Origin: Deltaproteobacteria bacterium
GTDB lineage: Bacteria; Lernaellota; Lernaellaia; JACKCT01
Assembly: GCA_027493875.1 (NCBI GenBank)
Contig: JAOSJX010000023.1
Span: 124,001-188,000, forward strand
Length of the DNA stretch: 64,000 nucleotides
Direction of reading: 5' to 3'
Shown: positions 1-64,000 of the stretch, one piece after another
How positions within the stretch are numbered: the first letter of the stretch is position 1
Layout: each line of letters starts with the position of its first letter
Notes under the pieces: generated by a model
Seen by the model: only the letters and a program-made list of their open reading frames with translations
What the model was told of the DNA's origin: nothing
The model's database searches: none
Made by a program: the position numbers and the translations under genes

Positions 1-1
1 A

Positions 2-364
2 CTGGCGGAGACGGTTATGGGATTCCAGGGCGCGATGGCGTCGGGCAATTCCGAGGCCGTGTGGCCCGTGCTTTCGGCGACGCCGTTCCTTGAGGCGATG
101 GGGCACGTTACCGTCGCGTGGTTCCTCGCGGACATGGCCGTCATGGCGCAAGGCAAGCTCGACGCTCTGTGCGCCGACAAAGGCGTGGACGCCGCGGACC
201 GCAAGGCCTATCGCGCTTTCCTGGGAGAAAACGACGAGGCGAAATTCCTGGACGGCAAGGTCCAGTCCGCGATCTGGTTCGCGAACAACGTTCTTCCGGA
301 GGCCGACGGCATCTTCAAGAGCATCGGCACGAAGGATCTGTCGGCCCTTCAGGTCGTTCTTTAA
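2..364 (+). CDS. acyl-CoA dehydrogenase, C-terminal part (5' end outside window)
   Basis: The reading frame is open from the first bases and ends with TAA at 362-364, so only about the last 120 residues are present. The text matches the C-terminal helical domain of the large acyl-CoA dehydrogenases that carry an acetyl-CoA-dehydrogenase-like C-terminal extension. Landmarks are an early helix with the word MGFQGAMASGN and a late segment reading GKVQSAIWFANNVLPEADG, which in this family packs at the dimer interface. The enzyme class oxidises acyl-CoA to enoyl-CoA with FAD and passes electrons to ETF. Flavin-binding and catalytic residues lie upstream of the window. Genes for methylmalonyl-CoA epimerase and thiolase about 8 kb away fit the same acyl-CoA metabolism. 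A strong terminator follows 29 bases later, so this is the end of its transcription unit. Confidence 0.8.
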   Translation: MAETVMGFQGAMASGNSEAVWPVLSATPFLEAMGHVTVAWFLADMAVMAQGKLDALCADKGVDAADRKAYRAFLGENDEAKFLDGKVQSAIWFANNVLPEADGIFKSIGTKDLSALQVVL

Positions 365-392
365 AGTAAATTCTCAATAAAGATCTTCATAA

Positions 393-418
393 GGAGGCTC
401 AAAAGGCCTCCCTTTTTT
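393..418 (+). terminator. Rho-independent terminator after the acyl-CoA dehydrogenase
   Basis: GGAGGC (393-398) pairs with GCCTCC (406-411) across a 7-base loop. The right arm is followed by one C and then six T (413-418). Position directly after the stop codon at 364 and the T tract make this a textbook intrinsic terminator. Confidence 0.85.
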
Positions 419-465
419 ATAGGGTTTTGCTCAACACTTCGGCTGAAAATGCCGATATTATTCTT

Positions 466-690
466 ATGCGTATCGACCCCACGCAAACCGCGCTGGCCGG
501 CCTTCGGCAGTCGTGGGTGACAAACTTCAAAAGGCCGCCGATTCCGTCGCCCGGGGCGGCGAGGGGGAGCGGCGATATCGTCCACGACATCGTGGATTTG
601 AAACTCGCCAAACACGCGCACGCCGCCAATCTCGCGGTCCTCAAAACGCACCGCGACATGGACCGCGCCATCATCGATCTATTCGTTTAG
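466..690 (+). CDS. small protein resembling the C-terminal helix of flagellar rod/hook proteins
   Basis: This 74-residue protein starts at ATG 466 (alternative TTG 427 in frame). The N-terminal words ALAGLRQS, followed by a Pro/Gly-rich middle and a C-terminal amphipathic helix, resemble the flagellar basal-body rod C-terminal pattern (D-x3-D-x3-A-x3-A-x2-AN-x2-V-x-T-x3-M-x3-I-x-DL). Visible key words are DIVDLKLAKHAHAANLAV and TDLF-like ending AIIDLFV. Minimal rod-like proteins of this kind sit next to other genes in several deltaproteobacterial-grade genomes, but no flagellar gene is adjacent here. No convincing ribosome-binding site is visible. Function is inferred only from this pattern; it could be unrelated. 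Confidence 0.4.
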   Translation: MRIDPTQTALAGLRQSWVTNFKRPPIPSPGAARGSGDIVHDIVDLKLAKHAHAANLAVLKTHRDMDRAIIDLFV

Positions 691-804
691 CTCCGATTAA
701 AAAAACGTCGTAGCGTACACAACGCATTGGGCAGTCATTTCTTGATCCCTCTCTCACGATACGGCATTTGTACTAGGGTCCACATCAATATTTCCGGGGC
801 AAAA

Positions 805-2308
805 TTGAAGTACGCCGAATTTTTTGTATGCATCGTCTTTGTCGGAATCGTCGCGGTGACGGGCGTTGCTTGCCCCGGCGATAAATCGCCCGCGGCCGAG
901 ATGCCGGGCGGTTCCTCCGCGACGCATTTCGGGCCGCCCGTCGGGGAGCCGATCAAGGCCGTTCTGACCGATCCTCCCATGGTTCCGCCGCCGACCGGCC
1001 GGGATCATCCGGCCAAGGTGATCGTCGAGCTCGAGGTCGTCGAGTTGGTCAAGAAAATATCCGAGGGGGTCGACTACACGTTTTGGACGTTCGGCGGGAC
1101 GGTCCCGGGCAAATTCATCCGCGTCCGCCAAGGCGACACGGTCGAGTTCCATCTGCTGAACCGTCCGGACAACAAGATGCCGCACAACATCGACCTGCAT
1201 GCGGTGACCGGTCCGGGCGGCGGGGCGACAAGTTCCTTCACGGCGCCCGGGCACGCCACGCAGTTTACCTTTCAGGCGCTCAATCCCGGGGTGTTCGTCT
1301 ATCACTGCGCGACGGCGCCGGTCGGCATGCACATCGCCAACGGCATGTACGGTTTGATTCTGGTGGAGCCGCCGGAAGGGTTGCCGCCCGTCGACCGCGA
1401 ATACTACGTGATGCAAGGCGAGTTCTACACCGTCGGCAAATACCGCGAGAAAGGCTTGCAGCCGTTCGACATGCAAAAGGCGATCGAGGAAAACGCCACC
1501 TACGTCGTGTTCAACGGCGCCGAGGAATCGCTTATCGGCGACCGCGCGCTCGCGGCGAAAACGGGAGAGCGGATTCGTCTTTACGTCGGGAACGGCGGGC
1601 CGAATCTCGTCAGCAGCTTTCACGTGATCGGAGAGATTTTCGACCGCGTGCACTACGAGGGCGGATCGCGCGTTCAAGAGAATGTGCAGACGACGCTGAT
1701 TCCCGCCGGCGGCTCGACGGTCGTCGAGTTCGACGTCGAAGTGCCCGGCACGTACATTCTCGTGGATCATTCGATCTTCCGCGCGTTCAACAAAGGCGCG
1801 CTGGGAATGCTCAAGACGGACGGGCCGGAAAACAAAGCCATCTATTCGGGGCTGGAAGTCCGATTCCGTCATGTTGTCCGACAAAGCTTCTCCGGCGACC
1901 GGCGTCGTCGAGTCCGCGACCCGCGCGTGGGAACAAGGCGAGTTGACCTTGGAACAACAAGTCGCCGCGGGCGCGCTGCTGTTCAAAGGCAACTGCTCGG
2001 TGTGCCATCAGCCCGAGGGGCAGGGATTGGCGAACGTGTTTCCGCCGCTCCGCAACTCCGATTTCGTGCAAGCGGACAAGCTGCGCGCCATCGACACGGT
2101 GCTCAACGGGCGGAGCGGCCCCTTGGTCGTGAACGGGGCGACGTATAACTCGGTCATGCCGCCGATGTCGCAGCTCAACGACGACGAGATCGCGAATATC
2201 CTGACCTTCGTTTACAACGAACTCGAGAACGGCGGCGGCCGCATCCTGCCGCAAGAGGTGGCGGAGCGGCGGGCCGCGTTGACGCCTCCGCCGGGCGCGG
2301 CGCACTGA
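805..2308 (+). CDS. nirK: copper nitrite reductase NirK with fused C-terminal cytochrome c domain (one frameshift)
   Basis: The enzyme reduces nitrite to nitric oxide in the periplasm. An N-terminal hydrophobic export segment (start taken at TTG 805) precedes two cupredoxin domains. Copper ligands are readable: PHNIDLH gives a type-1 His, the catalytic Asp and a type-2 His; [11 protein letters not shown] then GMYG gives a type-2 His and the type-1 Cys, His and Met. SSFHVIG and VDHSIFRA supply the domain-2 histidines. The cytochrome c domain follows, with CSVCH heme attachment and a YNSVMPPM distal Met. The two parts are in different frames. One extra C near 1861 (GAAGTCCGATTCC read as V-D-S) restores the linker, so the fusion is real and the shift looks like an indel. 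Such NirK-cytochrome fusions are known (Ralstonia pickettii type), where the heme passes electrons to type-1 copper. nirV begins 1 base after the stop. Confidence 0.93.
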
Positions 2309-2309
2309 C

Positions 2310-3074
2310 GTGCGTTGGATGGTGCTCGCCGCGGTGGCGGCGGCGACCGTTTCGACCGGCGGTATGAAGCCGGTTCCCGGCGGGGAGTTCAAGCCGGTGT
2401 TTCCGCCGACCGGCGACGTTGAGACCGTGGCGGTCGAACCGTTTTTAATGGACGAGCGGCCCGTCACAAACGAAGAGTTCGCCCGGTTTTTGGCGGCCGC
2501 CCCGAAATGGCGGCGGGACCGGATTCTCCCGCTGTTTGCCGACGAGTCCTATCTCGGCCACTGGCCGTCGCCGGAATCGCCGGCGAAGCAGACCGCCGGA
2601 CAACCGGTCACGCACGTGAGCTGGTTTGCTGCCAAAGCGTATTGCGAATCCCGCGGCGCGCGGCTGCCGTTGTGGTACGAGTGGGAATTGGCGGCGGCGG
2701 CCGACGAAACGCGCCGCGATGCCCGAAGCGATCCGGCGTGGCGGCAGAAGCTTCTCCGGTGGTACGAAGTTCCGGGCGGCGGCGAGCTTCCCGAGGCGGG
2801 CCGAACGGCGCCGAACGTTTACGGCCTGCGCGATCTCCACGGGGTGATCTGGGAATGGGTCCTCGATTTCAACGCGCTGCTCGTCAGCACGGACAGCCGG
2901 GAGGCGGGCGGCGCGGAAAAATATTTCTGCGGGGCCGGCGCCCTCGCGGCGCAGGACAAGGAGAACTACGCCATGTTCATGCGCGTCGGATTTCTCTCGT
3001 CGCTTCAGGCGCGGTACACAACGGCTCGCCTCGGATTTCGCTGCGCCCGGAGCGCGACGGGAAAGGACGTGTGA
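2310..3074 (+). CDS. nirV: NirV-like SUMF1/formylglycine-generating-enzyme-fold protein
   Basis: GTG start at 2310, immediately after the nirK stop. The first 20 residues look like a signal peptide (MRWMVLAAVAAATVS). The rest is an FGE/SUMF1-fold domain: PVTNEEFARFL, PVTHVSWFAAKAYCE, ARLPLWYEWELAAAA, NVYGLRDLHGVIWEWV and the terminal LGFRCAR. Proteins of this family downstream of nirK are called NirV; their biochemical role in nitrite reductase maturation is not established. This gene is uninterrupted (254 residues), which makes the frameshifts on both sides stand out. The stop overlaps the next start by one base (TGATG), so nirK, nirV and the Sco gene are surely co-transcribed. Confidence 0.85.
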   Translation: MRWMVLAAVAAATVSTGGMKPVPGGEFKPVFPPTGDVETVAVEPFLMDERPVTNEEFARFLAAAPKWRRDRILPLFADESYLGHWPSPESPAKQTAGQPVTHVSWFAAKAYCESRGARLPLWYEWELAAAADETRRDARSDPAWRQKLLRWYEVPGGGELPEAGRTAPNVYGLRDLHGVIWEWVLDFNALLVSTDSREAGGAEKYFCGAGALAAQDKENYAMFMRVGFLSSLQARYTTARLGFRCARSATGKDV

Positions 3075-3710
3075 TGGTGCGGGCTTTGCGCTTCGCCGTG
3101 CCGGCGATCGTCGCTCTGGCTCTGGCGGCCGGGGCGGCGGCGGAAGACAAGAAACCGATGGACCACGGACATCGGCACCATCACGAGAGATGCCCGCCGC
3201 CGAGGCGGCCACCGGCATGTCGATTTACCGGTTGGACGCGAAATTCACGGGACAGGACGGCCGGACGATCGGCTTGGACGTTTTTTCGCGGGCACCCGGT
3301 TTTCGTCACGATGTTTTTCGCGCCGTGCCGGCAGGTTTGCCCCATGCAGATCGACCGTGTGAAAAACGCCTTGAAAGAGATGCCGGAGGGAAGCCGCAAA
3401 AAAGCGCGCGTTCTGTTTCTCAGCTTCGATTCGAAAAACGATACGCCCGATGTGCTCGCCGAACTCGCGAAGCGTCATCCACGTCGCCGACGACGCCTGG
3501 TATTTCGCCGCCGGTTCCGAGGATGCCGTGCGCGAAACGGCGGCCGTTCTGGGTATCCGCTACCGCAGGTTGCCCGACGGTTCGTTCAACCACTCGGCCG
3601 TCATTTCGCTGCTGGACAAGGACGGCATGATCGTGGAACGGGCTGACGGTTTGGCCGCGCCGTTGGAGCCGTTGACGCGCCGGATCGAGAACGATACTCC
3701 GTCACCATGA
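3074..3710 (+). CDS. SCO1/SenC-family copper chaperone (three frameshifts)
   Basis: The start at 3074 overlaps the nirV stop. A signal peptide (LRFAVPAIVALALAAGAAAE) and a His-rich segment (DHGHRHHH) lead into a thioredoxin-fold Sco domain. Readable pieces, each in a different frame, are MSIYRLDAKFTGQDG, then PVFVTMFFAPC with CRQVCP (the copper-binding CxxxC), then VLFLSFDSKND, and finally SFNHSAVISLLDKDG with the conserved His. Frame changes lie near 3185, 3285 and 3475. Family role: delivery of copper to cuproenzymes in the periplasm, or thiol-disulfide maintenance. Next to nirK it most likely metallates the nitrite reductase. Gene order nirK-nirV-sco recurs in other denitrifiers. Confidence 0.85.
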
Positions 3711-3761
3711 ATCGCCCGTCTCTCACGCGCGCGCGGGCTCTACGGCGTCTGCCACAACCGC

Positions 3762-4413
3762 GTGGCGCCGACCGACCGGCGGCGGTTGATGCGGCTGCAC
3801 GACGCGCTCCTCGCGCACTTCGGACCGCAGGATTGGTGGCCGGGCGACACGCCGTCCGAGGTGTGCGTCGGGGCGATCCTCACGCAGAACACGGCGTGGA
3901 CCAATGTCGAACGGGCGATCACAAACTTGAAGAACGCCGACGCCCTCGACGCCGTCACGATCGCCAAGATGCGGACCGCAAAGCTGGCGCAGTTGATTCG
4001 CCCGTCCGGCTATTTCAATCGTGAAGGCCGTCCGGCTCCAAGGCTTCTGCCGCTTTCTGATCGACCGTTACGGCGGGCGCGTGGAGAACATGCGGCGTCT
4101 GTCGCTTACGCGGGCGAGGGAAGAACTGTTGGCTCTCTCGGGCATCGGCCCGGAGACCGCGGATTCGATGCTGCTTTACGCCCTGGACAAACCCATCTTC
4201 GTCGTCGATGCCTACACCAAACGCGCCTTCGAACGTAAAGGGGCGGTGGACGAAACAGCGACGTACGACGACATTCAGGAGTTATTCATGAAGCGACTTC
4301 CCGCGGACACCGCCCTCTACAACGAGTACCACGCCCTCATCGTCTGCCTCGGCAAATACTTCTGCAAAAAGAAAAACCCGCTGTGCGATTCGTGCCCTGT
4401 GCGGGGGCTATAA
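3762..4413 (+). CDS. endonuclease III / MagIII-type DNA glycosylase (COG2231-like, one frameshift)
   Basis: This HhH-GPD base-excision repair glycosylase starts at GTG 3762 (RVAPTDRRRLMRLHDAL). The N-terminal part has the COG2231 signature WWPGDTPSEVCVGAILTQNTAW. The second part carries the helix-hairpin-helix LSGIGPETADSMLLYAL and the catalytic Asp in VVDAYTKR. One extra base near 4019 separates the two frames. At the C-terminus CKKKNPLCDSCP gives three cysteines with C-x6-C-x2-C spacing, like the [4Fe-4S] loop of Nth. The protein stops five residues after the third, so the usual fourth Cys is missing, by truncation or another indel. Substrate (alkylated or oxidised bases) cannot be told from sequence. 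Confidence 0.8.
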
Positions 4414-4490
4414 TTTCACCGCGGAGGACGCAGAGGACGCAGAGGGGGAGCGAAAAATCGAGTAGATCTTAGCGCGTACTCACCCGAAGG

Positions 4491-4620
4491 AGGCTACAGG
4501 CTACAGGCTACAGGCTACAGGCTACAGGCTACAGGCTACAGGCTACAGGCTACAGGCTACAGGCTACAGGCTACAGGCTACAGGCTAGAGGCTACAGGCC
4601 ACAGGCTACAGGCTACAGGC
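4491..4620 (+). repeat. AGGCTAC heptamer tandem array, about 18 units
   Basis: Exact or near-exact AGGCTAC units run in strict 7-base register from 4491. Variants AGGCTAG and AGGCCAC occur near the 3' end. A short continuation of the same unit occurs at 4660-4682. Related heptads are at 9521-9557 and 41214-41283. Confidence 0.95.
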
Positions 4621-4714
4621 GACAGCAGGACAATACGTTCCGCGGACTCACCCGAACGAGGCTACAGGCTACAGGCTACAGGCGACAGCAGGACAACACG
4701 TTCCGCGGACTCAC
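4611..4714 (+). repeat. 41-base direct duplication nested in the heptamer array
   Basis: Bases 4611-4651 and 4674-4714 are identical except for one T/C difference. Each copy begins with GGCTACAGGCGACAGCAGGA and ends in CCGCGGACTCAC. The copies are separated by two more heptads, so the larger unit probably expanded after the heptad array formed. Confidence 0.9.
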
Positions 4715-4725
4715 TTCCTGGGACC

Positions 4726-4776
4726 GCCGAGCACTAGCTCGGCCCGCTAACCGCGGACGCACCTTGTGCGTCCGCG
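4726..4776. repeat. pair of intergenic hairpins
   Basis: GCCGAGC (4726-4732) pairs with GCTCGGC (4737-4743) around an ACTA loop. CGCGGACGCAC (4752-4762) pairs perfectly with GTGCGTCCGCG (4766-4776) around a CTT loop. Neither is followed by a T tract, so they are not classical terminators. They look like REP-type palindromes; a similar stem-loop is at 9621-9640. Confidence 0.8.
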
Positions 4777-4942
4777 ATGGCCCTTTGTGCCGGTGAGCCG
4801 CCGCCGCGCCGAAGCGGCGCTATGGCGTGCCGCGAAGGCGGGGACACCGGCGCTCCCAGGTCCCGCCGCGTACTCACTGGGTGAGTCCGCGCTCATCCAG
4901 GTCCCAAGCCTCACTCCCCCACGCCTCCTTTCCTTCACCTAC

Positions 4943-4970
4943 CTACCACCTACTACCTACCACCTACCAC
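4943..4970 (+). repeat. CTACCAC heptad array, 4 units
   Basis: Units CTACCAC, CTACTAC, CTACCAC, CTACCAC in strict 7-base register, with degenerate heptads on both sides (CACCTAC before, GTACTCC after). Confidence 0.85.
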
Positions 4971-5021
4971 GTACTCCCCTACTATCCGCGTTTTGAACGG
5001 ACGAATCGCGACAACGCGGGA

Positions 5022-5049
5022 CGTATATCGTATGTCGTAGGTCGTATGT
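5022..5049 (+). repeat. CGTATGT heptad array, 4 units
   Basis: Units CGTATAT, CGTATGT, CGTAGGT, CGTATGT in strict 7-base register, followed by CGG. The unit sequence is unrelated to AGGCTAC but the period is the same. Confidence 0.85.
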
Positions 5050-5203
5050 CGGAATAAGGCTGGCTTTGGCGCGAAAGGGCGTATTTCTTCTTACGGCGAA
5101 GGACAGATTTGGAAAAACGTTATAATATTCCGAAAACGCAGAATATATTGGCGGCTGCCGCAACCTGTTCTCGATTTATCCAAGTATGTAATAGGTGCCA
5201 ACG

Positions 5204-6596
5204 TTAGTTTCCACTTTCGGTGATTCTCCTCGCTATTTCCGCAGCAACGTCATTGTCCCAAGCGCGATGTTGGGAAGCGCTACCACGCGTCAGAATTTCT
5301 TGCTTCTTTTTCTTCAAAGCCCCGATGCCGTCAATGTCGCCTACGCTATCCAATACTGCTATCGTCGAAATCGCTTCAAGAGCGAATCTGACATCGACAC
5401 ATTGCGCACCAGCTTGGTAATGATCCAGCCAGGTATCGTAATCGACCATATTTAAAAGCATTTGTAATGGCGCATCATTTCCAAAGGGTTTCCACATCGC
5501 ATTTCTAGCGTTTGCGCCTATAAGACCGATATCATTTCTTATACTGCTGCCAACCGCTTTAATGGCCAACAACACAAGTTGTGCTTCGTCCTTGCTCAAT
5601 TGTTGTCGACAGCCACGTACCATCGTTTTAATAAAGATTTCCATTGCAATGAATTCCGGGCCCACGATGCAGTTCTGAAAATTCGTCAGCACTTGTCCCC
5701 ATTCTTCAGTGCGTGTTTTGTCTTCGAGGATTGACAGGAAACTGCTGCACAAGGTGTTTTTTTCCATTAATCATATATTCATATTTTCTTAGATCGCGAA
5801 GGGCGCCTAGGTGGTTACCGATAAAATCCGATGTCGGCAAAGGTTTTGTCGTTAGTTCTCGTGTAAGAGAGTTCCAGACAATTTCATTGGCCTCGTCGTT
5901 CCCGCTTTTACCGATATAGTGGACGCAATCGATCCTTAGGCTCATTGCCATTTTATTTCGATCGGTGTCAAATGTGCTAAAGTCCCATTTTAAATCGCGG
6001 GCAAGAGCATCGGACTCGGTGATACATCGTTTTAGATAATCGAAGGATTTCTGATGGCCACCAGATGCAAATTGCGAGAAAACTTTTAAAACCATGAAAA
6101 AGCTTCCCATGCGCCGACCGCTCAAAGGGCCAGAATACTTCTCAAAATAGTTTTTTAAGTATGTATATTCATTTAGACCGCCGAGTATTCCGATGGCATA
6201 GATGGAGTTTTGCAACGCAAAATAGTCTGAATTCGCGTCGTCTTCTGGGTTGCCTTCAATGACTGCTTTCATTTCGTTGACGACCTTCGTGGATTTCGTT
6301 TCAGAATTTATGCCAGCAATATAATCGTCAACACACTTTTGAGAAGTGCAGCTTTTGATGTTTTCAACGATTTTGCCAATCGAATAGGAATTCGTACCTA
6401 ACGCTTCATTCTCAGGATGCTGATTCAAATACAATATATCAGTTTTGTCGTGCTGCTCTTGGTGGCTGCTTTTGCAGCCAGCGAAAGACAAGAAAATCGC
6501 CGAAATTAAGCAACAAAAAGTAAGCCGTTGGAAAAACTGTCTCGCTTTACGACGGCGCGAATTATTTTTGGCTTCTTGACGGAATTCGACCGTCAT
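5204..6596 (-). CDS. AT-rich lipoprotein of unknown function, possibly helical-repeat (one frameshift)
   Basis: The N-terminus has a basic region and a hydrophobic stretch ending in LSFAGC, a good lipobox, so a membrane-anchored lipoprotein is likely. The mature part (about 430 residues) is mostly helical in character, with short repeated segments reminiscent of HEAT repeats (FALQNSIYAIGILGG, QLVLLAIKAVGSS, FALEAISTIAVLDS). I do not recognise a named family. The reading frame changes at a run of seven T (5757-5763), so the 296- and 187-residue frames are one gene. Base composition and codon use (many AAA, ATT, TTT) are clearly AT-richer than all neighbours, which suggests recent acquisition. 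It sits beside the repeat-rich spacer. Confidence 0.65.
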
Positions 6597-6685
6597 TGTT
6601 CGCTGTGCCCTTATTCGTCATATTCGATCCAGTCGATCCTCAGCAATTTATCCAATGCCGCCGTGTCTTCGAGGGAACATGAACA

Positions 6686-7131
6686 TCAGAAATCCACACG
6701 TTTGTCCATCGTGCCGTCGCCGTCGGTGTCTTCCTCGTAGTAGAGTTGGCGGTCGGTGGCGGGGTCGAAGTTTAGGTTTTGCGTTCGTAGCGGCCGTCGT
6801 TGTTGAGGTCGCGTTCCATCGTGGCTATTTTGCCGTTGGCGTCATAGGTGGAGCGCACTTCGAAGATGCCGTCGTTGTTCATATCCACGACCAACTCGTC
6901 GATCTTGCCGTTCTTGAAAACTTCCTTGTGATCGACCGTGCCGTCGTAGTTGCGGTCCTTTTCCAGCGCGGTGATTTCGTTGGACCAGTTGTAGTGCGTC
7001 CAGACGTCGGGCTTGCCGTCGTTGTTGCGGTCGATGGTCGGGTTCATCTTGTCTTTCGCGATGAACAGCACAAGCGTCGCGGCGGCCGCGATGAAAAGAA
7101 CCAGGATGATAAGACGCGTTGCAAGCTTCAT
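6686..7131 (-). CDS. membrane-anchored protein with EF-hand-like DxNxDG repeats (one frameshift)
   Basis: An N-terminal hydrophobic segment (RLIILVLFIAAAATLVLFIA) acts as signal anchor. It is followed by regularly spaced calcium-loop motifs: DRNNDGKPD, DRNYDGTVD, DMNNDGIFE, DLNNDGRYE. After a frameshift near 6780 a fifth loop DTDGDGTMD follows, with the stop at 6686. The spacing of about 23 residues and the text resemble thrombospondin-type-3/dockerin-like calcium-binding repeats. The start ATG at 7131 has an AGGA ribosome-binding site. The protein is probably exposed in the periplasm or on the surface and binds Ca2+. No partner is evident from context. Confidence 0.65.
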
Positions 7132-7225
7132 GGCAATCCTTTCTTGCGATGCCCGGCATTATTCCATAAAATCGTTCAGGGCAAGAGCATAGCTGAGAAC
7201 GCGGACACCCGGAGAGGAGACCGTC

Positions 7226-7876
7226 ATGAAAGTGCGTTATAACGGGCACTCCTGCTTTTCCGTCTTTGCGGACGACGGAAAGTGCATCGTCATCGATCCC
7301 TACGAATCGGGCGCGTACGGCGGGGCGATCGCCTACCACCCGGTGGATTCGGAGCCGGACGTCGTCGTGCTCTCCCACGACCACCCGGACCACAGCCACA
7401 CCGAGCAGTTCAAGAGCGACTTCAAGGTGGTGCGCGGTCCGGGCGAGGCGAAGGGTTTCAAGTTCGACGTCGTCAATACGTTCCACGACCAGTCGCAAGG
7501 CGCCGACCGCGGCAAAAACCGGATCTTCCTGTTCGAGGTGGACGGCGTGCGCGTCGGGCATATGGGCGACCTGGGGCACCTTCTCTCGGACGAGCAGATC
7601 AAAGCCGTCGGCGCGGTGGACGTGATGATGCTTCCGGTCGGCGGATTCTACACGATCGACGCGAACGAGGCGACGGACGTGGTCGAACGAACGCGTCCGA
7701 AGATCGCGATTCCGATGCACTACAAGACCGACAAATGCGGCTTCGACATCGCGCCGGTGGACGATTTCGTCGAGGGCAAAAACAACGTCATCAAGCTCGG
7801 GACCGACGAGATCGAGCTTTCGTCGGACAAACTGCCGGGCGAGACGGAAATTATCGTTTTGAAGCACCGCCTGTAA
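7226..7876 (+). CDS. metallo-beta-lactamase-fold hydrolase, UlaG-like
   Basis: This intact 216-residue protein has the metallo-hydrolase signature. It opens with KVRYNGHSCFSV, then LSHDHPDHSH gives the H-x-H-x-D-H metal site. GHMGDLGH supplies the next ligand, and PMHYKT the terminal His. This small compact version belongs to the UlaG/YtkL-like branch of predicted Zn-dependent hydrolases (L-ascorbate-6-phosphate lactonase relatives), whose substrates vary. Start ATG 7226 has GGAGAGGAG upstream. It is followed 24 bases later by methylmalonyl-CoA epimerase with its own AAGGAG, so co-transcription is likely but a functional link is not obvious. Confidence 0.85.
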   Translation: MKVRYNGHSCFSVFADDGKCIVIDPYESGAYGGAIAYHPVDSEPDVVVLSHDHPDHSHTEQFKSDFKVVRGPGEAKGFKFDVVNTFHDQSQGADRGKNRIFLFEVDGVRVGHMGDLGHLLSDEQIKAVGAVDVMMLPVGGFYTIDANEATDVVERTRPKIAIPMHYKTDKCGFDIAPVDDFVEGKNNVIKLGTDEIELSSDKLPGETEIIVLKHRL

Positions 7877-7900
7877 GCACCAAGAAAATAAGGAGACCGA

Positions 7901-8310
7901 ATGCTTAAAAAAATTGACCATATCGGGATCGCCACGACCAGCCTCGCCGACGCGCTGCCGTTCTGGACCGGCGGCGTCAAATTGGACGACGTGCATCAGG
8001 AGCTTGTGGCCGACCAGCACGTGATGACGGCGTTTCTGCCGTGCGGCGAGGTCAACATCGAGCTGCTCGAAGGCACCGCGCCGGAGAGCCCGATCACCAA
8101 ATTCATCGAGAAGCGCGGCGCGGGCATCCACCACATCTGTTTCGAGGTGGAGAACATCGAAGAGGCGCTGGCGCACCTGAAAAGCCAGGGCTTCAGCTGA
8201 TCGACGAGGAGCCGCGCATCGGCGCGCACGGCTGCCGCGTGGCGTTCGTGCATCCGAAGGCTTCGGGCGGTGTGCTGATCGAGTTGTCCGAACACGTCAA
8301 CGACGATTAA
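7901..8310 (+). CDS. mce: methylmalonyl-CoA epimerase (one frameshift)
   Basis: This glyoxalase/VOC-fold enzyme interconverts (R)- and (S)-methylmalonyl-CoA in propionyl-CoA metabolism. Metal ligands are visible: the His in KIDHIGIA, the Glu region NIELLE, the His in IHHICFEV, and the terminal Glu in VLIELSEH. The family hallmark [12 protein letters not shown] and VAFVHPK are present but lie in a second frame. A single-base loss near 8190-8197 splits the gene. Total length, about 136 residues, is normal for the family. The start has AAGGAG at good spacing. The following thiolase begins 17 bases downstream, an arrangement typical of acyl-CoA catabolism. Confidence 0.92.
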
Positions 8311-8327
8311 TTTTCCTGGGGGCTGTC

Positions 8328-9507
8328 ATGCGTGAAGTGTGGATTGTCAGCGGGGCTCGTACGCCGATCGGAAGCTTCGGCCGGTCGCTCAAAGATGTGT
8401 CGTCCACCGATCTCGGGGTGATCGCGGCGGAGGAAGCGATCCGCCGCGCCGGGATAGAAAAAGCGAGTTCGACGACGTGCTCGTCGGCAACTGCATGATG
8501 CGCAGCGACGAGATCAACGTGGCGCGGTGCATTCTGTTGAAGGCGGGTATTCCGTTCACCGTGCCGGGCGCGACGATTCAGCGCCAGTGTTCCAGCTCGA
8601 TGCAGGCGCTCGCCTTCGCGACGCAGCAGATCCAATGCGGGGACAGCGACGCGGTACTCGTGGGCGGAACGGAGAATATGAGCCGCGTGCCGTATGCGTT
8701 GTATGACGCGCGTTGGGGGACGCGGATGGGCGACGCCCGCGCCGTGGATATGCTGACGCAGGGCCTGGCCGATCCGCTGGGCAACTTTCACATGGGCATC
8801 ACCGCGGAGAACCTCGCGGAGAAATACGGCATCACGCGCGAGGACCAGGACGAACTCGCCTATACCAGCCATCAGCGTGCGTTGGCGGCGATCGATTCCG
8901 GGCGGACGGACGACGAGATCATTCCGGTGCCCATTCCGCAGCGGAAGGGCGATCCGGTCATGTTTTCCAAGGACGAGCATCCGCGCCCGGACGTGACGCT
9001 GGAGGGGCTGGCAAAGCTCAAACCGGCGTTCAAGAAGGACGGCACGGTCACGGCGGGCAACGCGTCGGGGATCAACGACGGCGCGTGCGCGGCGGTGGTC
9101 GCGGCCAAGGACAAGGCGGAGGCGCTGGGGCTCAAGCCGCTGGCGCGGGTGGTGTCCCACGGCCTGGGCGGCGTGGAGCCGGAGCTCATGGGATATGGTC
9201 CGGTGCCGGCGATGGAGCGAGCGCTCAAAAGGGCCAAGATGTCGCCTTCCGACCTTCAACTAATCGAGGTCAACGAGGCGTTCGCCGCGCAATATCTGGC
9301 CGTCGAGCGTCTTTTTGAAGCTGGACCGCGACATCACCAACGTGAACGGTTCGGGCATCGCGCTCGGCCATCCGGTGGGGATGCACGGGCCTGCGCATCG
9401 TGATCAGTCTCGTATATGAGATGATTCGGCGCGATCTGACCGTCGGCGCCGCGACGCTTTGCGTCGGGGGCGGGATGGGAATGGCCACGATTGTCGAACG
9501 CGTGTGA
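8328..9507 (+). CDS. acetyl-CoA acetyltransferase / thiolase (three frameshifts)
   Basis: Start ATG 8328 gives [20 protein letters not shown], the standard thiolase N-terminus. The acylated active-site Cys is in RQCSSSMQA. The C-terminal catalytic set is NEAFAAQ, GHPVGCTG and CVGGGMGMA. About 390 residues in all, normal for thiolase II. Frames change at a run of five A (8458-8462), near 9315, and near 9380 where one extra A turns GCTG into GMHG. Corrected, every catalytic element is intact. It forms or cleaves acetoacetyl-CoA or longer 3-ketoacyl-CoA. Chain-length preference cannot be read from sequence. The upstream mce suggests roles in beta-oxidation and propionate metabolism. Confidence 0.9.
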
Positions 9508-9520
9508 CGGTGTTGGCGAC

Positions 9521-9557
9521 AGGCTGCAGGTGACAGGCTGCAGGTGACAGGTTACAG
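9521..9557 (+). repeat. AGG-N2-RC heptad array, 5 units
   Basis: Units AGGCTGC, AGGTGAC, AGGCTGC, AGGTGAC, AGGTTAC follow each other in strict 7-base register. Same family as the AGGCTAC array at 4491 and the mixed array at 41214. Confidence 0.9.
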
Positions 9558-9620
9558 AAGGGTGCGGGCTCGCGTCCGAATTGCGGATTGACGATTGCGG
9601 AAAGCGGATTGAGATCCCGC

Positions 9621-9640
9621 GTGCTCACTGACGTGAGCAC
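9621..9640. repeat. intergenic hairpin
   Basis: GTGCTCAC (9621-9628) pairs perfectly with GTGAGCAC (9633-9640) around TGAC; CGCG flanks both sides. No T tract. Architecture resembles the hairpin at 4752-4776. Confidence 0.75.
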
Positions 9641-9998
9641 ACGCGGCGTCATCGACGGCGAAATTCTCGAATTCCAATAAACCCTCCTGAGGCACGACAC
9701 ACCTCGTCACTTACCGCGAGCTGACCGGAATGGACCGTGAGCAGTAGTCAGCCGCCAGTCGCCAGGATTTGGCGCGGTGTGACGCCGGAATCCGTTCGGT
9801 AAGCCGTCAATTTTAGATTTGTGGGAAATGTACTCGTGTGGCATGCAACAGCGCCGAGACTTTCGCGGCGCAAAAAACTCGTATCGGCTCGGTCCGTCCG
9901 TGATACACTCAGCGACGTTGCGTCTTCACGTTTGTTGTTGTTCGGTCAGCAGCGACCGTGGTGCTATATGGAAGTTTTGATTTGTTGAGAGGTAGGCA

Positions 9999-11431
9999 AT
10001 GTTTCGTCTCGTTGTGGCGCTATTCATTCTGGCCGGGATGTCCATTGATTGCACTCTTGACCCTTCGGCTGGCGGCGGCGCCGATGACGACGATTCCGCG
10101 GATACCGATTTAACCGACACCGCCGATGACGATACGTTTACTCTCGCCGATGACGATACGGCGGACGACGACACCGGCGACGATGACGACAGCGCCCCGG
10201 CCGACGTTCATCCTTATGAGTTTGCGCCGCCGCCGTCGAATTTGGTTGGGGTGTTTGTCGCGACGACGGGGACGACGCCAATCCCGGCTCGATGGCCTCG
10301 CCGAAAAGGACGTTTGCCGCGGGGGTCGCGACCGCGACGCTTAGTGGAAAAGCGGTCTACGTCGCGGAGGGAGACTATTCGTGGGCGATCGACGATTACG
10401 TATTCGTTTCGGTCTACGGCGGTTATGAACCGATCGGTTGGACGCGTGACATCCCGTCCCAAATGACCCGGCTCGTCATTCCGGGAGGGGATGCCGGTCT
10501 GATCGCGTCCACGCTGCAGAATATACCGATCGTCCTGGAGGGTTTAACGATTGTCGGCGAAGCCGTCCTCGACGGATCGCCTCCCGACACGTTGACCTCG
10601 TATCTCGTGCTGTTCGCGGATCTCGCCGTCATTTCTCAGGATCGAATCCTCGCCGGGGGATCCAGCCGATGGGCGCGCGCTTTGGATGCCTGGGGTCCCA
10701 CGCTCGTCGTCAACAGCGAGATCGGCATTGAAGGATTCGTTCCCGAAACCAGCGACGATCTGGCGAGCACCGTGATGGCGGACCGGTTGCTTGTTCTGGT
10801 GAATTCGACCGTTCGGGGCGGTTCCACCACCACGCCGAATGTTACGTCCTACGGCATTTACGCCGGGGACCTGATGTCCGTGATCACCGTGATCAACAGC
10901 CTGGTTACGGGCGGTTCGGTCCCGGGGCCGCGGGGACGTACGGCGGCCATTTACGCGGCCGGGGTCAAGGTGTTTCCGCCGTTCGTCACGGTGGCGAACA
11001 GCATCATCGACAGCGGCCAGTCAGCCCGTGCCGGCGGTTTTCATCTCATGGTTCCCTGGTTCATGCTTTTGCTCAACAGCGACGTTTGGGGCGCCGCGCT
11101 GACGTGCTACTACGACATGATTTTGGATTTCGGGATCCCGATGTGTCTGCGGCAGCCGGGGCAATTGAACCGGCCGCCCGTCGTCTGGACGCAGGCTTTC
11201 GACAACATCAGTGCCGATCCGCTCCTTGCGGGTGACGGGATTCATCTCCTCGACGGAAGTTCGTGCATCGATGCCGGGTTCGATTTGATGACCTATCCCG
11301 ACCTTTGGCTGCCATGGAGTCAGATTTACGGAATCGATCTGGCGCAACTCATCTCCCAGGATATCGACGGCGACCCGCGCCCGCAGGACTGGGGCTGGGA
11401 TATCGGGCCGGATGAATGGGTGCCACGGTAA
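9999..11431 (+). CDS. exported beta-helix protein with Asp-rich tether (one frameshift)
   Basis: A hydrophobic leader (MFRLVVALFILAGMSIDC) precedes a 45-residue Asp/Thr/Ala-rich tether. The Cys could be lipidated, although the residue before it (Asp) is not a standard lipobox residue. After a one-base loss near 10268 the frame reads DDANPGSMASPKRTFAAGV. That is the usual opening of right-handed beta-helix proteins with a DUF1565-like start. The following 370 residues have the periodic NS/V-x-N pattern of parallel beta-helices (VVNSEIGIEGF, VLVNSTVRGG, TVANSIIDSG, LLNSDVWG). They end in the common tail SCIDAG then DIDGDPRPQDWGWDIGPDE. Probably a surface-exposed envelope protein; substrate unknown. 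Confidence 0.75.
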
Positions 11432-11443
11432 ATCCTCACCGAA

Positions 11444-11469
11444 AAAGTAGACGGAAGCACTGCTACTTT
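11444..11469 (+). terminator. possible weak terminator or hairpin
   Basis: AAAGTAG (11444-11450) pairs with CTACTTT (11463-11469) across a 12-base loop, 13 bases after the stop of the beta-helix gene. The T tract is short (TTTCT), so termination would be weak. Confidence 0.45.
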
Positions 11470-11575
11470 CTCCTGGCGTCTGAACGGCTATTTCGTTGAC
11501 ACTCCCAAGGGGTGCGTGTTAACTGAATTCCGCGATTTTCAAGGGGAATTTAAGGATCGAACCGGGAGGTGGCTG

Positions 11576-12831
11576 ATGCGGCGGGTGGGGCTCGTTCTCT
11601 TGGCATTCGCGTGCGTTTTTGTGCCGGCGCACGCGTTCGGAAGCCAGATGCTGGTGCCGTCGGATATCGGATTGACGGCGCGCGGCGTGGCGCTCGGCAA
11701 CGCGATGACGGCGGTGGCCGGCGACCCGAGCGCCATCTATCACAACCCCGCCATCCTCGCGACGTACGAGCACTCGCAGATCAATACGGGCTATCTTTTT
11801 ACGGACCCCAGCCTTTCGGGCGGCCCCAAGGGCAATACCAACGAGTTCGACGAGGGCAATAACTTCGTCCTTTCGAATCTGGTGCTCAGCCTCCGCAGCA
11901 TGTTCAAAAACAATCACCCGGTCGCTTTCGGTTTGTCGATGTATTTCGACCGCAACTTCCGCAGCCTGATCAACTTCATCGACGTGGAAGAGGGCGAAGG
12001 CTACTTCTACCGCTACGGCCGCGCGAGCACCGCGGCATCGATGGCACTTGGTTTCGCCGTCACCGACTGGCTGTATCTCGGCGGCGGAACGGTCATCACG
12101 TTGCGCGGTGAGACGGACTTTCAGGTCAACACCGACATGGCGGGCAATACGTCGAACGAAGGCATGATCCTCGACGCGCGGCTTTATTATTCGCCGGTGG
12201 CGTCGGCGTTCGCCGATTTCGAGGTCGTCGACATCGGCGTGACCTATCACGGCGAAAATTACGGGCGCTTCGGCGACATCACGGTGGACGCGGAAGCGAC
12301 GGTGGGCGACTCGCCGCTGTCGGAGCTGCCGCTCGTCATGTCCTTCCAGGATACCTTCATGCCGCAAAACATCGCGCTGGGTTTTGCTTTTCCCTCGGCG
12401 ACGCGGCGAAGATCGCCGTGGACGGCGTCTGGTACAACTGGGGCCGTTTTGACGAACGCGTGGCGGAAGACGATCTGCCGCGCGAGGACGTGAAGATCGA
12501 TTTCGTGGATACGTACGTGCCGCGCGCGGGGATCGAATACAATCTGGCGGAGAATTTTCCGCTGCGTCTCGGGTATAGTTATCAGATGACGCCGATGCGG
12601 ACGCCGGGCGACCGGACCAACGTGTTTCTGGACAACGACCGGCACGTGGGGTCGATCGGGCTCGGTTACACGATGGAGGACCCGCCGGTTTTCGCGTTGC
12701 CCGTGTCGCTGGATGCGGCCTATTTTCACCAATACCTGGTGCCGGACGAGTACGAAACAGCGGACGGCTTCACGTACGAAAGCGAAGGCAACGTCAACGG
12801 CGGCGTCGTCACGCTGAATCTGCAATTCTAA
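11576..12831 (+). CDS. FadL/OMPP1-family outer-membrane transport protein (one frameshift)
   Basis: Start ATG 11576 follows GGGAGG. A signal peptide (RRVGLVLLAFACVFVPAHAFG) is cleaved before the FadL-like N-terminal region. The family hallmark is GVALGNAMTAVAGDPSAIYHNPA, read here as the usual A-x-A-x-D-x-SA-x-Y-x-NPA pattern. The rest alternates like beta strands, and the C-terminal strand ends in GVVTLNLQF with a terminal Phe, as expected for an outer-membrane barrel. A single-base loss near 12400 divides the frame. About 418 residues, normal for FadL. The family moves long-chain fatty acids or other hydrophobic compounds across the outer membrane, consistent with the acyl-CoA genes nearby. 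Confidence 0.85.
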
Positions 12832-12845
12832 AGGGGGCGCGAGCG

Positions 12846-15547
12846 ATGAGACGCATTCTCACGGCGGCCCTGGCGGCCTTTTTCGCGGCGAGCCTTCCGC
12901 TCGCGTGCGACGATTCGCGGTCTCCGCTGCCGGAGCGCGCATCGGACGGCGCCTTTACGGTCCAGTTGGCGATACCGGCCCCCGGACGCACGGGCGTTCC
13001 GCTGACGGCGCGGGTTATTTTCCATTTCAACCGAACGATCGATACGGCGGCGCTCGATCCGTCGTTCGCGTCCCTCGAGAAACTCGACGAGGCCGGCGAG
13101 CCGGTCGCCACGGTGCCGATCGACATTCAGGCCGCGGGGCCGAACGTGATCGCCGCGCCGAGGAAACCACTGGAGCCGAACACGCGTTTCCGCGCGACGG
13201 TGACCGAGGCGGTGCGCGACGCGCGAGGCAACGCGCCCGTTTTGGACGGCGGCTCGTGGTCGATGGAATTCGAGACGGGCGCGGAGCGGCGGCTGGCGGG
13301 CGTGACGCCGGCGATCAGCTCCGCCGTGCCGGCGGAAGGCGAGACGGTTTTCGACTGGACGACGTTCCGGTTTTATTTCAGTGAGCCGCTCGACGCCCGA
13401 TCGATCGTCTACGGCCAGCACGTGGGACTGCGCCGCCAGGGAAGCGGAGTCGATCGTTCCCGCGCAGATGTTCGTGAACGGCGGGCAGGTTGTGGTCGAT
13501 CCGGATTCGGACCTCGAACCGGGACGGGTCTACGAAGTATTTTTCGCGCCCAATCTACGGGACGCGGGCGGCGAGACGCTGGGCGAGGAACGGGTCTTCA
13601 CTTATACGATTGACGATTCGAATCCGCGCGTGACGCTGCAGGTGGAACACTGCCCGACGCTGGGCGACCATTCGAGCTGCCCGGCGGTGCCGAACATCGC
13701 GACCATCGACCCTCGGCGTTTACGGGGAGTCGTCGAACACGATGGTCGTCAACTCGACGCTTCTGGGACGGACGGAGATGATCATCTCCGGACAATTGAC
13801 GGTGGAACTCGGCAATACGGCGTTTGACAGCGACTATATCCCGATCGTTATCCGGAAGGGGCAGACGCTGTACGGCGCGCCGCTCGAAGCCCTGCTGGGC
13901 GGCGAGATACCGACGGGTCTCGAGACCGGAACGATCGTCGTCAGCGTGCTGACGGACGCGTATGGGTACCTGGAAAGCTCGGAGCGGCTGTTCGGGATCG
14001 ACGGTTCGCAGGTTTCGCTGTCGTTCCTTCTGGACGTCGCCGTGACGACGACGGAAGCGAAAGCCAACGCGCAGATGGGGCAGCTCATTCTCGGCATCCC
14101 GCTGGACGGCACCGCGCGCGTCCTGGACGGCGGCGTGCTGTTCATGGAAGCGGCGGGCTTCGCCTCGATGAACGTTCTTGGGGAAGCCATGGGCGTGACG
14201 ATCTCGCTGTCGATGCAACCGCCGATCGGCGAGATCGATTCGGCGCCGGACACGAACGGTCCGCAATTGGTTTCCGCGGCGCCGCCGTCGGGGGGAAACG
14301 AGGGCGCGGCTCGGCGATCCGGTCATCATGAATTTTTCGAAACCGCTGGCGCCGGACACGCCGGGCGCGAGCGTGCAAATGCGAACCGCGGGCGGGTCCG
14401 CGGTGCTCGGCAGTCTCGAGCTGAAGGGCAATAAACTCATCTACCGGCCGTCGCATCCGCTGGCGCCGGATACGGACTATGTGGTGACGATCGCGGCGAC
14501 GCTCAGTGACGTGTTGCAACGCGCGTCGGGCATCCAACGGGAGGTCAAATTCAGGACGGGCGCGGCGGAGGTCTCCGGACGTGCCGCCGATGATCGGCGC
14601 GACGGACCCGGGCGAGAATACGCCGTACGATCATCCGGGCCACCTTCCAATCGTGGTGACGTTTACGCAGTTGATGGAAACGAATTCGATCCGCCTTGGC
14701 GATACGTTCGAAGCTGCGCGACCTGACGCGTGGGGCGACCGTCGCCGGGACGCTCGACCGGACGTGGACGTCGGCGACGTTCTGGCCGAACCGTCCGTTT
14801 GAAACGGGGCATACGTATCGTCTTGTGATGACCGGCGACATCACGAATTTCAACGGCGTTCCGATCGATTTCGATCAGGACGGAATGCCGGGCGTGGCCG
14901 ACGGGCCCAATCAGTTCACGACGGAATTCCGCGGCGCGCCGCCGGACGCGACGGTCGGGCAGATTTTCGATCTGGCGCCGTTTGCGGATACCGACACCTC
15001 GGGATATCTGGACGGCGACGAGGAAGAGGCCGAGGCGAACTTCTTCGCCATCAATCTGCTCGGCCTGACGCCGCCGCCGAGTTACGTCGGCGGGTATATG
15101 ACGGCGCACATCCGGCCGCTCGAATGGTCGAACGGCGATCCGATTCTGCCGATCGACCTGGGCGACGGCATCCGACTGTTTTCGACCAGCACGACGCTGA
15201 ATATGAAGGCGCTGACGGTTGAAAAGCTCGGGTTACTCGGAGACGGGACGCATCGTCATCGAGGCGACGGATCTCGGCTCCGCGGACGTGGCGGAAGGCG
15301 CGGACGGCTCGCCGGTGATGCTGGTTTCGATGGAAACGTCGTTCCGGCCGGAAAACGAAACGCTGGGCGGGCTGCTGGACGATCAGCTCGGCTTTTCGGC
15401 GACGGGCCGCCTGAGTTTCACGCCGGACGGCCGCATGGTGGCCGACATCGGCGGACGCACGCGGCTTGGTTGACGATCCCGATCATCAATCTGACGATTC
15501 CGATTCCGGTGAACATCAACCTGCGCGCCCGCAGCGCGGCGCCGTGA
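12846..15547 (+). CDS. large lipoprotein with bacterial Ig-like (Big_5/SbsA-type) domains, many frameshifts
   Basis: The leader RRILTAALAAFFAASLPLACDD ends in a Cys with a loose lipobox. Repeated modules read P-x-x-G-x-x-GVPL-x-A, then F-x-FN/S-x-x-D, then L-x-P-x-T-x-Y/F-x-A/V-T. Examples are RTGVPLTARVIFHFNRTID, FYFSEPLDARSIV, NFSKPLAPDTPGA, LAPDTDYVVTIAATL and PFETGHTYRLVMTGDI. This is the SbsA/Big_5 Ig-like signature. EF-hand-like acidic stretches (DFDQDGMPGVAD, DTDTSGYLDGDEEE) lie in the C-terminal half. Frame changes occur near 13430, 13720, 14310, 14570, 14705, 15230 and 15465, the highest density in the window. About 900 residues. Function unknown; probably a surface scaffold or adhesin. 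It is 14 bases downstream of the FadL-like gene. Confidence 0.65.
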
Positions 15548-16525
15548 TTATTCTTCGGCGTAGGTAAACGGGAAATTGTTCGACAGCACGATGACGTCGT
15601 CCGCCGCGCGGATGTAAACGTCGTAGACCAACGAGCCAGGAAACGGATTGGGCACATCGATCGTGATGCGCTCGGTGGTGAAATTCGTGGCGGGAACGAT
15701 GACGAGTCCGTCCGGATTGTCGGTCGCTTCAAAGACAATCTGGAAGTTGGTGATTTCGTCGGTATTGAAGCGGCCGAAGAGCTCCATCTTGTCGCCCGGC
15801 GGCCCCGACGGGCGACACGACGCCTTGAATGAGAAAGGGCGTGTTGCCGAAATCGGAATCGAGCACCTGGATCAGGAGGACCTCGATATCCTGGCCGCCG
15901 AACATGGGATGCACCAAGGCGAAACCGTAGGGGCCCGTTTCGTCGCCGGCGTAGACCAGCACTTCCGGGCCGGTCGGCAATTCAAACGAGAAACGCCCTT
16001 CCTCATTGCTGGTGACCTCGTAGGTCGCGCCGCTTTCTCCGCTTCCAATGTTTTCAACAGGATCGCCAAGGCCGAGATCATCGCCGCGATCGAGGTCATA
16101 GAGCCCGCCGCCGATCTGCGCAAATCCGCGGACCGTGATTTCGACGCGCTGCGCTCCGGGGAGAAGGTCGGCGACCGTGGAGCCTGAGTAAGCGATCTCC
16201 TGCTTGCCGTCCAGGGCTTCCACGAGGATCGTCCTGTCCAAGCCGGTGGGTACGGTGACCGTGGGGCCGTCGTAGGGTTCGCCGGTGTCGATCGCGTCGG
16301 TGATCGGAAAGTTTCGTTCAATCGTTTCCATGTCGTCCGCCGTGATCGTAACGCGGATCGCCCACAACTCTTCGTCTTCGGAGAGCGGGGTCATGTCAAA
16401 GAAGACTACGGCATCGGCGTCGCCGGAATCCGCCACCTCGCCCGTGCCGTCGCTCGTCAAGCATCCCGCCGCCAAGGCGGAGAAGACGACGAGAGTAATG
16501 CGGTGGACGCGGCGCGGAACATCAT
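15548..16525 (-). CDS. lipoprotein of unknown function (two frameshifts)
   Basis: The lipobox reads FSALAAGC, after a hydrophobic stretch ITLVVFSAL. The ATG at 16525 reaches this only if a one-base indel near 16505 is allowed. A second frame change lies near 15795 and joins SPVGAAG to KMELFGRFNTDEITNF. The mature protein (about 300 residues) is predicted beta-rich, with Asp/Glu/Gly-rich turns and a carboxypeptidase-regulatory-like segment (GRFSFELPTGPEVLVYAGDE). That segment suggests Ig or CarboxypepD_reg-like folds. Family not recognised. It follows the FecR-domain gene on the same strand with only a few bases between, so the two are probably co-expressed. Confidence 0.55.
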
Positions 16526-16532
16526 TTCTTCT

Positions 16533-17462
16533 TCACTCCGTCGGCTTTATTTTTTCCGAGCGCGTCGTCGAGTCGATGACGAGCGTCGGCTCGGCGAAGA
16601 CGTCGCCCTGGTCGCGCAGACGGACACCATCGGGCGTTCGGTCGCTCGGTGAGAGGACGTCGAGCTCGCTGAATTCCGGTTCGATCGGCTCGTAGGCTTC
16701 GAATTCGGTACCCGCTTCGCCTTCGGCGGCGCGGCCCGGTTCGCCGAGCGCTCCGTAGGTTTCCGTCGGCCAGCCGCGCAGGGGATCGTCGCCGAGTTGG
16801 TTCAGGTGGCCGGGCAGTTCGTTTTCGGCACGCCTTCCGGGACGTAGGTTTCGTTGAGAAGGTAGCGGATCGTGTCCGGGTCGGCTTGTTTGGGCTTTCC
16901 GAGCGCGCGGCCGGCCGGCGAAAGGAGAAAGTCTCCGCCCACCACGGGGAACGCGTTTTCGCGTCGCGCGGTGCGTCCAAACGCTGATCTCGCCGGACAA
17001 GGTCAGGAACAGGCTTTCGCGGATCTGCGGATCGTGCGTGACGATGAAATAGGTTCCGGAGACACCGGCGACGGCGTTGGGCGTCATGACGCGCGTGTTG
17101 GTGGATACGTTCATCAGCTCGCCGACAAGAACGCGGATCTTGCCCCAGAGCAAATTGAAAAGGCCGCTGCGCGTTCCGCCCGGCGTTCCGAGGACGTATT
17201 CGTCGATCAGCACCTGCGTATCCGATCCGACGGACAGGCGGCAGTTGTCCTCGAAAAGAATCATGACGCGGCCGTCGAGCCCGGTGACGACGGCGTCGCC
17301 GACGAAAACCGTGACGCCGACGGCGAGCGGGATGCGTCCTTCGCCGGCCCGCTTGACGTAGGCCTCTCCGTGCACCGCCGTCACGGCGCCCACGGGCTCG
17401 AACGCCAGGGCGGGAACCGCGAATAGCACCAGAATGGCGGCGATGGGGAGCATTCGTTTCAT
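16533..17462 (-). CDS. FecR-domain exported protein (two or more frameshifts)
   Basis: ATG 17462 is preceded by AGAGG; an upstream in-frame GTG at 17474 is less likely. A signal peptide (MLPIAAILVLFAVPALAF) is followed by a FecR/LysM-like domain. GAVTAVHGEAYVKRAGEG, LAVGVTVFVGDAVVTGLDG and LSVGSDTQVLIDEYVLG match the FecR repeat used in periplasmic sensors and surface proteins. In TonB-linked systems FecR transmits a signal to a sigma factor. No TonB receptor or ECF sigma is adjacent, so this is more likely a stand-alone FecR-domain envelope protein. Frame changes near 16985 and 16825 displace the middle (ENAFPVVGGDFLLSPAG, then YLLNETYVPEGVPK). The C-terminal third is acidic and low-complexity. 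Confidence 0.75.
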   Translation of the reverse strand: MKRMLPIAAILVLFAVPALAFEPVGAVTAVHGEAYVKRAGEGRIPLAVGVTVFVGDAVVTGLDGRVMILFEDNCRLSVGSDTQVLIDEYVLGTPGGTRSGLFNLLWGKIRVLVGELMNVSTNTRVMTPNAVAGVSGTYFIVTHDPQIRESLFLTLSGEISVWTHRATRKRVPRGGRRLSPFAGRPRARKAQTSRPGHDPLPSQRNLRPGRRAENELPGHLNQLGDDPLRGWPTETYGALGEPGRAAEGEAGTEFEAYEPIEPEFSELDVLSPSDRTPDGVRLRDQGDVFAEPTLVIDSTTRSEKIKPTE

Positions 17463-17532
17463 GGCGTCGTTCACCTCTTGGACCCATTAGAAATTATCAC
17501 GGCGTCCGGCGAAGTGATAGGCGTCACACGCG

Positions 17533-18223
17533 TCATTCCGCCGCGTCCTCCAGGGCGTCGAGACCCGAAGGTGGGATAAATAAGCCCTTTCCGCGGTATT
17601 CGATGGAGCCGGCCTTGACGAGATCGCTCATGGCGCGGCTGACGGTCTCCCGGCTCGTTCCGACGAGCCCGGCGATTTCGAGGTGCGTCGGGCGCTCCGG
17701 AATCAGAACGCCCGCCTCGTCGCCGGTTCCTTTTTCCTCGGCCAGGCGAATTAGAAAGCGGGCGACCCGGCCGTAGACGTCCAGCAGCGCGAGATCCGTC
17801 AGCTTGGCGTTGGTCGTTCGCAGGCGGCGCGTCAATTCTTTGAGCAATTCGAGACACGAATCGGGGTGTTCGCGAAGAAACTTTTGAAAAGGCCCGCGGC
17901 GCAGGACGAGCGCGCGGCCGTTTGTCGCGCCGACGGCGCTGGCGCTTCGAGGCTGGTCGTCGAGCAGGGCCATTTCGCCGACGACCTCCCCGGCGCCGAG
18001 GCGCGTAATCACCACCTCACGACCGGAGGCGGAGTAAAGGGTGATGTTGAGTTCGCCCTCGGTAATGATCAACAACGATTCGCCGGCCTCGCCTTCGTGG
18101 AGAACGATCTCGTCCTTACCGAAACTTTTTTTCGATGAGGTGCGGCGCGAGACGCGCCAGATCGGCGCCCGGCATGCCCGCGAAAAGCGGTACTTTCTCC
18201 AAAACCTCCCGCCCGCGGGCCAT
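17533..18223 (-). CDS. Crp/Fnr-family transcription regulator (one frameshift)
   Basis: The start ATG at 18223 overlaps the previous stop by one base (TAATG). The N-terminal cyclic-nucleotide-binding fold starts VLEKVPLFAGMPGADLARLAPHL, as in Crp proteins. A run of seven A on the coding strand (18126-18132) shifts the frame. Then come GEAGESLLIITEGELNITL, GAGEVVGEMALLDDQPRSASA and a dimerisation helix. The winged HTH reads THLEIAGLVGTSRETVSRAMSDL with SIEYRGKGLFI after it. There is no N-terminal Cys cluster, so it is not a classical [4Fe-4S] Fnr; Dnr/Nnr-type or cNMP-type sensing are both possible. The recognition helix (SRETVSR) resembles that of Fnr-like proteins that bind TTGAY-N4-RTCAA. 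Two such sites lie in the window, though a direct link is inference. Confidence 0.88.
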
Positions 18224-18609
18224 TATCCCACCATCTCCTGAATCGCGGCGCCGAGACCGGTCCAATGAAGGATGAGCGTAAAATAAACGAAACTGAAAAC
18301 GAGCAGGGCGCCGACGCCGACGGCGATGTGGAGCGCCGGCGATTTGGTGTCCGCGCGGGCCGGAACCGGCGTGAGGCCGCCGTAAGCGATAAAGAGGAAC
18401 AGCACGGCCAGCATCGCCCGCTGATAGGGTCCGCTTTCGTAAAACTGAAAGAGAACGTAATACACGCCGTACACGAAAAACGTGAAGGGGCCGCTTTTCT
18501 TGTGAATCATGTCAAGGAGGCGGTGGTCGGGTTTCCAGAGCAAAACCACACCGGAGACGGCCCCCGCGACGACCGACAGGTAGGCGATGGTCAGAAGAAT
18601 ATTAAGCAT
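18223..18609 (-). CDS. small four-helix membrane protein, unknown family
   Basis: The 128-residue protein has four hydrophobic segments: ILLTIAYLSVVAGAVSGVVLL, FTFFVYGVYYVLFQF, AMLAVLFLFIAYGGL and IAVGVGALLVFSFVYFTLIL. A conserved-looking His pair lies near the ends (PDHRLLDMIHKK and LILHW). I do not recognise the family. Its start overlaps the stop of the upstream glycosyltransferase and its stop overlaps the start of the Crp/Fnr gene. All three are therefore translationally coupled. Confidence 0.65.
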   Translation of the reverse strand: MLNILLTIAYLSVVAGAVSGVVLLWKPDHRLLDMIHKKSGPFTFFVYGVYYVLFQFYESGPYQRAMLAVLFLFIAYGGLTPVPARADTKSPALHIAVGVGALLVFSFVYFTLILHWTGLGAAIQEMVG

Positions 18610-20403
18610 CCGCCGGTACCTCCAGGGTCGGGACGTTATGGCGGGATAACATGGACGCCAAAAATATGAACGGCGCGGGGCGGTTTTTCAAGGTGGCGTT
18701 GCGCGGGCCGACGGTCGTAATGCGGAAGACGCCCGTCGGCGCCGGGGAGATAGGAGGGTTGGGGTAGGGCCAGCCCCGCGAAACGGCTGACCACGGTCGC
18801 TTCCATGGAGGGGCCTTGGTAGTGAAACAGCCCACCGACCGTCTTGTCGATGTCGAACTCCATATTTTCCGGTCCGACGATTTTGCCGAACAGCCGCGTG
18901 AGCGGAGCGGCTAAAATTACGTGCGTTTCCGGCGGCGCCGGCAGCAGGTCTTTGGCGGCTCCGGAAATCAGAAAACGTGCACGTCGTCGGGGCGCAGGCA
19001 GGCAAGATAAATTTGCATCGCGTTGAGTTCGAGAAGGTTCCACGACACGGTTTCGCGGTCTTGGGGGATGGGTTCGGCGTAACTGAAAAGCACGGCGCTT
19101 CGTTCCCGCGGCAAGCGCGCGGCGACGCGCTCCGCCGTGCGGCGAAGGTCGGGCGCGGCATGTGGTCGGAGCGTCACAAGCCCGAAGCGCGCGGCGGCGA
19201 CTTTCCCGACGCTTCCCAGGAGCGGCGTGGTCCCAAAACGAAGATAGCTCGACAGCAAGGCGCCGAACGCGATGACCGCCACCAAGGCGACGGCCGGAAC
19301 AACGCGCGGTATTTTCGGCAAGGCGCCGAACGCCACACCGGTCGCGATGGCGACAAAGGGCAGAGCCCCGACGACATATTCAAGATCTTTTGTTGCGAAC
19401 CGGGAAAAGATCCAGCATGCCGCGAAATACGAGACCGCGAAGAAAAGCCGATACGGACCGAGGGATTTGCGGAGCGCGCACACGGCCATTCCCGCGAACC
19501 CCGCCGCCGCCAGCACGGTGGACATCGCGAGACGCGGGAAATCCGAATAGTAATAGTTGCCGGGGCGCGTCTGCCCGGCGTGCGCGCGGCCGACCAGATC
19601 GAGGGTGTGGTCGAGGTTGTATTGGAGGTAGCCGGCGTAATACGGCGCGGCGATCAGCGCCGCGAGAAGGGCGGCCCGGACCAGCGGCCCGGTGAGTTCA
19701 GGTGCGATCCGCGCGCCCTCGCGGCGCGCGCTCCACAAGCGGAATCCGAATGCGTAAAGCAGCGGCGGCGACAAAACAAACGGCGGCGTTCCGCGTTCCA
19801 AAAGAAGATCGGCGGCGATCAACAAGCCGAGAAGCACTCCCGTCCCGGCGCGGCGGCCGAGATCGGAGGCGACGAGGGCGTAGACGACGACGGCGACGGC
19901 CGCAACGTGGGAACGAACGTGGACGCGATCGTCGAGAAGTAGACGATGGACGGGTAGGCAAAAAAACAGGCGGCGGCGATCAGGCCGGCGATGTCTCCGT
20001 TCAGCCGTCTCGCGGCGCCGAAGCAGGCGAGTCCGCCGATCGCCATCCAGGCGATCGTAACGGCCCGGGCGGCAGCGGGCGATGGCCCTGTGACGAGCCA
20101 CACGGCTTCCCATATATCGAAGAGCAACGGCGGCGTGGTCGTGACGTGCTGAAATCCTAACAGGCGCTCGGCGTAAGCTCCGACGGTGTGGTCCTGGTGG
20201 ATCAGCCGAAAGCGGTGACGCAACCCGTTCTGGAGGTGGTCGGTTTCATCGTTGCCGGCGAGCTGCCGGTCGTGCGCGACCCATGCCGCGCCCATTGCCA
20301 CGTGAAAGAGCACGATCGCGGCGAGAATAAGCAAAGCCGGACGGCTCGCGGGCCGGTCGTTCTGAGCGAAGGGCGAAAGGGCGCGCGCGCCAGTAGCGCT
20401 CAT
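18602..20403 (-). CDS. GT39/ArnT-like integral-membrane glycosyltransferase (three frameshifts)
   Basis: The start is taken at ATG 20403 (MSATGARAL). The first transmembrane helix (LLILAAIVLFHVAMGAAWV) is followed by the catalytic-loop pattern GNDETDHLQNGL, the acidic motif of lipid-phosphosugar-dependent GT-C enzymes (PMT/ArnT, GT39/83). At least eight further hydrophobic helices follow. Frame changes near 19910, 18965 and 18755 have to be bridged. The C-terminus then reads RPAPFIFLASMLSRHNVP and stops on top of the next start. About 600 residues, typical for the group. It transfers sugars from polyprenyl-phosphate donors to lipids or proteins on the periplasmic side. Acceptor unknown. Confidence 0.7.
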
Positions 20404-20484
20404 CGCGGAGTACTTCCCCGAGGCCGTCTTGTTTCGCGAATCCGAGCGGCTACCATTTCCATGAGAATTCCCTATCATAGAGTC

Positions 20485-20973
20485 ATGGCGCAAGTCTTGT
20501 TGACCCTGATTATCGTCTTTTCGGCGTTGATGATCCTATTGACGCTGGCCGTGATGATTACCGGCTTATTGCGCCGGCGCGATGCTCTCCCGCCCGACAT
20601 GCTCGACGGCGACCTGCCGGGCGACGCGTCGTTTCGCGGCCACTATCTTGGGACCGTTGTCACGACGACCGGTAAGTCCTTTCGGGCGTCCGAGTTCCTG
20701 GCGCCCGGCAAGGGCGCGTTTTACGTGGACGCCAAAGGGGTCAATTTTCTTGTGGATCATTCGCGGCAACCGGTCCATCTGCCGTTTCACCGAGTAAATC
20801 GCGCTCGCGCCGAGCCGGATGGCACCGGCGCCGCGCGGCAGCTTCTGGCGGTCGATTGGACCGCCGGCGACAAGGCCTACACCTCGCATTTCGCGTTGGA
20901 CGACGCCGATCCGGCCGGATTTCTTCCGGCCATCGAGAAAGCCAGGATCGGCGCGTCGGGGAAAACGCTGTAG
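20485..20973 (+). CDS. small membrane-anchored protein of unknown function
   Basis: This intact 162-residue protein starts at ATG 20485; an in-frame ATG 20461 is possible. One N-terminal transmembrane helix (VLLTLIIVFSALMILLTLAVMITGLL) is followed by a soluble, beta-rich domain facing the cytoplasm or periplasm (SFRGHYLGTVVTTTGKSF, FYVDAKGVNFLVDH, FHRVNRARAEPDG). No family recognised. The ATG lies 82 bases from the divergent glycosyltransferase start and 20 bases separate its stop from the propeller-phosphoesterase gene, so it may lead that transcription unit. Confidence 0.6.
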   Translation: MAQVLLTLIIVFSALMILLTLAVMITGLLRRRDALPPDMLDGDLPGDASFRGHYLGTVVTTTGKSFRASEFLAPGKGAFYVDAKGVNFLVDHSRQPVHLPFHRVNRARAEPDGTGAARQLLAVDWTAGDKAYTSHFALDDADPAGFLPAIEKARIGASGKTL

Positions 20974-20992
20974 CGGTTTACGGAGGCGCATC

Positions 20993-23474
20993 GTGCTTGG
21001 GCGTCAGTGTCTTTTTGCTCTTGGAGTTCTCGCGTGCTTCCTCGGGTTGTCCTGCGGATCGGACGACCCGGCGAGCGACGAGGCCGGCGCCGTTTCCGGC
21101 GAGCCCGCCACCATGACCGCGCCGAAAGCCGAAGAGCCGGTGGCGGAAGACGAAGCTTTCTGGCGTCCGGGCGTCGCCGATCCGGGTGTTAATGTGCTTC
21201 CGACCGGCCGACTGGTGACACCGGCCGGCGATCTCGTCGGCGTGGCGAGTTTTCCGATGGATGTCGCCGTGAGTCCGGACGGCGCGACCGCGGTCGTCAG
21301 CACCGCGCGCAAACCGACCGTTCATGTGATCGACGTCGCGACGGGCACCGTGCGCGAATATCAAAATATTCCCCACGCGTTTTCCGGATTGATGTTTCAT
21401 CCCGACGGTGACCGCTTCTTTCTGTCCGGCGGCGCGTCGCACAAGATTCACGAGTTTACGCTCGCGGGCGGGCTGATTACGCAGGAGCGTATTTTCTCCG
21501 TTGACAATATGCCGTCCGGTCTCGCGCTGTCGCCGGACGGATTGACGCTCTACGCCGCGTGCTACATGGGAAAGCGTCTGGCCGAGATCGATCTCGCGTC
21601 CGGCCTCGAGACGGCGAGCTATCCGGTGCATCTTTTCCCGTACGACGTCGTTCTCTCCAACAGCGGGCGATACGCCTTTGTTTCGAATCACGGCGCGGAC
21701 TCGGTGTCCGTGCTCGATCTGAACGCCGGCGGTGCGGAGATCGAGACGGTTCCGGTCGGCGTTCATCCGGAGATGATGGCGATGTCGCCGGACGGCACGC
21801 GGCTTTACGTCGCCAACGCCGACAGCGACGACGTGAGCGTGATCGATACCGCGTCGTACAACACGGTCGACGTCTATCCGTTGCACCTGACACCCGACGA
21901 CCGGACGGGCGCGTCGCCGGTGGCGGTCGAGGTCTCGGCCGACGGATCGAGGCTGTACGTGACGTCGTCGAGCCTCAACTCGGTGGACATTCTGAACGCC
22001 GCGACGGGCGACGTGCTTGGGCGCCTTCCGACGGGATGGTATCCGACGAACGCGTGTCTCGACGAGGCCAACGGCCGGTTGTTCGTCACGAACGGCAAGG
22101 GCGTGGGGAGCGCGGGGCTCGGTCTCTACGATCAGTGGCAGGGATCGCTCTCCATCATCGACCTGCCGACCGCGCCGGAACTCGCCGACTACACCATTCA
22201 GGTTGAAGACAACGCGCGTTTTTCGCAGACGTTTTTCGATCTGTCGGGCGATATCGCGTCGCCGATTCCCACGGAGGAGGGTACGCCGTCCGAGGTCATC
22301 AAGCACGTCATCTTCATCCTTCGTGAGAACAAACTTTCGATCAGATTTTCGGCGAGTTGGAAGGCGTGGAGGCCGATCCGGGCCTGCTGAATTTCGGCGA
22401 GGCCGTTATGCCGAACGCGTACAAACTGCGCGCGCACGTACACCGTCCTCGACAATCTTACGCGGAAGGGGATACGAGCGTCCTCGGCCATCTCTGGGCG
22501 AGCTATTCGAACGTCAACGATCACGCGGAAAAGGCGTTTCTGGCGGGCGGGCTTTATCCGCTTCCCGACATGGACCCGGTGACGCGTCCGCCGAGCGGGA
22601 CGATTTTCAAAAATCTTCTCGACCACGGCGTGCCGTTCCGCAGCTACGGACAGATTATCGGCCTGGCCAACGATCTCGACCGCTTCCGGGCCTTACATCG
22701 ACTTCAAGTACGGCTTTTGGAACATGGCCATCAAAGACGTCGACAAAGTGGAAGAGATCTTCCGGGAGGTCGAGGCGGGCATCTTCGAGCCGTTCACCTA
22801 CATCGTGCTTCCGAACGATCACACGTACGGCAGCTCGCCGGGAACGCCGACGGCGCGTTATCTGGTGGCCGATAACGATGCGGCGCTCCGGCAAGATCGT
22901 CGAGTTCTTTTCAAACCGTGACGACTGGGAGGAAACCGCGATCTTCGTCGTGGAGGACGATCCGCAGTCGGGGACCGACCACGTCGACCCGCACCGCATT
23001 CCGGCGCTCGTGATCAGCCCGTGGGCGAAACGCGGCCACGTCAGCAGCGTGCTGAATTCGCAGGCCAACGTCTGGTCGACGATCGAACACCTGCTCGGCG
23101 TACCGCCGATGACGAAATACGACGAGTACGCGTCGCCCATGTACGACGCGTTCACGACCACGGCGGACACGACGCCGTACGAGGCGCTTCCCAATCCCAT
23201 CGAATTCGAGATCAATCCGGCCGGTTTACCTTTCCAGGCCTATTGCGAGGCGGCGGATTTTACGACCCCCGACGCCGTGCCGCGTTTGGGCGAAGTCTTG
23301 TGGGCGCTGACGCGGCCGGGCGAACCGTTCCCGCATCATCTGTCCGGGGCGGACGAGGAAGACGAAGAAGAAGAGCGCGAGGAAGCCGAGTTTTATCGGG
23401 ACCAGCTTGCCAAAGCGCTGGACTACGCGCGCCGGCACGGCCTCGAAGTGCGCGGCTACGATCTCAAACCCTAA
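20993..23474 (+). CDS. lipoprotein: YVTN beta-propeller fused to phosphoesterase (PF04185-like), several frameshifts
   Basis: GTG start with GGAGG seven bases upstream; lipobox CFLGLSC. Residues 60-400 form a YVTN-type beta-propeller (VSPDGATAVVSTARKPTVHVID, LSPDGLTLYAACYMGKRLAEID, MSPDGTRLYVANADSDDVSVID). The second half is an alkaline-phosphatase-fold phosphoesterase like phospholipase C and acid phosphatase AcpA. Key words are HVIFILRENK with DQIFGEL in the next frame, EGDTSVLGHLWASYS, LPNDHTYGS and VEDDPQSGTDHVDPHR. It ends in an acidic Glu-rich segment and YDLKP. Frames change near 22335, 22440, 22690 and 22890. Likely a surface or periplasmic phosphodi- or monoesterase, substrate unknown. 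A paralogue of identical architecture is at 26030-28523 on the other strand. Confidence 0.82.
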
Positions 23475-23603
23475 CGAGAGCGGTTCGCGGATATACGTAT
23501 CTTCTCAACAAACATGAGACGGACGCGGTCGACAGTTTTCAGTCAACGGTTAACAGCATTTTCCGGCGTTGCCGCGGCTTCCCGTTCGTGTGAGTTTTCG
23601 ACT

Positions 23604-23624
23604 GTTAACTTTGAACTGTGAACT
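23604..23624 (+). repeat. GTGAACT-type heptad repeat, 3 units
   Basis: Units GTTAACT, TTGAACT, GTGAACT in 7-base register, with degenerate relatives around 23536-23556 (AGTCAACGGTTAACAG). It lies in the 218-base spacer between convergent genes. Confidence 0.6.
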
Positions 23625-23692
23625 GTTCATCGGGGCGTACCGATCACCCGTCGAAGCGGTCGATGGACGGCGATGGAAATCCGTGAACAGCT

Positions 23693-24676
23693 TTAATTGT
23701 ACCAGTCGTCGAAGTCGAGTTCCTCGCGATTACGCCGGCCGCGCCGCGGCCGGCGCCGGCGCGGACGACCGGCGCCGCCGGGGTCTTCCAGTTCATCTTC
23801 AAGCTCCATGCGCCGAAGCCGGCGCCGCGATTTAATCGCCGAGATAATCACGGTGAGGATGAAAAGGAAGCTGGCGAATCCCCACACCACATCCCCTTCG
23901 ATGAATAGATGCACCCACGTGTAATTGCGCGTGAGAAAGTCGTCGAACTCCGTATTGAGATCGCGGACGGGGATGCCCGTCGCCGAGGCGACGGCCTCCT
24001 CGACGGATTCTCGGCGGCGCAATGCGTCGACGACCTTATGCACCGCTCCATGACGAAAAAGGAAGTCGACGAACGCCTGGCTTTCCAGATAGGCGATGCG
24101 CGCGCCGTCGCGGTCTTTCGGCCACGACCGCACCAGACGGCTGAGCGGGATTTTGCGTCCCGTCAAAACCGCGAGCGTCATCCGAAACGTCTTGCGGGAA
24201 TTCCACGGTTCGGAGAGGTGCTCGGCGATGCCTTCGTCCAGCCAGCGCGGCGTGCTCCGGCCCGCCAGGGCGCGGCCGAGGACGACGTGGCTCACTTCGT
24301 GTTTGAAAATCTGAAGGGGTTCCAGATTCCTCCCGTCTTCGAGCGCCGCGGACGGGGAGAGGAGGACGATCAGATTTTCCGCCGGAAACGCCGCGCCGAC
24401 GGACCATTCGGGCACGATCACGCGCGGTTGTGTGTGCTGATAAGTTTGGAGGTCCGGCGCGATGCGTACGGTGGTGCGCGCCTTGAAATCGAATCCGATC
24501 AGGTAGGTGACGTCCTCGCGGATTTTCTCGGCATGATCGGCCAGATAGGCCGCGGTCTTCTCATCGGCCGCCGCGTATTCGAAAAGGAAATGTGCCGTTT
24601 CGCGTTGTGCATATTCAACCTCGGCGAGGGCGGGGTACGCGATCACCAGAACGGCTATGGCCGGAAGCCAGCGCAT
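23693..24676 (-). CDS. peptidase MA-like (gluzincin) membrane metalloprotease
   Basis: This intact 327-residue protein starts at ATG 24676 (MRWLPAIAVLVIAYPALA, signal peptide). The zinc site is IFKHEVSHVVLGR (HExxH) with the third ligand Glu in RWLDEGIAEHLSEPW, the peptidase MA family layout. A C-terminal transmembrane helix (VVWGFASFLFILTVIISAI) is followed by a short, very basic/acidic cytoplasmic tail rich in Arg. The catalytic domain is therefore periplasmic. Substrate unknown. Its start overlaps the stop of the DUF167 gene (TGATG), completing a divIVA-DUF167-peptidase operon. Confidence 0.82.
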   Translation of the reverse strand: MRWLPAIAVLVIAYPALAEVEYAQRETAHFLFEYAAADEKTAAYLADHAEKIREDVTYLIGFDFKARTTVRIAPDLQTYQHTQPRVIVPEWSVGAAFPAENLIVLLSPSAALEDGRNLEPLQIFKHEVSHVVLGRALAGRSTPRWLDEGIAEHLSEPWNSRKTFRMTLAVLTGRKIPLSRLVRSWPKDRDGARIAYLESQAFVDFLFRHGAVHKVVDALRRRESVEEAVASATGIPVRDLNTEFDDFLTRNYTWVHLFIEGDVVWGFASFLFILTVIISAIKSRRRLRRMELEDELEDPGGAGRPRRRRPRRGRRNREELDFDDWYN

Positions 24677-24960
24677 CAGCGCCAAAGTTTCTCGACATCC
24701 GCCGCGCGAACGCCGGCGATATGAATGTCCTTCTCGCGGGAATATTGTCCTCGGACGATTTCGACGGCGGATTTGGCGACGCCCAGACTTTTCGCAAGAA
24801 ACCGAATCACATGCGCGTTGGCTTCGCCGTCGACGGGCGGGCTTGTGACGGCGATCTTCAGCCGGCCGCCGTGCTCGCCGAGGATCTTGTCGCGGGAGGC
24901 ACGCGGGGCCAGCCGAATCGAGAGCCATACGCCGTCGCCCTCGTCGCGGACGACGGGCAT
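24676..24960 (-). CDS. DUF167/YggU family protein
   Basis: A 94-residue protein (start ATG 24960) with the YggU signature: VWLSIRLAPRASRDKILGEHGGRLKIAVTSPPVDGEANAH then FLAKSLGVAKSAVEIVRGQ. The family (UPF0235) has a known fold but unclear function. It is commonly encoded beside YggT and DivIVA homologues, as it is beside divIVA here. Length normal, no interruption. Confidence 0.9.
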   Translation of the reverse strand: MPVVRDEGDGVWLSIRLAPRASRDKILGEHGGRLKIAVTSPPVDGEANAHVIRFLAKSLGVAKSAVEIVRGQYSREKDIHIAGVRAADVEKLWR

Positions 24961-24962
24961 TC

Positions 24963-25469
24963 TCAAGCCTTCTTGGCGAAGACGCGGACCTTGGACGACT
25001 CCGTGTCCTTTTCCTTCATCCGATCGCTGGTGGCTTCGAGCAACTGATCGTGCGCGTGAAGCACGGCGCGGATTTCCGTTTCGGCCTTGATGCGCTGGCG
25101 CTTCAATTCGGTGATGTCGTCTTGGAGGCGGTCGATCTCCTTGCGCGCGTTGTCGACCAGGCGCTCGGCGTCGAGCCGCGCCTCGGCCAGCATGATATCG
25201 GCTTCCTTTTGCGCGTTGATTTTGATTTCCTCGGTGATTTTCTGGGTGGAGACGATGGCGTCCTTGAGCACGCGCTCGTTGGCGTGCATCTCGGCGAGCT
25301 GCGCCTCGAGGTTGCGGATCTGCTCTTTCTGCGACTCGACGATCCGCAGGACCTCCTCATAATCGACGCGCGCGGTTTCGAGAAAACTGTCGACCTCCGC
25401 CGCGTCGTAAAATTTGCCCTTTTTCTTTTCGAATTGGTGCTGTTGAATGTCGAGCGGCGTGAGTTTCAT
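24963..25469 (-). CDS. DivIVA-domain coiled-coil protein
   Basis: The N-terminus MKLTPLDIQQHQFEKKKGKFYDAAEVDSFLE matches the lipid-binding DivIVA domain (T-P-x-DI-x-x-x-x-F, then GYD-x-x-EVD-x-FL, here FYDAAEVDSFL). The remaining 120 residues are heptad-rich coiled coil. DivIVA proteins bind negatively curved membrane and organise poles or division sites; in non-Gram-positive lineages the role is less studied. The gene is intact (168 residues) and separated by 2 bases from the DUF167 start. Confidence 0.9.
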   Translation of the reverse strand: MKLTPLDIQQHQFEKKKGKFYDAAEVDSFLETARVDYEEVLRIVESQKEQIRNLEAQLAEMHANERVLKDAIVSTQKITEEIKINAQKEADIMLAEARLDAERLVDNARKEIDRLQDDITELKRQRIKAETEIRAVLHAHDQLLEATSDRMKEKDTESSKVRVFAKKA

Positions 25470-25559
25470 GGCCGGCTCCCGGTCAAATGTTGACGTATCA
25501 GCGCGATTTTATACCAGATTTAGCAGTTCGGCTCAACTTAAAATAACCAAAAGACCGGT

Positions 25560-26033
25560 CTAGAGCTTGGACAACTCCGGCGCGAGCTTTTCCGCGGTGA
25601 CGAGAAGGGACTGGAGCGTCTTGAGAAAGGCTCCCTGCGAGAATCCGTCCTCGGTTGAAAAACTCTGCGATAACCGTACCTCGCCAGTGTCGCGAACCCA
25701 CTCGACCTTGGTGAGGCCCAGGCCGTAGTTGTAATCAGAAGCTTTTTCGCTTTTTCGGAAAACTGAGGGTCTTTTTTCCTTTATGACGGCCAGATCGAGG
25801 ACCGCGAAGTACAGGAAGTGCGTTTTGGGGTCCAGGCGCGCCATCATCGAAAACGCGCGGGAATCGGGAAACGACGCGGAGAAATTGAGCGCGCCGTCCT
25901 TTTCCTCGGTTTTGATGCCGGCGGCCTTGAAATAGGAATGGAGCGTTTCCGCCGTGAGTGCTCCGGCGGACGCCGGCGCGGCGATCGCGATAAGCGCGGC
26001 GGCGAGTATCGAGGCGACGCAACGGCGCGTCAT
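25560..26033 (-). CDS. exported YbjN-like domain protein
   Basis: A 157-residue intact protein with signal peptide VASILAAALIAIAAPASAGA. The mature region has the alpha/beta text of YbjN/secretion-chaperone-like folds: LHSYFKAAGIKTEEKDGALNF, then NYGLGLTKVEWVRDTGEVRLS and FLKTLQSLLVTAEKLAPEL. Such folds usually occur in cytoplasmic proteins; an exported version is less common. Its start overlaps the stop of the upstream phosphoesterase (ATGA), so it is translated with that lipoprotein and may assist it. Assignment to the fold is by pattern only. Confidence 0.5.
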   Translation of the reverse strand: MTRRCVASILAAALIAIAAPASAGALTAETLHSYFKAAGIKTEEKDGALNFSASFPDSRAFSMMARLDPKTHFLYFAVLDLAVIKEKRPSVFRKSEKASDYNYGLGLTKVEWVRDTGEVRLSQSFSTEDGFSQGAFLKTLQSLLVTAEKLAPELSKL

Positions 26034-28523
26034 TCGCTCTCCCCGAAACCGACGCTGATCGGCTCGATGCCTTTGGACAGCGCGAAGTCCGTCCATCGTT
26101 TTACCGCGGCCCGGTACGCCGCGACGTCATGCTCGATCTCCTCTTCCTCGCCTTCGTCCTCGCCGTCCATATTGTCCGGCCGATAATCCACCGAGAGGTG
26201 GAAAGGGAAGGGGACACCGGGTTTTTTTCAGCGCCCAGATGATCTCGCCCATGTTCGGCACCTGGTCCGGGACGTCCCAAATCTGCTTGGAGGACCAATC
26301 GGCCATGGGACCGCCGGCGGGGTTGTACTCAAGAGGGATGACGCGGGGCAACGCGTCATACGGTGTGTAATCCGGCGTCATCGTGAAGCAGTCGTACATC
26401 GGCGCCATGTCTTCGTCGTAATCGGTCATCGAATCGATGCCGAAAATGTGCTCGATGGTCAGCCACATACTGGACATGGTGTAAAGCGTATGGCTGACGT
26501 AACCGCGCTTCGCCCAGGGACTGACAACGACCCCCGGCGACCGGTGCGTGTCGACATGGTCGGCGCCGGACTGCGGATCGTCTTCCATGATGAAAATCGC
26601 GGTTTCGTTCCAGTGTTCGGAATGGCTGACGTAGTCGACGAGTTTTCCGAGAGCCGCGTCGTTGTCGGCGACCATGTAGTCGGGCGTCGGTGAGCCGGGG
26701 TCCGTTCCGTTGGTATGGTCGTTGGGGATGGAGATGTAGACGAAGGGCGGCCAAATCCGGCTTTCATTTCATTGATAACAATGTCGATTTTCTTTTCGTC
26801 CGGGACGCCCTGGTTGTAAAAACCATAGCGGATGCTGACGTAGGGGAAGAGGCGCTCCATGTTCGTGATGGTATTGACGACCTGGCCGTAGCTGCGGAAT
26901 TCGATGCCGGCGTCGAGAAGGTGCTCGAAAATGTTTCCGCTGGCGGCTTGACCGGCGGCTTCCAGCTCGCCGATCTCGCCCGGCCACCCGCGCACCTTGT
27001 GGGCTTTTTCCATGAAGTCGTTGCAAACGAGCGACGTCGCCCAAAGGTGGCCCATCAGCGACGCTTCGCCTTCGGCGTAAAGTTGTCGCAGTTCACGAAC
27101 TGCTGCGCCAAGGCGCGAAAGTTCCGCGTGGGGTCGCCGCAATAAATGCACAACTCCGGATCGCCCTCCGTGCCGGGGACGTCTCCGAATACCTGATCGT
27201 AGGTCTTGTTTTCCTTCATGACGAAAATAACGCGCTTGATCTGCTCGGAGGGGACGCCGCGTTCCGTCGGGATCGGCGACTCGAAGTCCAGGTCGAGATA
27301 AAATTTGGCCGTCCGCTGGTTGTTTTCGTAAACCGTGGCCGACAACGCCGCGTAATCCTCGGTCGCCGGACGATCGAAAACCGACAGCGAGCTTTGCGAA
27401 TCCTCGTCGTCCCCCGGACCCGTTCCGGTTCCCCGGCCGTTCGCCACGATGATCGTGCCGCTCGCCTCGTCGACGCCGACGGCGGTGGGGTACCATGCGG
27501 TGGGAATAAACGCTTCCAGGGTGTCGGTCGTCGTGTCGATCACCGCGATCGCGTTCTGGCCGGAGCAGGCGACGTAGAGCAGGTCGCCGTCCAAGGCCAT
27601 GTGCGTCGGGAAGTAGCCGAAATACTCGTCCGGCCCGCCGAGATCGATCACCTCCGTCACGGTGTTGTCCGCCGGGTCGATGATGCTGACGGTGTCCGCG
27701 TCGGCCGAGGCGACATAAACTTTCCCATTATGAAAGATGATCCCTCGGGATTCTTGCCGACGGAAATCGTATCGACGACCTGGCTTGTATTCGTATTGAC
27801 GACCGTGACGCTCTCGCCGCCGATGTTCGTCACGTAAGCGCGCGAACCGGAGGCGTTGAGCGCGATGTCGTAGGGAAATAAGCCGGTCGTCCAACGGCGG
27901 ATCACCGAACCGGTCACGGTGTCGATCGCGTAGAGTTCGCGACCCCACATCACCGCGACGTAGAGCGTTTGCTCGTCCGGCGAGAGGACGACCGCGGTGG
28001 GATAACCGTAAAGTTGGATCGTGTTGGACAGCGTCAGTTCGCCGCCGGTGACTTCGATTTCGAAGACGTCGTTGGCCCCGCCGCCCCCAACCCACATTTT
28101 GTCGCCGGCCGCGTTGAGGACGAGGCCGTTGAACGCGCCGTCGAGAATGAGCGTGTCGGAAACGGTGAGCGTGTCGAGGTCGAGCGCGACGACACGGCGG
28201 TCCGCCATGGACACGTAGTAGGCGTACTCCCCGTCGGGCGACGTCACGATCTTGGTCACGAATCGCGGCGACGCGAGTTGATTGCCCTGCGGCGTGATGA
28301 GACGGCCGTTGGCGATAATGATCGAATCGTCGATGACGGTGCCGACGGGAAGGTCGGCGCCGGGTTCGGGATTCGGAGCCCCGGGAGGCGGCGCGAACGA
28401 CGCATCGGCGACCCGGGCCGTCGGTTCCGGCTCGCCGGTGTCGCCGCCGTCCGTGCCGCAACCAATGATGGGCGCTCCGCCCAAGGCCATTGCCACTAAG
28501 AGGACCGTGATTTTTCGGCGCAT
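26030..28523 (-). CDS. second YVTN-propeller phosphoesterase lipoprotein (several frameshifts)
   Basis: ATG 28523 with GGAGG upstream; lipobox APIIGC. The propeller repeats read TSPDGEYAYYVSMADRRVV, LSPDEQTLYVAVMWGRELYAID and LNASGSRAYVTNIGGESVTVV. The phosphoesterase half has IKRVIFVMKENKTYDQVFGD, EGEASLMGHLWATS, IPNDHTNGTDPGS in another frame, and MEDDPQSGADHVDTHR. After a frame change near 26225 the C-terminus becomes VPFPFHLSVDYRPDN, a Glu-rich stretch and VGFGESE, collinear with the paralogue at 20993-23474. Other frame changes lie near 27735, 27100 and 26760. About 830 residues. The function is probably the same as the paralogue's: an extracytoplasmic phosphoesterase of unknown substrate. 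Confidence 0.82.
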
Positions 28524-28554
28524 CGCCGCCTCCGCGAAGATTGGCGATAACGTA

Positions 28555-29498
28555 TCAAGGGGCCGCGCGCGAAACAAGTTGGGCACGCAACGCGGCATTT
28601 TCTTCCGCCCACGCCCGGCGGGCCTCGGCCAGCGCGGCATCGTCAAGATAACCGATTTGCCACGCGAGGATCAGGCCGTACCGGCGGCCGAAGAGGGCGA
28701 GGGCTTCACGGGGGGCGCGAAAATCGTCCCGCCGAACGTCGTCGGGACCGTCGATCCCAGCGAGATACGGCCCGAGAGGGGAGTCCGGCGGTTCCGCATG
28801 AAATTCATTGCGTGTTTCGAAAAGAAGCAGGCCGTCGTCGAGGGCGAGCAGGCGGTTATAAACCACGGCGCGCGCCTCGGCCGGGCGGTCGCCCCGGACC
28901 GCGATTTCGACGCCCGCGATGTCCACCAGGAGCAGGTAGTTCAAATCCCGTTCGGTGCGAAGGCGCTTGGCCGCAATATCGACGAACCGCAGCCGCCCGT
29001 CGTTGTTGTAAAGGTCGCGGCCGTCCACGAGCAGGTGCGTGAAATGCGGGTCGTCGAGGGATCGCGTTTTTCCTTCGGCGAGATGGCTTTCCAGATTGGA
29101 CGCGGCTCGGCTCGCTTCCACGGAATTGCGCGGTGGTAGCCGGATTGGGTTTCTCGTGGGTCCTTTCCGCGCACGGCGGCGAAAGGCCGCGCGCTCCCGG
29201 TGGCCGCGACGCACAGTTCCGGCCGCACGTGACGCAGGTGCTGGGCGATTTCGCGGGCGAGTTCTTCCTCGAGGTCCGGGAGCGGGGCCGGAATGTCCCG
29301 GCTCTCCACCGCGAGTTCGAATCCGGTGCCGTACCCTCGGCTGAGGACGACGCTCTCCGGCGCGAGGACGAGAAGGGCACTTTTCTCGGACTGCTCGAAC
29401 GCGACGAGATGGCGCATGTAAGACATCGGCCTCGGCCCGCAAGCCGAGAGGATCATCGGGAGAACAACGATGACGGCAGGACGAAGCGGGTGGCGCAT
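28555..29498 (-). CDS. lipoprotein of unknown function (one frameshift)
   Basis: ATG 29498 starts MRHPLRPAVIVVLPMILSAC, a clear lipoprotein signal with lipobox ILSAC. The mature protein (about 295 residues) is alpha/beta in character, with LLVDGRDLYNNDGRLRFVDI and VVYNRLLALDDGLLLFETRN. One frame change near 29120 joins IPWKRAEPR to the reading ending in LVSRAAP. No family recognised. A separate transcription unit upstream of the phosphoesterase start on the opposite side is unlikely, as both lie on the minus strand with 31 bases between. Confidence 0.55.
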
Positions 29499-29603
29499 GG
29501 CGGTATTATAAGGAGCGAAGAGCCTCGTTGAAACAAGGAGGGCGGGACGGTTGGGCGGTATTGGCAATTACGCGGTCATTTTTTAATATCACGGCTCAGG
29601 TCC

Positions 29604-30151
29604 ATGACGGGCCGCCGGAGCTTCCGATTCATGATGACGCCTCGCCGCGCGATGATCGTCTTGTGCGCCGCCGTTTTCGTGTTGTCGCTTTTCGCCGCGT
29701 GCAGCGAGGAAGGCGAAAAGGACGAGACGGAGGAAGAGGCGTCGTCGGAAGACGGCGCGACGTTTGAAGAGCCCCAGTGCGCGGGCAATCATGCGCCGCA
29801 GCTGCTCGGTCCGTATCTCGTGAAAAACGGCGCAGAGGTGGACGCGGGGACGGTATTCGAGCCGTATGGAAACCGTCGGCGTCGCGGTCGATTTTCAGGA
29901 CGAGGACTGTAACCTCGGGGGCGGGCGCGTTTACGCGTCCATCCGGCCGGAAGGCGAGGAAGCCCCTGATCCGACACCGTCGCTGCTCATTCCCAACGGC
30001 GTCGGCTGCGAGGGATACTTTCCCGGAGGATCAACTCGGATTCAATGTCCGCCTCGACGCCGGCACCTACACGATTTTCGTCGGTCTCGAAGATATCTGC
30101 GGTGAAAATTCCGACGACATCGTCTCAACGGATATCGTCGTCGAAAACTAA
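29604..30151 (+). CDS. small acidic lipoprotein of unknown function (two frameshifts)
   Basis: The leader MIVLCAAVFVLSLFAACSEEG has lipobox LFAAC; starts at 29604 or at ATG 29631 are both possible. A Glu/Ser-rich tether follows. The mature domain (about 120 residues) reads APQLLGPYLVKNGAEVDA, GVAVDFQDEDCNLGGGRVYA, LGFNVRLDAGTYTIFVGL and DICGENSDDIVSTDIVVEN. This is Ig-like beta text with three cysteines. Frame changes near 29870 and 30030. The pattern is common for small surface lipoproteins in this kind of genome; no named family. Confidence 0.55.
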
Positions 30152-30159
30152 ACCGCGGC

Positions 30160-30179
30160 GCGCGCCGGTACCGGCGCGC
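30160..30179. terminator. perfect 20-base palindrome between convergent genes
   Basis: GCGCGCCGGTACCGGCGCGC is its own reverse complement. It begins 9 bases after the stop of one gene and ends 1 base before the stop of the convergent gene. It may act as a bidirectional terminator or as a protein-binding palindrome; there is no T tract on either side and, without a loop, it would pair less well as an RNA hairpin. Confidence 0.5.
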
Positions 30180-32586
30180 TCAACACCCGCAGCCGCAACC
30201 TCCCGCGCCCGTATTGGTGACGGCGCCGCCCGACGATCCCGGAACATCAGCGATATCGGTATCGTCATCATCGAGATCGTCATCGGTTAACGAACCGCCG
30301 TCGCCGGTGTCATCGTCGTCGGTCATGTCGTCCGTATCGTCGTCGTCCAGGTCGTCATCATCGGCATCGTCATCGGCGTCATCGTCGGTCAACGGGACGC
30401 AATCCTCGTCGATATCACTATCGCAATTGTTGTCGAGGCCGTCGCAATATTCGGTGGCGCCGTCAAACACATCGGCGCGGAAATCGTGGCAGTCGTCGCC
30501 GCCGCACGCGGTGGGCAGGTGATCGTCACCGTCGTAATCGACGCATTCCTCCGGCGTGAGAAGAACCGGGTCCTTGGCATAGACGTCGTAGAGGAGCAGA
30601 CGCGGGCGGCCGGTCGAATCCGCGGCCACCGCGATACGATCCACGGCGGAGACGCCCGTCTCGACGGAAAACGACCGCCACCCGGGGGCGTCCAAGAACG
30701 CGTGGCGCACCTCGCCGGAAACCGTTCGGAAGGCCGCGTGGACGACGCCGGCCGCGTCCGCCGTCATCGACAAGGGCCCCGTAAGCTCCCCGCGGCCACG
30801 CCGCGGGCCCGGACGCCCGCTCCGTCCCAGGCGAAATCGCGCACCCCGTAAGCCGGATCGACGGCGGCGACGTGCAGGATTCCGCGCGCGTCGAACGCCA
30901 TGCCGGGAGCATGGAAGAAGCCGGCGGCGAGATCGACGGTGGTCCATTCGTCGTCGATTCTCGCGGCGACGCGCAGCGTCGGCGGATCGGTCGCCGGGTC
31001 GACGAAAGCGGCCCACGGATAGCCGCCCGGGTCCATCACGGCCGCGATATCCTGAGACAGATCGGGGTCGACGGCGGCGATGGCGCCTTTGCCCCCGGTG
31101 AGGCCGTATTTGATCGAGCCGGTTTCGAGGTCCGCGCACGTGTCGGTGTAGACGACCCACCGCGTTCCCACGCCGTCAGCCCCGGCTTTGGTGAACGGCC
31201 CCATCGTCGCGCAGTCGGTGGAAAAAAACCTCGGTTTGCTCGAGCGCGCCGCCCGGCGTCCCCGCGAGGGCGATGACGCGGCGGGTGCCGCCGAGGGTTT
31301 TGGACGCGAACGTGACGAGCACGTCATCCGTACCGTCCGCCGTAATGTCCGCCGGCATCCCGCTCCCCAGGAAATTAAAGGCCTGTTGCAGAGGTAAAGA
31401 CGGCGCCGGTCTTCGAGGCCAGCGTGAGAAACTCTTTTCCCGAGGGCGCCGAAACGGTTTTGTAGGTCATCGCGAAGGTATCGCCCGAGAGAAAAGCGAG
31501 GGCGGCGTCGCGTCCTTGCGCCCGTCCTCGTCGAGGATCTCGCCGCCGAGATCGTCGACGAGGCGGAGCGCGTGCGTTGTCGATTCCTCGACAACACGCA
31601 CGACGGCCCGTCCGCCGTCGGCATAGTACGCGAGCTGACCCGCGGCGGCGCGGCCCAGCGCGGCGATGGCCGCGTCATCCCAGGTCGTCGGTCCGGTTTG
31701 CGAGCGCAGATGCGTTGCATCGCCGGAGCGGTAGAGAATTTCAACCGCGTCCCCGGTCCGAAGGCGATGTCCACGGGCCCCTGCGGAGCGAGGGCGGACC
31801 ACCGCGTGACGTCCCAGCTTCCGCCGTCGTTCCACGCGTAGACGAGGTCAGCGCCGTCGACGTAAGCCAGATGCTCGCCGAGGGACGGATCGCCGATCGC
31901 GTCAATCGCCGTAAGATTTTGGACGGCCGCGTCGACGGTGACGGGTGTGTGGAACGATCCCCGGCGAACGACGCGACACGAAGACCGGAGCCGTCCACCA
32001 ACGCGACGACCGGTTCGTCCGCCGCGTCAAAAAACATCCGGTGCGACGATACCGATGTGATGGCGGCGAGAACCGGGGGGGCGAAGTTCAAACCGGCCCC
32101 CGAAGCGAAGCGGTAATACAGACGGTCCGTCGTTTCGTTGTAGGTGACAACGTGCGTTCCTCCGGTATTGACGCCGAGCGCGATGTCGCCGCCGATGCCG
32201 GGGCCTTCGTCGACGACGTGGATCTCCGAGGTGAATCCGTCGAACTCGGCGAGGCGGGCTTCGCCGCGGGAAACGTAGGCGACAAGGTCATTTCCGGACG
32301 CGTTTCGCGCGATGGCGATCGACCCGGACGCGCCGTTCTCGTCATCCAGCGTGAAGAGGTTCGCGCCATCGAATCCGGTCAGGGCGAGGTAGACCTTGTC
32401 TCCCGCGTACGCGATGTGAAAGGAGCCGCCGTCACGGTAAACCGCGTTGGCGGGATTCCAACTCCAAAAGTAGGCGTGCTCGTCCAGCACGTCCGCCTGC
32501 CAGATCGAATCCGCGCCACCCGCGGCGCCGACCGTCAAAACGGCCACCCCGACGAAAACACTCAGCAACGCAACCGTCCAACGCAT
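30180..32586 (-). CDS. secreted propeller-like protein with MopE-type Cys motif and Cys-rich C-terminal tail (several frameshifts)
   Basis: ATG 32586 with GGAGG; signal peptide WTVALLSVFVGVAVLTVGAAGGA. The bulk (about 600 residues) is repeats of W/V-x-AF-x-D-x-x-G/T-x-P text typical of secreted beta-propellers (FDAADEPVVALVDGSGLRVA, VMDPGGYPWAAFVDPATDP, AFDARGILHVAAVDPAYG). Next comes the MopE/metal-binding pattern CVDYDGDDHLPTACGGDDC and EYCDGLDNNCDSDIDEDC, then an Asp-rich tract of about 55 residues, and the C-terminus GAGGCGCGC. MopE motifs are common in deltaproteobacterial-grade secreted proteins. The alternating Cys-Gly tail looks like an anchoring or processing signal but is not one I can name. 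Frame changes near 31880, 31480, 31385 and 30785. Confidence 0.65.
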
Positions 32587-32805
32587 TGAGATTCCTCCTC
32601 GTGCGTCCGGACAAACGAGCACACGAATACCCAAGCCCCGTAGATTCAAGATCCCGGCCAATTTGACGGAGCATGGGGCTATCTCGTAACCTATTGAAAA
32701 AACACAATTTATTTGATCATCTTAATTTTGATGGCGTCAATAGACCGGCAAGAATGAGCCGGTATCGTGTCACGAGTCGGCAAGAATTGACGGGATTTTG
32801 GCGCG

Positions 32806-33975
32806 CTATTCGAACAGATAGCGTCGGCTATTGATGTTCAGGAGAAGGGTCACGATGGCAAGCATCGTAAAAACGGCGGTTCGGCCGTAGCTGAAAAAAG
32901 GCAACACCACACCGACCACGGGCATGAGATTGAGGACCATGCCGACGTTAATCAGGACGTGCCAGAACAGTACGGACGACAAACCGAACGCGGCGATCGA
33001 TCCGAATCGATCCTTGGAACGCGATGCGACGGAGAATCCCCAGGTAATGAGGATAAAGAACAGCATCAGAACGATAAGGCAACCGAGAAAGCCCCCATTC
33101 TTCGGCGAGGACTGAAAAAACGAAGTCGGTGTGCGTTTCGGGAAGGAATTGCAGTTTGGTTTGCGTGCCTTGGAGAAAGCCGTTGCCGAAGACGCGGCCG
33201 CTTCCGACGGCGATCAACGACTGTCTGATGTGGTATCCCGCGCCGAGCGGATCGCGCTCGGGGTTGAAAAGCGTGAGAATACGTTCTTGCTGGTAGTCCT
33301 TGAGTACGAAAAAACCAGGCGATGGGCGCGACCACGGCGCCGAGCGCGCCCAGGCCGAAGATCGTTCGCCGGTCGATGCCGACGAATAGCACCATGCTTC
33401 CGAAAAGCAACACATGCAGAATGGCCGTCCCGAGATCGGGTTCGGCCATGATGAGAATCGTCGGAACGACGAGCATCCCGAACGGGATCGCGATGTCCTT
33501 GAGCGTATACCCGCCGCTTTTCGGATGCTGCGCGAAATATCGGGCAAGCGCGAGCACCAGGGCGATTTTGGATAACTCCGACGGCTGAAAACGAATAATG
33601 CCGATGCCGAGCCATCGGGCCGAGCCCTTGGAGGTGAAGCCGACGATCAGCGTCAGGGCGAGCAGCACCGCGGCGATGATATAAAACCAATATGCGGAAG
33701 CCTCATAAAAGTGGTAGTTGATGACGTAGATCGCGGCCATGAGTCCGGCGCAGATGACGAACCATCGGAGCTGGGCGGAAAAGAGCGCTTCCTTGGCAGC
33801 GTCGCCGTGCGTGGCGGAGAAAAAGATTGGCGACACCGATCAACGTCAGGAGGAGCACGACGAAGGCGACGGCCCATTCAAAGCGCGAGCCCACGGATCG
33901 GCTGACGCGCCCGGAGTAGTCCTGGCCGGGAAGGCGATAGGGTTTGTACTTTTTCTTTCGCCGCCAGAAGGCCAT
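32806..33975 (-). CDS. rodA: RodA, SEDS peptidoglycan glycosyltransferase (three frameshifts)
   Basis: Start ATG 33975 overlaps the mrdA stop (TGATG). A basic N-terminal tail ([17 protein letters not shown]) leads into about ten transmembrane helices. SEDS landmarks are [81 protein letters not shown] and [17 protein letters not shown]. RodA polymerises glycan strands during elongation together with PBP2. Frame changes near 33825, 33310 and 33095 interrupt the gene. It should be essential for rod shape, so these are almost surely sequence errors. Last gene of mreB-mreC-mreD-mrdA-rodA. Confidence 0.95.
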
Positions 33976-35845
33976 CAGTCCCCCGAGTCTTTTTGCCGAG
34001 CGCGACGGGTTTGTCCACATCGCGGCGGCCTTTGGCGCGGAACCAGGCGCGCATGACCTGCGCGGCGACGGGCGCGGCCACGACGCCGCCGTGGCCGGAG
34101 TGTTCGACGACGGCGGTGACGAGAATTTCGGGGTTTTCGTAGGGTGCGTAGGCGGCGAACAGGGCGTGGTCGCGGGCTTCGTAGGGAACCTGACTGACGT
34201 GCAGACGCACTTTTTTAATGCCGCGAACCTGACTCGTTCCCGTTTTCCCCGCGGTGTGAACGCCCGAAATTCGGCCGCGTCCCCCCGTTCCGCCGGGATC
34301 GTGAACGACGCCGAAAAACGCGCGCGAGAGAAATTGAAGGTTTTTTTTCGACACGGGGAGTTCGCGCAAAACTTCCGGTTCGATGTCGCGCACCACGGCG
34401 CCCGCGGAGTCTTCAATGCGGTCGACGACGCGCGGGCGATAGAGCGTCCCCCGTTGGCGACGACGGCATACGCCGAAGCGATCTGTAGAGGAGTTACCTT
34501 GAGATACCCCTGGCCGATCGGAGACGTTCAGGGTGTCGCCGGGCAGCCATCGCTCCTTCTGCGTTTCGGATTTCCACTTCCGGTCGGGCACGACGCCGCC
34601 TTTTTCGCCGACGACGTCGATGCCCGTCAGGTCGCCGAAACCCAGGGCGCGGGCATATTCGGCGATGACGCCGATCCCCATCTGGAAACCCATTTTATAA
34701 AAATAGACGTCGCAACTATGGACGATGGCTGTGTGAAGATTGACGTAGCCGTGGCCTTGGGCGTTGTGGCAACGGAAGTCCCGCCCGCCGAAGTGCCATT
34801 TTCCGGGACAGTAGACGACATCTTTGGGATGGATGGCGCCGCTTTCCAGCCCGGCGAGCGCGGTGACGAGTTTGAAGGTCGATCCCGGCGGGTACATGCC
34901 GCTGATGAATTTATTCAGCAGGGGCGTTTTTTTGTTGGAGAGAAATCCATTCCACAAATCGTGCGGAATGGGCCGGGAGAAAATTTCGGGCTTGAAACCC
35001 GGGGTGGAAACGGCGGCCAGGACGGCCCCGGTCCGCGGATCGAGCGCCACCACGGATCCGGCGCCTTCGCCGAGCGCCTCGTGCGCGGTTTCCATCAGGA
35101 GCTTGTCGACGTTGAGAACGAGGTTTCGGCCGGGTTCGCCCCGCTCGGTTTCGAATTCGCGAATGGCGGTTCCACGGGCGTTCACCTCCACGCGGCGATG
35201 CCCGTACACGCCGGCGAGGTCCTTTTCATAAAATTCCTCGATGCCCGTTTTCCCGACAAGATCGCCGGGCCGGTAGTCGGCGTACTCGGGGAGTTCGAGC
35301 CGCCCCGCGTCGATCTCGTCGCAGTAGCCGAGCAGGTGCGCGCCGATACTTCCCAAAGGATAGACGCGCATGCTTTCCGCTTCGATTTCGAAGGGGAAGT
35401 TCGGACCGAAGACCATTCCGCGCGTCTCGATGCGGGCGACCTCCTCGCGGCTGATGTCGGTCTTGATCTTGATCGGCTGCCAACCGCGCGATGCGGCGAG
35501 CCGGCGTTTGGCGACGTCGAGGTCGAAACCCCACTCGGCGCTCGCCGCTTCGAGGACTTCGAGGCGGCGGCTGCTCGTGATTTGGGCGGGCCGGAAAAAG
35601 AGGTTGTAGCTGGGCCTGTTTTGCGTGAGCAGTTCGCCGCTTCGGTCGCGGATGATGCCGCGCGGCGCGGCCATGCGTTGATCGCGAATCTGCTGGCGCT
35701 CGGACGTCTTGCGGAGGTCGGCGCCCTGGATGACCTGAAGAAACCATAGTTTCGCCAGCAAAAAGACAAACGCGACGATGACGACGATGAAGACCGTCGT
35801 GTGGCTTCGATTCGGCGCGTCGGCGAAGTCGGAGGTTTCCCACAT
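33975..35845 (-). CDS. mrdA: penicillin-binding protein 2, transpeptidase (frameshifts near 34460-34520 and at the 3' end)
   Basis: ATG 35845 gives a short cytoplasmic tail and one transmembrane helix (HTTVFIVVIVAFVFLLAKLWF). The PBP dimer region has RGIIRDRSGELLTQNRPSY. The transpeptidase motifs are SGMYPPGSTFK (SxxK), HSCDVYFY (SxN-type, here SCD) and HTAGKTGTSQV (KTG). About 620 residues, normal for PBP2. Two compensating frame changes lie around 34460-34520, where the reading should be close to GDTLNVS followed by GGTLYRPRVVD. A shift in a run of five A at the end gives KKDSGD and a stop that overlaps rodA. Role: cross-linking of peptidoglycan in the elongasome with RodA. Confidence 0.95.
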
Positions 35846-35850
35846 GCGGC

Positions 35851-36366
35851 TTACCAGCGGTCCTGGAACAACGTCATGTCGCGCCGCGGCGAGCTGAGGG
35901 CTTCGTCGAGCAGGAAGAGCGCCGGGAAGATCAGGAAGCCAGCGGCGAGGTTGAGACCGACCTGGACGAGCAAGGGGGAGTCCCTGAGGCGACGCGCCGC
36001 TCATCCCGAAAAAGAACAGCACGGCGCCACGCAGCGCCATTTGCGCGGCGGTCAGTCCGGCGATGGCGACGAGATGAAAAGTGATGCTGCGGAGATAGAA
36101 GTACTTGGACATTTCCACGATCAGAAAAAACACGCGACGAAAACGACGGCGTTCATGCCGGGAAGGTTCCCTCCGAGGGCATCCAGCGCGAAACCGAAGA
36201 TAAACGCGAGAAACAACCCGCGGAGCGGATTCATGACGTGCGCGGGAAAAAGGACGACCAGAAGCGTCAACTGGGGCGCCAATCCGAGGATCGGAAGGTG
36301 GACGCGCCAGAGATTTTCGATCACCAGCGCGACGACGCCGATCGCGAAGTAAAGGAGACCGGGCAC
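35851..36366 (-). CDS. mreD: MreD rod-shape-determining membrane protein (frameshifts)
   Basis: GTG start at 36366, 2 bases after the mreC stop, with GGAG upstream. Helices read LLYFAIGVVALVIENLWRVHLPILGLAPQLTLLVVLFPAHV, then NPLRGLFLAFIFGFALDALGGNLPGMNAVVFVACFF. They continue after frame changes near 36120 and 35985 with ITFHLVAIAGLTAAQMALRGAVLFFF and finally SPLLVQVGLNLAAGFLIFP, ending RDMTLFQDRW. Topology and position between mreC and mrdA identify it. The family is poorly conserved, so the assignment depends partly on context. Part of the elongasome membrane scaffold. Confidence 0.85.
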
Positions 36367-36368
36367 GG

Positions 36369-37230
36369 TCAGGGCTCCTTCGTTTCGGCGGGTGTTTCCA
36401 ATTCCGGCGGACGGGTTCGGTGCCCGGCACCAGGACGATTTCCTCGAGGCGGACGAATTCGACGGTGGGGCGGACTTCAACCACTTGAAACATTTCGTTG
36501 CTCTCACGGTCCACGCGGATCACCTGGCCGAGAACGTGCCCTTCGGAAAGACGCCGCCGATGCCGGAGCTCACGACCGTGTCGCCGGCGAGCACGTCGTC
36601 GGTTCGCTCAATGAATTCCATGACGCACTTATTCTTGCCTTGCCCGCGCAAAGACCGGACGCACGCGTGCGTTGAATGACCGCGTCGACAACCGAGGAAG
36701 GGTCGGTGAGCAGCATAATTTTCGCGGCGTTGCCGGTGATCGCGGAGACATGGCCGACGAGACCCGACCGCGATAGCGCGATCATGTTTTTCGCGATGCC
36801 GTCGTCTCGGCCTTTTCCGACGATGAGGGTGCGAAATTCCGGGGCGTTCGACCGCGCGATGACTTTTGCGAAAACGGGTTTGGGATTTTTTCGGCAAGGG
36901 CAGATCGAGCAATTCGCGCAAGCGCTCGTTTTCGGCGCGCAGTTCGCCGAGTTGGTTCTCGACAGGAGCCAGTTCCTCCACGCGCTGTTTCAATCGGCGG
37001 TTTTCCTCCTTGACGTCGACGAGGAGAAGATAGTCGCCGGCCAGCCCCGCGATTTTTCGAAACGGCCAGGAGATGACCTTGTGCACCGGCGTGTAGATCG
37101 TCAGCACGGTCCGGCCGGCCCAGCCGATGTCCTCATTGCCGGTGATCGCCAGCGAGGCGACGTGCAAGCCCAGCAGCGTCAGCGCGATCGCGGCGAGCAG
37201 CACCTTATACTGTAGGAGGAAGCCTCTCAT
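36369..37230 (-). CDS. mreC: MreC rod-shape-determining protein (frameshifts)
   Basis: ATG 37230 (RGFLLQYKVLLAAIALTLLGL) gives the single transmembrane helix. It is followed by the MreC coiled coil (VKEENRRLKQRVEELAPVENQLGELRAENERLRELLDLP). The frame changes at a run of six T (36886-36891), after which the beta domain reads PVFAKVIARSNAPEFRTLIV and SRSGLVGHVSAITGNAAKIMLLTDPSSVVDAV. Then VVSSGIGGVFPKGT and EVRPTVEFVRLEEIVLV follow, ending in ELETPAETKEP. MreC is the periplasmic scaffold that links MreB filaments with PBP2. About 285 residues. Confidence 0.92.
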
Positions 37231-37268
37231 GCGGCTTGTTTCCCGTATTTGAAGCCGGGATGCCGCTG

Positions 37269-38429
<1,161 letters not shown>

Positions 38430-38580
38430 TCATACGGGAAAAGCTCCCGCGTTGGAATGGCGCGGGCCGGCGGGTCCGGAGCGCGCCGGCCGCGCCCGCG
38501 GCGCTCGCTGGTTTTTCGGCTAATTCAGGGGGTAATGTCGTGCCGATAACCACTATCTCTTTTTAATGTTGGAGGGCGTC

Positions 38581-38980
38581 GTGACGTTGACCATGTTGAA
38601 ATGGGCGAGTTTGCCGGCTCTGATGCTCGTTCTGGAACCGGAAACAGCGGGTTTTTTTCGCGCGTCAATGGAGCGCGCTGCAAACGGCCGCGGCGAACAA
38701 ACAAGTGCTCGGCGTCCTCTTGAATCCGTATATGATTGTGCTGGCCGTGGTGATGCTCGCGTATGGTATCTATAAGAGTTGGCGCGCTCCGGTCGTACTG
38801 ATCGTCGCCGCGTGGGGCTACGGCTTGACCTACCATTTCAGTCTCGGGCGGCAGGAAGCGGCTATCTCCTGGGGCGACCTCGACCAGAATTTCGCGCAGA
38901 TCGGACCCGTCGTCATTTTTATCCTTGGTGTTCTGGTCGTTTCCTTTCTCGCGCTCTATTTCCTGTTTATGCGCGATTAG
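38581..38980 (+). CDS. small membrane protein of unknown function (one frameshift)
   Basis: GTG start at 38581 with GGAGGG five bases upstream. The first segment is hydrophobic (MLKWASLPALMLVLEP). A run of seven T (38652-38658) shifts the frame. Then comes RQWSALQTAAANKQVLGVLLNP and two or three transmembrane helices (YMIVLAVVMLAYGIYKSW, APVVLIVAAWGYGLTYHF, IGPVVIFILGVLVVSFLALYFLFM). About 133 residues. No family recognised. It lies between divergent mreB and rimO. Confidence 0.6.
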
Positions 38981-39084
38981 AACACCGCCGCTTCCCGTCC
39001 GAAGCCTTTTGGCGTTGCCAATGAACGGCGTTTCGAGTATTTAGTTGGGCCGTTTGGCCGCGCCCGGCGCGGGAGAATTTTCCG

Positions 39085-40479
39085 ATGCAACGGTACGAAA
39101 ACACGGCGAAACCCCCGACGTCCGGTACCGTCCGGATCGTGGCGCTCGGTTGCGCCAAAAACCTCGTGGACACGGAACGCGTCGCGGGGAATTTTCAGAG
39201 GCGCGGATGGCGTCAGGTGGCGGACGGCCCGGCGGACGTTGTCGTCGTGACGACGTGCGGATTCATCGCCGCGTCGGCGCAGGAATCGGTGGATACGTTG
39301 CTCGAAGAAATCCAGGCCAAGGAACGCGGGGAGACCCGTTATCTCGTTGCCGCGGGATGCCTGCCGGACCGCTACCGCAATGACCTTTGCCGCGAGATGG
39401 ACGAACTCGATCTGGTCGTCGGCGTGACGGAGATGACGCGGCTTCCCGAACTGGTCGAAGAAAATTTTGCCGGCCGCCTCAAGCGCTGGGAGTTTTCGAG
39501 CCGCTCGTTGAATGCGCCGGTCGAAGGACCTCGCATATTGTCCGGGCCGCCGTGGCGCTCCTATCTCAAGATCGCGGACGGCTGCAACCAGGGATGCACG
39601 TTTTGCATTATTCCGAGGATTCGCGGGGCGCAGCGCTCAATTCCGCTGAACGACCTTGTGGAAGAGGCGCGGACGCTCGCGGCGTCGGGTGTTGTGGAGT
39701 TGTCGTTGATCGCCCAGGATCTCACTTCGTACGGCACCGATCTTTACGGCGCGAAAACGCTTCCGAGGCTGCTGGAGGCGTTGGAACGCGTGGACGGATT
39801 GCGCTGGATTCGTTTGCTTTACGCGCACCCGGCGCATTTCGACGACGATATGGTCCGCGCGATGACCGAGAACGAAAAGGTTGTTCCCTATCTCGACATT
39901 CCGTTCCAGCATATCTCGGATCGAATGTTGACGGCGATGAACCGCCATATGGACCGCGCGGGCCACGAGCGTCTGCTCGACCGGTTGCGTTCGCGGGTGC
40001 CGGACATCGCGATCCGCACAACGTTCATTACCGGCTTTCCCGGCGAGACGGCGGAGGATTTCGAGGAACTCTACGAGTTTGCGCGCGAATGGCATTTCGA
40101 CAACGTCGGCGTCTTTCCGTACAGCCGCGAGGAAAACACGCCGGCGTTCGGGATGGCGGGCCACGTCGTGGAGAAGGTGGCGGAAGAGCGGATGGACCGG
40201 TTGATGACGCTGCAGCGCGGTATCTCGCGCGATCTCCTTTGGGCGAAACGCGACCGCGTCATTTCCGTGCTCGTCGAAGAGGAACTTGCGCCGGAACCGG
40301 GCGACCGTTACACGCATCTGGGGCGGGCGCTCAATCAAGCGCCGGAGATCGACGGATTGACGTATCTTCACGTGCCCGACGGCGCCGCGGTGATGACGGG
40401 CGATATCGTCGCGGCGCGCGTGGAAACGGCGTCGGACTATGATCTTTTTGCGGCGCTCGTTGAGGTCGATCCGGCTTGA
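39085..40479 (+). CDS. rimO: RimO, ribosomal protein S12 methylthiotransferase
   Basis: Intact 464-residue radical-SAM enzyme that adds a methylthio group to the conserved Asp of ribosomal protein S12. The N-terminal UPF0004 domain carries its cluster cysteines in ALGCAKNLVDTE, VVTTCGFI and AAGCLP. The SAM cluster is DGCNQGCTFCIIP (CxxxCxxC). Further RimO text: IAQDLTSYGTDLYG, LDIPFQHISDRMLTAMNR, TTFITGFPGETAEDFEEL and YSREENTPA, and a C-terminal TRAM domain. YSREE..A distinguishes RimO from MiaB. It is followed 67 bases later by tadA, so two translation-related modification genes are adjacent. Confidence 0.97.
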   Translation: MQRYENTAKPPTSGTVRIVALGCAKNLVDTERVAGNFQRRGWRQVADGPADVVVVTTCGFIAASAQESVDTLLEEIQAKERGETRYLVAAGCLPDRYRNDLCREMDELDLVVGVTEMTRLPELVEENFAGRLKRWEFSSRSLNAPVEGPRILSGPPWRSYLKIADGCNQGCTFCIIPRIRGAQRSIPLNDLVEEARTLAASGVVELSLIAQDLTSYGTDLYGAKTLPRLLEALERVDGLRWIRLLYAHPAHFDDDMVRAMTENEKVVPYLDIPFQHISDRMLTAMNRHMDRAGHERLLDRLRSRVPDIAIRTTFITGFPGETAEDFEELYEFAREWHFDNVGVFPYSREENTPAFGMAGHVVEKVAEERMDRLMTLQRGISRDLLWAKRDRVISVLVEEELAPEPGDRYTHLGRALNQAPEIDGLTYLHVPDGAAVMTGDIVAARVETASDYDLFAALVEVDPA

Positions 40480-40546
40480 CAGCCACCGGGCCATGGCCTA
40501 AGAACCCAAACGTCCATTACCGGAAACACGGGCGGTCTTTGATATC

Positions 40547-41020
40547 ATGACGGCCGATGAAAGGCTGATGGAAGGTGCGTTGCGCGAGGCCGAAATGGCG
40601 CGCGACGCCGGCGAAGCGCCGATCGGATGCCTAGTGGCGCATGGCGATGAAGTGATCGCCTCGGCGCACAACGTGCGCGAGACCGCACGCGATCCGCTCG
40701 GCCATGCCGAGATCATCGCGTTGCGGGCCGCCGCGGAGCGGTTGGGGCGCTGGCGGCTCACGGGATGCACGCTTTACGTAACTTTGGAGCCGTGCGTGAT
40801 GTGCGCCGGCGCAATAGTGCTTTCGCGCGTGGACCGCGTGGTGTACGGCGCCGCCGATCCCAAAGCGGGCGCGGTGACGAGTTTGTACCGGGTATTGAGT
40901 GACGAACGGCTCAATCACCGGCCGGAAGTGACCGCCGGCGTGCTGGCCGAACGTTGCTCGGCGATCCTTTCGGATTTTTTCCGCGAACGACGAGCCGGAA
41001 TCGTGAAGGATGAAAAATGA
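40547..41020 (+). CDS. tadA: tRNA-specific adenosine deaminase TadA
   Basis: Intact 157-residue zinc deaminase that converts A34 to inosine in tRNA-Arg(ACG). Motifs: PIGCLVAHGDEVIASAHN, HAEIIALRAAAE (zinc His and catalytic Glu), and LEPCVMCAGAIVLSRVDRVVYG (PCxxC). The C-terminal region GVLAERCSAILSDFF is typical. The last codons and the stop TGA (41018-41020) lie inside a GAAGGAT heptad array, so the final residues VKDEK are encoded by repeat DNA. Confidence 0.96.
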   Translation: MTADERLMEGALREAEMARDAGEAPIGCLVAHGDEVIASAHNVRETARDPLGHAEIIALRAAAERLGRWRLTGCTLYVTLEPCVMCAGAIVLSRVDRVVYGAADPKAGAVTSLYRVLSDERLNHRPEVTAGVLAERCSAILSDFFRERRAGIVKDEK

Positions 41021-41035
41021 AGGATGAAGGATGAA
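41005..41035 (+). repeat. GAAGGAT heptad array overlapping the 3' end of tadA
   Basis: Units GAAGGAT, GAAAAAT, GAAGGAT, GAAGGAT then GAA in strict 7-base register. The tadA stop codon spans the boundary of the second and third units. Confidence 0.85.
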
Positions 41036-41040
41036 TAGGG

Positions 41041-41068
41041 CACGGTCACGGTCACGGGCACGGTCACG
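41041..41068 (+). repeat. CACGGT hexamer array
   Basis: Units CACGGT, CACGGT, CACGGG, CACGGT then CACG, 6-base period, in the spacer between tadA and the first tRNA-Ser. Confidence 0.85.
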
Positions 41069-41117
41069 AAGTTAGGCCGACGGACGTAAAGCGCGACGCG
41101 CGGTTTAGGCCAACCAC

Positions 41118-41206
41118 GGAGAGATGGCAGAGTGGTTGATTGCGGCGGCCTCGAAAGCCGTTGTACCGCTTACGCGGTACCGGGGGTTCGAATCCCTCTC
41201 TCTCCG
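41118..41206 (+). tRNA. tRNA-Ser (anticodon CGA)
   Basis: Acceptor stem GGAGAGA (41118-41124) pairs with TCTCTCC (41199-41205), discriminator G. The anticodon loop CTCGAAA gives CGA. A long variable arm (TACCGCTTACGCGGTA) is class II as expected for Ser. T loop TTCGAAT. CCA is not encoded. Confidence 0.95.
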
Positions 41207-41213
41207 AAGAAGC

Positions 41214-41283
41214 AGGCTGCAGGCTACAGGCTACAGGTCACAGGGAACAGGTTACAGGTCACAGGGAAGAGGCTGCAGGCGGC
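41214..41283 (+). repeat. AGG-N2-AC heptad array between the two tRNA-Ser genes, 10 units
   Basis: Ten consecutive 7-base units in register: AGGCTGC, AGGCTAC twice, AGGTCAC, AGGGAAC, AGGTTAC, AGGTCAC, AGGGAAG, AGGCTGC, AGGCGGC. It is a diverged member of the AGGCTAC family at 4491. It starts 8 bases after the first tRNA. Confidence 0.9.
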
Positions 41284-41338
41284 AGGCCGGTGGTTACAGC
41301 TTGGGAGCGACGGGTTACAGTGGGGCTGCGGCGCTTGA

Positions 41339-41428
41339 GGAGAGATGACCGAGTGGCCGAAGGTGCACGACTGGAAATCGTGTGTACGTGTAAAAAGCGT
41401 ACCGTGGGTTCGAATCCCACTCTCTCCG
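41339..41428 (+). tRNA. tRNA-Ser (anticodon GGA)
   Basis: Acceptor GGAGAGA (41339-41345) pairs with TCTCTCC (41421-41427), discriminator G. Anticodon loop CTGGAAA gives GGA. Long class II variable arm (TACGTGTAAAAAGCGTA). T loop TTCGAAT. CCA not encoded. The acceptor stem is identical to the upstream tRNA-Ser. Confidence 0.95.
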
Positions 41429-41437
41429 TTCAAATCG

Positions 41438-41517
41438 CAGGTTATCCAGTTATCCGGTTGTTCAGTCGTCCGGTTAACCGGAATTCTGGAGAGCTGGAAA
41501 ACCGGAGAACCGGCGAA
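41438..41517 (+). repeat. 8-base periodic array (CCGGTTAT-like), 10 units
   Basis: Ten octads in strict register, each C/T-C/T/A-R-G at positions 1-4: CAGGTTAT, CCAGTTAT, CCGGTTGT, TCAGTCGT, CCGGTTAA, CCGGAATT, CTGGAGAG, CTGGAAAA, CCGGAGAA, CCGGCGAA. It begins 10 bases after the second tRNA-Ser. Confidence 0.85.
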
Positions 41518-41558
41518 AGCATTGCGGCGTTGCATGGCTGACGCGTAAGCTCGTGGCC

Positions 41559-42581
41559 ATGGCTCGCCGCATCCGTCTGGCCTCTCTGGCCGTGATCACC
41601 TTTCTCGTCACCCTCGAAATGTTCCTGCGCGTCGCGGAGGTCGGCCGGTCGGGCGTCGATAAAGTCTATTCGGACATTTACGACGTCGAGTACGTCATGA
41701 CGCCGGGCGCGACGAACCCTTATTCAAACGACGGCGAGACGTTGAACGAGCAGGGGCTCCGCGGTATGGACGTGGCCGTCCAGCGAACACCGGGCGTGTA
41801 CCGCGTGATCTGCCTCGGCGATTCCACGACCTACGGATTCGGCCTCCTTGAAGATTCCTATCCGTTTATTCTGCAAAAATTGTTGGAGCAGGAATTCGGC
41901 GACGGCGGCGTCGAAGTGGTCAACGGCGGCGTACCGGGCACGGGATTCCTCCAACAACTCTTGTTGTTTCAGCGCAGCCTTCGACAATACAAACCGGACG
42001 TCGTCACGCTGGCCGGCCATCCTTCCATGCGGATGGACATTTACAATTACCGTCGCCGCTTGGAGAGCGAGTATCATCGTAATCTCTTCACGCTCCGGCG
42101 CCACCTCGCGCGATCGCAAATCTATCGGACGCTTCGCCGATTCATCAAAGGCCCGCCCGTCGGCTACATCCCGGAGAACGAAACGTCTCCCCAGGCCCCC
42201 GAGATGCGCGGTCTGCATATGCGCGATTACCGGGCCGATCTGGAGCGCTTTCATGAAATGGCGCAGGAGGACGGATTCGACCTCGTCGTGTTCAAGCCGC
42301 CTTATCAGCTTCTCGTCGAGGAACTTCAAGCGCAAGGGGCGCGACCGGGTATGCCGGAATACGACGGGCGAATTCATCACCGGACGGTCGAGAGCATGGG
42401 TGGGCATTTCGCCGAGCGTTACGGTTACGCGTTTGTCGACGTCGTGCCCGGCTTTCTTTGCGAGCCCGTGGACCGGGATCTTTTTGACGACCCGAATCAT
42501 CCGGGCGGCAAGGGAAACCGGATCATCGCCGAGGCGGTGGCGCCGGTGATCGCCGAACGACTTAAAAGGATTCAGCCGTAA
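41559..42581 (+). CDS. SGNH/GDSL-family hydrolase, membrane-anchored
   Basis: Intact protein of about 340 residues; ATG 41559 chosen, in-frame GTG 41553 also possible. An N-terminal hydrophobic segment (LASLAVITFLVTLEMFLRV) anchors or exports it. SGNH blocks: VICLGDSTTYGFG (GDS with catalytic Ser), VVNGGVPGTGFLQQ (block II Gly), LAGHPSMRMD in place of the usual GxND, and DDPNHPGGKGN (DxxH). Such proteins in Gram-negatives often act on polysaccharide acetyl groups or lipids; substrate here unknown. The array-filled tRNA spacer lies just upstream. Confidence 0.82.
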   Translation: MARRIRLASLAVITFLVTLEMFLRVAEVGRSGVDKVYSDIYDVEYVMTPGATNPYSNDGETLNEQGLRGMDVAVQRTPGVYRVICLGDSTTYGFGLLEDSYPFILQKLLEQEFGDGGVEVVNGGVPGTGFLQQLLLFQRSLRQYKPDVVTLAGHPSMRMDIYNYRRRLESEYHRNLFTLRRHLARSQIYRTLRRFIKGPPVGYIPENETSPQAPEMRGLHMRDYRADLERFHEMAQEDGFDLVVFKPPYQLLVEELQAQGARPGMPEYDGRIHHRTVESMGGHFAERYGYAFVDVVPGFLCEPVDRDLFDDPNHPGGKGNRIIAEAVAPVIAERLKRIQP

Positions 42582-42590
42582 GGCGAACGA

Positions 42591-42959
42591 TTAGGCCGTA
42601 TCGTCGTCGGCCGTTTCGACGCCGCAGTCGTCGGTGATGCACTCGAACCAGATCTCGCAATCCAGGTCACTTTCCCAACACTCGACGATGCACTCCCAGG
42701 GCACTTCTTCGGGGACGCTGTCTTTGCAGTAATTTTCGGCGTCGTCACGACTCAAGTCGAACAGGCTCGGTGCCTCGCAAAAATCGAGTATGGCGTCGAC
42801 GAACGCCTCGCAACGCTCCGCCCAAGTCGGGGCGTCGTCGTCGCCGTCGCCGCCATCGTCATCATCATCGTCGTCGTCGCCGCAGCCTAGCCAGAGCGCC
42901 GTAAAACTTGAAGAGAGCAGGAAAATAAAGATGAGCGAGGGCAAAAGTGGCCGTTTCAT
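42591..42959 (-). CDS. small lipoprotein: Asp tract plus Cys-rich domain
   Basis: ATG 42959 (MKRPLLPSLIFIFLLSSSFTAL) ends in lipobox LWLGC. Directly after the lipid Cys comes an Asp/Gly tract (GDDDDDDDDGGDGDDD). Then follows a compact domain with eight cysteines (RCEAFVDAILDFCEAP, NYCKDS, ECIVECWESDLDCEIWFECITDDC), probably disulfide-bonded and helical. It ends in DDDTA. No family recognised. The same Asp-tether design appears in several lipoproteins of this window. Confidence 0.7.
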   Translation of the reverse strand: MKRPLLPSLIFIFLLSSSFTALWLGCGDDDDDDDDGGDGDDDAPTWAERCEAFVDAILDFCEAPSLFDLSRDDAENYCKDSVPEEVPWECIVECWESDLDCEIWFECITDDCGVETADDDTA

Positions 42960-43027
42960 GGCAGCCTCCGAAGCGATAATCACGGTTTGTTCATCCTCTC
43001 ACGACACCGGGGCGGCGAGAAGGTGGG

Positions 43028-43800
43028 CTATTTAATTTCCGGCAAACCGACGCGGACTGTGCCTTTCTTCAGCGAGAGCTGCCAGAGATATTTGCCTTGG
43101 TGCGCGTGGACATAGAGTGCCTGGGGATCGGGCCGCGTGATCGGAAATCCCTCGGACTCCACCGTTCCTTCTTCCGTGACGATCGCTTGGACGGCCGTTC
43201 GCGTTTTCGGTGAGAGCGAAAAATCGATGCGCCCATTGTCGAGTTGAATCACGCCGGGGCCGGATTCGCCGCCGGCGAGCGACACGGACACGTTGCCTTC
43301 ATCGCCTTTGATCTCCACGGGCCGCGCGGCGCCGCGGTGATCTTTCAGCTCCACCTGTCCCTCGTCGATTTCAATTTTGACGGCGCCGCGGTGTTCGACG
43401 AGCGACAACGCGCCGCCGTTCACGTCGGCGCTTAGATCGCCCTCCAGACCGCGAACAACCGTCACGCCTCGCGCGGCGTCGATTTCCAATCGCGTATCCT
43501 TCGGTACGGCGATCGAAAGTTTGTGCCGAATCTTTTTTTCACTGAACGAACGCACGGACAGTTTCGCGCCCCGTCCGCGCTCTCTAACTCAAAGCGCACG
43601 CGCGCCGGCATACCGTCGCCGACACGTTCACCTTTGCCGGTCGCGCGAATGACGCCGTCGTCGCCGGCGACAATCTCGATTTCGCCCCGCGTCTCGACGC
43701 GAAGAAGAGGCGCCGACGGGACCTTGATTTCTTGCGTGTTCTGCGCGTACGCGGGAAGCGCGACAAGGGCGATGGTTAACGTGAAAAGAAGGTTTCTCAT
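43028..43800 (-). CDS. DUF4097-like exported adhesin-type protein (one frameshift)
   Basis: ATG 43800 (MRNLLFTLTIALVALPAYAQ) gives a signal peptide. The mature protein alternates short beta strands with small turns: VPSAPLLRVETRGEIEIVAGDDG, LEIDAARGVTVVRGLEGDL, GGALSLVEHRGAVKIEIDEGQVELKDHRG. This is the ladder-like text of DUF4097/putative autotransporter adhesin domains. Frame change near 43570 joins FELESADGA to VRSFSEKKIRHKL. About 255 residues. Its ATG overlaps the mog stop (ATGA). Confidence 0.7.
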
Positions 43801-44291
43801 TTCGGCGCGTGGTCCTTGTCGCCGGCCGTTCCGTCGAGCAGCGCGCACGCATGGGGCAGGGCGGGAAGAATGACTTCCAGGCATTCCACCGCGCCTTTTC
43901 TGCTGCCCGGCAGGTTGACGATCAGGCTTTCGCCGCGAATCACGGCGACGGCGCGCGACAGCATGGCGTGGGGCGTGACTTGAAGCGACCGCGCGCGCAT
44001 GGCCTCGGCCAGGCCGGGCGCCTGGCGCTCCGCGACCGCGAGAGCCGCTTCCGGCGCGACGTCGCGTTTCGTGAAGCCGGTGCCGCCGACGGTGAGCACG
44101 ATCTGCGCGTGCTCCTTGTCGCAGAGGCGACGTAGCTCCTCTTCCACCTGATCACGGTCGTCGGCGAGGATGGAGGCGTGAACGCACGTCCCGGCTTTGT
44201 CGTCCATCATCGCGCGGACGGCGGGGCCGGCGGTGTCCTCGCGTTCGCCGCGCGAAGCCTTGTCGGAAAGCGTGAGAACCGCGTAACGCAT
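43797..44291 (-). CDS. mog: MogA/MoaB-family molybdopterin biosynthesis protein
   Basis: Intact 164-residue protein. MoCF_biosynth motifs: MRYAVLTLSDKASRGEREDTAGP, LTVGGTGFTKRDVAPEA and LIVNLPGSRKGAVECLEVILPALPHAC. MogA adenylylates molybdopterin before Mo insertion; MoaB-type homologues do the same. It is relevant to the molybdopterin enzyme encoded 3 kb away (47435). The last position overlaps the next gene by 4 bases. Confidence 0.9.
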   Translation of the reverse strand: MRYAVLTLSDKASRGEREDTAGPAVRAMMDDKAGTCVHASILADDRDQVEEELRRLCDKEHAQIVLTVGGTGFTKRDVAPEAALAVAERQAPGLAEAMRARSLQVTPHAMLSRAVAVIRGESLIVNLPGSRKGAVECLEVILPALPHACALLDGTAGDKDHAPK

Positions 44292-44301
44292 GAACGCGAG
44301 C

Positions 44302-45445
44302 CTATCCGCGCGGCACGCGGCGCGCAAGGTCCGCGAGGCCGGCGCGGTCGAGCGCGTCGCGCCAGGGGAGTTCTCCATACACGTTGTCGCGCAGGAAGTG
44401 GACCGCCTGCCGAATCACGAGCGCGTCGAACCATTCGTGAACGCGCCGGCGGAAAGCGTCCGGCGTCCGCGCTCCGTCGCGCGCCGAGCGCAGGAGTCGT
44501 TCCATTCCTTTTTCCGAGAGAAAACGCGCGAACTCCGCGGGGAGTTCGGGTTCGCGGTCGAACGCGTCGAGCACGGCCTGCAAGGCGCGGCCCGCGACCG
44601 CGTAGGTGTCGGGATGCTCCAAACGCATTTCGAGACTCGCTTCGACGATTTTGCCGATGCCGTGGCCGGTGCCGAGATAGACGCGGTCGGACAAGCGCGC
44701 GGACGGATAGACGATGGGCCGTTCCAGCCGCTCAACGCCGCCCGCCTTGGCCGCGCTTTGAAGAAAATAAAAATCCTCCGTCGCCTTGCGTGTGTTCATA
44801 CCGCCCGCGGCGGCGTAGCCCTCGGGCGTGCAAACAATGGTGGAGCCGATGGTGGAGAACGCGTAGATCGTCGGGATCGCGCGCAGCATCGCCTCCACGT
44901 AGCGCAATCGGAGTTCGTAGAGCGCCGCGGCGGTGCGGCGCGGTTCGCCCGGCGGAAGGTCGTGCTCGTACGCGAGAACGGCGACGCGCGCACCGCCGGA
45001 TGCGGACCACGCGAGAAGCGCGCCGACGTAATCGTCCGACACGCGACAGTCGGCGTCGAGAAACGCGAGCGCGCCGTCCGGCGGGCACGCGCAGAGCGCG
45101 CGATCGAGACCGGCTTTGCGCGCGGCGCCGACGCCCGCGATTTTTTTCGGGAAGGCCGCGGCCCGGCGAGGAACGGTCCACGATTTCGAGTCCGTCGATT
45201 TTCAGGGCGCGCAGCAGACCGATCGTTTTTTGATTGTCGTCGAACGCCTCGCCGCGTTCGCCGTCCGCGTTGTTGACGACGGCGAAGATTTCGGCGCGCT
45301 CCGCGCCGGGCAACGCCGCGAGGCGCGTCACGGTCTCGGGGAGCGCCGCGCTCTCGGCGCGGGCGGGGATGACGATCTTGAGCGGACGTTCCTTCTTCGG
45401 ATCGTCAGGAAGGCCGGCCTTGGCCAGATAGCGCCGGACGCGCAT
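44302..45445 (-). CDS. family 2 glycosyltransferase (one frameshift)
   Basis: ATG 45445 overlaps the miaA stop (TGATG). The GT-A opening LKIVIPARAESAALPETVTRLAAL is followed by EIFAVVNNADGERGEAFDDN. A run of seven T (45141-45147) shifts the frame; after it come KAGLDRALCACPPDGALAFLDADCRVSDDYV with the DxD-like motif DAD, and STIGSTIVCTPEGYAAAGG. The C-terminal 150 residues are helical. About 380 residues, probably cytoplasmic. Acceptor unknown. Confidence 0.82.
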
Positions 45446-46358
45446 CACAGCACGCCGGCTTCGGCGAGCGCGTCGAAAGCCGTCTCCGGCCGCTCGGCGT
45501 CGATCCAACGGACGGCGATGCCCTCGCGTTCCATTTTGCGGAGCCACGTTTCCTGACGCTTGGCGAATTGGCCGATGCGGACGGCGAGTTCGCGTTCCAT
45601 GTTCTCAAGCGTCAGCTCGCCGCGCAGGTGAAGCGCGAGATATTTGTATTCCAACCCGAAGTACGCGAAGCGCTCCCACGGAAGACCGCGCGCGCGCAGG
45701 GCGCGGGCCTCGTCGATCATGCCGCGTTCGATGCGTTCGCGCAGGCGGCGGCGAATGCGTTCGCGCAAAACGTCGCGCGGAAGACGCAGACCGATGGTGA
45801 CGGCGTCGGGCTTTTCGGCGGAGCGCTCCTCCGGCGGGCGCACGGCGATTTCCAGCGCGCGGATCGCGCGGCCGCGGTCGGTCAGGTCGGTCGTGTTATG
45901 CAGGTCGGGGCGCCGCTCGCGCAATTCCGCGACGATTTTTTCCAACGGAACGTTCTCAAGGCGCGCGCGCAGTTCGTCGTCGCGCGGCGCCTCGGCCATC
46001 GCGTATCCCGAGAGCGCCGCGCCACGTAGAGATTGGTGCCGCCGGCCAGCACCGGGAATTTCCCTCTCGCGCGCGCGTCGCGGAAGGCCGCGCGGAAATC
46101 GCGGTGGAAATCGAAAACGGAATAGTCCTCCTCCGGATCGAGAAGGTCGATGAGGCGGATGGGCACGGCGCGGCCGTCCGCGACGAAATCGCCGCGGTCC
46201 TTGCCGGTGCCGAGGTCCATGCCGCGATAGACCTGCCGCGAATCCGCGGAGATCACCTCGGAGTCGAGACGCGCCGCGACGCGCGCGGCGAGGCGCGTTT
46301 TTCCGGTGCACGTGGCGCCGACGACCGCGACGAGTTCGACGGGGCGAAAGCCGGTCAT
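45445..46358 (-). CDS. miaA: MiaA, tRNA dimethylallyltransferase (one frameshift)
   Basis: The enzyme transfers a dimethylallyl group to A37 of tRNAs that read UNN codons, including tRNA-Ser. Motifs: VAVVGATCTGKTRLA (P loop), SEVISADSRQVYRGMDLGTGK and VPIRLIDLLDPEEDYSVFDF, with FPVLAGGTNLYV. After a frame change near 46020 come LRERIRRRLRERIERGMIDEARALRARGL and GLEYKYLALHLRGE. About 304 residues, normal. Flanked by xth (overlapping ATGA) and the GT2 gene (TGATG). Confidence 0.95.
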
Positions 46359-47150
46359 GAATTTACTTTCAAGATGGCCGGATCGAGCGTGACGCCGATC
46401 GGGCAGTGGTCGGAGGACATGACGCCGGGGTGAATCGACGCCGCCTTGACGAATTTCATCGCCGCGGGCGAGGCGAGGACGTAGTCGATTCTCCACCCGA
46501 CGTTGCGTTCGCGGGCACCGCCGCGCTGCGTCCACCAGGTGTAGTGGCCGGGCGCGCCGGGATGGAAACGGCGGAAGGTGTCCACCCATCCCGCGCCGAT
46601 CCAGCGGGAAAATTCCGCGCGCTCTTCCGGGCGGAAGCCGCTGTTTTTCACGTTATCCTTGGGGCGGGCGAGGTCGATCTCCTCATGGGCCGTGTTGAAA
46701 TCGCCCATGACGAGAATGCGCCCGCCGCGTTTCTTCTCCTTTTCCAGAAGGTCGAAGAGGAGGCGCGAGAAGGCGAGCTTGTACGGAATGCGGGAGAGAT
46801 CGCGGTTCGGGCCGGTGCCGTTGGGGACGTACACGTTGACGACGCGGAGCTTGCCGAACCGCGCGGACTGGTAGCGGCCCTCGACGTCGAATTTCGCCTC
46901 GCCCATCGACGTTTCGTAATCGTCGGGTTCGTTTTTCGCGTAGAAGCCGACGCCGCTGTAACCTTTTTTCCGCGGGGAAAAAGCGCCCTTTGAGCCGGCC
47001 GGGTGCGAGGGCTTCTTCCGGCACCTGATCGGGCAGGGCGCGCAGTTCCTGAATGCCGAGCGCGAAGAGCCCCGCGCCGCGCACCCAGTCGGCAAAACCC
47101 TTCTGGACGCACGCGCGCAGGCCGTTGACGTTCCAGGAGGCGATTTTCAT
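46355..47150 (-). CDS. xth: exodeoxyribonuclease III (one frameshift)
   Basis: ATG 47150 (MKIASWNVNGLRACVQKGFADWV). EEP-fold motifs: LGIQELRA (metal Glu), GYSGVGFYAKNEPD, VMGDFNTAHEEIDLARPK, RNVGWRIDYVLAS and SDHCPIGV. The frame changes at a run of six T (46964-46969). About 264 residues. It cleaves at abasic sites and removes 3' blocks. First gene of the xth-miaA-GT2-mog-DUF4097 series, whose members overlap or nearly so; it reads away from the sulfur operon. Confidence 0.94.
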
Positions 47151-47268
47151 GGTTCGGATTCCTTGCCGTTTGCGCGGCGGAATGTCAACGGAGCGCCGCG
47201 ACTCGGCCCGGCCCGAGGCGGGGTTGGCGGATTTTCCAGTTGTGCCGGTATCTGGCGCAAGCGCGGTC

Positions 47269-47282
47269 TTGACATGGGTCAA
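47269..47282 (+). promoter_or_regulatory. perfect Fnr-type palindrome ahead of the sulfur-oxidoreductase operon
   Basis: TTGACATGGGTCAA is a perfect inverted repeat, TTGAC-N4-GTCAA, matching the consensus TTGAY-N4-RTCAA of Fnr/Dnr/Nnr regulators. It lies 152 bases before the start at 47435 and upstream of an AT-rich stretch with possible -10 elements (TAATAA 47300-47305, TAGTTA 47310-47315). Regulation by a Crp/Fnr protein is inferred. Confidence 0.65.
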
Positions 47283-47301
47283 GTGGACTAAATTATTTGT
47301 A

Positions 47302-47316
47302 ATAACAAGTAGTTAT
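47302..47316. promoter_or_regulatory. second inverted repeat in the same promoter region
   Basis: ATAAC (47302-47306) and GTTAT (47312-47316) flank AAGTA. Overlaps the likely -10 region, so it could be an operator. Another loose inverted pair, GCAAT and ATTGC, lies around 47364-47388. The rest of the 47151-47434 spacer shows no gene. Confidence 0.35.
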
Positions 47317-47434
47317 ATGTGTAATGGCGGGGTGTGAAAACGGCGTTCGGCCTTGCGTGAATTGCAATCTAGATATATAGTAATTGCTATGTAACGGGCT
47401 CCGCCGAGGGCGGGGAAAGACCCGGAGGAAAGAG

Positions 47435-49667
47435 ATGGGACGGACGACCAGACGGGACTTCATCAAGATCGGGGCGGCGTCCACGGCGGCGGTGGCGGCG
47501 GCTTCGGGACTCGGGACGAAGTGGTGGGGTCTCGACGCGAACACGATTCCCGATCCGGAAACCGACGGCGACCAGGTTATCTCGACCTTTTGCGAAATGT
47601 GTTTCTGGAAATGCGGCATCCTCGCCCACGTGAAGGACGGGCGGGTGACGAAGCTCGTGGGAAACCCGGACCATCCGCTCTCGCGCGGGCGGCTGTGCCC
47701 TCGCGGCACGGGCGGCACCGGCCTGCTCTACGATCCGGACCGCCTCAAGAAGCCGATGATCCGCGTGAAGAAGCGCGGCGAGGACGTTTTCGAGGAAGTT
47801 TCGTGGGACCGCGCGCTCGACGAGACCGCGGAACGCATGGAAAAGATCCGCGCGGCGTACGGCCCGGAAGCGTTCGCGCTGTTCCTTCACGGGTACGGCG
47901 GCAGTTGGTTCAAGCACCTGGTCAGCGCGTACGGATCGCCCAACGTGGCGGCGCCGTCGTACGCGCAATGCCGCGGTCCGCGCGAGGTGGGCTATCAACT
48001 CACGTTCGGGTCCGGCGTCGGCTCGCCCGAGACGATCGACATCGAGAACGCGCGGTGCGTCACGCTCATCGGGTCGCACCTCGGCGAGAACATGCACAAC
48101 ACCCAGGTGCAGGAACTGGCGGACGCCATCGGCCGCGGCGCGGAGCTGGTGGTGGTCGATCCGCGCTTTTCGACCGCCGCGGGCAAGGCGAAATACTGGC
48201 TGCCGATCAAGCCGGGAACGGACATCGCGCTGCTTCTCGCTTGGATGAACGTGATGATCGAGGAAGGGCGTTTCGACCGCGATTACATCGCGAAGCACGC
48301 GAACGGCTTTGACGAAATCAAAGCGCACGTCAAGGACAAGACGCCGGAGTGGGCGTATCCGATCACGGGGCTTCGCCCGGAACTAATCCGCGAATCGGGC
48401 CGCTTCATCGCCGCGCACCGGCCGGCGTCGCTGATTCATCCCGGGCGGCGCACGACGTGGTACGGCGACGACACGCAGCGAGCGCGGGCGATGGCGATCC
48501 TCGCGGCGCTGCTCGGAAGCTGGGGACGGCGCGGCGGGTATTTTCAGCCGGGATCGATGGACATCCCGAAGTTCCCCTACACCGCGTACGCCTACAAACC
48601 GCGGGAAAAAAGCGGACCGTCCCGCCGCGAACAAGTATCCGCTGGCGGACGAGACGCTGGCGTCGGGCCTTTGCGACGCGACGATTCCCGGCCAGGCCGC
48701 CTACGATCTCAAAGGCTGGATGGTTTACGGCACGAATCTCATCCAGAGCCTGCCGAATCCGGCGCAGACGGTCGAGGCGATCCGGAATCTCGATTTCATC
48801 GTGACGATCGACGTGCTCCCCGCGGAGATCGCCGGGTGGAGCGACATCGTGCTGCCGGAGGCGACGTACCTGGAGCGCTGCGACGAGGTTTACGCGGGGC
48901 CGTGGAAGCAGCCGTTCCTGGCGATCCGGCAGCCGGTGGTGGAGCCGATGTACGATTCGAAGCCCGGCTGGTGGATCGCGCGCGAGCTGGGGCGGCGGCT
49001 CGGACTTTCCGATTACTTCCCTTGGAAAGACAGCGTGGAATACGCGATGCACCGTGTCCACGCGGCGGGTTACGACTGCGAGGCGTTGAAAACGAAGGGC
49101 GTGGTGCTCGGCGAGAAAACGCCGACCGTGGAAGAAGAGGGGCTGCCGCCCACGTTCTTCACCGAAAGCGGCAAGATCGAGCTTTTCAGCAAGCCGCTCG
49201 AAGCGATGGGTTTCGATCCGCTGCCGGAATACCGGCCGCACGACGAAGCGCCCCACGGCATGTTCCGGCTTCTGGTCGGCCGCGCGCCCGCGCACACGTT
49301 CGGGCGGACGACCAATAACCGCTTCCTCGCAAGCGCGTACGCGGAAAACGAAGTGTGGATCAATACGGACGCGGCGAAGGCGCTGCCGGGGTTTGAAACG
49401 AAGCCGCTGAAAAGCGGCGACCGGGTCGTGTTGGAAAATCAGGACGGCGTGCGTTCGCTGCCGGTGAAAGCGCGCGTCACGGAACGCCTTCGCGGCGACG
49501 CGGTTTATCTGGTGCACGGCTTCGGCCACACGGCGGCGGGGCTCACCTACGCGCGGGGCCGGGGCGCGTCGGACAGCGAACTCATCACGCGATACAAGAC
49601 CGATCCCATCATGGGCGGCACGGGCATGAACGTGAATTTCGTGCGCGTGGACCGGGCGGAGGCGTAA
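47435..49667 (+). CDS. molybdopterin oxidoreductase catalytic subunit, polysulfide/thiosulfate-reductase-like (one frameshift)
   Basis: ATG 47435 with GGAGG. Tat signal TTRRDFIKIGAASTAAVAAA indicates folded export. A [4Fe-4S] binding set CEMCFWKCG and RLCPRG (C-x2-C-x3-C-x27-C) opens the domain. YAQCRGPRE probably supplies the Mo-ligating Cys. Further MopB text: LIGSHLGENMHNTQVQEL, VVDPRFSTAAGKAKYWLPIKPGTD, VLPEATYLERCDEVY, and the C-terminal domain with RFLASAYAENEVWINTDAAKA. One frame change near 48620. About 743 residues, close to PsrA/PhsA. With the FeS and NrfD subunits it forms a PsrABC-type quinol-linked complex at the periplasmic face. Polysulfide, thiosulfate or tetrathionate are all possible substrates. 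Confidence 0.88.
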
Positions 49668-49668
49668 C

Positions 49669-50208
49669 ATGAAAAACGGCGTCCGCTACGCGATGACGAT
49701 GGATACGAAACGGTGCGTCGGGTGCAGCGCGTGCGTGCTGGCGTGCAAGGCCGAGAACGGGCTGCCGCTCGATGGCTACCGCGACTGGATCGTGGAAGAG
49801 ACGCGCGGGAAATTTCCGAATCTCACGATGGAAATCCGCTCGGAACGCTGCAACCACTGCGAGCATCCGGCGTGCGTGGCGGCGTGTCCGACGGGCGCGA
49901 GCCACGTGGCCGAAGGCGGCACGGTGCTCGTCGAGAAAAGCAAATGCACCGGGTGCAAAGCGTGCATCGCGGCGTGTCCGTACAACGCGCGTTACGTGCA
50001 TCCGAAGGGCTACGTCGATAAGTGCACGTTCTGCCTGCATCGCGTGAAACGCGGGCAACAGCCGGCGTGCGTGGAAATTTGCCCGACGAAGGCGCTGACC
50101 TTCGGCGACATGAACGATCCGGACGGCGACGTGGCGCGGCTGTTGCGGTCGCGTCAATCCAAAGTGAGCAAGCCGGAAACGGGACTCAAACCGCGGCTCT
50201 ACTTTTGA
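49669..50208 (+). CDS. PsrB/NrfC-like four-cluster ferredoxin subunit
   Basis: Intact 179-residue electron-transfer subunit, start 2 bases after the previous stop. Cys groups in order: RCVGCSACVLACKAENG, RCNHCEHPACVAACPTGA, KCTGCKACIAACPYNARY and KCTFCLHRVKRGQQPACVEICPTKAL. That gives binding sites for four [4Fe-4S] clusters. It carries electrons between the NrfD membrane subunit and the Mo subunit. It has no own signal, so it is presumably co-exported with the Tat partner. Confidence 0.93.
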   Translation: MKNGVRYAMTMDTKRCVGCSACVLACKAENGLPLDGYRDWIVEETRGKFPNLTMEIRSERCNHCEHPACVAACPTGASHVAEGGTVLVEKSKCTGCKACIAACPYNARYVHPKGYVDKCTFCLHRVKRGQQPACVEICPTKALTFGDMNDPDGDVARLLRSRQSKVSKPETGLKPRLYF

Positions 50209-50222
50209 CATGAGGTAAGGCG

Positions 50223-50729
50223 ATGACGACGCAAACGAAATTCTGGAATCCCTACCTGGCGGGCCTGGCGCTCGGCGCGGTGCTCCTGGCGAGTTTTCTC
50301 GTCGCCGGGCACGGCCTGGGCGCGTCGGGCGCGTCGTACCGCCTCGGCGTCACGGCGCTCGACGCGATCGCGCCGGCGCACGTGGCGGCGAACGAGTATA
50401 TGGCGGGCGTCAAGGAACACGGGCTGCGCGATTGGCTCGTCTTTGAAGTGCTCGGCGTCTTCCTGGGCGGCGTCGTGGCGGCCTACACGGCGGGGCGGCT
50501 GCGTCCCGGGGTGATCAAGGGCGCGGGCGTTTCGACCGGGCGGCGCCTCGCGTTCGCGCTCGGCGGCGGCGTGCTGATGGGCATCGCGGCGCGCCTCGCA
50601 AGGGGATGCACGTCGGGCCAGGCCCTTTCGGGCGGCGCGGTCCTCTCGGCCGGAAGCTGGATCTTCATGCTGATGGTCTTCGCGGGAGGCTACGCGCTGG
50701 CGTATTTCGTGAGGAGGCAGTGGCGATGA
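50223..50729 (+). CDS. YeeE/YedE-family sulfur transporter, first half
   Basis: Intact 168-residue membrane protein. Helices: YLAGLALGAVLLASFLVAGHGLG, WLVFEVLGVFLGGVVAAYTAG and LAFALGGGVLMGIAARL. The family signature ARGCTSGQALSGGAVLSAGSW carries the conserved Cys used in thiosulfate uptake by YeeE. It corresponds to one of the two inverted halves of full YeeE. Its stop overlaps the next start (ATGA), so the second half is translationally coupled. Confidence 0.9.
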   Translation: MTTQTKFWNPYLAGLALGAVLLASFLVAGHGLGASGASYRLGVTALDAIAPAHVAANEYMAGVKEHGLRDWLVFEVLGVFLGGVVAAYTAGRLRPGVIKGAGVSTGRRLAFALGGGVLMGIAARLARGCTSGQALSGGAVLSAGSWIFMLMVFAGGYALAYFVRRQWR

Positions 50730-51931
50730 ACGGCTTTTTCTTTCCGCTGGGGATCGGTGCGGGGGAAATCGGACTCGTGACGGCCGTGCTGATCGGCTTC
50801 GGGTTCGGCTTCGTGCTGGAACGCGCGGGATTCGGCCGCGCGGACAAACTCGCGGCGCAGTTCTACCTGCACGACATGACCGTTTTCAAAGTGATGTTCA
50901 CGGCGATCGTGACCGCGATGCTCGGCCTCGTCGTGGCCGGTGAACTCGGCCTGGCGAACGTGGCGGAATTGTCGCGCGCCATCGCGAGCGAGACGTTTCT
51001 CTGGCCGATGCTCGCCGGCGGGTTTCTGCTGGGCATGGGGTTCATTATTTCCGGGTATTGCCCGGGGACGTCCGTCGTGGCGACCGCGTCGGGCCATCTG
51101 GACGGCGTGATGACCGTCGCGGGCGTCGTCGCCGGCTCGCTGATCTACGGCGAAATACAACCCGCGGCGGCGGCTTTTCATACGAGCGGCGCGCGGGGAT
51201 CGCTTTACCTTTACGAACTCGCCGGCGTGCCCGCCTGGGTTGTCGCGTTGGCGGTCACCGCGATGGCGATCGGCCTGTTCTTCGGCGCGGAGAAGGTGGA
51301 GAAGATTTTCCGCGCGAAACGCGCCGTGTCCGCGGAGCGTCCCGAGGATGTCCGGGCGGAGCGCCGGACGATGCGCCGGGCGTTCGGGACACTCGGGGCG
51401 GCGGCGGCGATGATGCTGACGGCCGCCGCGCTGCCGGTTTCCGCGACGACGGCGCCGGCGAAAACCGCGGAACCGATCGCGGCCCACGCCTTGGCCGCGC
51501 GCCTTCTCGACGAGCCGTGGAATCTGCGCGTGCTGGACGTGCGGGACCGGGAAGCCTGCGCCGAAGCGCGGGTGCCGGGAGCCGAATGCGTTCCGGCGGA
51601 CGATCTGGCCGGCCTCGGACTCCGGTACGCGGCGGGGGCGCGGGATCTCGCGATCGTGGGCGGCGAGGACGAAAGCGTCCCGGCGGAAGCGCTCGCGTAT
51701 CCCGGAAAGGTTTACCGGCTCGACGGCGGATTCGCCGCCTGGAAAGCGTACGCCTTGACCGCGCCGGAGATTCCGGAGGCGGACGCCGGGGCCGACGCGC
51801 GTGAGGACTACAAACTCCGGGCGGCGATTCACGCCGCGCTGACGGGCGCCGCGGCGGCCGCGCCGCCTCCCGCCCCGGCGCAGGTTTACGTTCCCTCGGC
51901 CCCGAAGAAAAAAGCCGGCGGCTGCAGCTAG
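50726..51931 (+). CDS. YeeE/YedE second half fused to a degenerate rhodanese domain
   Basis: ATG 50726. The first 190 residues are the second YeeE half: IGFGFGFVLERAGFGRADKLAAQFYLHD, MLAGGFLLGMGFIISGYCPGTSVVATASGHLDG (conserved Cys), and further helices. After a basic linker an internal signal-like segment begins at MRRAFGTLGAAAAMMLTAAALPVSA (ATG 51371). The following domain has rhodanese text (LRVLDVRDREACAEARVPGAECVP and YPGKVYRLDGGFAAWKAY). The active-site loop that should read C-x2-G-x-R/K-S/T is replaced by VGGEDES, so the catalytic Cys is absent. The C-terminus is Ala/Pro-rich and ends KKKAGGCS with a penultimate Cys. Likely a membrane sulfur-handling partner of the oxidoreductase. Whether the rhodanese is natively fused or a lost stop joins two genes is open. 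Confidence 0.82.
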   Translation: MNGFFFPLGIGAGEIGLVTAVLIGFGFGFVLERAGFGRADKLAAQFYLHDMTVFKVMFTAIVTAMLGLVVAGELGLANVAELSRAIASETFLWPMLAGGFLLGMGFIISGYCPGTSVVATASGHLDGVMTVAGVVAGSLIYGEIQPAAAAFHTSGARGSLYLYELAGVPAWVVALAVTAMAIGLFFGAEKVEKIFRAKRAVSAERPEDVRAERRTMRRAFGTLGAAAAMMLTAAALPVSATTAPAKTAEPIAAHALAARLLDEPWNLRVLDVRDREACAEARVPGAECVPADDLAGLGLRYAAGARDLAIVGGEDESVPAEALAYPGKVYRLDGGFAAWKAYALTAPEIPEADAGADAREDYKLRAAIHAALTGAAAAAPPPAPAQVYVPSAPKKKAGGCS

Positions 51932-51943
51932 GAGGAGCAGGCG

Positions 51944-52864
51944 ATGCACGAGACCATCACCAACCGCGCGAATCCGATGATCGATCCGGCCCTGCACATC
52001 TGGGGCTGGGAGATTCCCGTTTACCTCTTTCTCGGCGGACTCGCCGCCGGGCTCATGATTCTTTCCGCGATGCTCGCGCGGCGCGACGGGGCGCCGCTTT
52101 CGCGGTGGGCGAGGCGCCTGCCGTTCGCGGCGCCCGCGCTTCTTTCGCTGGGCATGCTGGCGCTGTTTCTCGATCTCGAACATCCGGCGCACGTTTTCCG
52201 CTTCTATCTCGCCTTCAGGCCCGCCTCGCCGATGTCGTGGGGTGCCTGGATTCTCGTGGCGATCTATCCGGCGTCGTTGTTGTACGGCCTCGCGCTGCTG
52301 ACGGACGAGGAGTGGGCGCCGGCCGCGCGCGCCGCCGGACCGTTCGAGAAGTTCCGCGCCTTCGCCGTCGCGAAGACCGGCGCGCTGGCGTGGATCAACG
52401 CCGTCCTGGGGATCGCGCTCGGCGCCTACACGGGCGTGCTTCTTGGGAATTTGGGCGCGCGCGCGGCGTGGAATTCGCCCGTGCTTGCGCCGCTTTTTCT
52501 CGTGTCGGGTTTTTCCACCGGCGCGGCGCTCGCCATGCTGTTGCCCCTTTCGCCGTCGGAAAAGCATCTGCTCCGACGCTGGGATCTCGCGGCGATCGGT
52601 GTTGAGGCGGCTTTGCTGGGGTTGTTCCTTGTCGGTTTGTCCACGGGTGGCGCCGCGACGCGTGAAGCCGCCGCGCTTTTCCTCGGCGGGGCTTTCACCG
52701 CGCCGTTCTTTGTATTCGTCGTGATCGCCGGCCTCGGCGTGCCCTTCGTTCTCGAAGCCGTTGAATGGCGGAAAAAGTTGGCGCCAACTCTGTTCGCGCC
52801 GGCGCTGCTCCTTGCCGGCGGTCTGGCGCTGCGCTGGGTTCTCGTCGCCGCGGGGCAGGCCTGA
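51944..52864 (+). CDS. NrfD/PsrC-like quinol-interacting membrane subunit
   Basis: Intact 306-residue integral membrane protein with about eight helices. It opens HIWGWEIPVYLFLGGLAAGLMILSAMLA, the NrfD hallmark. ALFLDLEHPAHVFRFYLAFRPASPMSWGAWILV follows, with the conserved LGrP-like segment. Further conserved: VLGIALGAYTGVLLGN and SGFSTGAALAMLLPL. It exchanges electrons between the quinone pool and the FeS subunit. Last gene of the operon: RBS AGGAGGAG... (AGGAGCAGGCG) precedes its start, 12 bases after the previous stop. Confidence 0.92.
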   Translation: MHETITNRANPMIDPALHIWGWEIPVYLFLGGLAAGLMILSAMLARRDGAPLSRWARRLPFAAPALLSLGMLALFLDLEHPAHVFRFYLAFRPASPMSWGAWILVAIYPASLLYGLALLTDEEWAPAARAAGPFEKFRAFAVAKTGALAWINAVLGIALGAYTGVLLGNLGARAAWNSPVLAPLFLVSGFSTGAALAMLLPLSPSEKHLLRRWDLAAIGVEAALLGLFLVGLSTGGAATREAAALFLGGAFTAPFFVFVVIAGLGVPFVLEAVEWRKKLAPTLFAPALLLAGGLALRWVLVAAGQA

Positions 52865-52985
52865 CGCGAATCTCATTCTCGCGGAGCCGTCGGTTCAGAC
52901 TAGGGGCGATGCGTCGGAAAGGCCCGTTAGACAATTCATCGCGCTGATTTTTCCGTGTCGCGACGGCGAACCTCGTATTTGCTCG

Positions 52986-53306
52986 TCACGCCTTTAAATC
53001 GCGTTCGACGACCACGTGCAGCATGGTTCCGTCAACCACGTCGATGTCGCATTCGGCGCCGAGCGCGCGCCCATTCGCCATCGCTTTGGCGTCGGTTTCG
53101 GAGATGAGAATCCTGATGCGGCGGCCTTGATAACGCAAAAGCAGGTCGTTTCCCGTGTCGTAGGTTTCCACGGAGAACGACAACGTATCCTCCGCGCGCG
53201 CGCCGAAGCAAACGGTGTTTTCGACCCGACATTCGTGCGCCAGCTTACCGGCTTCGTCGCCGGACAGACGCAGCCTCAGCGATCCCGGCTGTAGGCGGAG
53301 TTTCAT
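52986..53306 (-). CDS. DUF7009-like small protein
   Basis: A 106-residue protein starting MKLRLQPGSLRLRLSGDEAGKLAHECRVENTVCFG. This repeats the K/R-x-R-x-S-L-R-L-R-L-x-x-x-E motif of a small family of unknown function (DUF7009). The middle reads LSFSVETYDTGNDLLLRYQGRRIRILIS, and it ends DVVDGTMLHVVVERDL. No neighbour suggests a role; it lies between the NrfD operon and the aldo/keto reductase on the opposite strand. Confidence 0.7.
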   Translation of the reverse strand: MKLRLQPGSLRLRLSGDEAGKLAHECRVENTVCFGARAEDTLSFSVETYDTGNDLLLRYQGRRIRILISETDAKAMANGRALGAECDIDVVDGTMLHVVVERDLKA

Positions 53307-53386
53307 TGACCCCCCGAAGTGCGTTAGCATGCACGCCTTTCCGCTTAGGATAGTAAGAAGCAAAAAAAAAGAAAAGAGGGGTTTCT

Positions 53387-54360
53387 ATGCGAACGAGACG
53401 TCTCGGCCATTCCGATTTGAACCTGACGACGTTGGGGATCGGCGCGTGGGCCATGGGTGGACCAGGCTACGCGTTTGAATGGGGTCCGCAGGACGACAAC
53501 GATTCGATTCGCGCGATCCACCGGGCGCTTGATCTCGGCATCAATTGGATCGACACGGCGCCGGTTTATGGGCTCGGCCATTCCGGAAGAAGTGGTGGCG
53601 CGCGCGCTCGAGGGACGCCGCGACAAGGTGATTTTGGCAACGAAGTGCGGAATGGTCTGGGACAACGAGCGCAATATATCGCATCAGTTGACCAAAGCGT
53701 CTATCGAGCGCGAATGCGAAGCGTCGTTGAAACGTCTCAAAACGGATGTCATCGACCTCTACCAGATCCATTGGCCGGAGCCGCCGGACGAGATTGAGGA
53801 AGGTTGGGAGGCCGTGAACGATCTGGTCGCGGCCGGAAAAATCCGTTGCGGCGCGGTGTCTAATTTCTCGGTCGAACAAATGGCGCGGTGTTCTCAGATC
53901 GCTCCCATCACGAGTTTGCAGCCGCCGTACAGCCTTCTCAATCGAAAAGTCGAAAAAGAGATTCTTCCTTATTGCGGCGCGCAGGGGATCGGGGTCGTCG
54001 CGTACTCGCCCATCGGCAACGGACTTCTCACGGGAAAATACACGAAAGAACGCGTGGCGGCGCTGCCCCGCGTCCGATTGGCGGGGCCGCCTGTCACACA
54101 ACTTCCGGTCGCCACGGCTGGAGCGGGTTTTGGCGTTGGTGGAGGAACTTCAAAGCTTCGCGGCGGCATCGGGGCATACCGTCACGCAACTGGCGCTCGC
54201 CTGGGTTCTTCGCCGGCCGGAGGTGACTTCGGCGATCATCGGCCTCCGTAATGTGCGACAAGCCGAAGAATGCGTATCGGCCGGGGATTGGGAAGTTCCT
54301 GACGCGATCATCCAAAGTATTCATGACGCCGCGGAGAGGCATTTAGATCCCGACGCCTAG
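53387..54360 (+). CDS. aldo/keto reductase (three frameshifts)
   Basis: ATG 53387 with GAGGGG. The AKR barrel starts MRTRRLGHSDLNLTTLGIGAWAMGG. The catalytic Asp and Tyr are in DTAPVYGLGHS, Lys in VILATKCGMVW, His in LYQIHWPEP. NADPH-binding text follows: GAVSNFSVEQM, LQPPYSLLNR, VVAYSPIGNGLLTGKYT. After frame changes near 53578, 54090 and 54115 it ends VTQLALAWVLRRPEVTSAIIGLRNVRQAEE. About 324 residues. Reduces aldehydes or ketones with NADPH; physiological substrate unknown. Confidence 0.88.
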
Positions 54361-54405
54361 CAGAGGCGCTTGCGGCCTTTTCGCCGGGCCGTTTATTTTC
54401 GCTTG

Positions 54406-54419
54406 TTGACGCAAATCAA
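54406..54419 (+). promoter_or_regulatory. Fnr-type site ahead of the sensor kinase
   Basis: TTGACGCAAATCAA fits TTGAY-N4-RTCAA with one mismatch to symmetry (GAC versus ATC). A -10-like TATACT lies at 54443-54448, so a start near 54455 would place the site centre at about -42, the class II activator position. The 54361-54602 spacer otherwise shows an A-rich stretch (54421-54438) and no gene. Confidence 0.6.
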
Positions 54420-54442
54420 TACAAAAAAACTCAAAAATGTTA

Positions 54443-54448
54443 TATACT
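54443..54448 (+). promoter_or_regulatory. -10 element
   Basis: TATACT (5 of 6 to TATAAT) in TTATATACTGG. No good -35 at 17 bases (ATACAA region), which fits activator dependence on the site at 54406-54419. The transcript would have a leader of about 150 bases. Confidence 0.45.
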
Positions 54449-54602
54449 GGCCCTGAGATGGGGGTTCCGGGCTGATTGCGTCTCCGCCCGGGAAAACAAA
54501 GCTCGATTTGAAAGCGATTTGCAAGGGTTTTTCGCCCGGGTGAAAGGCTGTTTATGTCCAGCCCGTCACGTTTCGCCTTTTCGTCTTTCGACGGAGAGGC
54601 AC

Positions 54603-57600
54603 GTGCAAAAAGAATCCCCGGCCGGCGGGCGTTTTTTGGTCGTTGCGGGATGCTGCGCGGTGGGTGCCGCCGTCGCGATGGCCGCGGCGGATTCGGTGAT
54701 TTTCCGCGCGTTCGTTCAGCGTCATCACCATGTAACGCTCATCGCGAACGGCCTGCTTGGGGCTTTGGCGGGCCTTTTGCTGGGTTACGGTCTGCTCTCC
54801 CGGAATGCGTATCGCCAATCCACATCGGTTTTTCACAAAGCGCGTAAACGGTGGCAAGCGGAAGCCGTTCGCCAGCTTACGGAGACTCTTCAGACGAACG
54901 AGCGACTCGCCAAACGAATCCTCAATGCCGAAAAGTCGGTTGCGGCGGCCGATGCGAAGGTGGCGGCGTTTCGCGCGGTGATCGACGAAAACGGGCTTGC
55001 GGCCGCCGTGTGTACGATGGGCGGCGATGCCTCCGATCCTGTGGTTCTCGAAGCGAATCACGAATTCGCGCGTCACCTCAGGGTCGATCCCGCGGACCTG
55101 CGGAATCGCCCAATGACGGAAATCGTACGCGGTGTCCAGCGTTCGGCGATCCTCGAAGCTTTCGACGCGGTCGTCCGGTCCGGCCGTGCCGAAACGATCG
55201 TGGAAGCGCCCGATCGCGAGGCGGGATCACCCGATCCGCTCGCATTTCGCATATTTCGCTTGTCGTCAAATGAGTTTCTCGTCGTGCCGAACCCCGCATC
55301 ACGCTTTCGATGCGTCGGGACTTCGCGCGACGGACCTCGACCGAGAGGCGCTGGTCGACGCCGTGCTCAACCGCTTTGTCCCGTTACGCCGCCACCGAGT
55401 TTGAGCACGTGACGGAAAATGCGCTCCGCGACGTGGCGCGTTATCTCGGGGCGGACCGCGCTTTCGTCCTGGAAGCGGCGGGCGCCGACGACTATTTTCA
55501 TATCGTTCAACAGTGGTGCGGTCACGGCGTTTCCGCGGTTCCGAACGCGCTTGTCGGTTGGCGCGGCCCCGGTGAACCTCTGGCCGATCTTACCTCGATC
55601 CTCTCGCTGCCGGTGGCGGTCGATGGGCGGTCATGGGGCTATCTCGTCTTCGGACGTCGCGGCGCGTATGAATCATGGAGCGAGGACGCGCGGAAACTCG
55701 CCACGACGGTTTCAATCATTCTGACGAGCGCGTTGGAGCGGCGGCAGGCGGAAACGGCGCTGCGCCGGAACGAGGCGCGTTTATCGCTCGCGGTCGACGC
55801 GGCGCGCGCGGGCATTTACGAACAGGATTGGCCGCTCGACGGTCCGGTCCGTTATAGCGAACGGCTTTCCGAGATGCTCGGCCTTCCGTCCCGCGGCTCC
55901 ATGCGCCCGGAGGAAGCCGTCACGTGGTGGAGGGAGCATCTCCATGAAGAGGACCGGGACCCGACGCTGCACCATGTCCTCGAGTTCGTCGGCGGTCGCG
56001 TCGAATATTTTGAAAAAAGTTTCCGCGTGCGTCATGACGATGGCGGCTGGATTCACTTGACGGTGCACGCGAAGGCGACCGGTCGACGGAAAGACGGTAG
56101 TGCCGCGGGACTGATCGCTCTGGCGCTCGACACGACGGCGATGCACGGCGTCCGAGAGGCTATGCGCCGTCGGGGAGGAGGAATACCGGGCGACGCTCGA
56201 CGCGATCGGCGAAGGCGTTACGGTCATCGATCCGGAATACGGAATGATTTATGCCAACCGGGCTGCCCGGGATCTCATGGGCCTTGGAGACGGTGATATC
56301 CAAGGAATCGACCATATGCGTTTTATCGGGCCGGAAGCGTTGGCGTCGATCGCCGATCGTATCCCCGACCTATCCGCCGGACGCAAAATCAGTTTTGAGA
56401 CGGCGATTAAGACAATGAACAACAAGGAACTTGACGTGCTCTGCACGGTGGCGCCGACGCAATTCGAGGACGGAACGCCGCGGCGCCTCGTTTCGGTTTT
56501 TCGCGACATGAGCAGCGTTCGCGCCGCGCGCGACAGCAAGGCGCGCGCCATGACGATTATGGCGTCTATGGCCGAAGGGATCGTCATGACGGGATTGGAC
56601 GGGGTCATCGAATACGTTAATCCGGCGTTGGAGCGCATTACGGGTTACGAAGCCGCGGAACTCGTCGGACAACACACAAGAATCTTGAAAAGCGGGCTCC
56701 ACGACGACGGATTTTACAAAACGTTGTGGACGACCGCTCTCTCGGGAAGAGTCTGGCGCGGGAATTTTGTCAACCGGCGAAAGGACGGCTCGCTCTATTA
56801 CGAGGAAGCGTCGATTTCGCCGATCAAGGATGCCGACGGCAAGGTGACGCAATTCGTCGCGATTAAAAAAGACGTAACGAAAGAACGCGAAATGGAGGAT
56901 CAGCTTCGGCAATCGCAAAGGCTGGAATCCATCGGGCGTCTGACGGCCGGCATCGCGCACGAGATCAACACGCCGGTCCAGTTTCTCGGCGACAATATCC
57001 GGTTTCTCGGGGAATCGTTCGATCAACTGCGCGAGCTGTTGGCGGCGCACCGGGAATTTATCGCGGCCTATCGTCAGGCCAACGCGGACGACAAGGCCGC
57101 CGCGCGTTTGGAAGAGGGGGACCGTTCGGAGGACGTAACATTTCTTCTGGACGATGTTCCGCGGGCCGTCGCTCAATCGTTGGAGGGCGTGGAGCGGGTT
57201 GCTGCCATCGTCCGTTCCTTACGGGATTATTCCCACCCGTCCACGTCGAAGCGTCTTCCCATCGATCTGAACCGCAGCGTTTCCGCGACGGTGGTCGTCG
57301 CAACCAACGAATGGCGGAACGTCGCGGACGTCCACCACCGATTTCGACGCCGATCTTCCACCGGTCACCTGCCGACCGACGGATATTAATCAGGCGGTGC
57401 TGACGCTGATCGTCAATGCGGCGCAGGCCATCGCGGAGCGCATCACGCCGGAACGGCCCGATAAAGGCCGCATTGATGTGATGACGCGTCGCGCGGGCGA
57501 TTGGGCGGAAATCGGGATCCGTGATACCGGCGGCGGGATTTCTCGGGAGAACCAACCGAGAATCTTCGAGCCGTTTTTCACGACCAAGGACGTGGGGGCG

Positions 57601-57727
57601 GGAACGGGCCAGGGATTATCGATCGCGCTCCGTATGATTACCGAAAATCACCGAGGAAAGCTTTTCTTCATCTCAAGACGGGGGTATCGGTACGAGCTTT
57701 TTCATCCGCCTCCCGCTTGAACCATAA
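54603..57727 (+). CDS. membrane histidine kinase with GAF and multiple PAS domains (several frameshifts)
   Basis: GTG 54603 with GGAG. Two transmembrane helices (FLVVAGCCAVGAAVAMAA, LIANGLLGALAGLLLGYGLL) are followed by a coiled coil and a PAS-like domain. The GAF domain reads VARYLGADRAFVLEAA and LSLPVAVDGRSWGYLVFGRRG. Then three PAS domains follow: ARLSLAVDAARAGIYEQDW; IDPEYGMIYANRAARDLMGL; MTGLDGVIEYVNPALERITGY with PAC text. The kinase core has LTAGIAHEINTPVQFLGDN (phospho-His), IVNAAQAI (N box), IRDTGGGI and FEPFFTTKDVGAGTGQGLSI. Frame changes near 55305, 55390, 56180, 57340 and 57673. About 1040 residues. The response regulator follows 17 bases later. Signal unknown; a possible Fnr site upstream suggests induction at low oxygen. 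Confidence 0.9.
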
Positions 57728-57744
57728 ACCACGGAGTTTGCCGC

Positions 57745-59039
57745 ATGGCTCGCGAGCGTATTTTATTGGTCGACGACGAACCGAATGTCTTGGCCGGGTA
57801 CGAACGGCGACTTCGCCGCGAGTTCAGCGCCGTCACGGCCGTCGGCGGTGCCGCGGGGCTTTCCGCGCTCGCGCAGCAGGGCCCCTTTGCCGTGGTCGTC
57901 GCCGACATGCGGATGCCGGGCCTCGACGGCGTACAATTTCTCATCCGCGTTCGGGAGATGGCCCCGGATTCGGTCCGCGTGATGCTGACGGGTCACGCGG
58001 ACGCGGAAACCGTGATCAACGCCATTAACGAAGGTTCGGTCTTTCGTTTTTTGACCAAACCTTGCCCGGCGGAAACGCTCTCAAAAACGCTCTGGGACGC
58101 CATCGGGCAATATCGGCTGGTCCGGGCGGAACGGGAACTCCTGGACAGTACGCTCAACGGCGTGGTGGAAGTTCTCACCGACGTGATGCGCGTCGCCGAT
58201 CCGGAAGCGCGTGGGCGGTTTCCCCTTCGGCGGGACATTGAGGTTGTTTGCCGGGCTCTCGGCCTCACGCGTGACTGGGACATCAAGCTGGCGTCGCTGC
58301 TGATGGATATCGGGATGGCGACGATCCCCGCGAGCACGAGAGCGAAGGTCGACTCCGGACGCGCCGCTTACGGACGAGGAGAAAAAAGTTGCTCGTGGAC
58401 GTGTATGCGACGAGCGCCCGGCTTATTTCGAATGTGCCGCGCCTCGAACCCGTGGCCGAAATTCTGGAAGAGCTCGGCCGCGAGACCGACGCGCTGCCGG
58501 CGGAGGATTTCATTGACGGATCCATTTCCGTCCGCGCGACCCTTTTAAAAATCTTGGCCGATTTGAACAAAGCCCGCGCGAGCGGTGTCCCGGTTGAAGA
58601 AGCCGTGTCGACGTTGCGTCGTCGCGCCGGAGGTTACGGGCAGCGCGTGCTCGATGCCGCGGAAACGGTGTTGTCGGCCGCGGGGCCGGGCCAAGGCGGT
58701 CGCGCGGTTGAGCTCCTCGAGGTGGACATCGCCGATCTTCAAGTAGGCGACATCGTCCTTGATGATATTCGGGCGCGCAACGGTGAACTGCTGTTGGCGG
58801 AGGGTATGGTTCTGTCCCTCGTAAGCCTGGAACGGCTGAAAAATTACGCACTTATCGAGCGCCTGGATGAGGGTATCCGCGTCGAGCGGCCGGCGATGTC
58901 CGCGGGAAACGGGGGTGAGTTCCGGCAAAACTCCCTTCGGGGTATTGTGCGGCGGGCGCCGTTTTCTGAAAATCATCATGATTTCACGGGCCTAGGGTAC
59001 GCGGTCCACGTAAATTTTTCGTTGCGGCACGCTCGCTGA
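57745..59039 (+). CDS. response regulator with degenerate HD-GYP-like output domain (two frameshifts)
   Basis: Receiver domain: RILLVDDEPNVLAGYERRL (acidic pair), VVVADMRMPGLDGVQFL (phosphoacceptor Asp), VMLTGH (Thr) and FRFLTKP (Lys), all intact. The output domain begins LDSTLNGVVEVLTDVMRVADPEA, as in HD-domain response regulators of the RpfG type. The expected HD signature reads LASLLMDIGMATIPAST, where the metal His is Met, and no GYP motif is visible, so c-di-GMP hydrolysis is unlikely. A C-terminal segment (DIVLDDIRARNGELLLAEGMVLS) looks like the small beta domain of these proteins. Frame changes near 58360 and at A6 58382-58387. The true C-terminus is uncertain after about 58910. Partner of the upstream kinase. 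Confidence 0.85.
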
Positions 59040-59091
59040 CTATGTTATGATCCGCGCGATTATAGCGGCTGTCCGCGGAGAAGGTAGCAAC

Positions 59092-62000
59092 ATGTCCAAC
59101 TCAATGGTGGTGCGTTGGGCGGCGCTTGCGTCGCTTCTGATTTTTACATTTGCCGTATTAGGGACGCTGGCCTGCGACGGCGGCGAGGATTCCGAAAGCA
59201 ACAGCGAGCGCGGACCGGTCGACGACGATGATGACGACACGCTGCCTGACGGCGGGGTGGACGACGATTCGGCCGACGACGATACGGAAGAAACCACCAC
59301 CACGACCACCGTTCCCGAGACGACCACCACGACGACGGACGGCGGAACCACGACGACGACGGCGCCGAGCACCACCACCACGTCGTCCACGACGCTTCCC
59401 GGGACCACGACGACGACGGCGCCGAGCACCACCACCACGTCGTCCACGACGCTTCCCGGGACCACGACGACGACGGCGCCGAGCACCACGACGACATCGT
59501 CCACGACGCTTCCCGGGACCACGACGACGACGTCGCCGAGCACGACGACGACGTCGTCCACGACGCTGCCCGGAACGACGACGACCACGGCTCCGAGCAC
59601 GACGACGACGTCGTCCACGACGCTGCCGGGGACGACGACCACGACGGCGCCGAGCACCACGACAACCTCCTCTACAACGCTCCCCGGAACGACCACGACG
59701 ACGGCACCGAGTACGACGACGACGTCGTCGACGACACTTCCGGGAACCACGACGACGACCGCGCCGACCACGACGACGACCACGAGTTCGTCGACCACGA
59801 CGACGAGTTCGACGACCACGACGACCACGACGTCGACCATGGGATCGGTCGCGGTGAATATCGTCAGCCCGGCGCAAGGCGCCGATATCGACGGCTACAC
59901 GGTCAATATTCTGGTGACGCTTGGAAATTTCAACGTCGCAACCGACACGATCATGGTGACGATCGACGAAACGGACGTGACGGAATTCCTCGCCATCACG
60001 AATACGCAGATCGTCGGCGTGCTCAATATCGACGCGGGCGAGCACGACATTACGGTCATCGCGGAGAACGCGACGGGCGTGGGCCAGGACACGAACACGT
60101 TCAACATCGATATGGGCAAAATCACGATTCACGAGCCGGAACCGGGGTCGTTCTACAATTATCGGGATATCCCGGTGAACGCGAGCTTCGTGAACCTAAA
60201 TCCGGCGACCATTCACGTCCAGTTGCAGCCGGGCGACGGCGCACCGTGGCAGGATTGGACGGGCGACATGGCGCAAATCGGCGGCGGCGCCATCCTGGGC
60301 GAACTCCCGTTCATGAACGAGGGCGACTACACCATGTGGATTTGGGGTACGCACCCGAATCACGTTAATCCGGATACGAACCCGGACGGCCGCGTCGAGG
60401 ATTTGAGCTTCTTTACCGTCGAGCTCGTGCCGGCGCACATCGTGGTGTCGGTCGACCGCACGCAGATCGAAGCGGGTGAGACCGTCAACGTCAGCTATCA
60501 GCTTATCGACGAAGACGGTGAAGACCGCACGGGCGAAGTGCCCGTGCTCTGGAACGTCGTGCCGGCGACCGGCGTGACCGTTAACGAAGGCGCGAAGCAA
60601 GTGACGTTCGCGCAACCCGGCTTGTATGAAATTACCCTGTCGGCGAATCTGGACGGCGATTTTATCGAAGGAACGGCGCACGTCATCGTCGATGCGCAAG
60701 CACCGGGAAGCGTCGAGGTCGATCTATCATCCTATGAAGTCGACGCCGGCGATTTCGTCCTGGCCTGGGCGACGGTTTTCAACGAGGAAGGCGAGGAAAT
60801 TTACGGGCAGATCGTCTGGTCGGCGTGGCCGACGGTGGGCGTCACGGTGGAGCAAGGCAATCCGGCGACGGTGACGCTCCGCCGAGCGGGCGACATCACG
60901 ATCCGTGCGACGGTGAAGGGTACCGGCGTCTTCGGAGAGGCCGTGGTTCACGTCAACGCCGGCGACCCCTGGCGCATGGATCTCGTCCTGCCGCAGCCGG
61001 TGATCAACGAAGGCGGCTTTACGACGCCCGCGGTCTTCCTGGAAGACCAGTGGGGCAACATTATCGAAGAGATCGAGGCGATCTTTACCGTCTTCCCGAC
61101 GACCGGCGTGGTGATGAATTCGCCGCAAGACGGTGACATCACGTTCAATATCGCCGGGGCTTACAGCGTCAGCGCGACGGCCGAGGATCCCTGGGGCGGC
61201 GTCCACGATACGGAATCGCTGCTGGTCATCGACGTCTCGCCGCCGGCCATCGAGATCTGGACGCCGGAACGCGGGCTCTGGGTCAACGACGAGGTCGCGC
61301 AGATGCACGGGATCGTGCATGGTTGCGATTGGCTCAACGACACGGTGCAGTTCTCGCACGAGCCGGGCGTGGTCCGCAATCTGATGGCGCCGCCGAGCGA
61401 ATGCGAATTCGACGCGTCGTTCCCGCTTCTGTTCGGTTTGAACATCCTGGAAGTGTTGGTCACCGAGGATGCGTCGGGGCTGACGTCGAGCGCCTCCGTG
61501 GCGATGATGAAGGGCCCGAAGATTCCGGATAATACGGTGGTCGACAAGGCGATGTGGCTGCGTTTGAACGAACGCGGATTTTTCCAATTGAGCCAGATCG
61601 CGATTCCGATTCTCCGGGAATTCCTCGATCAACTCCCGTATCTCATTTATGCGATGAACCCGGTTTTCGACGAGAAATACAAGTTTTGGGGTATTACGAT
61701 CGCGAGCGCCCGGGCCGAGGTCCGGCACGCCGAGTTCGGCGACCCGGGATTTATTCTCGACGTGGCGGACGATCTCGGCATCGATCTGGAAGCGTGGGTG
61801 GACGATATCTGGCTCGAATTCCGCGTCCGCGGTAAAATCACGTTCTTCAGCTATTCCATTTCGGGCGACATCGGCTTCGACCGCGTCGGCATCACGGCGG
61901 ATACGAACATCTTCGTCGACGAATTCGGGCGATTCCGCGTGACGCTGAGGAATATCCACGCCTACTTCCTCGGTTTCCATTTCGAGATCAACAACTTCCC

Positions 62001-62976
62001 CGACGAACTCGAAGACTGGTTCGAGGACGACATCAAGGATCTGATTCAGGACATCGTCAACGACATGCTGTCCGAACAGGTGCCTCCGATCCTGGAGGAC
62101 TTCCTGTCGCAAATCCCGACGGACTTCAGCTTTGAGGTGGACGGCAAGGAATTCATCGTCGACTACAACTTCGATTACGTGGCCTGGGACCGCGACGGCG
62201 GAACGTTCTTCCTCGATGCGGGAATTTCGACGCCTCACGGCAGCCCCCGCGGTTCCGGACTTCGGTGGATCGCTCGGAACATTCAGCACGCCTCCGGACA
62301 ACGTCGGATCGTATATCCCGGGCACCGAACAGCCGTACGGGGTCGGCGCGATTGTGGCGGACGATTTCATCAACCAGGCGCTTTACAACCTGTTCCGGGT
62401 CGGGTTGCTGTCGATCGACGTTGAAGATGTCGTGGAGACGAATAACCCGATCATCCAGCTCGTGTTCCCGGATTGCACGACGCGCATCCGGGCAACGTGA
62501 ACATCAAGATTCGGCCGCTGTTGCCGCCGATCGTTCTCATCTCGCCGGTCGGCGCGCCGATCACGGCGCCGCTCGTGCCGGTGGAATTCCAGCTCGGCGA
62601 TATGATCGTCAACATGTTTGTCGACGACGGCACCAACGAAACGCTGTTCCTGCAGATGGCGGTAACGTTGAAGCAGCAGGCGGGGATGGGCATCAAGTTC
62701 CCGGACAACACGTTCGAGTTGACCCTCGGCGATACGTTCGTCCATATCTATGTCTTCGCGGAACCGCTGATGGATTGGGATAATTCGCTGTTTGAGGACG
62801 TCGCGCCGCTGCTGGTCGATCTGATCATGCCGGTCGTGAGCGATCTGCTCGGCAGCATCCAGCTCCCGACCTTCGACGATTTCGGCTACACGGTTTGGGA
62901 GAACCGCGCCATGGGGCCGTCGCTGGATTACGTCGGTATCTTCATGGACCTCAACCCGCCTCCGCCCGGTCCTTAG
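59092..62976 (+). CDS. giant lipoprotein: Asp and Thr-rich tether, Ig-like modules, TULIP-like C-terminus (two frameshifts)
   Basis: ATG 59092 with GGAG. Leader LLIFTFAVLGTLAC has an acceptable lipobox. An Asp tract (PVDDDDDDTLPDGG) is followed by a 170-residue Thr-rich tether of seven perfect-length 19-residue repeats. Next come Ig/cadherin-like modules of about 90 residues (INIVSPAQGADIDGYTV-type, VSVDRTQIEAGETVNVSYQL, VDLSSYEVDAGDFVLAWATV). The C-terminal 450 residues are amphipathic (IKDLIQDIVNDMLSEQVPPILEDFL, ADDFINQALYNLFRVGLLSID, ELTLGDTFVHIYVFAEP). They resemble BPI/TULIP-type lipid-binding folds; that is inference. Frame changes near 62245 and 62485. About 1290 residues. Probably reaches out from the outer membrane. 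A strong terminator follows. Confidence 0.72.
59347..59745 (+). repeat. 57-base coding tandem repeat, 7 units
   Basis: Each unit encodes TTTTTAPSTTTTSSTTLPG (one copy has SPS). Nucleotide copies differ mainly at third positions (ACC/ACG choices), so several units are old while the first three are nearly identical. A partial eighth unit follows. Copy number could vary between strains. Confidence 0.95.
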
Positions 62977-63019
62977 CCGGAGAGCGCGGCCCGCGGTCCC
63001 CCTGGTTTCGATGACGGCG

Positions 63020-63055
63020 CGGGGCCGGGCCCGAAAGGGTCCGGCCCCGTTTTTT
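63020..63055 (+). terminator. strong Rho-independent terminator after the giant lipoprotein
   Basis: CGGGGCCGG and CCGGCCCCG arms extended by CCC/GGG around a GAAA tetraloop, followed by six T (63050-63055). Starts 43 bases after the stop at 62976. Confidence 0.92.
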
Positions 63056-63068
63056 CGTGGAGGAGAAA

Positions 63069-63922
63069 ATGGGAGACGACCGGCGTCCGCTGATTCTGAT
63101 CACCGGATGCAGCACCGGCATCGGCTGGGAAGCGGCGAAACTTCTCGGGGGCGCACGGTTATCGCGTCGCGGCAACCGTTCGGCAGGATGAAGATCACGA
63201 CAAGCTGAACGCCCTTGAGAACGTCCGCGCTTTTCACGTCGAATTGGGTGATTCGACGTCCGTCAGGAAACTCGCGCGCGACGTGCACAACGCGATGGGA
63301 CCGGTCGACGTTCTGATCAATAACGCGGGGTGGGGGCAGCGCTCGGCTATGGAGGAAGCCGGGGAAGAGACGGTGCGGACGATGTTCGAGGTCAATGCGT
63401 TCGCGCCGCTGTGGTTGTCGCAGGAAGTGATTCCCGCGATGCGGGCGAAGGGCAAGGGCCTCATCGTCAACATCAGCAGCGTGACGGGCGTTTTTTCATC
63501 GCCGTTCGGCGGCATTTACGCCGGGACGAAGCACGCCCTGGAAGGGTGGGCGGAATCGATGCGCATGGAAGTGGAATCCTTCGGCATCGACGTGGTGATC
63601 GTGCAGCTCGGCCCGATCGCGACGGCGTTTCTGCCGACGTCGCACAAGCGATCCGAGGCGGCGTTGAAAAACCCCGACTCCCCCGTATTCGCGTGCTTAC
63701 GGCAGCTTGTTGGCGTCGGTGGGCCGGCTTCATAAAAGGGCGATCGATCCTGCGAGGACCGCCGAGCTTATTCTCCGCATCGTTCGCGCCCGGAAACCAC
63801 GCCCGAGGTACCGCCAACACCTCGCGGCGCATCTCGCGCCGTGGGTGATCGCGTTCATGCCGCGGCGTATGATCGATTTACTGCTCAAGCGCGCGGCCGG
63901 GCTGCAAAAGCTGAAAGCGTAG
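63069..63922 (+). CDS. short-chain dehydrogenase/reductase (two frameshifts)
   Basis: ATG 63069 with GGAGGAG. Classical SDR motifs: LILITGCSTGIGWEAAKLL (TGxxxGxG), VDVLINNAGWGQRS (NNAG), IVNISSVTG (Ser) and YAGTKHALEGW (YxxxK). Frame changes near 63150 (GHGYRVAATVRQ in the next frame) and 63690. The C-terminal part reads HKRAIDPARTAELILRIVRARKPRPRYRQH and APWVIAFMPRRMIDLLLKR, a tail seen in SDRs acting on hydrophobic alcohols. About 284 residues. Substrate unknown. The last 78 bases of the window hold no recognisable feature. Confidence 0.9.
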
Positions 63923-64000
63923 TCCACGCCACCTGGACCGCGGACCGATCGCCGATACAATGCGCGCGAAGCGTCCGTAATCCGTTGCCCAAGGAGTATT

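Follow-up and report, generated by a model that had tools for sequence, protein, structure and literature searches.

Why should tandem repeats of different words, scattered over a bacterial genome, share a single unit length? The question is raised by a stretch of 64,000 nucleotides (C23:124001-188000, hereafter the window), in which the original prediction had singled out four short repeats, CTACCAC, CGTATGT, GTGAACT and GAAGGAT, and had ascribed their common period of 7 bases to a copying mechanism with a fixed 7-base step rather than to the spread of one element. All four repeats were recovered with TRF at period 7, within a few bases of where they had been placed. A lag scan of the window gave six segments at period 7, four at period 3 and two each at periods 6 and 9, with none at periods 2, 4, 5, 8, 10 or 11. 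The arrays of the window are the following.

4491-4625, plus strand: (AGGCTAC)19, the longest heptad array of the window (TRF period 7, 19.3 copies, 96%).
4659-4688, plus strand: (AGGCTAC)4, the second copy within a 63-bp duplication of the array edge (TRF periods 7 and 63).
4941-4978, minus strand: ACCTACC heptads, originally read as CTACCAC, the left arm of an inverted pair with 5018-5049 (TRF 4941-4974).
5018-5051, plus strand: CGTATGT heptads, the right arm of the pair with ACCTACC (TRF 5022-5051; pairing); the flanks resemble C24:63,500-63,600.
9518-9557, plus strand: CAGGTGA and CAGGCTG heptads with a period of 14 = 2 x 7, unpaired (TRF, 100% at period 14).
23532-23556, plus strand: ACAGTTTTCAGTCAACGGTTAACAG, which forms the 5' arm of an inverted pair through 25 bases of complementarity to 23602-23626.
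23601-23626, minus strand: GTGAACT heptads, the 3' arm of the pair with 23532-23556 (TRF; complementarity).
41004-41035, plus strand: GAAGGAT heptads, unpaired (TRF).
41212-41280, plus strand: CAGGCTA and CAGGTCA heptads between two tRNA-Ser genes at 41117-41207 and 41339-41428 (TRF periods 7 and 21).
41436-41515, no strand assigned: GGTTATCC octads, an inverted pair with the layout of the heptad pairs at period 8 (arms 41436-41465 and 41486-41515).

It is evident from this list that the words are less independent than they had seemed. Most of them do differ, but CTACCAC and CGTATGT form the two complementary arms of a single inverted pair, and of the four repeats first noticed, three are arms of such pairs; the claim that they lack any sequence relation is therefore not borne out. 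The complementarity between 4948-4978 and 5018-5049 has a score of 14, reached in none of 1000 shuffles, and that between 23532-23556 and 23602-23626 has a score of 13 (again 0/1000), with the region 23528-23630 folding at z = -2.67. The octad arms score 14 (0/1000; fold z = -4.52). No inverted partner was found up to 200 bp downstream of the array at 9518-9557. The GAAGGAT array is unusual in its relation to a gene, as the tadA reading frame at 40547-41020 (TadA by NCBIfam, E 4e-50) runs into the array, which supplies its stop codon. A few other genes likewise end inside arrays.

The prominence of 7 extends well beyond the window. We sampled 1.2 Mb outside it, 1.26 Mb in all, from the 5.2-Mb host assembly, predicted genes with a six-mer coding score and classed each tandem array by its best period. 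In intergenic DNA, 56 arrays have period 7, 11 have period 14 and six have period 21, compared with two at period 5, six at 6, one at 8, 13 at 9, two at 10, none at 11, one at 13 and between none and two at 4. Equal frequencies of 5-, 6-, 8- and 9-base periods, the outcome named beforehand as speaking against the original prediction, are thus contradicted by the host spectrum. The predicted autocorrelation peak is also present, with intergenic values of 0.2657 at lag 7 vs 0.2605 at lag 5 and 0.2591 at lag 8, and further peaks at lags 14 and 28. Coding DNA lacks a peak at 7, in agreement with the proposed confinement to spacers: its arrays peak at multiples of 3, and the six with period 7 are close in number to those at periods 4, 5 and 11 (4, 3 and 3). 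A coding tandem repeat with units of 57 and 114 bp was seen in the window itself at 59343-59837, inside a long open frame (59104-62424). In the first 864 kb, under a stricter threshold, 33 intergenic arrays of period 7 were found vs 0.3 expected from Markov-resampled intergenic DNA. Exact runs of at least 13 identities occur almost exclusively at lag 7.

Several other repeats were also noticed. A 9-base family, CACCGCAGAGGACGCAGAGG, and its complement occur at window 4414-4445, C22:175,232, C22:351,480-351,870 and C24:164,180, and can form an outer pair of arms that encloses those made of heptads. A raised period 9 was seen in foreign loci too (32 vs 16 at period 8). A separate dispersed palindrome, CGCGGACTCACC..GGTGAGTCCGCG, lies at window 4640-4900 and 9600-9650, C22:200,040, C24:63,355-63,420 and C22:433,880; the motif CTCAC-N2-8-GTGAG has 18 occurrences in the sampled host genome, all in spacers. 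A 25-base unit with TCAGGACATGGGTAAC, apparently another dispersed element, is found at the distant loci C23:531,473 (L170), C22:433,975 and C22:435,330.

An excess of heptads is not in itself without precedent. As summarized in later papers, heptanucleotides exceed every other class of long unit in abundance in most genomes, with slippage over a polymerase contact of 7 nt put forward as the cause (Mrazek et al., 2007, via PMC4679880 and PMC4692102). The 7-base idea of the original prediction is, according to these summaries, already contained in the work on long simple sequence repeats (SSRs) of 2007. By the excess of unit length 7 and the intergenic placement seen in the host, and by the change in length in whole units seen at one Pseudomonas ortholog, the window repeats are of this heptanucleotide long SSR kind. 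Unlike what is described here, the summaries mention neither polar inverted pairs nor stem-loop seeds.

One could instead suppose that the heptad families are so many dispersed mobile repeats, alike in period only by coincidence. The CGTATGT arrays at window 5022 and C24:63,550 are indeed alike with their flanks included (87% over 75 bp), and a 63-bp unit with the AGGCTAC edge has been duplicated within the window. However, almost no other distant pairs of arrays have common flanks, the remaining matches being neighbors or other dispersed repeats, and the period-7 peak spans dozens of unrelated words. This mobile-repeat reading appears to be largely refuted by the flank comparison, and we regard it as highly improbable. 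Since the flanks of host arrays are mostly unrelated, a single mobile element is excluded for all but the CGTATGT array. Nor do the copies have a sequence in common beyond the tandem units, as REP elements or MITEs would, apart from neighbors and a few dispersed repeats in the flank BLAST. Unity of period across different words thus stands, and so does the denial of one spreading element, with the exception of the roughly 75 bp that the CGTATGT array shares elsewhere.

Evidence for growth in place comes from one orthologous convergent spacer in Pseudomonas, flanked by what we take, from our own reading of the flanking sequence, to be malic enzyme and penicillin-binding protein genes. In four close species the spacer carries 6, 16, 10 and 7 copies of AGGCTAC, situated 5' of a diverged 3' arm. 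In sister species this position, behind the same terminator, is occupied by nothing more than a short stem-loop (GGCTCAAGGCGAC-loop-GTCGCCTGAGCC or similar), and other species have neither array nor stem-loop. The change by whole units, together with the short stem-loop of the sister species, indicates that arrays grow in place at a stem-loop. Short and long period-7 runs are about equally frequent in foreign spacers, so arrays seem to expand fast once started. Viral contigs held only five (AGGCTAC)3 stretches.

Many host arrays are inverted pairs around a short spacer. These often lie next to a stop codon, in some cases enclosing an intrinsic terminator, and their two arms carry identical or related heptads (AGTAGGT/ACCTACT, AGGTTAC/GTAGCCT, GTTGACA/TGTTGAC, GGTTGTT/AACCAAA). 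Paired arms match one another with scores of 13-21, vs a mean of 7.5 for swapped flanks. The pairs are also polar: the G-rich arm comes first in 10 of 11 host pairs, the sole C-first pair of the sample being 4948-4978/5018-5049. The same polarity was seen in 105 foreign loci with (AGGCTAC)3, where chance would give, by our own arithmetic, about 0.1 match in the 257-Gb collection. These loci come from many phyla, as named in database records, several of which are metagenome bins for which single assignments may be wrong. In 36 of the loci an inverted partner follows the AGGCTAC strand downstream, in four it lies upstream, and shuffles gave none; for about 60% of the foreign AGGCTAC arrays no partner could be detected. 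Among pairs built from other heptads, the G-first order prevails by 43:8 overall (host 9:1, relative G002 6:0, foreign loci 28:7), compared with 112:94 for ordinary 11-bp inverted repeats in the same sequences (Fisher p = 6e-5). G-first pairs predominate in tandem (34:6), convergent (25:6) and divergent (5:0) spacers, which means that gene direction is not the cause, and also among units without GG (11:3). Being independent of both gene direction and G-tracts, the polarity looks like a feature of how DNA is made or kept rather than of transcription.

Such a polarity is exactly what would be predicted if a telomerase-like enzyme extended the 3' ends of breaks or nicks with specific heptads and the joined ends were left as an inverted pair, because the G-rich strand of each arm would then run 5' to 3' toward the center. 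The sharp edges of the arrays are in keeping with this possibility, as is the recurrence of the same heptads in distant phyla: eight of 27 host heptad classes form arrays elsewhere too, vs 2.65 expected (p = 0.002). On the other hand, one genome holds many unrelated heptads (28 classes), for which a single enzyme template is insufficient, the center of a pair is often an intact terminator or spacer, and the whole-unit variation between Pseudomonas orthologs, with the short stem-loop in the sister species, fits slippage instead. We therefore consider telomerase-like addition quite unlikely. A broader version, in which spacer stem-loops receive their heptads from a conserved bacterial process (either a dedicated enzyme or a shared intermediate of replication), with fixed strand polarity, the G-rich strand of each arm directed 3' to the center, and with a restricted vocabulary that recurs in unrelated phyla, is a speculative proposal that we hold to be only slightly less doubtful.

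Paired arms in spacers also invite the interpretation that the pairs are selected RNA elements, either terminators or mRNA 3'-end hairpins, to which the 7-base repeat is incidental. Arrays are enriched in convergent spacers (21/64 arrays vs 102/717, p = 4e-4) and depleted in divergent ones (4/64 vs 136/717), several host pairs flank intrinsic terminators, and stabilization of transcripts has been proposed for the 7-bp STRR hairpins of cyanobacteria (PMC2670836). Yet mismatches in the arms are not biased toward G-U on the sense strand (68 G-U vs 94 A-C), a pattern that speaks for pairing of DNA rather than of selected RNA. The polarity is unchanged in divergent spacers, a stem does not need a 7-base period, and no Rfam family matches in the window. 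This reading is rather unlikely in our judgment, even though it is the strongest of the competing ones. Two other regularities were tried and did not survive: variation of heptads limited to two positions is weak (3.00 phases hit vs 3.29 expected), and a transition-biased, G-U-compatible variation was rejected (81:60 in the host vs 205:213 elsewhere).

The explanation that we favor, with somewhat better than even confidence, is that the repeats are heptad arrays grown locally in intergenic stem-loops by 7-base replication slippage, and not copies of one element. The seed would be a short spacer stem-loop, typically close to a gene 3' end, at which stalling may act as the trigger. Slippage of the new strand during DNA replication would then add whole 7-base units to one or both arms, with different heptads amplified in different spacers, and the length of the polymerase contact may be the reason for 7. 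Both arms would derive from one stem, and because of this common start the same or a related heptad would appear, inverted, in both. If expansion were favored when the G-rich strand is synthesized just before the stem-loop, the G-rich arm would come first on both strands. A strong local fold does lie 3' of the G-rich strand in 28% of host arrays and before it in 10%, a bias that is missing in the foreign AGGCTAC set (12% vs 10%). A terminator-like core was rejected as a general rule, since it is found in the host only.

Not every observation agrees with slippage at stem-loops. Two-copy duplications of 7 bases are not enriched outside arrays (21 seen vs 17.9 expected), so that the first step in the birth of an array is not seen, which counts against the model. 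The same result leaves unsupported a copier of any seven bases, from which surplus two-copy duplications would be expected. A search for an age gradient along the arrays toward the stem-loop was negative, with neither end measurably younger. As for the step itself, period 7 dominates as had been claimed, but a strictly fixed 7-base step is not supported given the octad pair at 41436-41515 and six period-8 arrays in G002. The array load is strong in the host and its relative G002 and almost nil in the relative G001, and arrays were concentrated in one of 20 bacterial families taken at random; this patchiness among relatives is not explained by simple polymerase geometry.

How does this compare with the heptamer repeats already described? 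The GGGAATC and GGGGA(C/T)T heptamers of Xanthomonas and Nostoc are intergenic, with few between divergent genes, and form 70 and 75 close, convergently oriented GGGAATC site pairs in two Xanthomonas genomes (PMC4692102). These are the same polar pair as that of the host, where paired sites are likewise found. Each of those genomes has one G-tract word, read as a G-quadruplex (PMC4692102), whereas here many words, several without GG, share the paired layout, and the host units AGGCTAC, GTTGACA and AGTAGGT lack the G-tracts of at least 3 seen there. The cyanobacterial STRRs are hairpin-forming 7-bp tandem units in spacers, e.g., hupS-hupL, described for filamentous cyanobacteria only (PMC2670836), and window 23528-23630 has each of these properties, being a hairpin of 7-bp tandem repeats in a spacer. 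TAACTGA direct repeats occur as intergenic heptamer arrays in Beggiatoaceae, Cyanobacteria and Bacteroidetes; in Beggiatoaceae most of them directly precede start codons, and inversion is very rare (PMC4679880). In contrast, host arrays avoid divergent spacers, are often inverted pairs and show no preference for start codons (7/64 lie no more than 30 bp from the 5' end of a gene, where 8.6 are expected). What is new here is that the polar paired layout recurs with numerous unrelated heptads outside the quadruplex type, both within one genome and over a dozen or more phyla; no description of this was found in the literature searched.

The reason for the dominance of 7 bases in bacterial tandem repeats has been a standing question since 2007. 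Polar inverted pairs are not predicted by plain slippage; as a fingerprint of the mechanism, they have to be reproduced by whatever explanation is put forward. Since they occur with many unrelated heptads in one genome, and with AGGCTAC in a dozen or more phyla, they lend themselves to tests by comparison alone. In the family of the Nostocales genome G304 (locus L069), GGGGAYT triple repeats are present in 37 of 60 genomes with 0 to 1442 matches per genome, and this range between related genomes offers a ready comparison for finding a genetic cause. The polar pair also suggests that the repeats of Xanthomonas and Nostoc and the STRRs all exemplify a single, general phenomenon and did not arise as independent G-quadruplex or regulatory inventions.

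Follow-up and report, generated by a model that had tools for sequence, protein, structure and literature searches.

A dead rhodanese with a C-terminal cysteine arm on the split sulfur channel YedE1-YedE2: a candidate periplasmic sulfur carrier

In a window of 64,000 nucleotides, taken from a MAG estimated to be 78% complete, we found a channel subunit that carries its own cysteine arm: the YedE2 half of a split YeeE/YedE transporter is followed by a membrane helix, a rhodanese-fold domain devoid of its catalytic cysteine, a Pro/Ala-rich linker and the C-terminal sequence KKKAGGCS. Homologues share this architecture, the dead loop, the near-invariant terminal cysteine and much of the operon, and the tail also occurs on other scaffolds. 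On balance we favour the reading that the protein is a periplasmic swinging-arm sulfur carrier, linking a redox enzyme to a YedE1E2 importer of zero-valent sulfur. As such, the arm would lie outside the membrane, receive sulfur from the enzymes encoded beside it, and pass this cargo inwards. We found no named family and no description of a YedE2-linked dead rhodanese with a C-terminal cysteine arm in the literature searched, which covered few subscription papers. NCBIfam likewise has no match for the protein, and gives only generic rhodanese-family matches for most homologues.

Architecture of the YedE2-rhodanese protein and its operon

The open reading frame at 50726-51931 (forward strand, as are all genes of the operon) translates into 401 amino acids and stops directly after KKKAGGCS, as the preliminary description had read it. 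Residues 1-199 (50726-51322) form the YedE2 half, which matches PF04143 (Sulf_transp) with an E-value of 8e-15. A transmembrane helix with a basic segment before it is seen in the AlphaFold2 model at residues 206-235 (51341-51430), and is followed by the rhodanese-fold domain (residues 249-345; 51470-51760), a flexible Ala/Pro-rich linker recognisable from its composition (residues 374-393; 51845-51904), and the terminal arm (51905-51928), in which the conserved Cys400 is encoded by 51923-51925. The single-chain model, built with 59 sequences, has a mean pLDDT of 86, with values of at least 90 through most of the rhodanese domain and low confidence in the tail. PF00581 (Rhodanese) is matched across residues 258-341 with 23.8 bits against a cut-off of 22.2, and Foldseek aligns the modelled domain with solved rhodaneses at target TM-scores of about 0.6-0.7. 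By fold the protein is therefore a rhodanese, while the catalytic cysteine of the family is missing: the active-site loop reads IVGGEDES, and translation and homologue alignment place Gly312 (codon 51659-51661), the first residue of the dead loop GGEDESV (residues 312-318; 51659-51679), at its position.

The start of this gene overlaps the stop of the gene for YedE1 (50223-50729; PF04143, E-value 6.8e-22). Phmmer comparison with the solved StYeeE (8j4c/6leo) aligns YedE1 with the C-terminal half of that channel and puts Cys129 (codon 50607-50609) on its Cys293. Cys112 of YedE2 (codon 51059-51061), within a CPGT motif, is invariant (59/59) and falls on StYeeE Cys91 by motif alignment. The two adjacent Sulf_transp halves, each with a pore cysteine, make the pair a member of the YedE1E2/PmpAB type. 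For the Cupriavidus YedE1E2, import of zero-valent sulfur has been established by experiment, and both conserved cysteines are essential (PMC10812762). Homology to these proteins suggests the same import activity for the pair in the window.

Upstream of YedE1 lie genes for a PhsA-like periplasmic molybdopterin oxidoreductase with a Tat signal (47384-49667; Pfam Molybdop_Fe4S4, Molybdopterin, Molydop_binding and TAT_signal) and for a four-cluster Fe-S electron transfer subunit of the PsrB/NrfC/DsrO kind (49669-50208; Pfam Fer4_11, with NCBIfam NrfC and DsrO below cut-off). The YedE2-rhodanese gene is followed by that of an NrfD/PsrC-type quinone-reactive membrane subunit (51944-52864; PF03916, E-value 6e-44). 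This is the make-up of PhsABC/PsrABC operons, and it is kept in roughly 50 of 76 loci, where the molybdoenzyme was found 51 times, the Fe-S subunit 51 times and NrfD 55 times; these neighbourhoods were called by ORF clustering, not from annotation. Thirteen of the 76 instead have an octaheme cytochrome together with a cytochrome b whose closest match is thiosulfate reductase cytochrome b. One such octaheme (L058) matches TIGR04315, the octaheme tetrathionate-reductase family, at 570 bits. Thus, two different redox modules share one cassette of YedE1, YedE2 and arm. The name PhsA should be taken as that of a nearest relative, since a homologue of the molybdoenzyme (L068) has PhsA as its best named match at 519 bits, below the equivalog cut-off of 694. 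A gene for an OmpP1/FadL-type outer-membrane transporter, which might allow uptake of hydrophobic sulfur, occurs in 19 of the 76 loci (among L021-L093). In one locus (L042) no tail was detected, although YedE1E2 and the molybdoenzyme are both encoded there. Cultivated carriers of the operon include Carboxylicivirga linearis FB218 (L062), Anaeromyxobacter terrae SG22 (L021) and Opitutaceae EW11 (L081).

In the window, the molybdoenzyme gene spans two frames (47384-49318 and 48720-49667), with an apparent frameshift near 48600-48720. An aldo/keto reductase-like gene at 53387-54360 extends over three overlapping open reading frames, suggesting two further indels, and the two split genes together indicate an indel-prone assembly. 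The frame split of the molybdoenzyme gene is probably an assembly indel, and possibly the mark of a pseudogene. The YedE2-rhodanese gene, by contrast, can be aligned with its homologues over its full length. It had been asked whether its fusion results from a stop codon lost near 51365, but this explanation is ruled out by full-length fused homologues in dozens of genomes, 58 of which were aligned with the 401-aa protein.

What had been described as an internal signal peptide is a genuine hydrophobic segment, and it precedes the rhodanese domain in all 96 homologues. In about one third of cases (L004/L016, L014, L037, L043 and others) the rhodanese is encoded separately and brings its own N-terminal membrane anchor, so the internal segment is best regarded as that anchor after gene fusion, a membrane helix and not a signal peptide. 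Lys and Arg residues around it are more numerous before than after the segment in 65 homologues and fewer in 14, and this excess suggests that the C-terminal domain faces outwards. Furthermore, Cys278 and Cys288 (51557-51589) occur together in 20 of 59 homologues and are jointly missing from the other 39. A disulfide is what such joint behaviour would suggest, and with it an oxidising compartment; we regard the pair as a probable disulfide.

Conservation of the dead loop and the terminal cysteine

We collected 126 loci by protein search, by profile search across 386 genomes and by a contig scan; the patterns of the contig scan were derived from the YedE2 half, and did not select for loop or tail. 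From these we retained 96 non-redundant rhodanese domains that are fused to YedE2 or encoded beside it. None has a cysteine at the catalytic position, which is taken by Ser (49), Gly (21), Ala (15), Asp (6), Asn (2), Thr (2) or Pro (1), and in four a cysteine stands one residue before it. As 95 other homologues lack the catalytic cysteine, a local sequencing error behind the loop in the window is ruled out. In contrast, a cysteine is found among the final three residues in 93 of the 96, compared with 49 of 1291 unrelated background ORFs (3.8%), which excludes chance. The co-occurrence of loop loss and terminal cysteine on which the preliminary description had staked its case is therefore clear, with no intact loop in the set and neither of the outcomes that it had named as refuting observed, and it extends over at least ten phyla (represented, by record title, are Myxococcota, Bdellovibrionota, Acidobacteriota, Bacteroidota, Ignavibacteriota, Calditrichota, Verrucomicrobiota, Planctomycetota, Spirochaetota, Chloroflexota and Fibrobacterota). 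Two of the three exceptions (L050 and L067) stop early, as if truncated or frameshifted. Next to the third (L114), an adjacent rhodanese ORF carries the tail cysteine (KGAGC); this upstream ORF (2-949 of that locus) is a double rhodanese with an intact first and a dead second domain. Two other loci also have a second rhodanese: in L092 (4771-5334) a dead one without cysteine tail lies directly 3' of the tailed one, and in L009 (2441-3265) a downstream one with an intact loop (LLYCKHGARG), itself ending in cysteine (STKDPC), adjoins an SGC-tailed pseudo-rhodanese.

In an alignment of the 93 soluble domains, with a mean column identity of 23%, the terminal cysteine is the sole invariant column, and Cys400 is found in all 59 aligned fused proteins (58 homologues and the 401-aa protein). 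It is the only cysteine within the last 170 amino acids in 57 of the 93. The stretch between the last tryptophan of the domain and the tail cysteine is Ala/Pro-rich and 36-86 residues long (median 64), and the ten residues preceding the cysteine hold on average 3.8 Lys/Arg. Where the window has AGGCS, some homologues have GGCG or GGCGG and others EGC.

The genome of the window has seven other PF00581 matches, and in the five with readable loops (L127-L130, L132) the catalytic cysteine is intact, the loops of L131 and L133 not being clearly readable. In a tree based on few columns, a single branch sets the pseudo-rhodaneses apart with moderate support (92/75; 93% of bootstrap trees). Judged from this placement, loss of the catalytic loop may have been one ancient event, and repeated recent decay is not favoured.

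The tail is not confined to the rhodanese. One YedE2 (L090) lacks the rhodanese altogether and closes with a helix and the short tail EDEGC, and in Anaeromyxobacter soli (L087, 6710-7012) a small secreted protein without Pfam match, ending in KKAGGC, replaces the rhodanese. Twelve relatives of the latter in Anaeromyxobacter-type genomes (L137-L148) all end in KKAGGC, KKPGGC or KTAGC, and an octaheme cytochrome gene adjoins 11 of them. An AlphaFold2 model of the small protein, made without an alignment, reached a pLDDT of 48 and was not used as evidence. The strongest argument for the arm being the functional element is precisely that it is found without the rhodanese and on an unrelated secreted protein: it looks like the tail is the working part, and the rhodanese a replaceable scaffold. 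We would give even chances to the broader proposal that these proteins make up a phylum-spanning class of extracytoplasmic sulfur carriers, defined not by fold but by a basic, Gly-flanked C-terminal cysteine arm on a dead rhodanese, a bare anchor or a small secreted protein, and connecting sulfur import with periplasmic molybdoenzymes or octaheme cytochromes.

A putative swinging arm and its alternatives

How might such an arm work? In the mechanism we propose, the membrane helix ties YedE2 of the split importer to a catalytically dead, periplasmic domain of rhodanese fold, which would serve as stalk or docking head for the flexible arm Lys-Lys-Lys-Ala-Gly-Gly-Cys-Ser. The terminal cysteine would take up sulfur, as a persulfide or as a thiosulfonate/polysulfide adduct, that is a product or substrate of the periplasmic redox enzyme encoded alongside: the PhsA-like enzyme with NrfD in the window, the octaheme tetrathionate-reductase-family cytochrome in other lineages. 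The arm would then swing over to where the YedE1-YedE2 pore opens to the outside. In StYeeE, sulfur passes Cys293, Cys91 and Cys22, and then Cys17 of YeeD at the cytoplasmic exit (PMC11073785), and Cys400 may be thought of as a 'zeroth cysteine' ahead of YedE1 Cys129 and YedE2 Cys112. A possible cytoplasmic acceptor is a TusA-type protein, and the genome of the window does encode a TusA at another site. The cysteine of the SoxY GGCGG motif is an established sulfur-carrying arm (PMC6067878), and a relay from that cysteine into channel cysteines has been proposed for SoxT (PMC11582611). The earlier suggestion of a persulfide carrier, built from a dead rhodanese and a mobile C-terminal cysteine, gains strength from the co-occurrence of both features, although persulfide carriage itself is putative.

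We must however take into account that the partner of the arm may be the redox enzyme and not the channel. Much like SoxY in the Sox cycle, the arm could do no more than offer a sulfur substrate to the molybdoenzyme or octaheme cytochrome in the periplasm, and the YedE pair would then have another cargo or act independently. Three loci in which small GGC-tailed proteins adjoin octaheme cytochromes (L149, L150 and L154) have no YedE within about 16-18 kb, and the arm is common to two different redox modules. Conversely, most pseudo-rhodaneses are fused to YedE2 (68 of 105) or encoded directly after it, and we regard a purely enzyme-directed arm as improbable, if the most serious of the competitors. 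Less probable still is a structural or anchoring role, with the cysteine forming a disulfide tether to YedE1 or to the enzyme complex, or a metal site, and transferring no sulfur. Disulfides are common among extracytoplasmic cysteines, and Cys278 and Cys288 probably form one, but such a bond would be unusual for a lone cysteine at the tip of a tail that is long, flexible, basic and Gly-flanked and has been retained on different scaffolds, and the soluble part often (57/93) offers no other cysteine. Finally, a cargo of selenium, or of tellurium or arsenic oxyanion products, is very unlikely: the 401-aa protein matches the selenium-transporter YedE model weakly (37.9 bits, cut-off 200), one family member has a weak ExtH match, and some Myxococcota and Acidobacteriota loci have ExtM-like cytochromes, of the selenite/tellurite operon type, in their vicinity, yet all selenium/tellurium-type matches are far below curated cut-offs, ExtM-like cytochromes stand on the same strand in only 9 of 76 loci, and the best named molybdoenzyme match is the thiosulfate reductase PhsA.

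If the swinging-arm carrier is real, a channel subunit that covalently carries its own cysteine arm would provide a direct and testable answer to how sulfane sulfur is handed over to YeeE/SoxT-type channels; transfer of the second thiosulfate sulfur has been described as occurring 'by unknown means' (PMC11582611). It would furthermore explain why a rhodanese has been kept in many phyla despite the loss of its catalytic cysteine, and the arm would be a sequence marker for a widespread, unannotated sulfur (or selenium) respiration.

Relation to known sulfur carriers and channels

The arm had at first been likened to that of DsrC. DsrC, a soluble protein that partners sulfite reductase in the cytoplasm, also handles sulfur with a mobile C-terminal cysteine, on an arm that has two of them. 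The present protein differs in having a rhodanese fold and a single tail cysteine, probably outside the membrane, and the periplasmic SoxY GGCGG arm is the closer working analogue. Like SoxY of SoxYZ (PMC6067878), it is probably extracytoplasmic, has a Gly-flanked C-terminal cysteine, with AGGCS in the window and GGCGG only in some homologues, and is encoded beside sulfur redox enzymes. It differs from SoxY in its scaffold, since Pfam and Foldseek identify the soluble domain as a rhodanese and not as the SoxY fold (PF13501), and in being membrane-anchored, fused to YedE2 and Lys-rich in its tail, with no SoxZ partner seen. Searches of the window's own genome gave no match to SoxY or to an octaheme cytochrome, and none to their controls either. 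A search for DsrA gave only a sub-threshold match. The best-supported reading by analogy is that the arm works like that of SoxY, but is not SoxY.

On the channel side, YedE1E2/PmpAB shares the two adjacent genes for Sulf_transp halves and the conserved pore cysteines (PMC10812762), while YedE2 here adds the membrane helix, the pseudo-rhodanese and the cysteine arm, and is linked to Phs/NrfD or octaheme modules. The TsuA-TsuB (YeeE-YeeD) system also lets a carrier cysteine adjoin the cysteine relay of the channel: Cys17 of YeeD, its 'fourth cysteine', sits at the exit into the cytoplasm (PMC11073785). In the system described here, the extra cysteine would instead guard the entrance on the periplasmic side, and its scaffold is unrelated.
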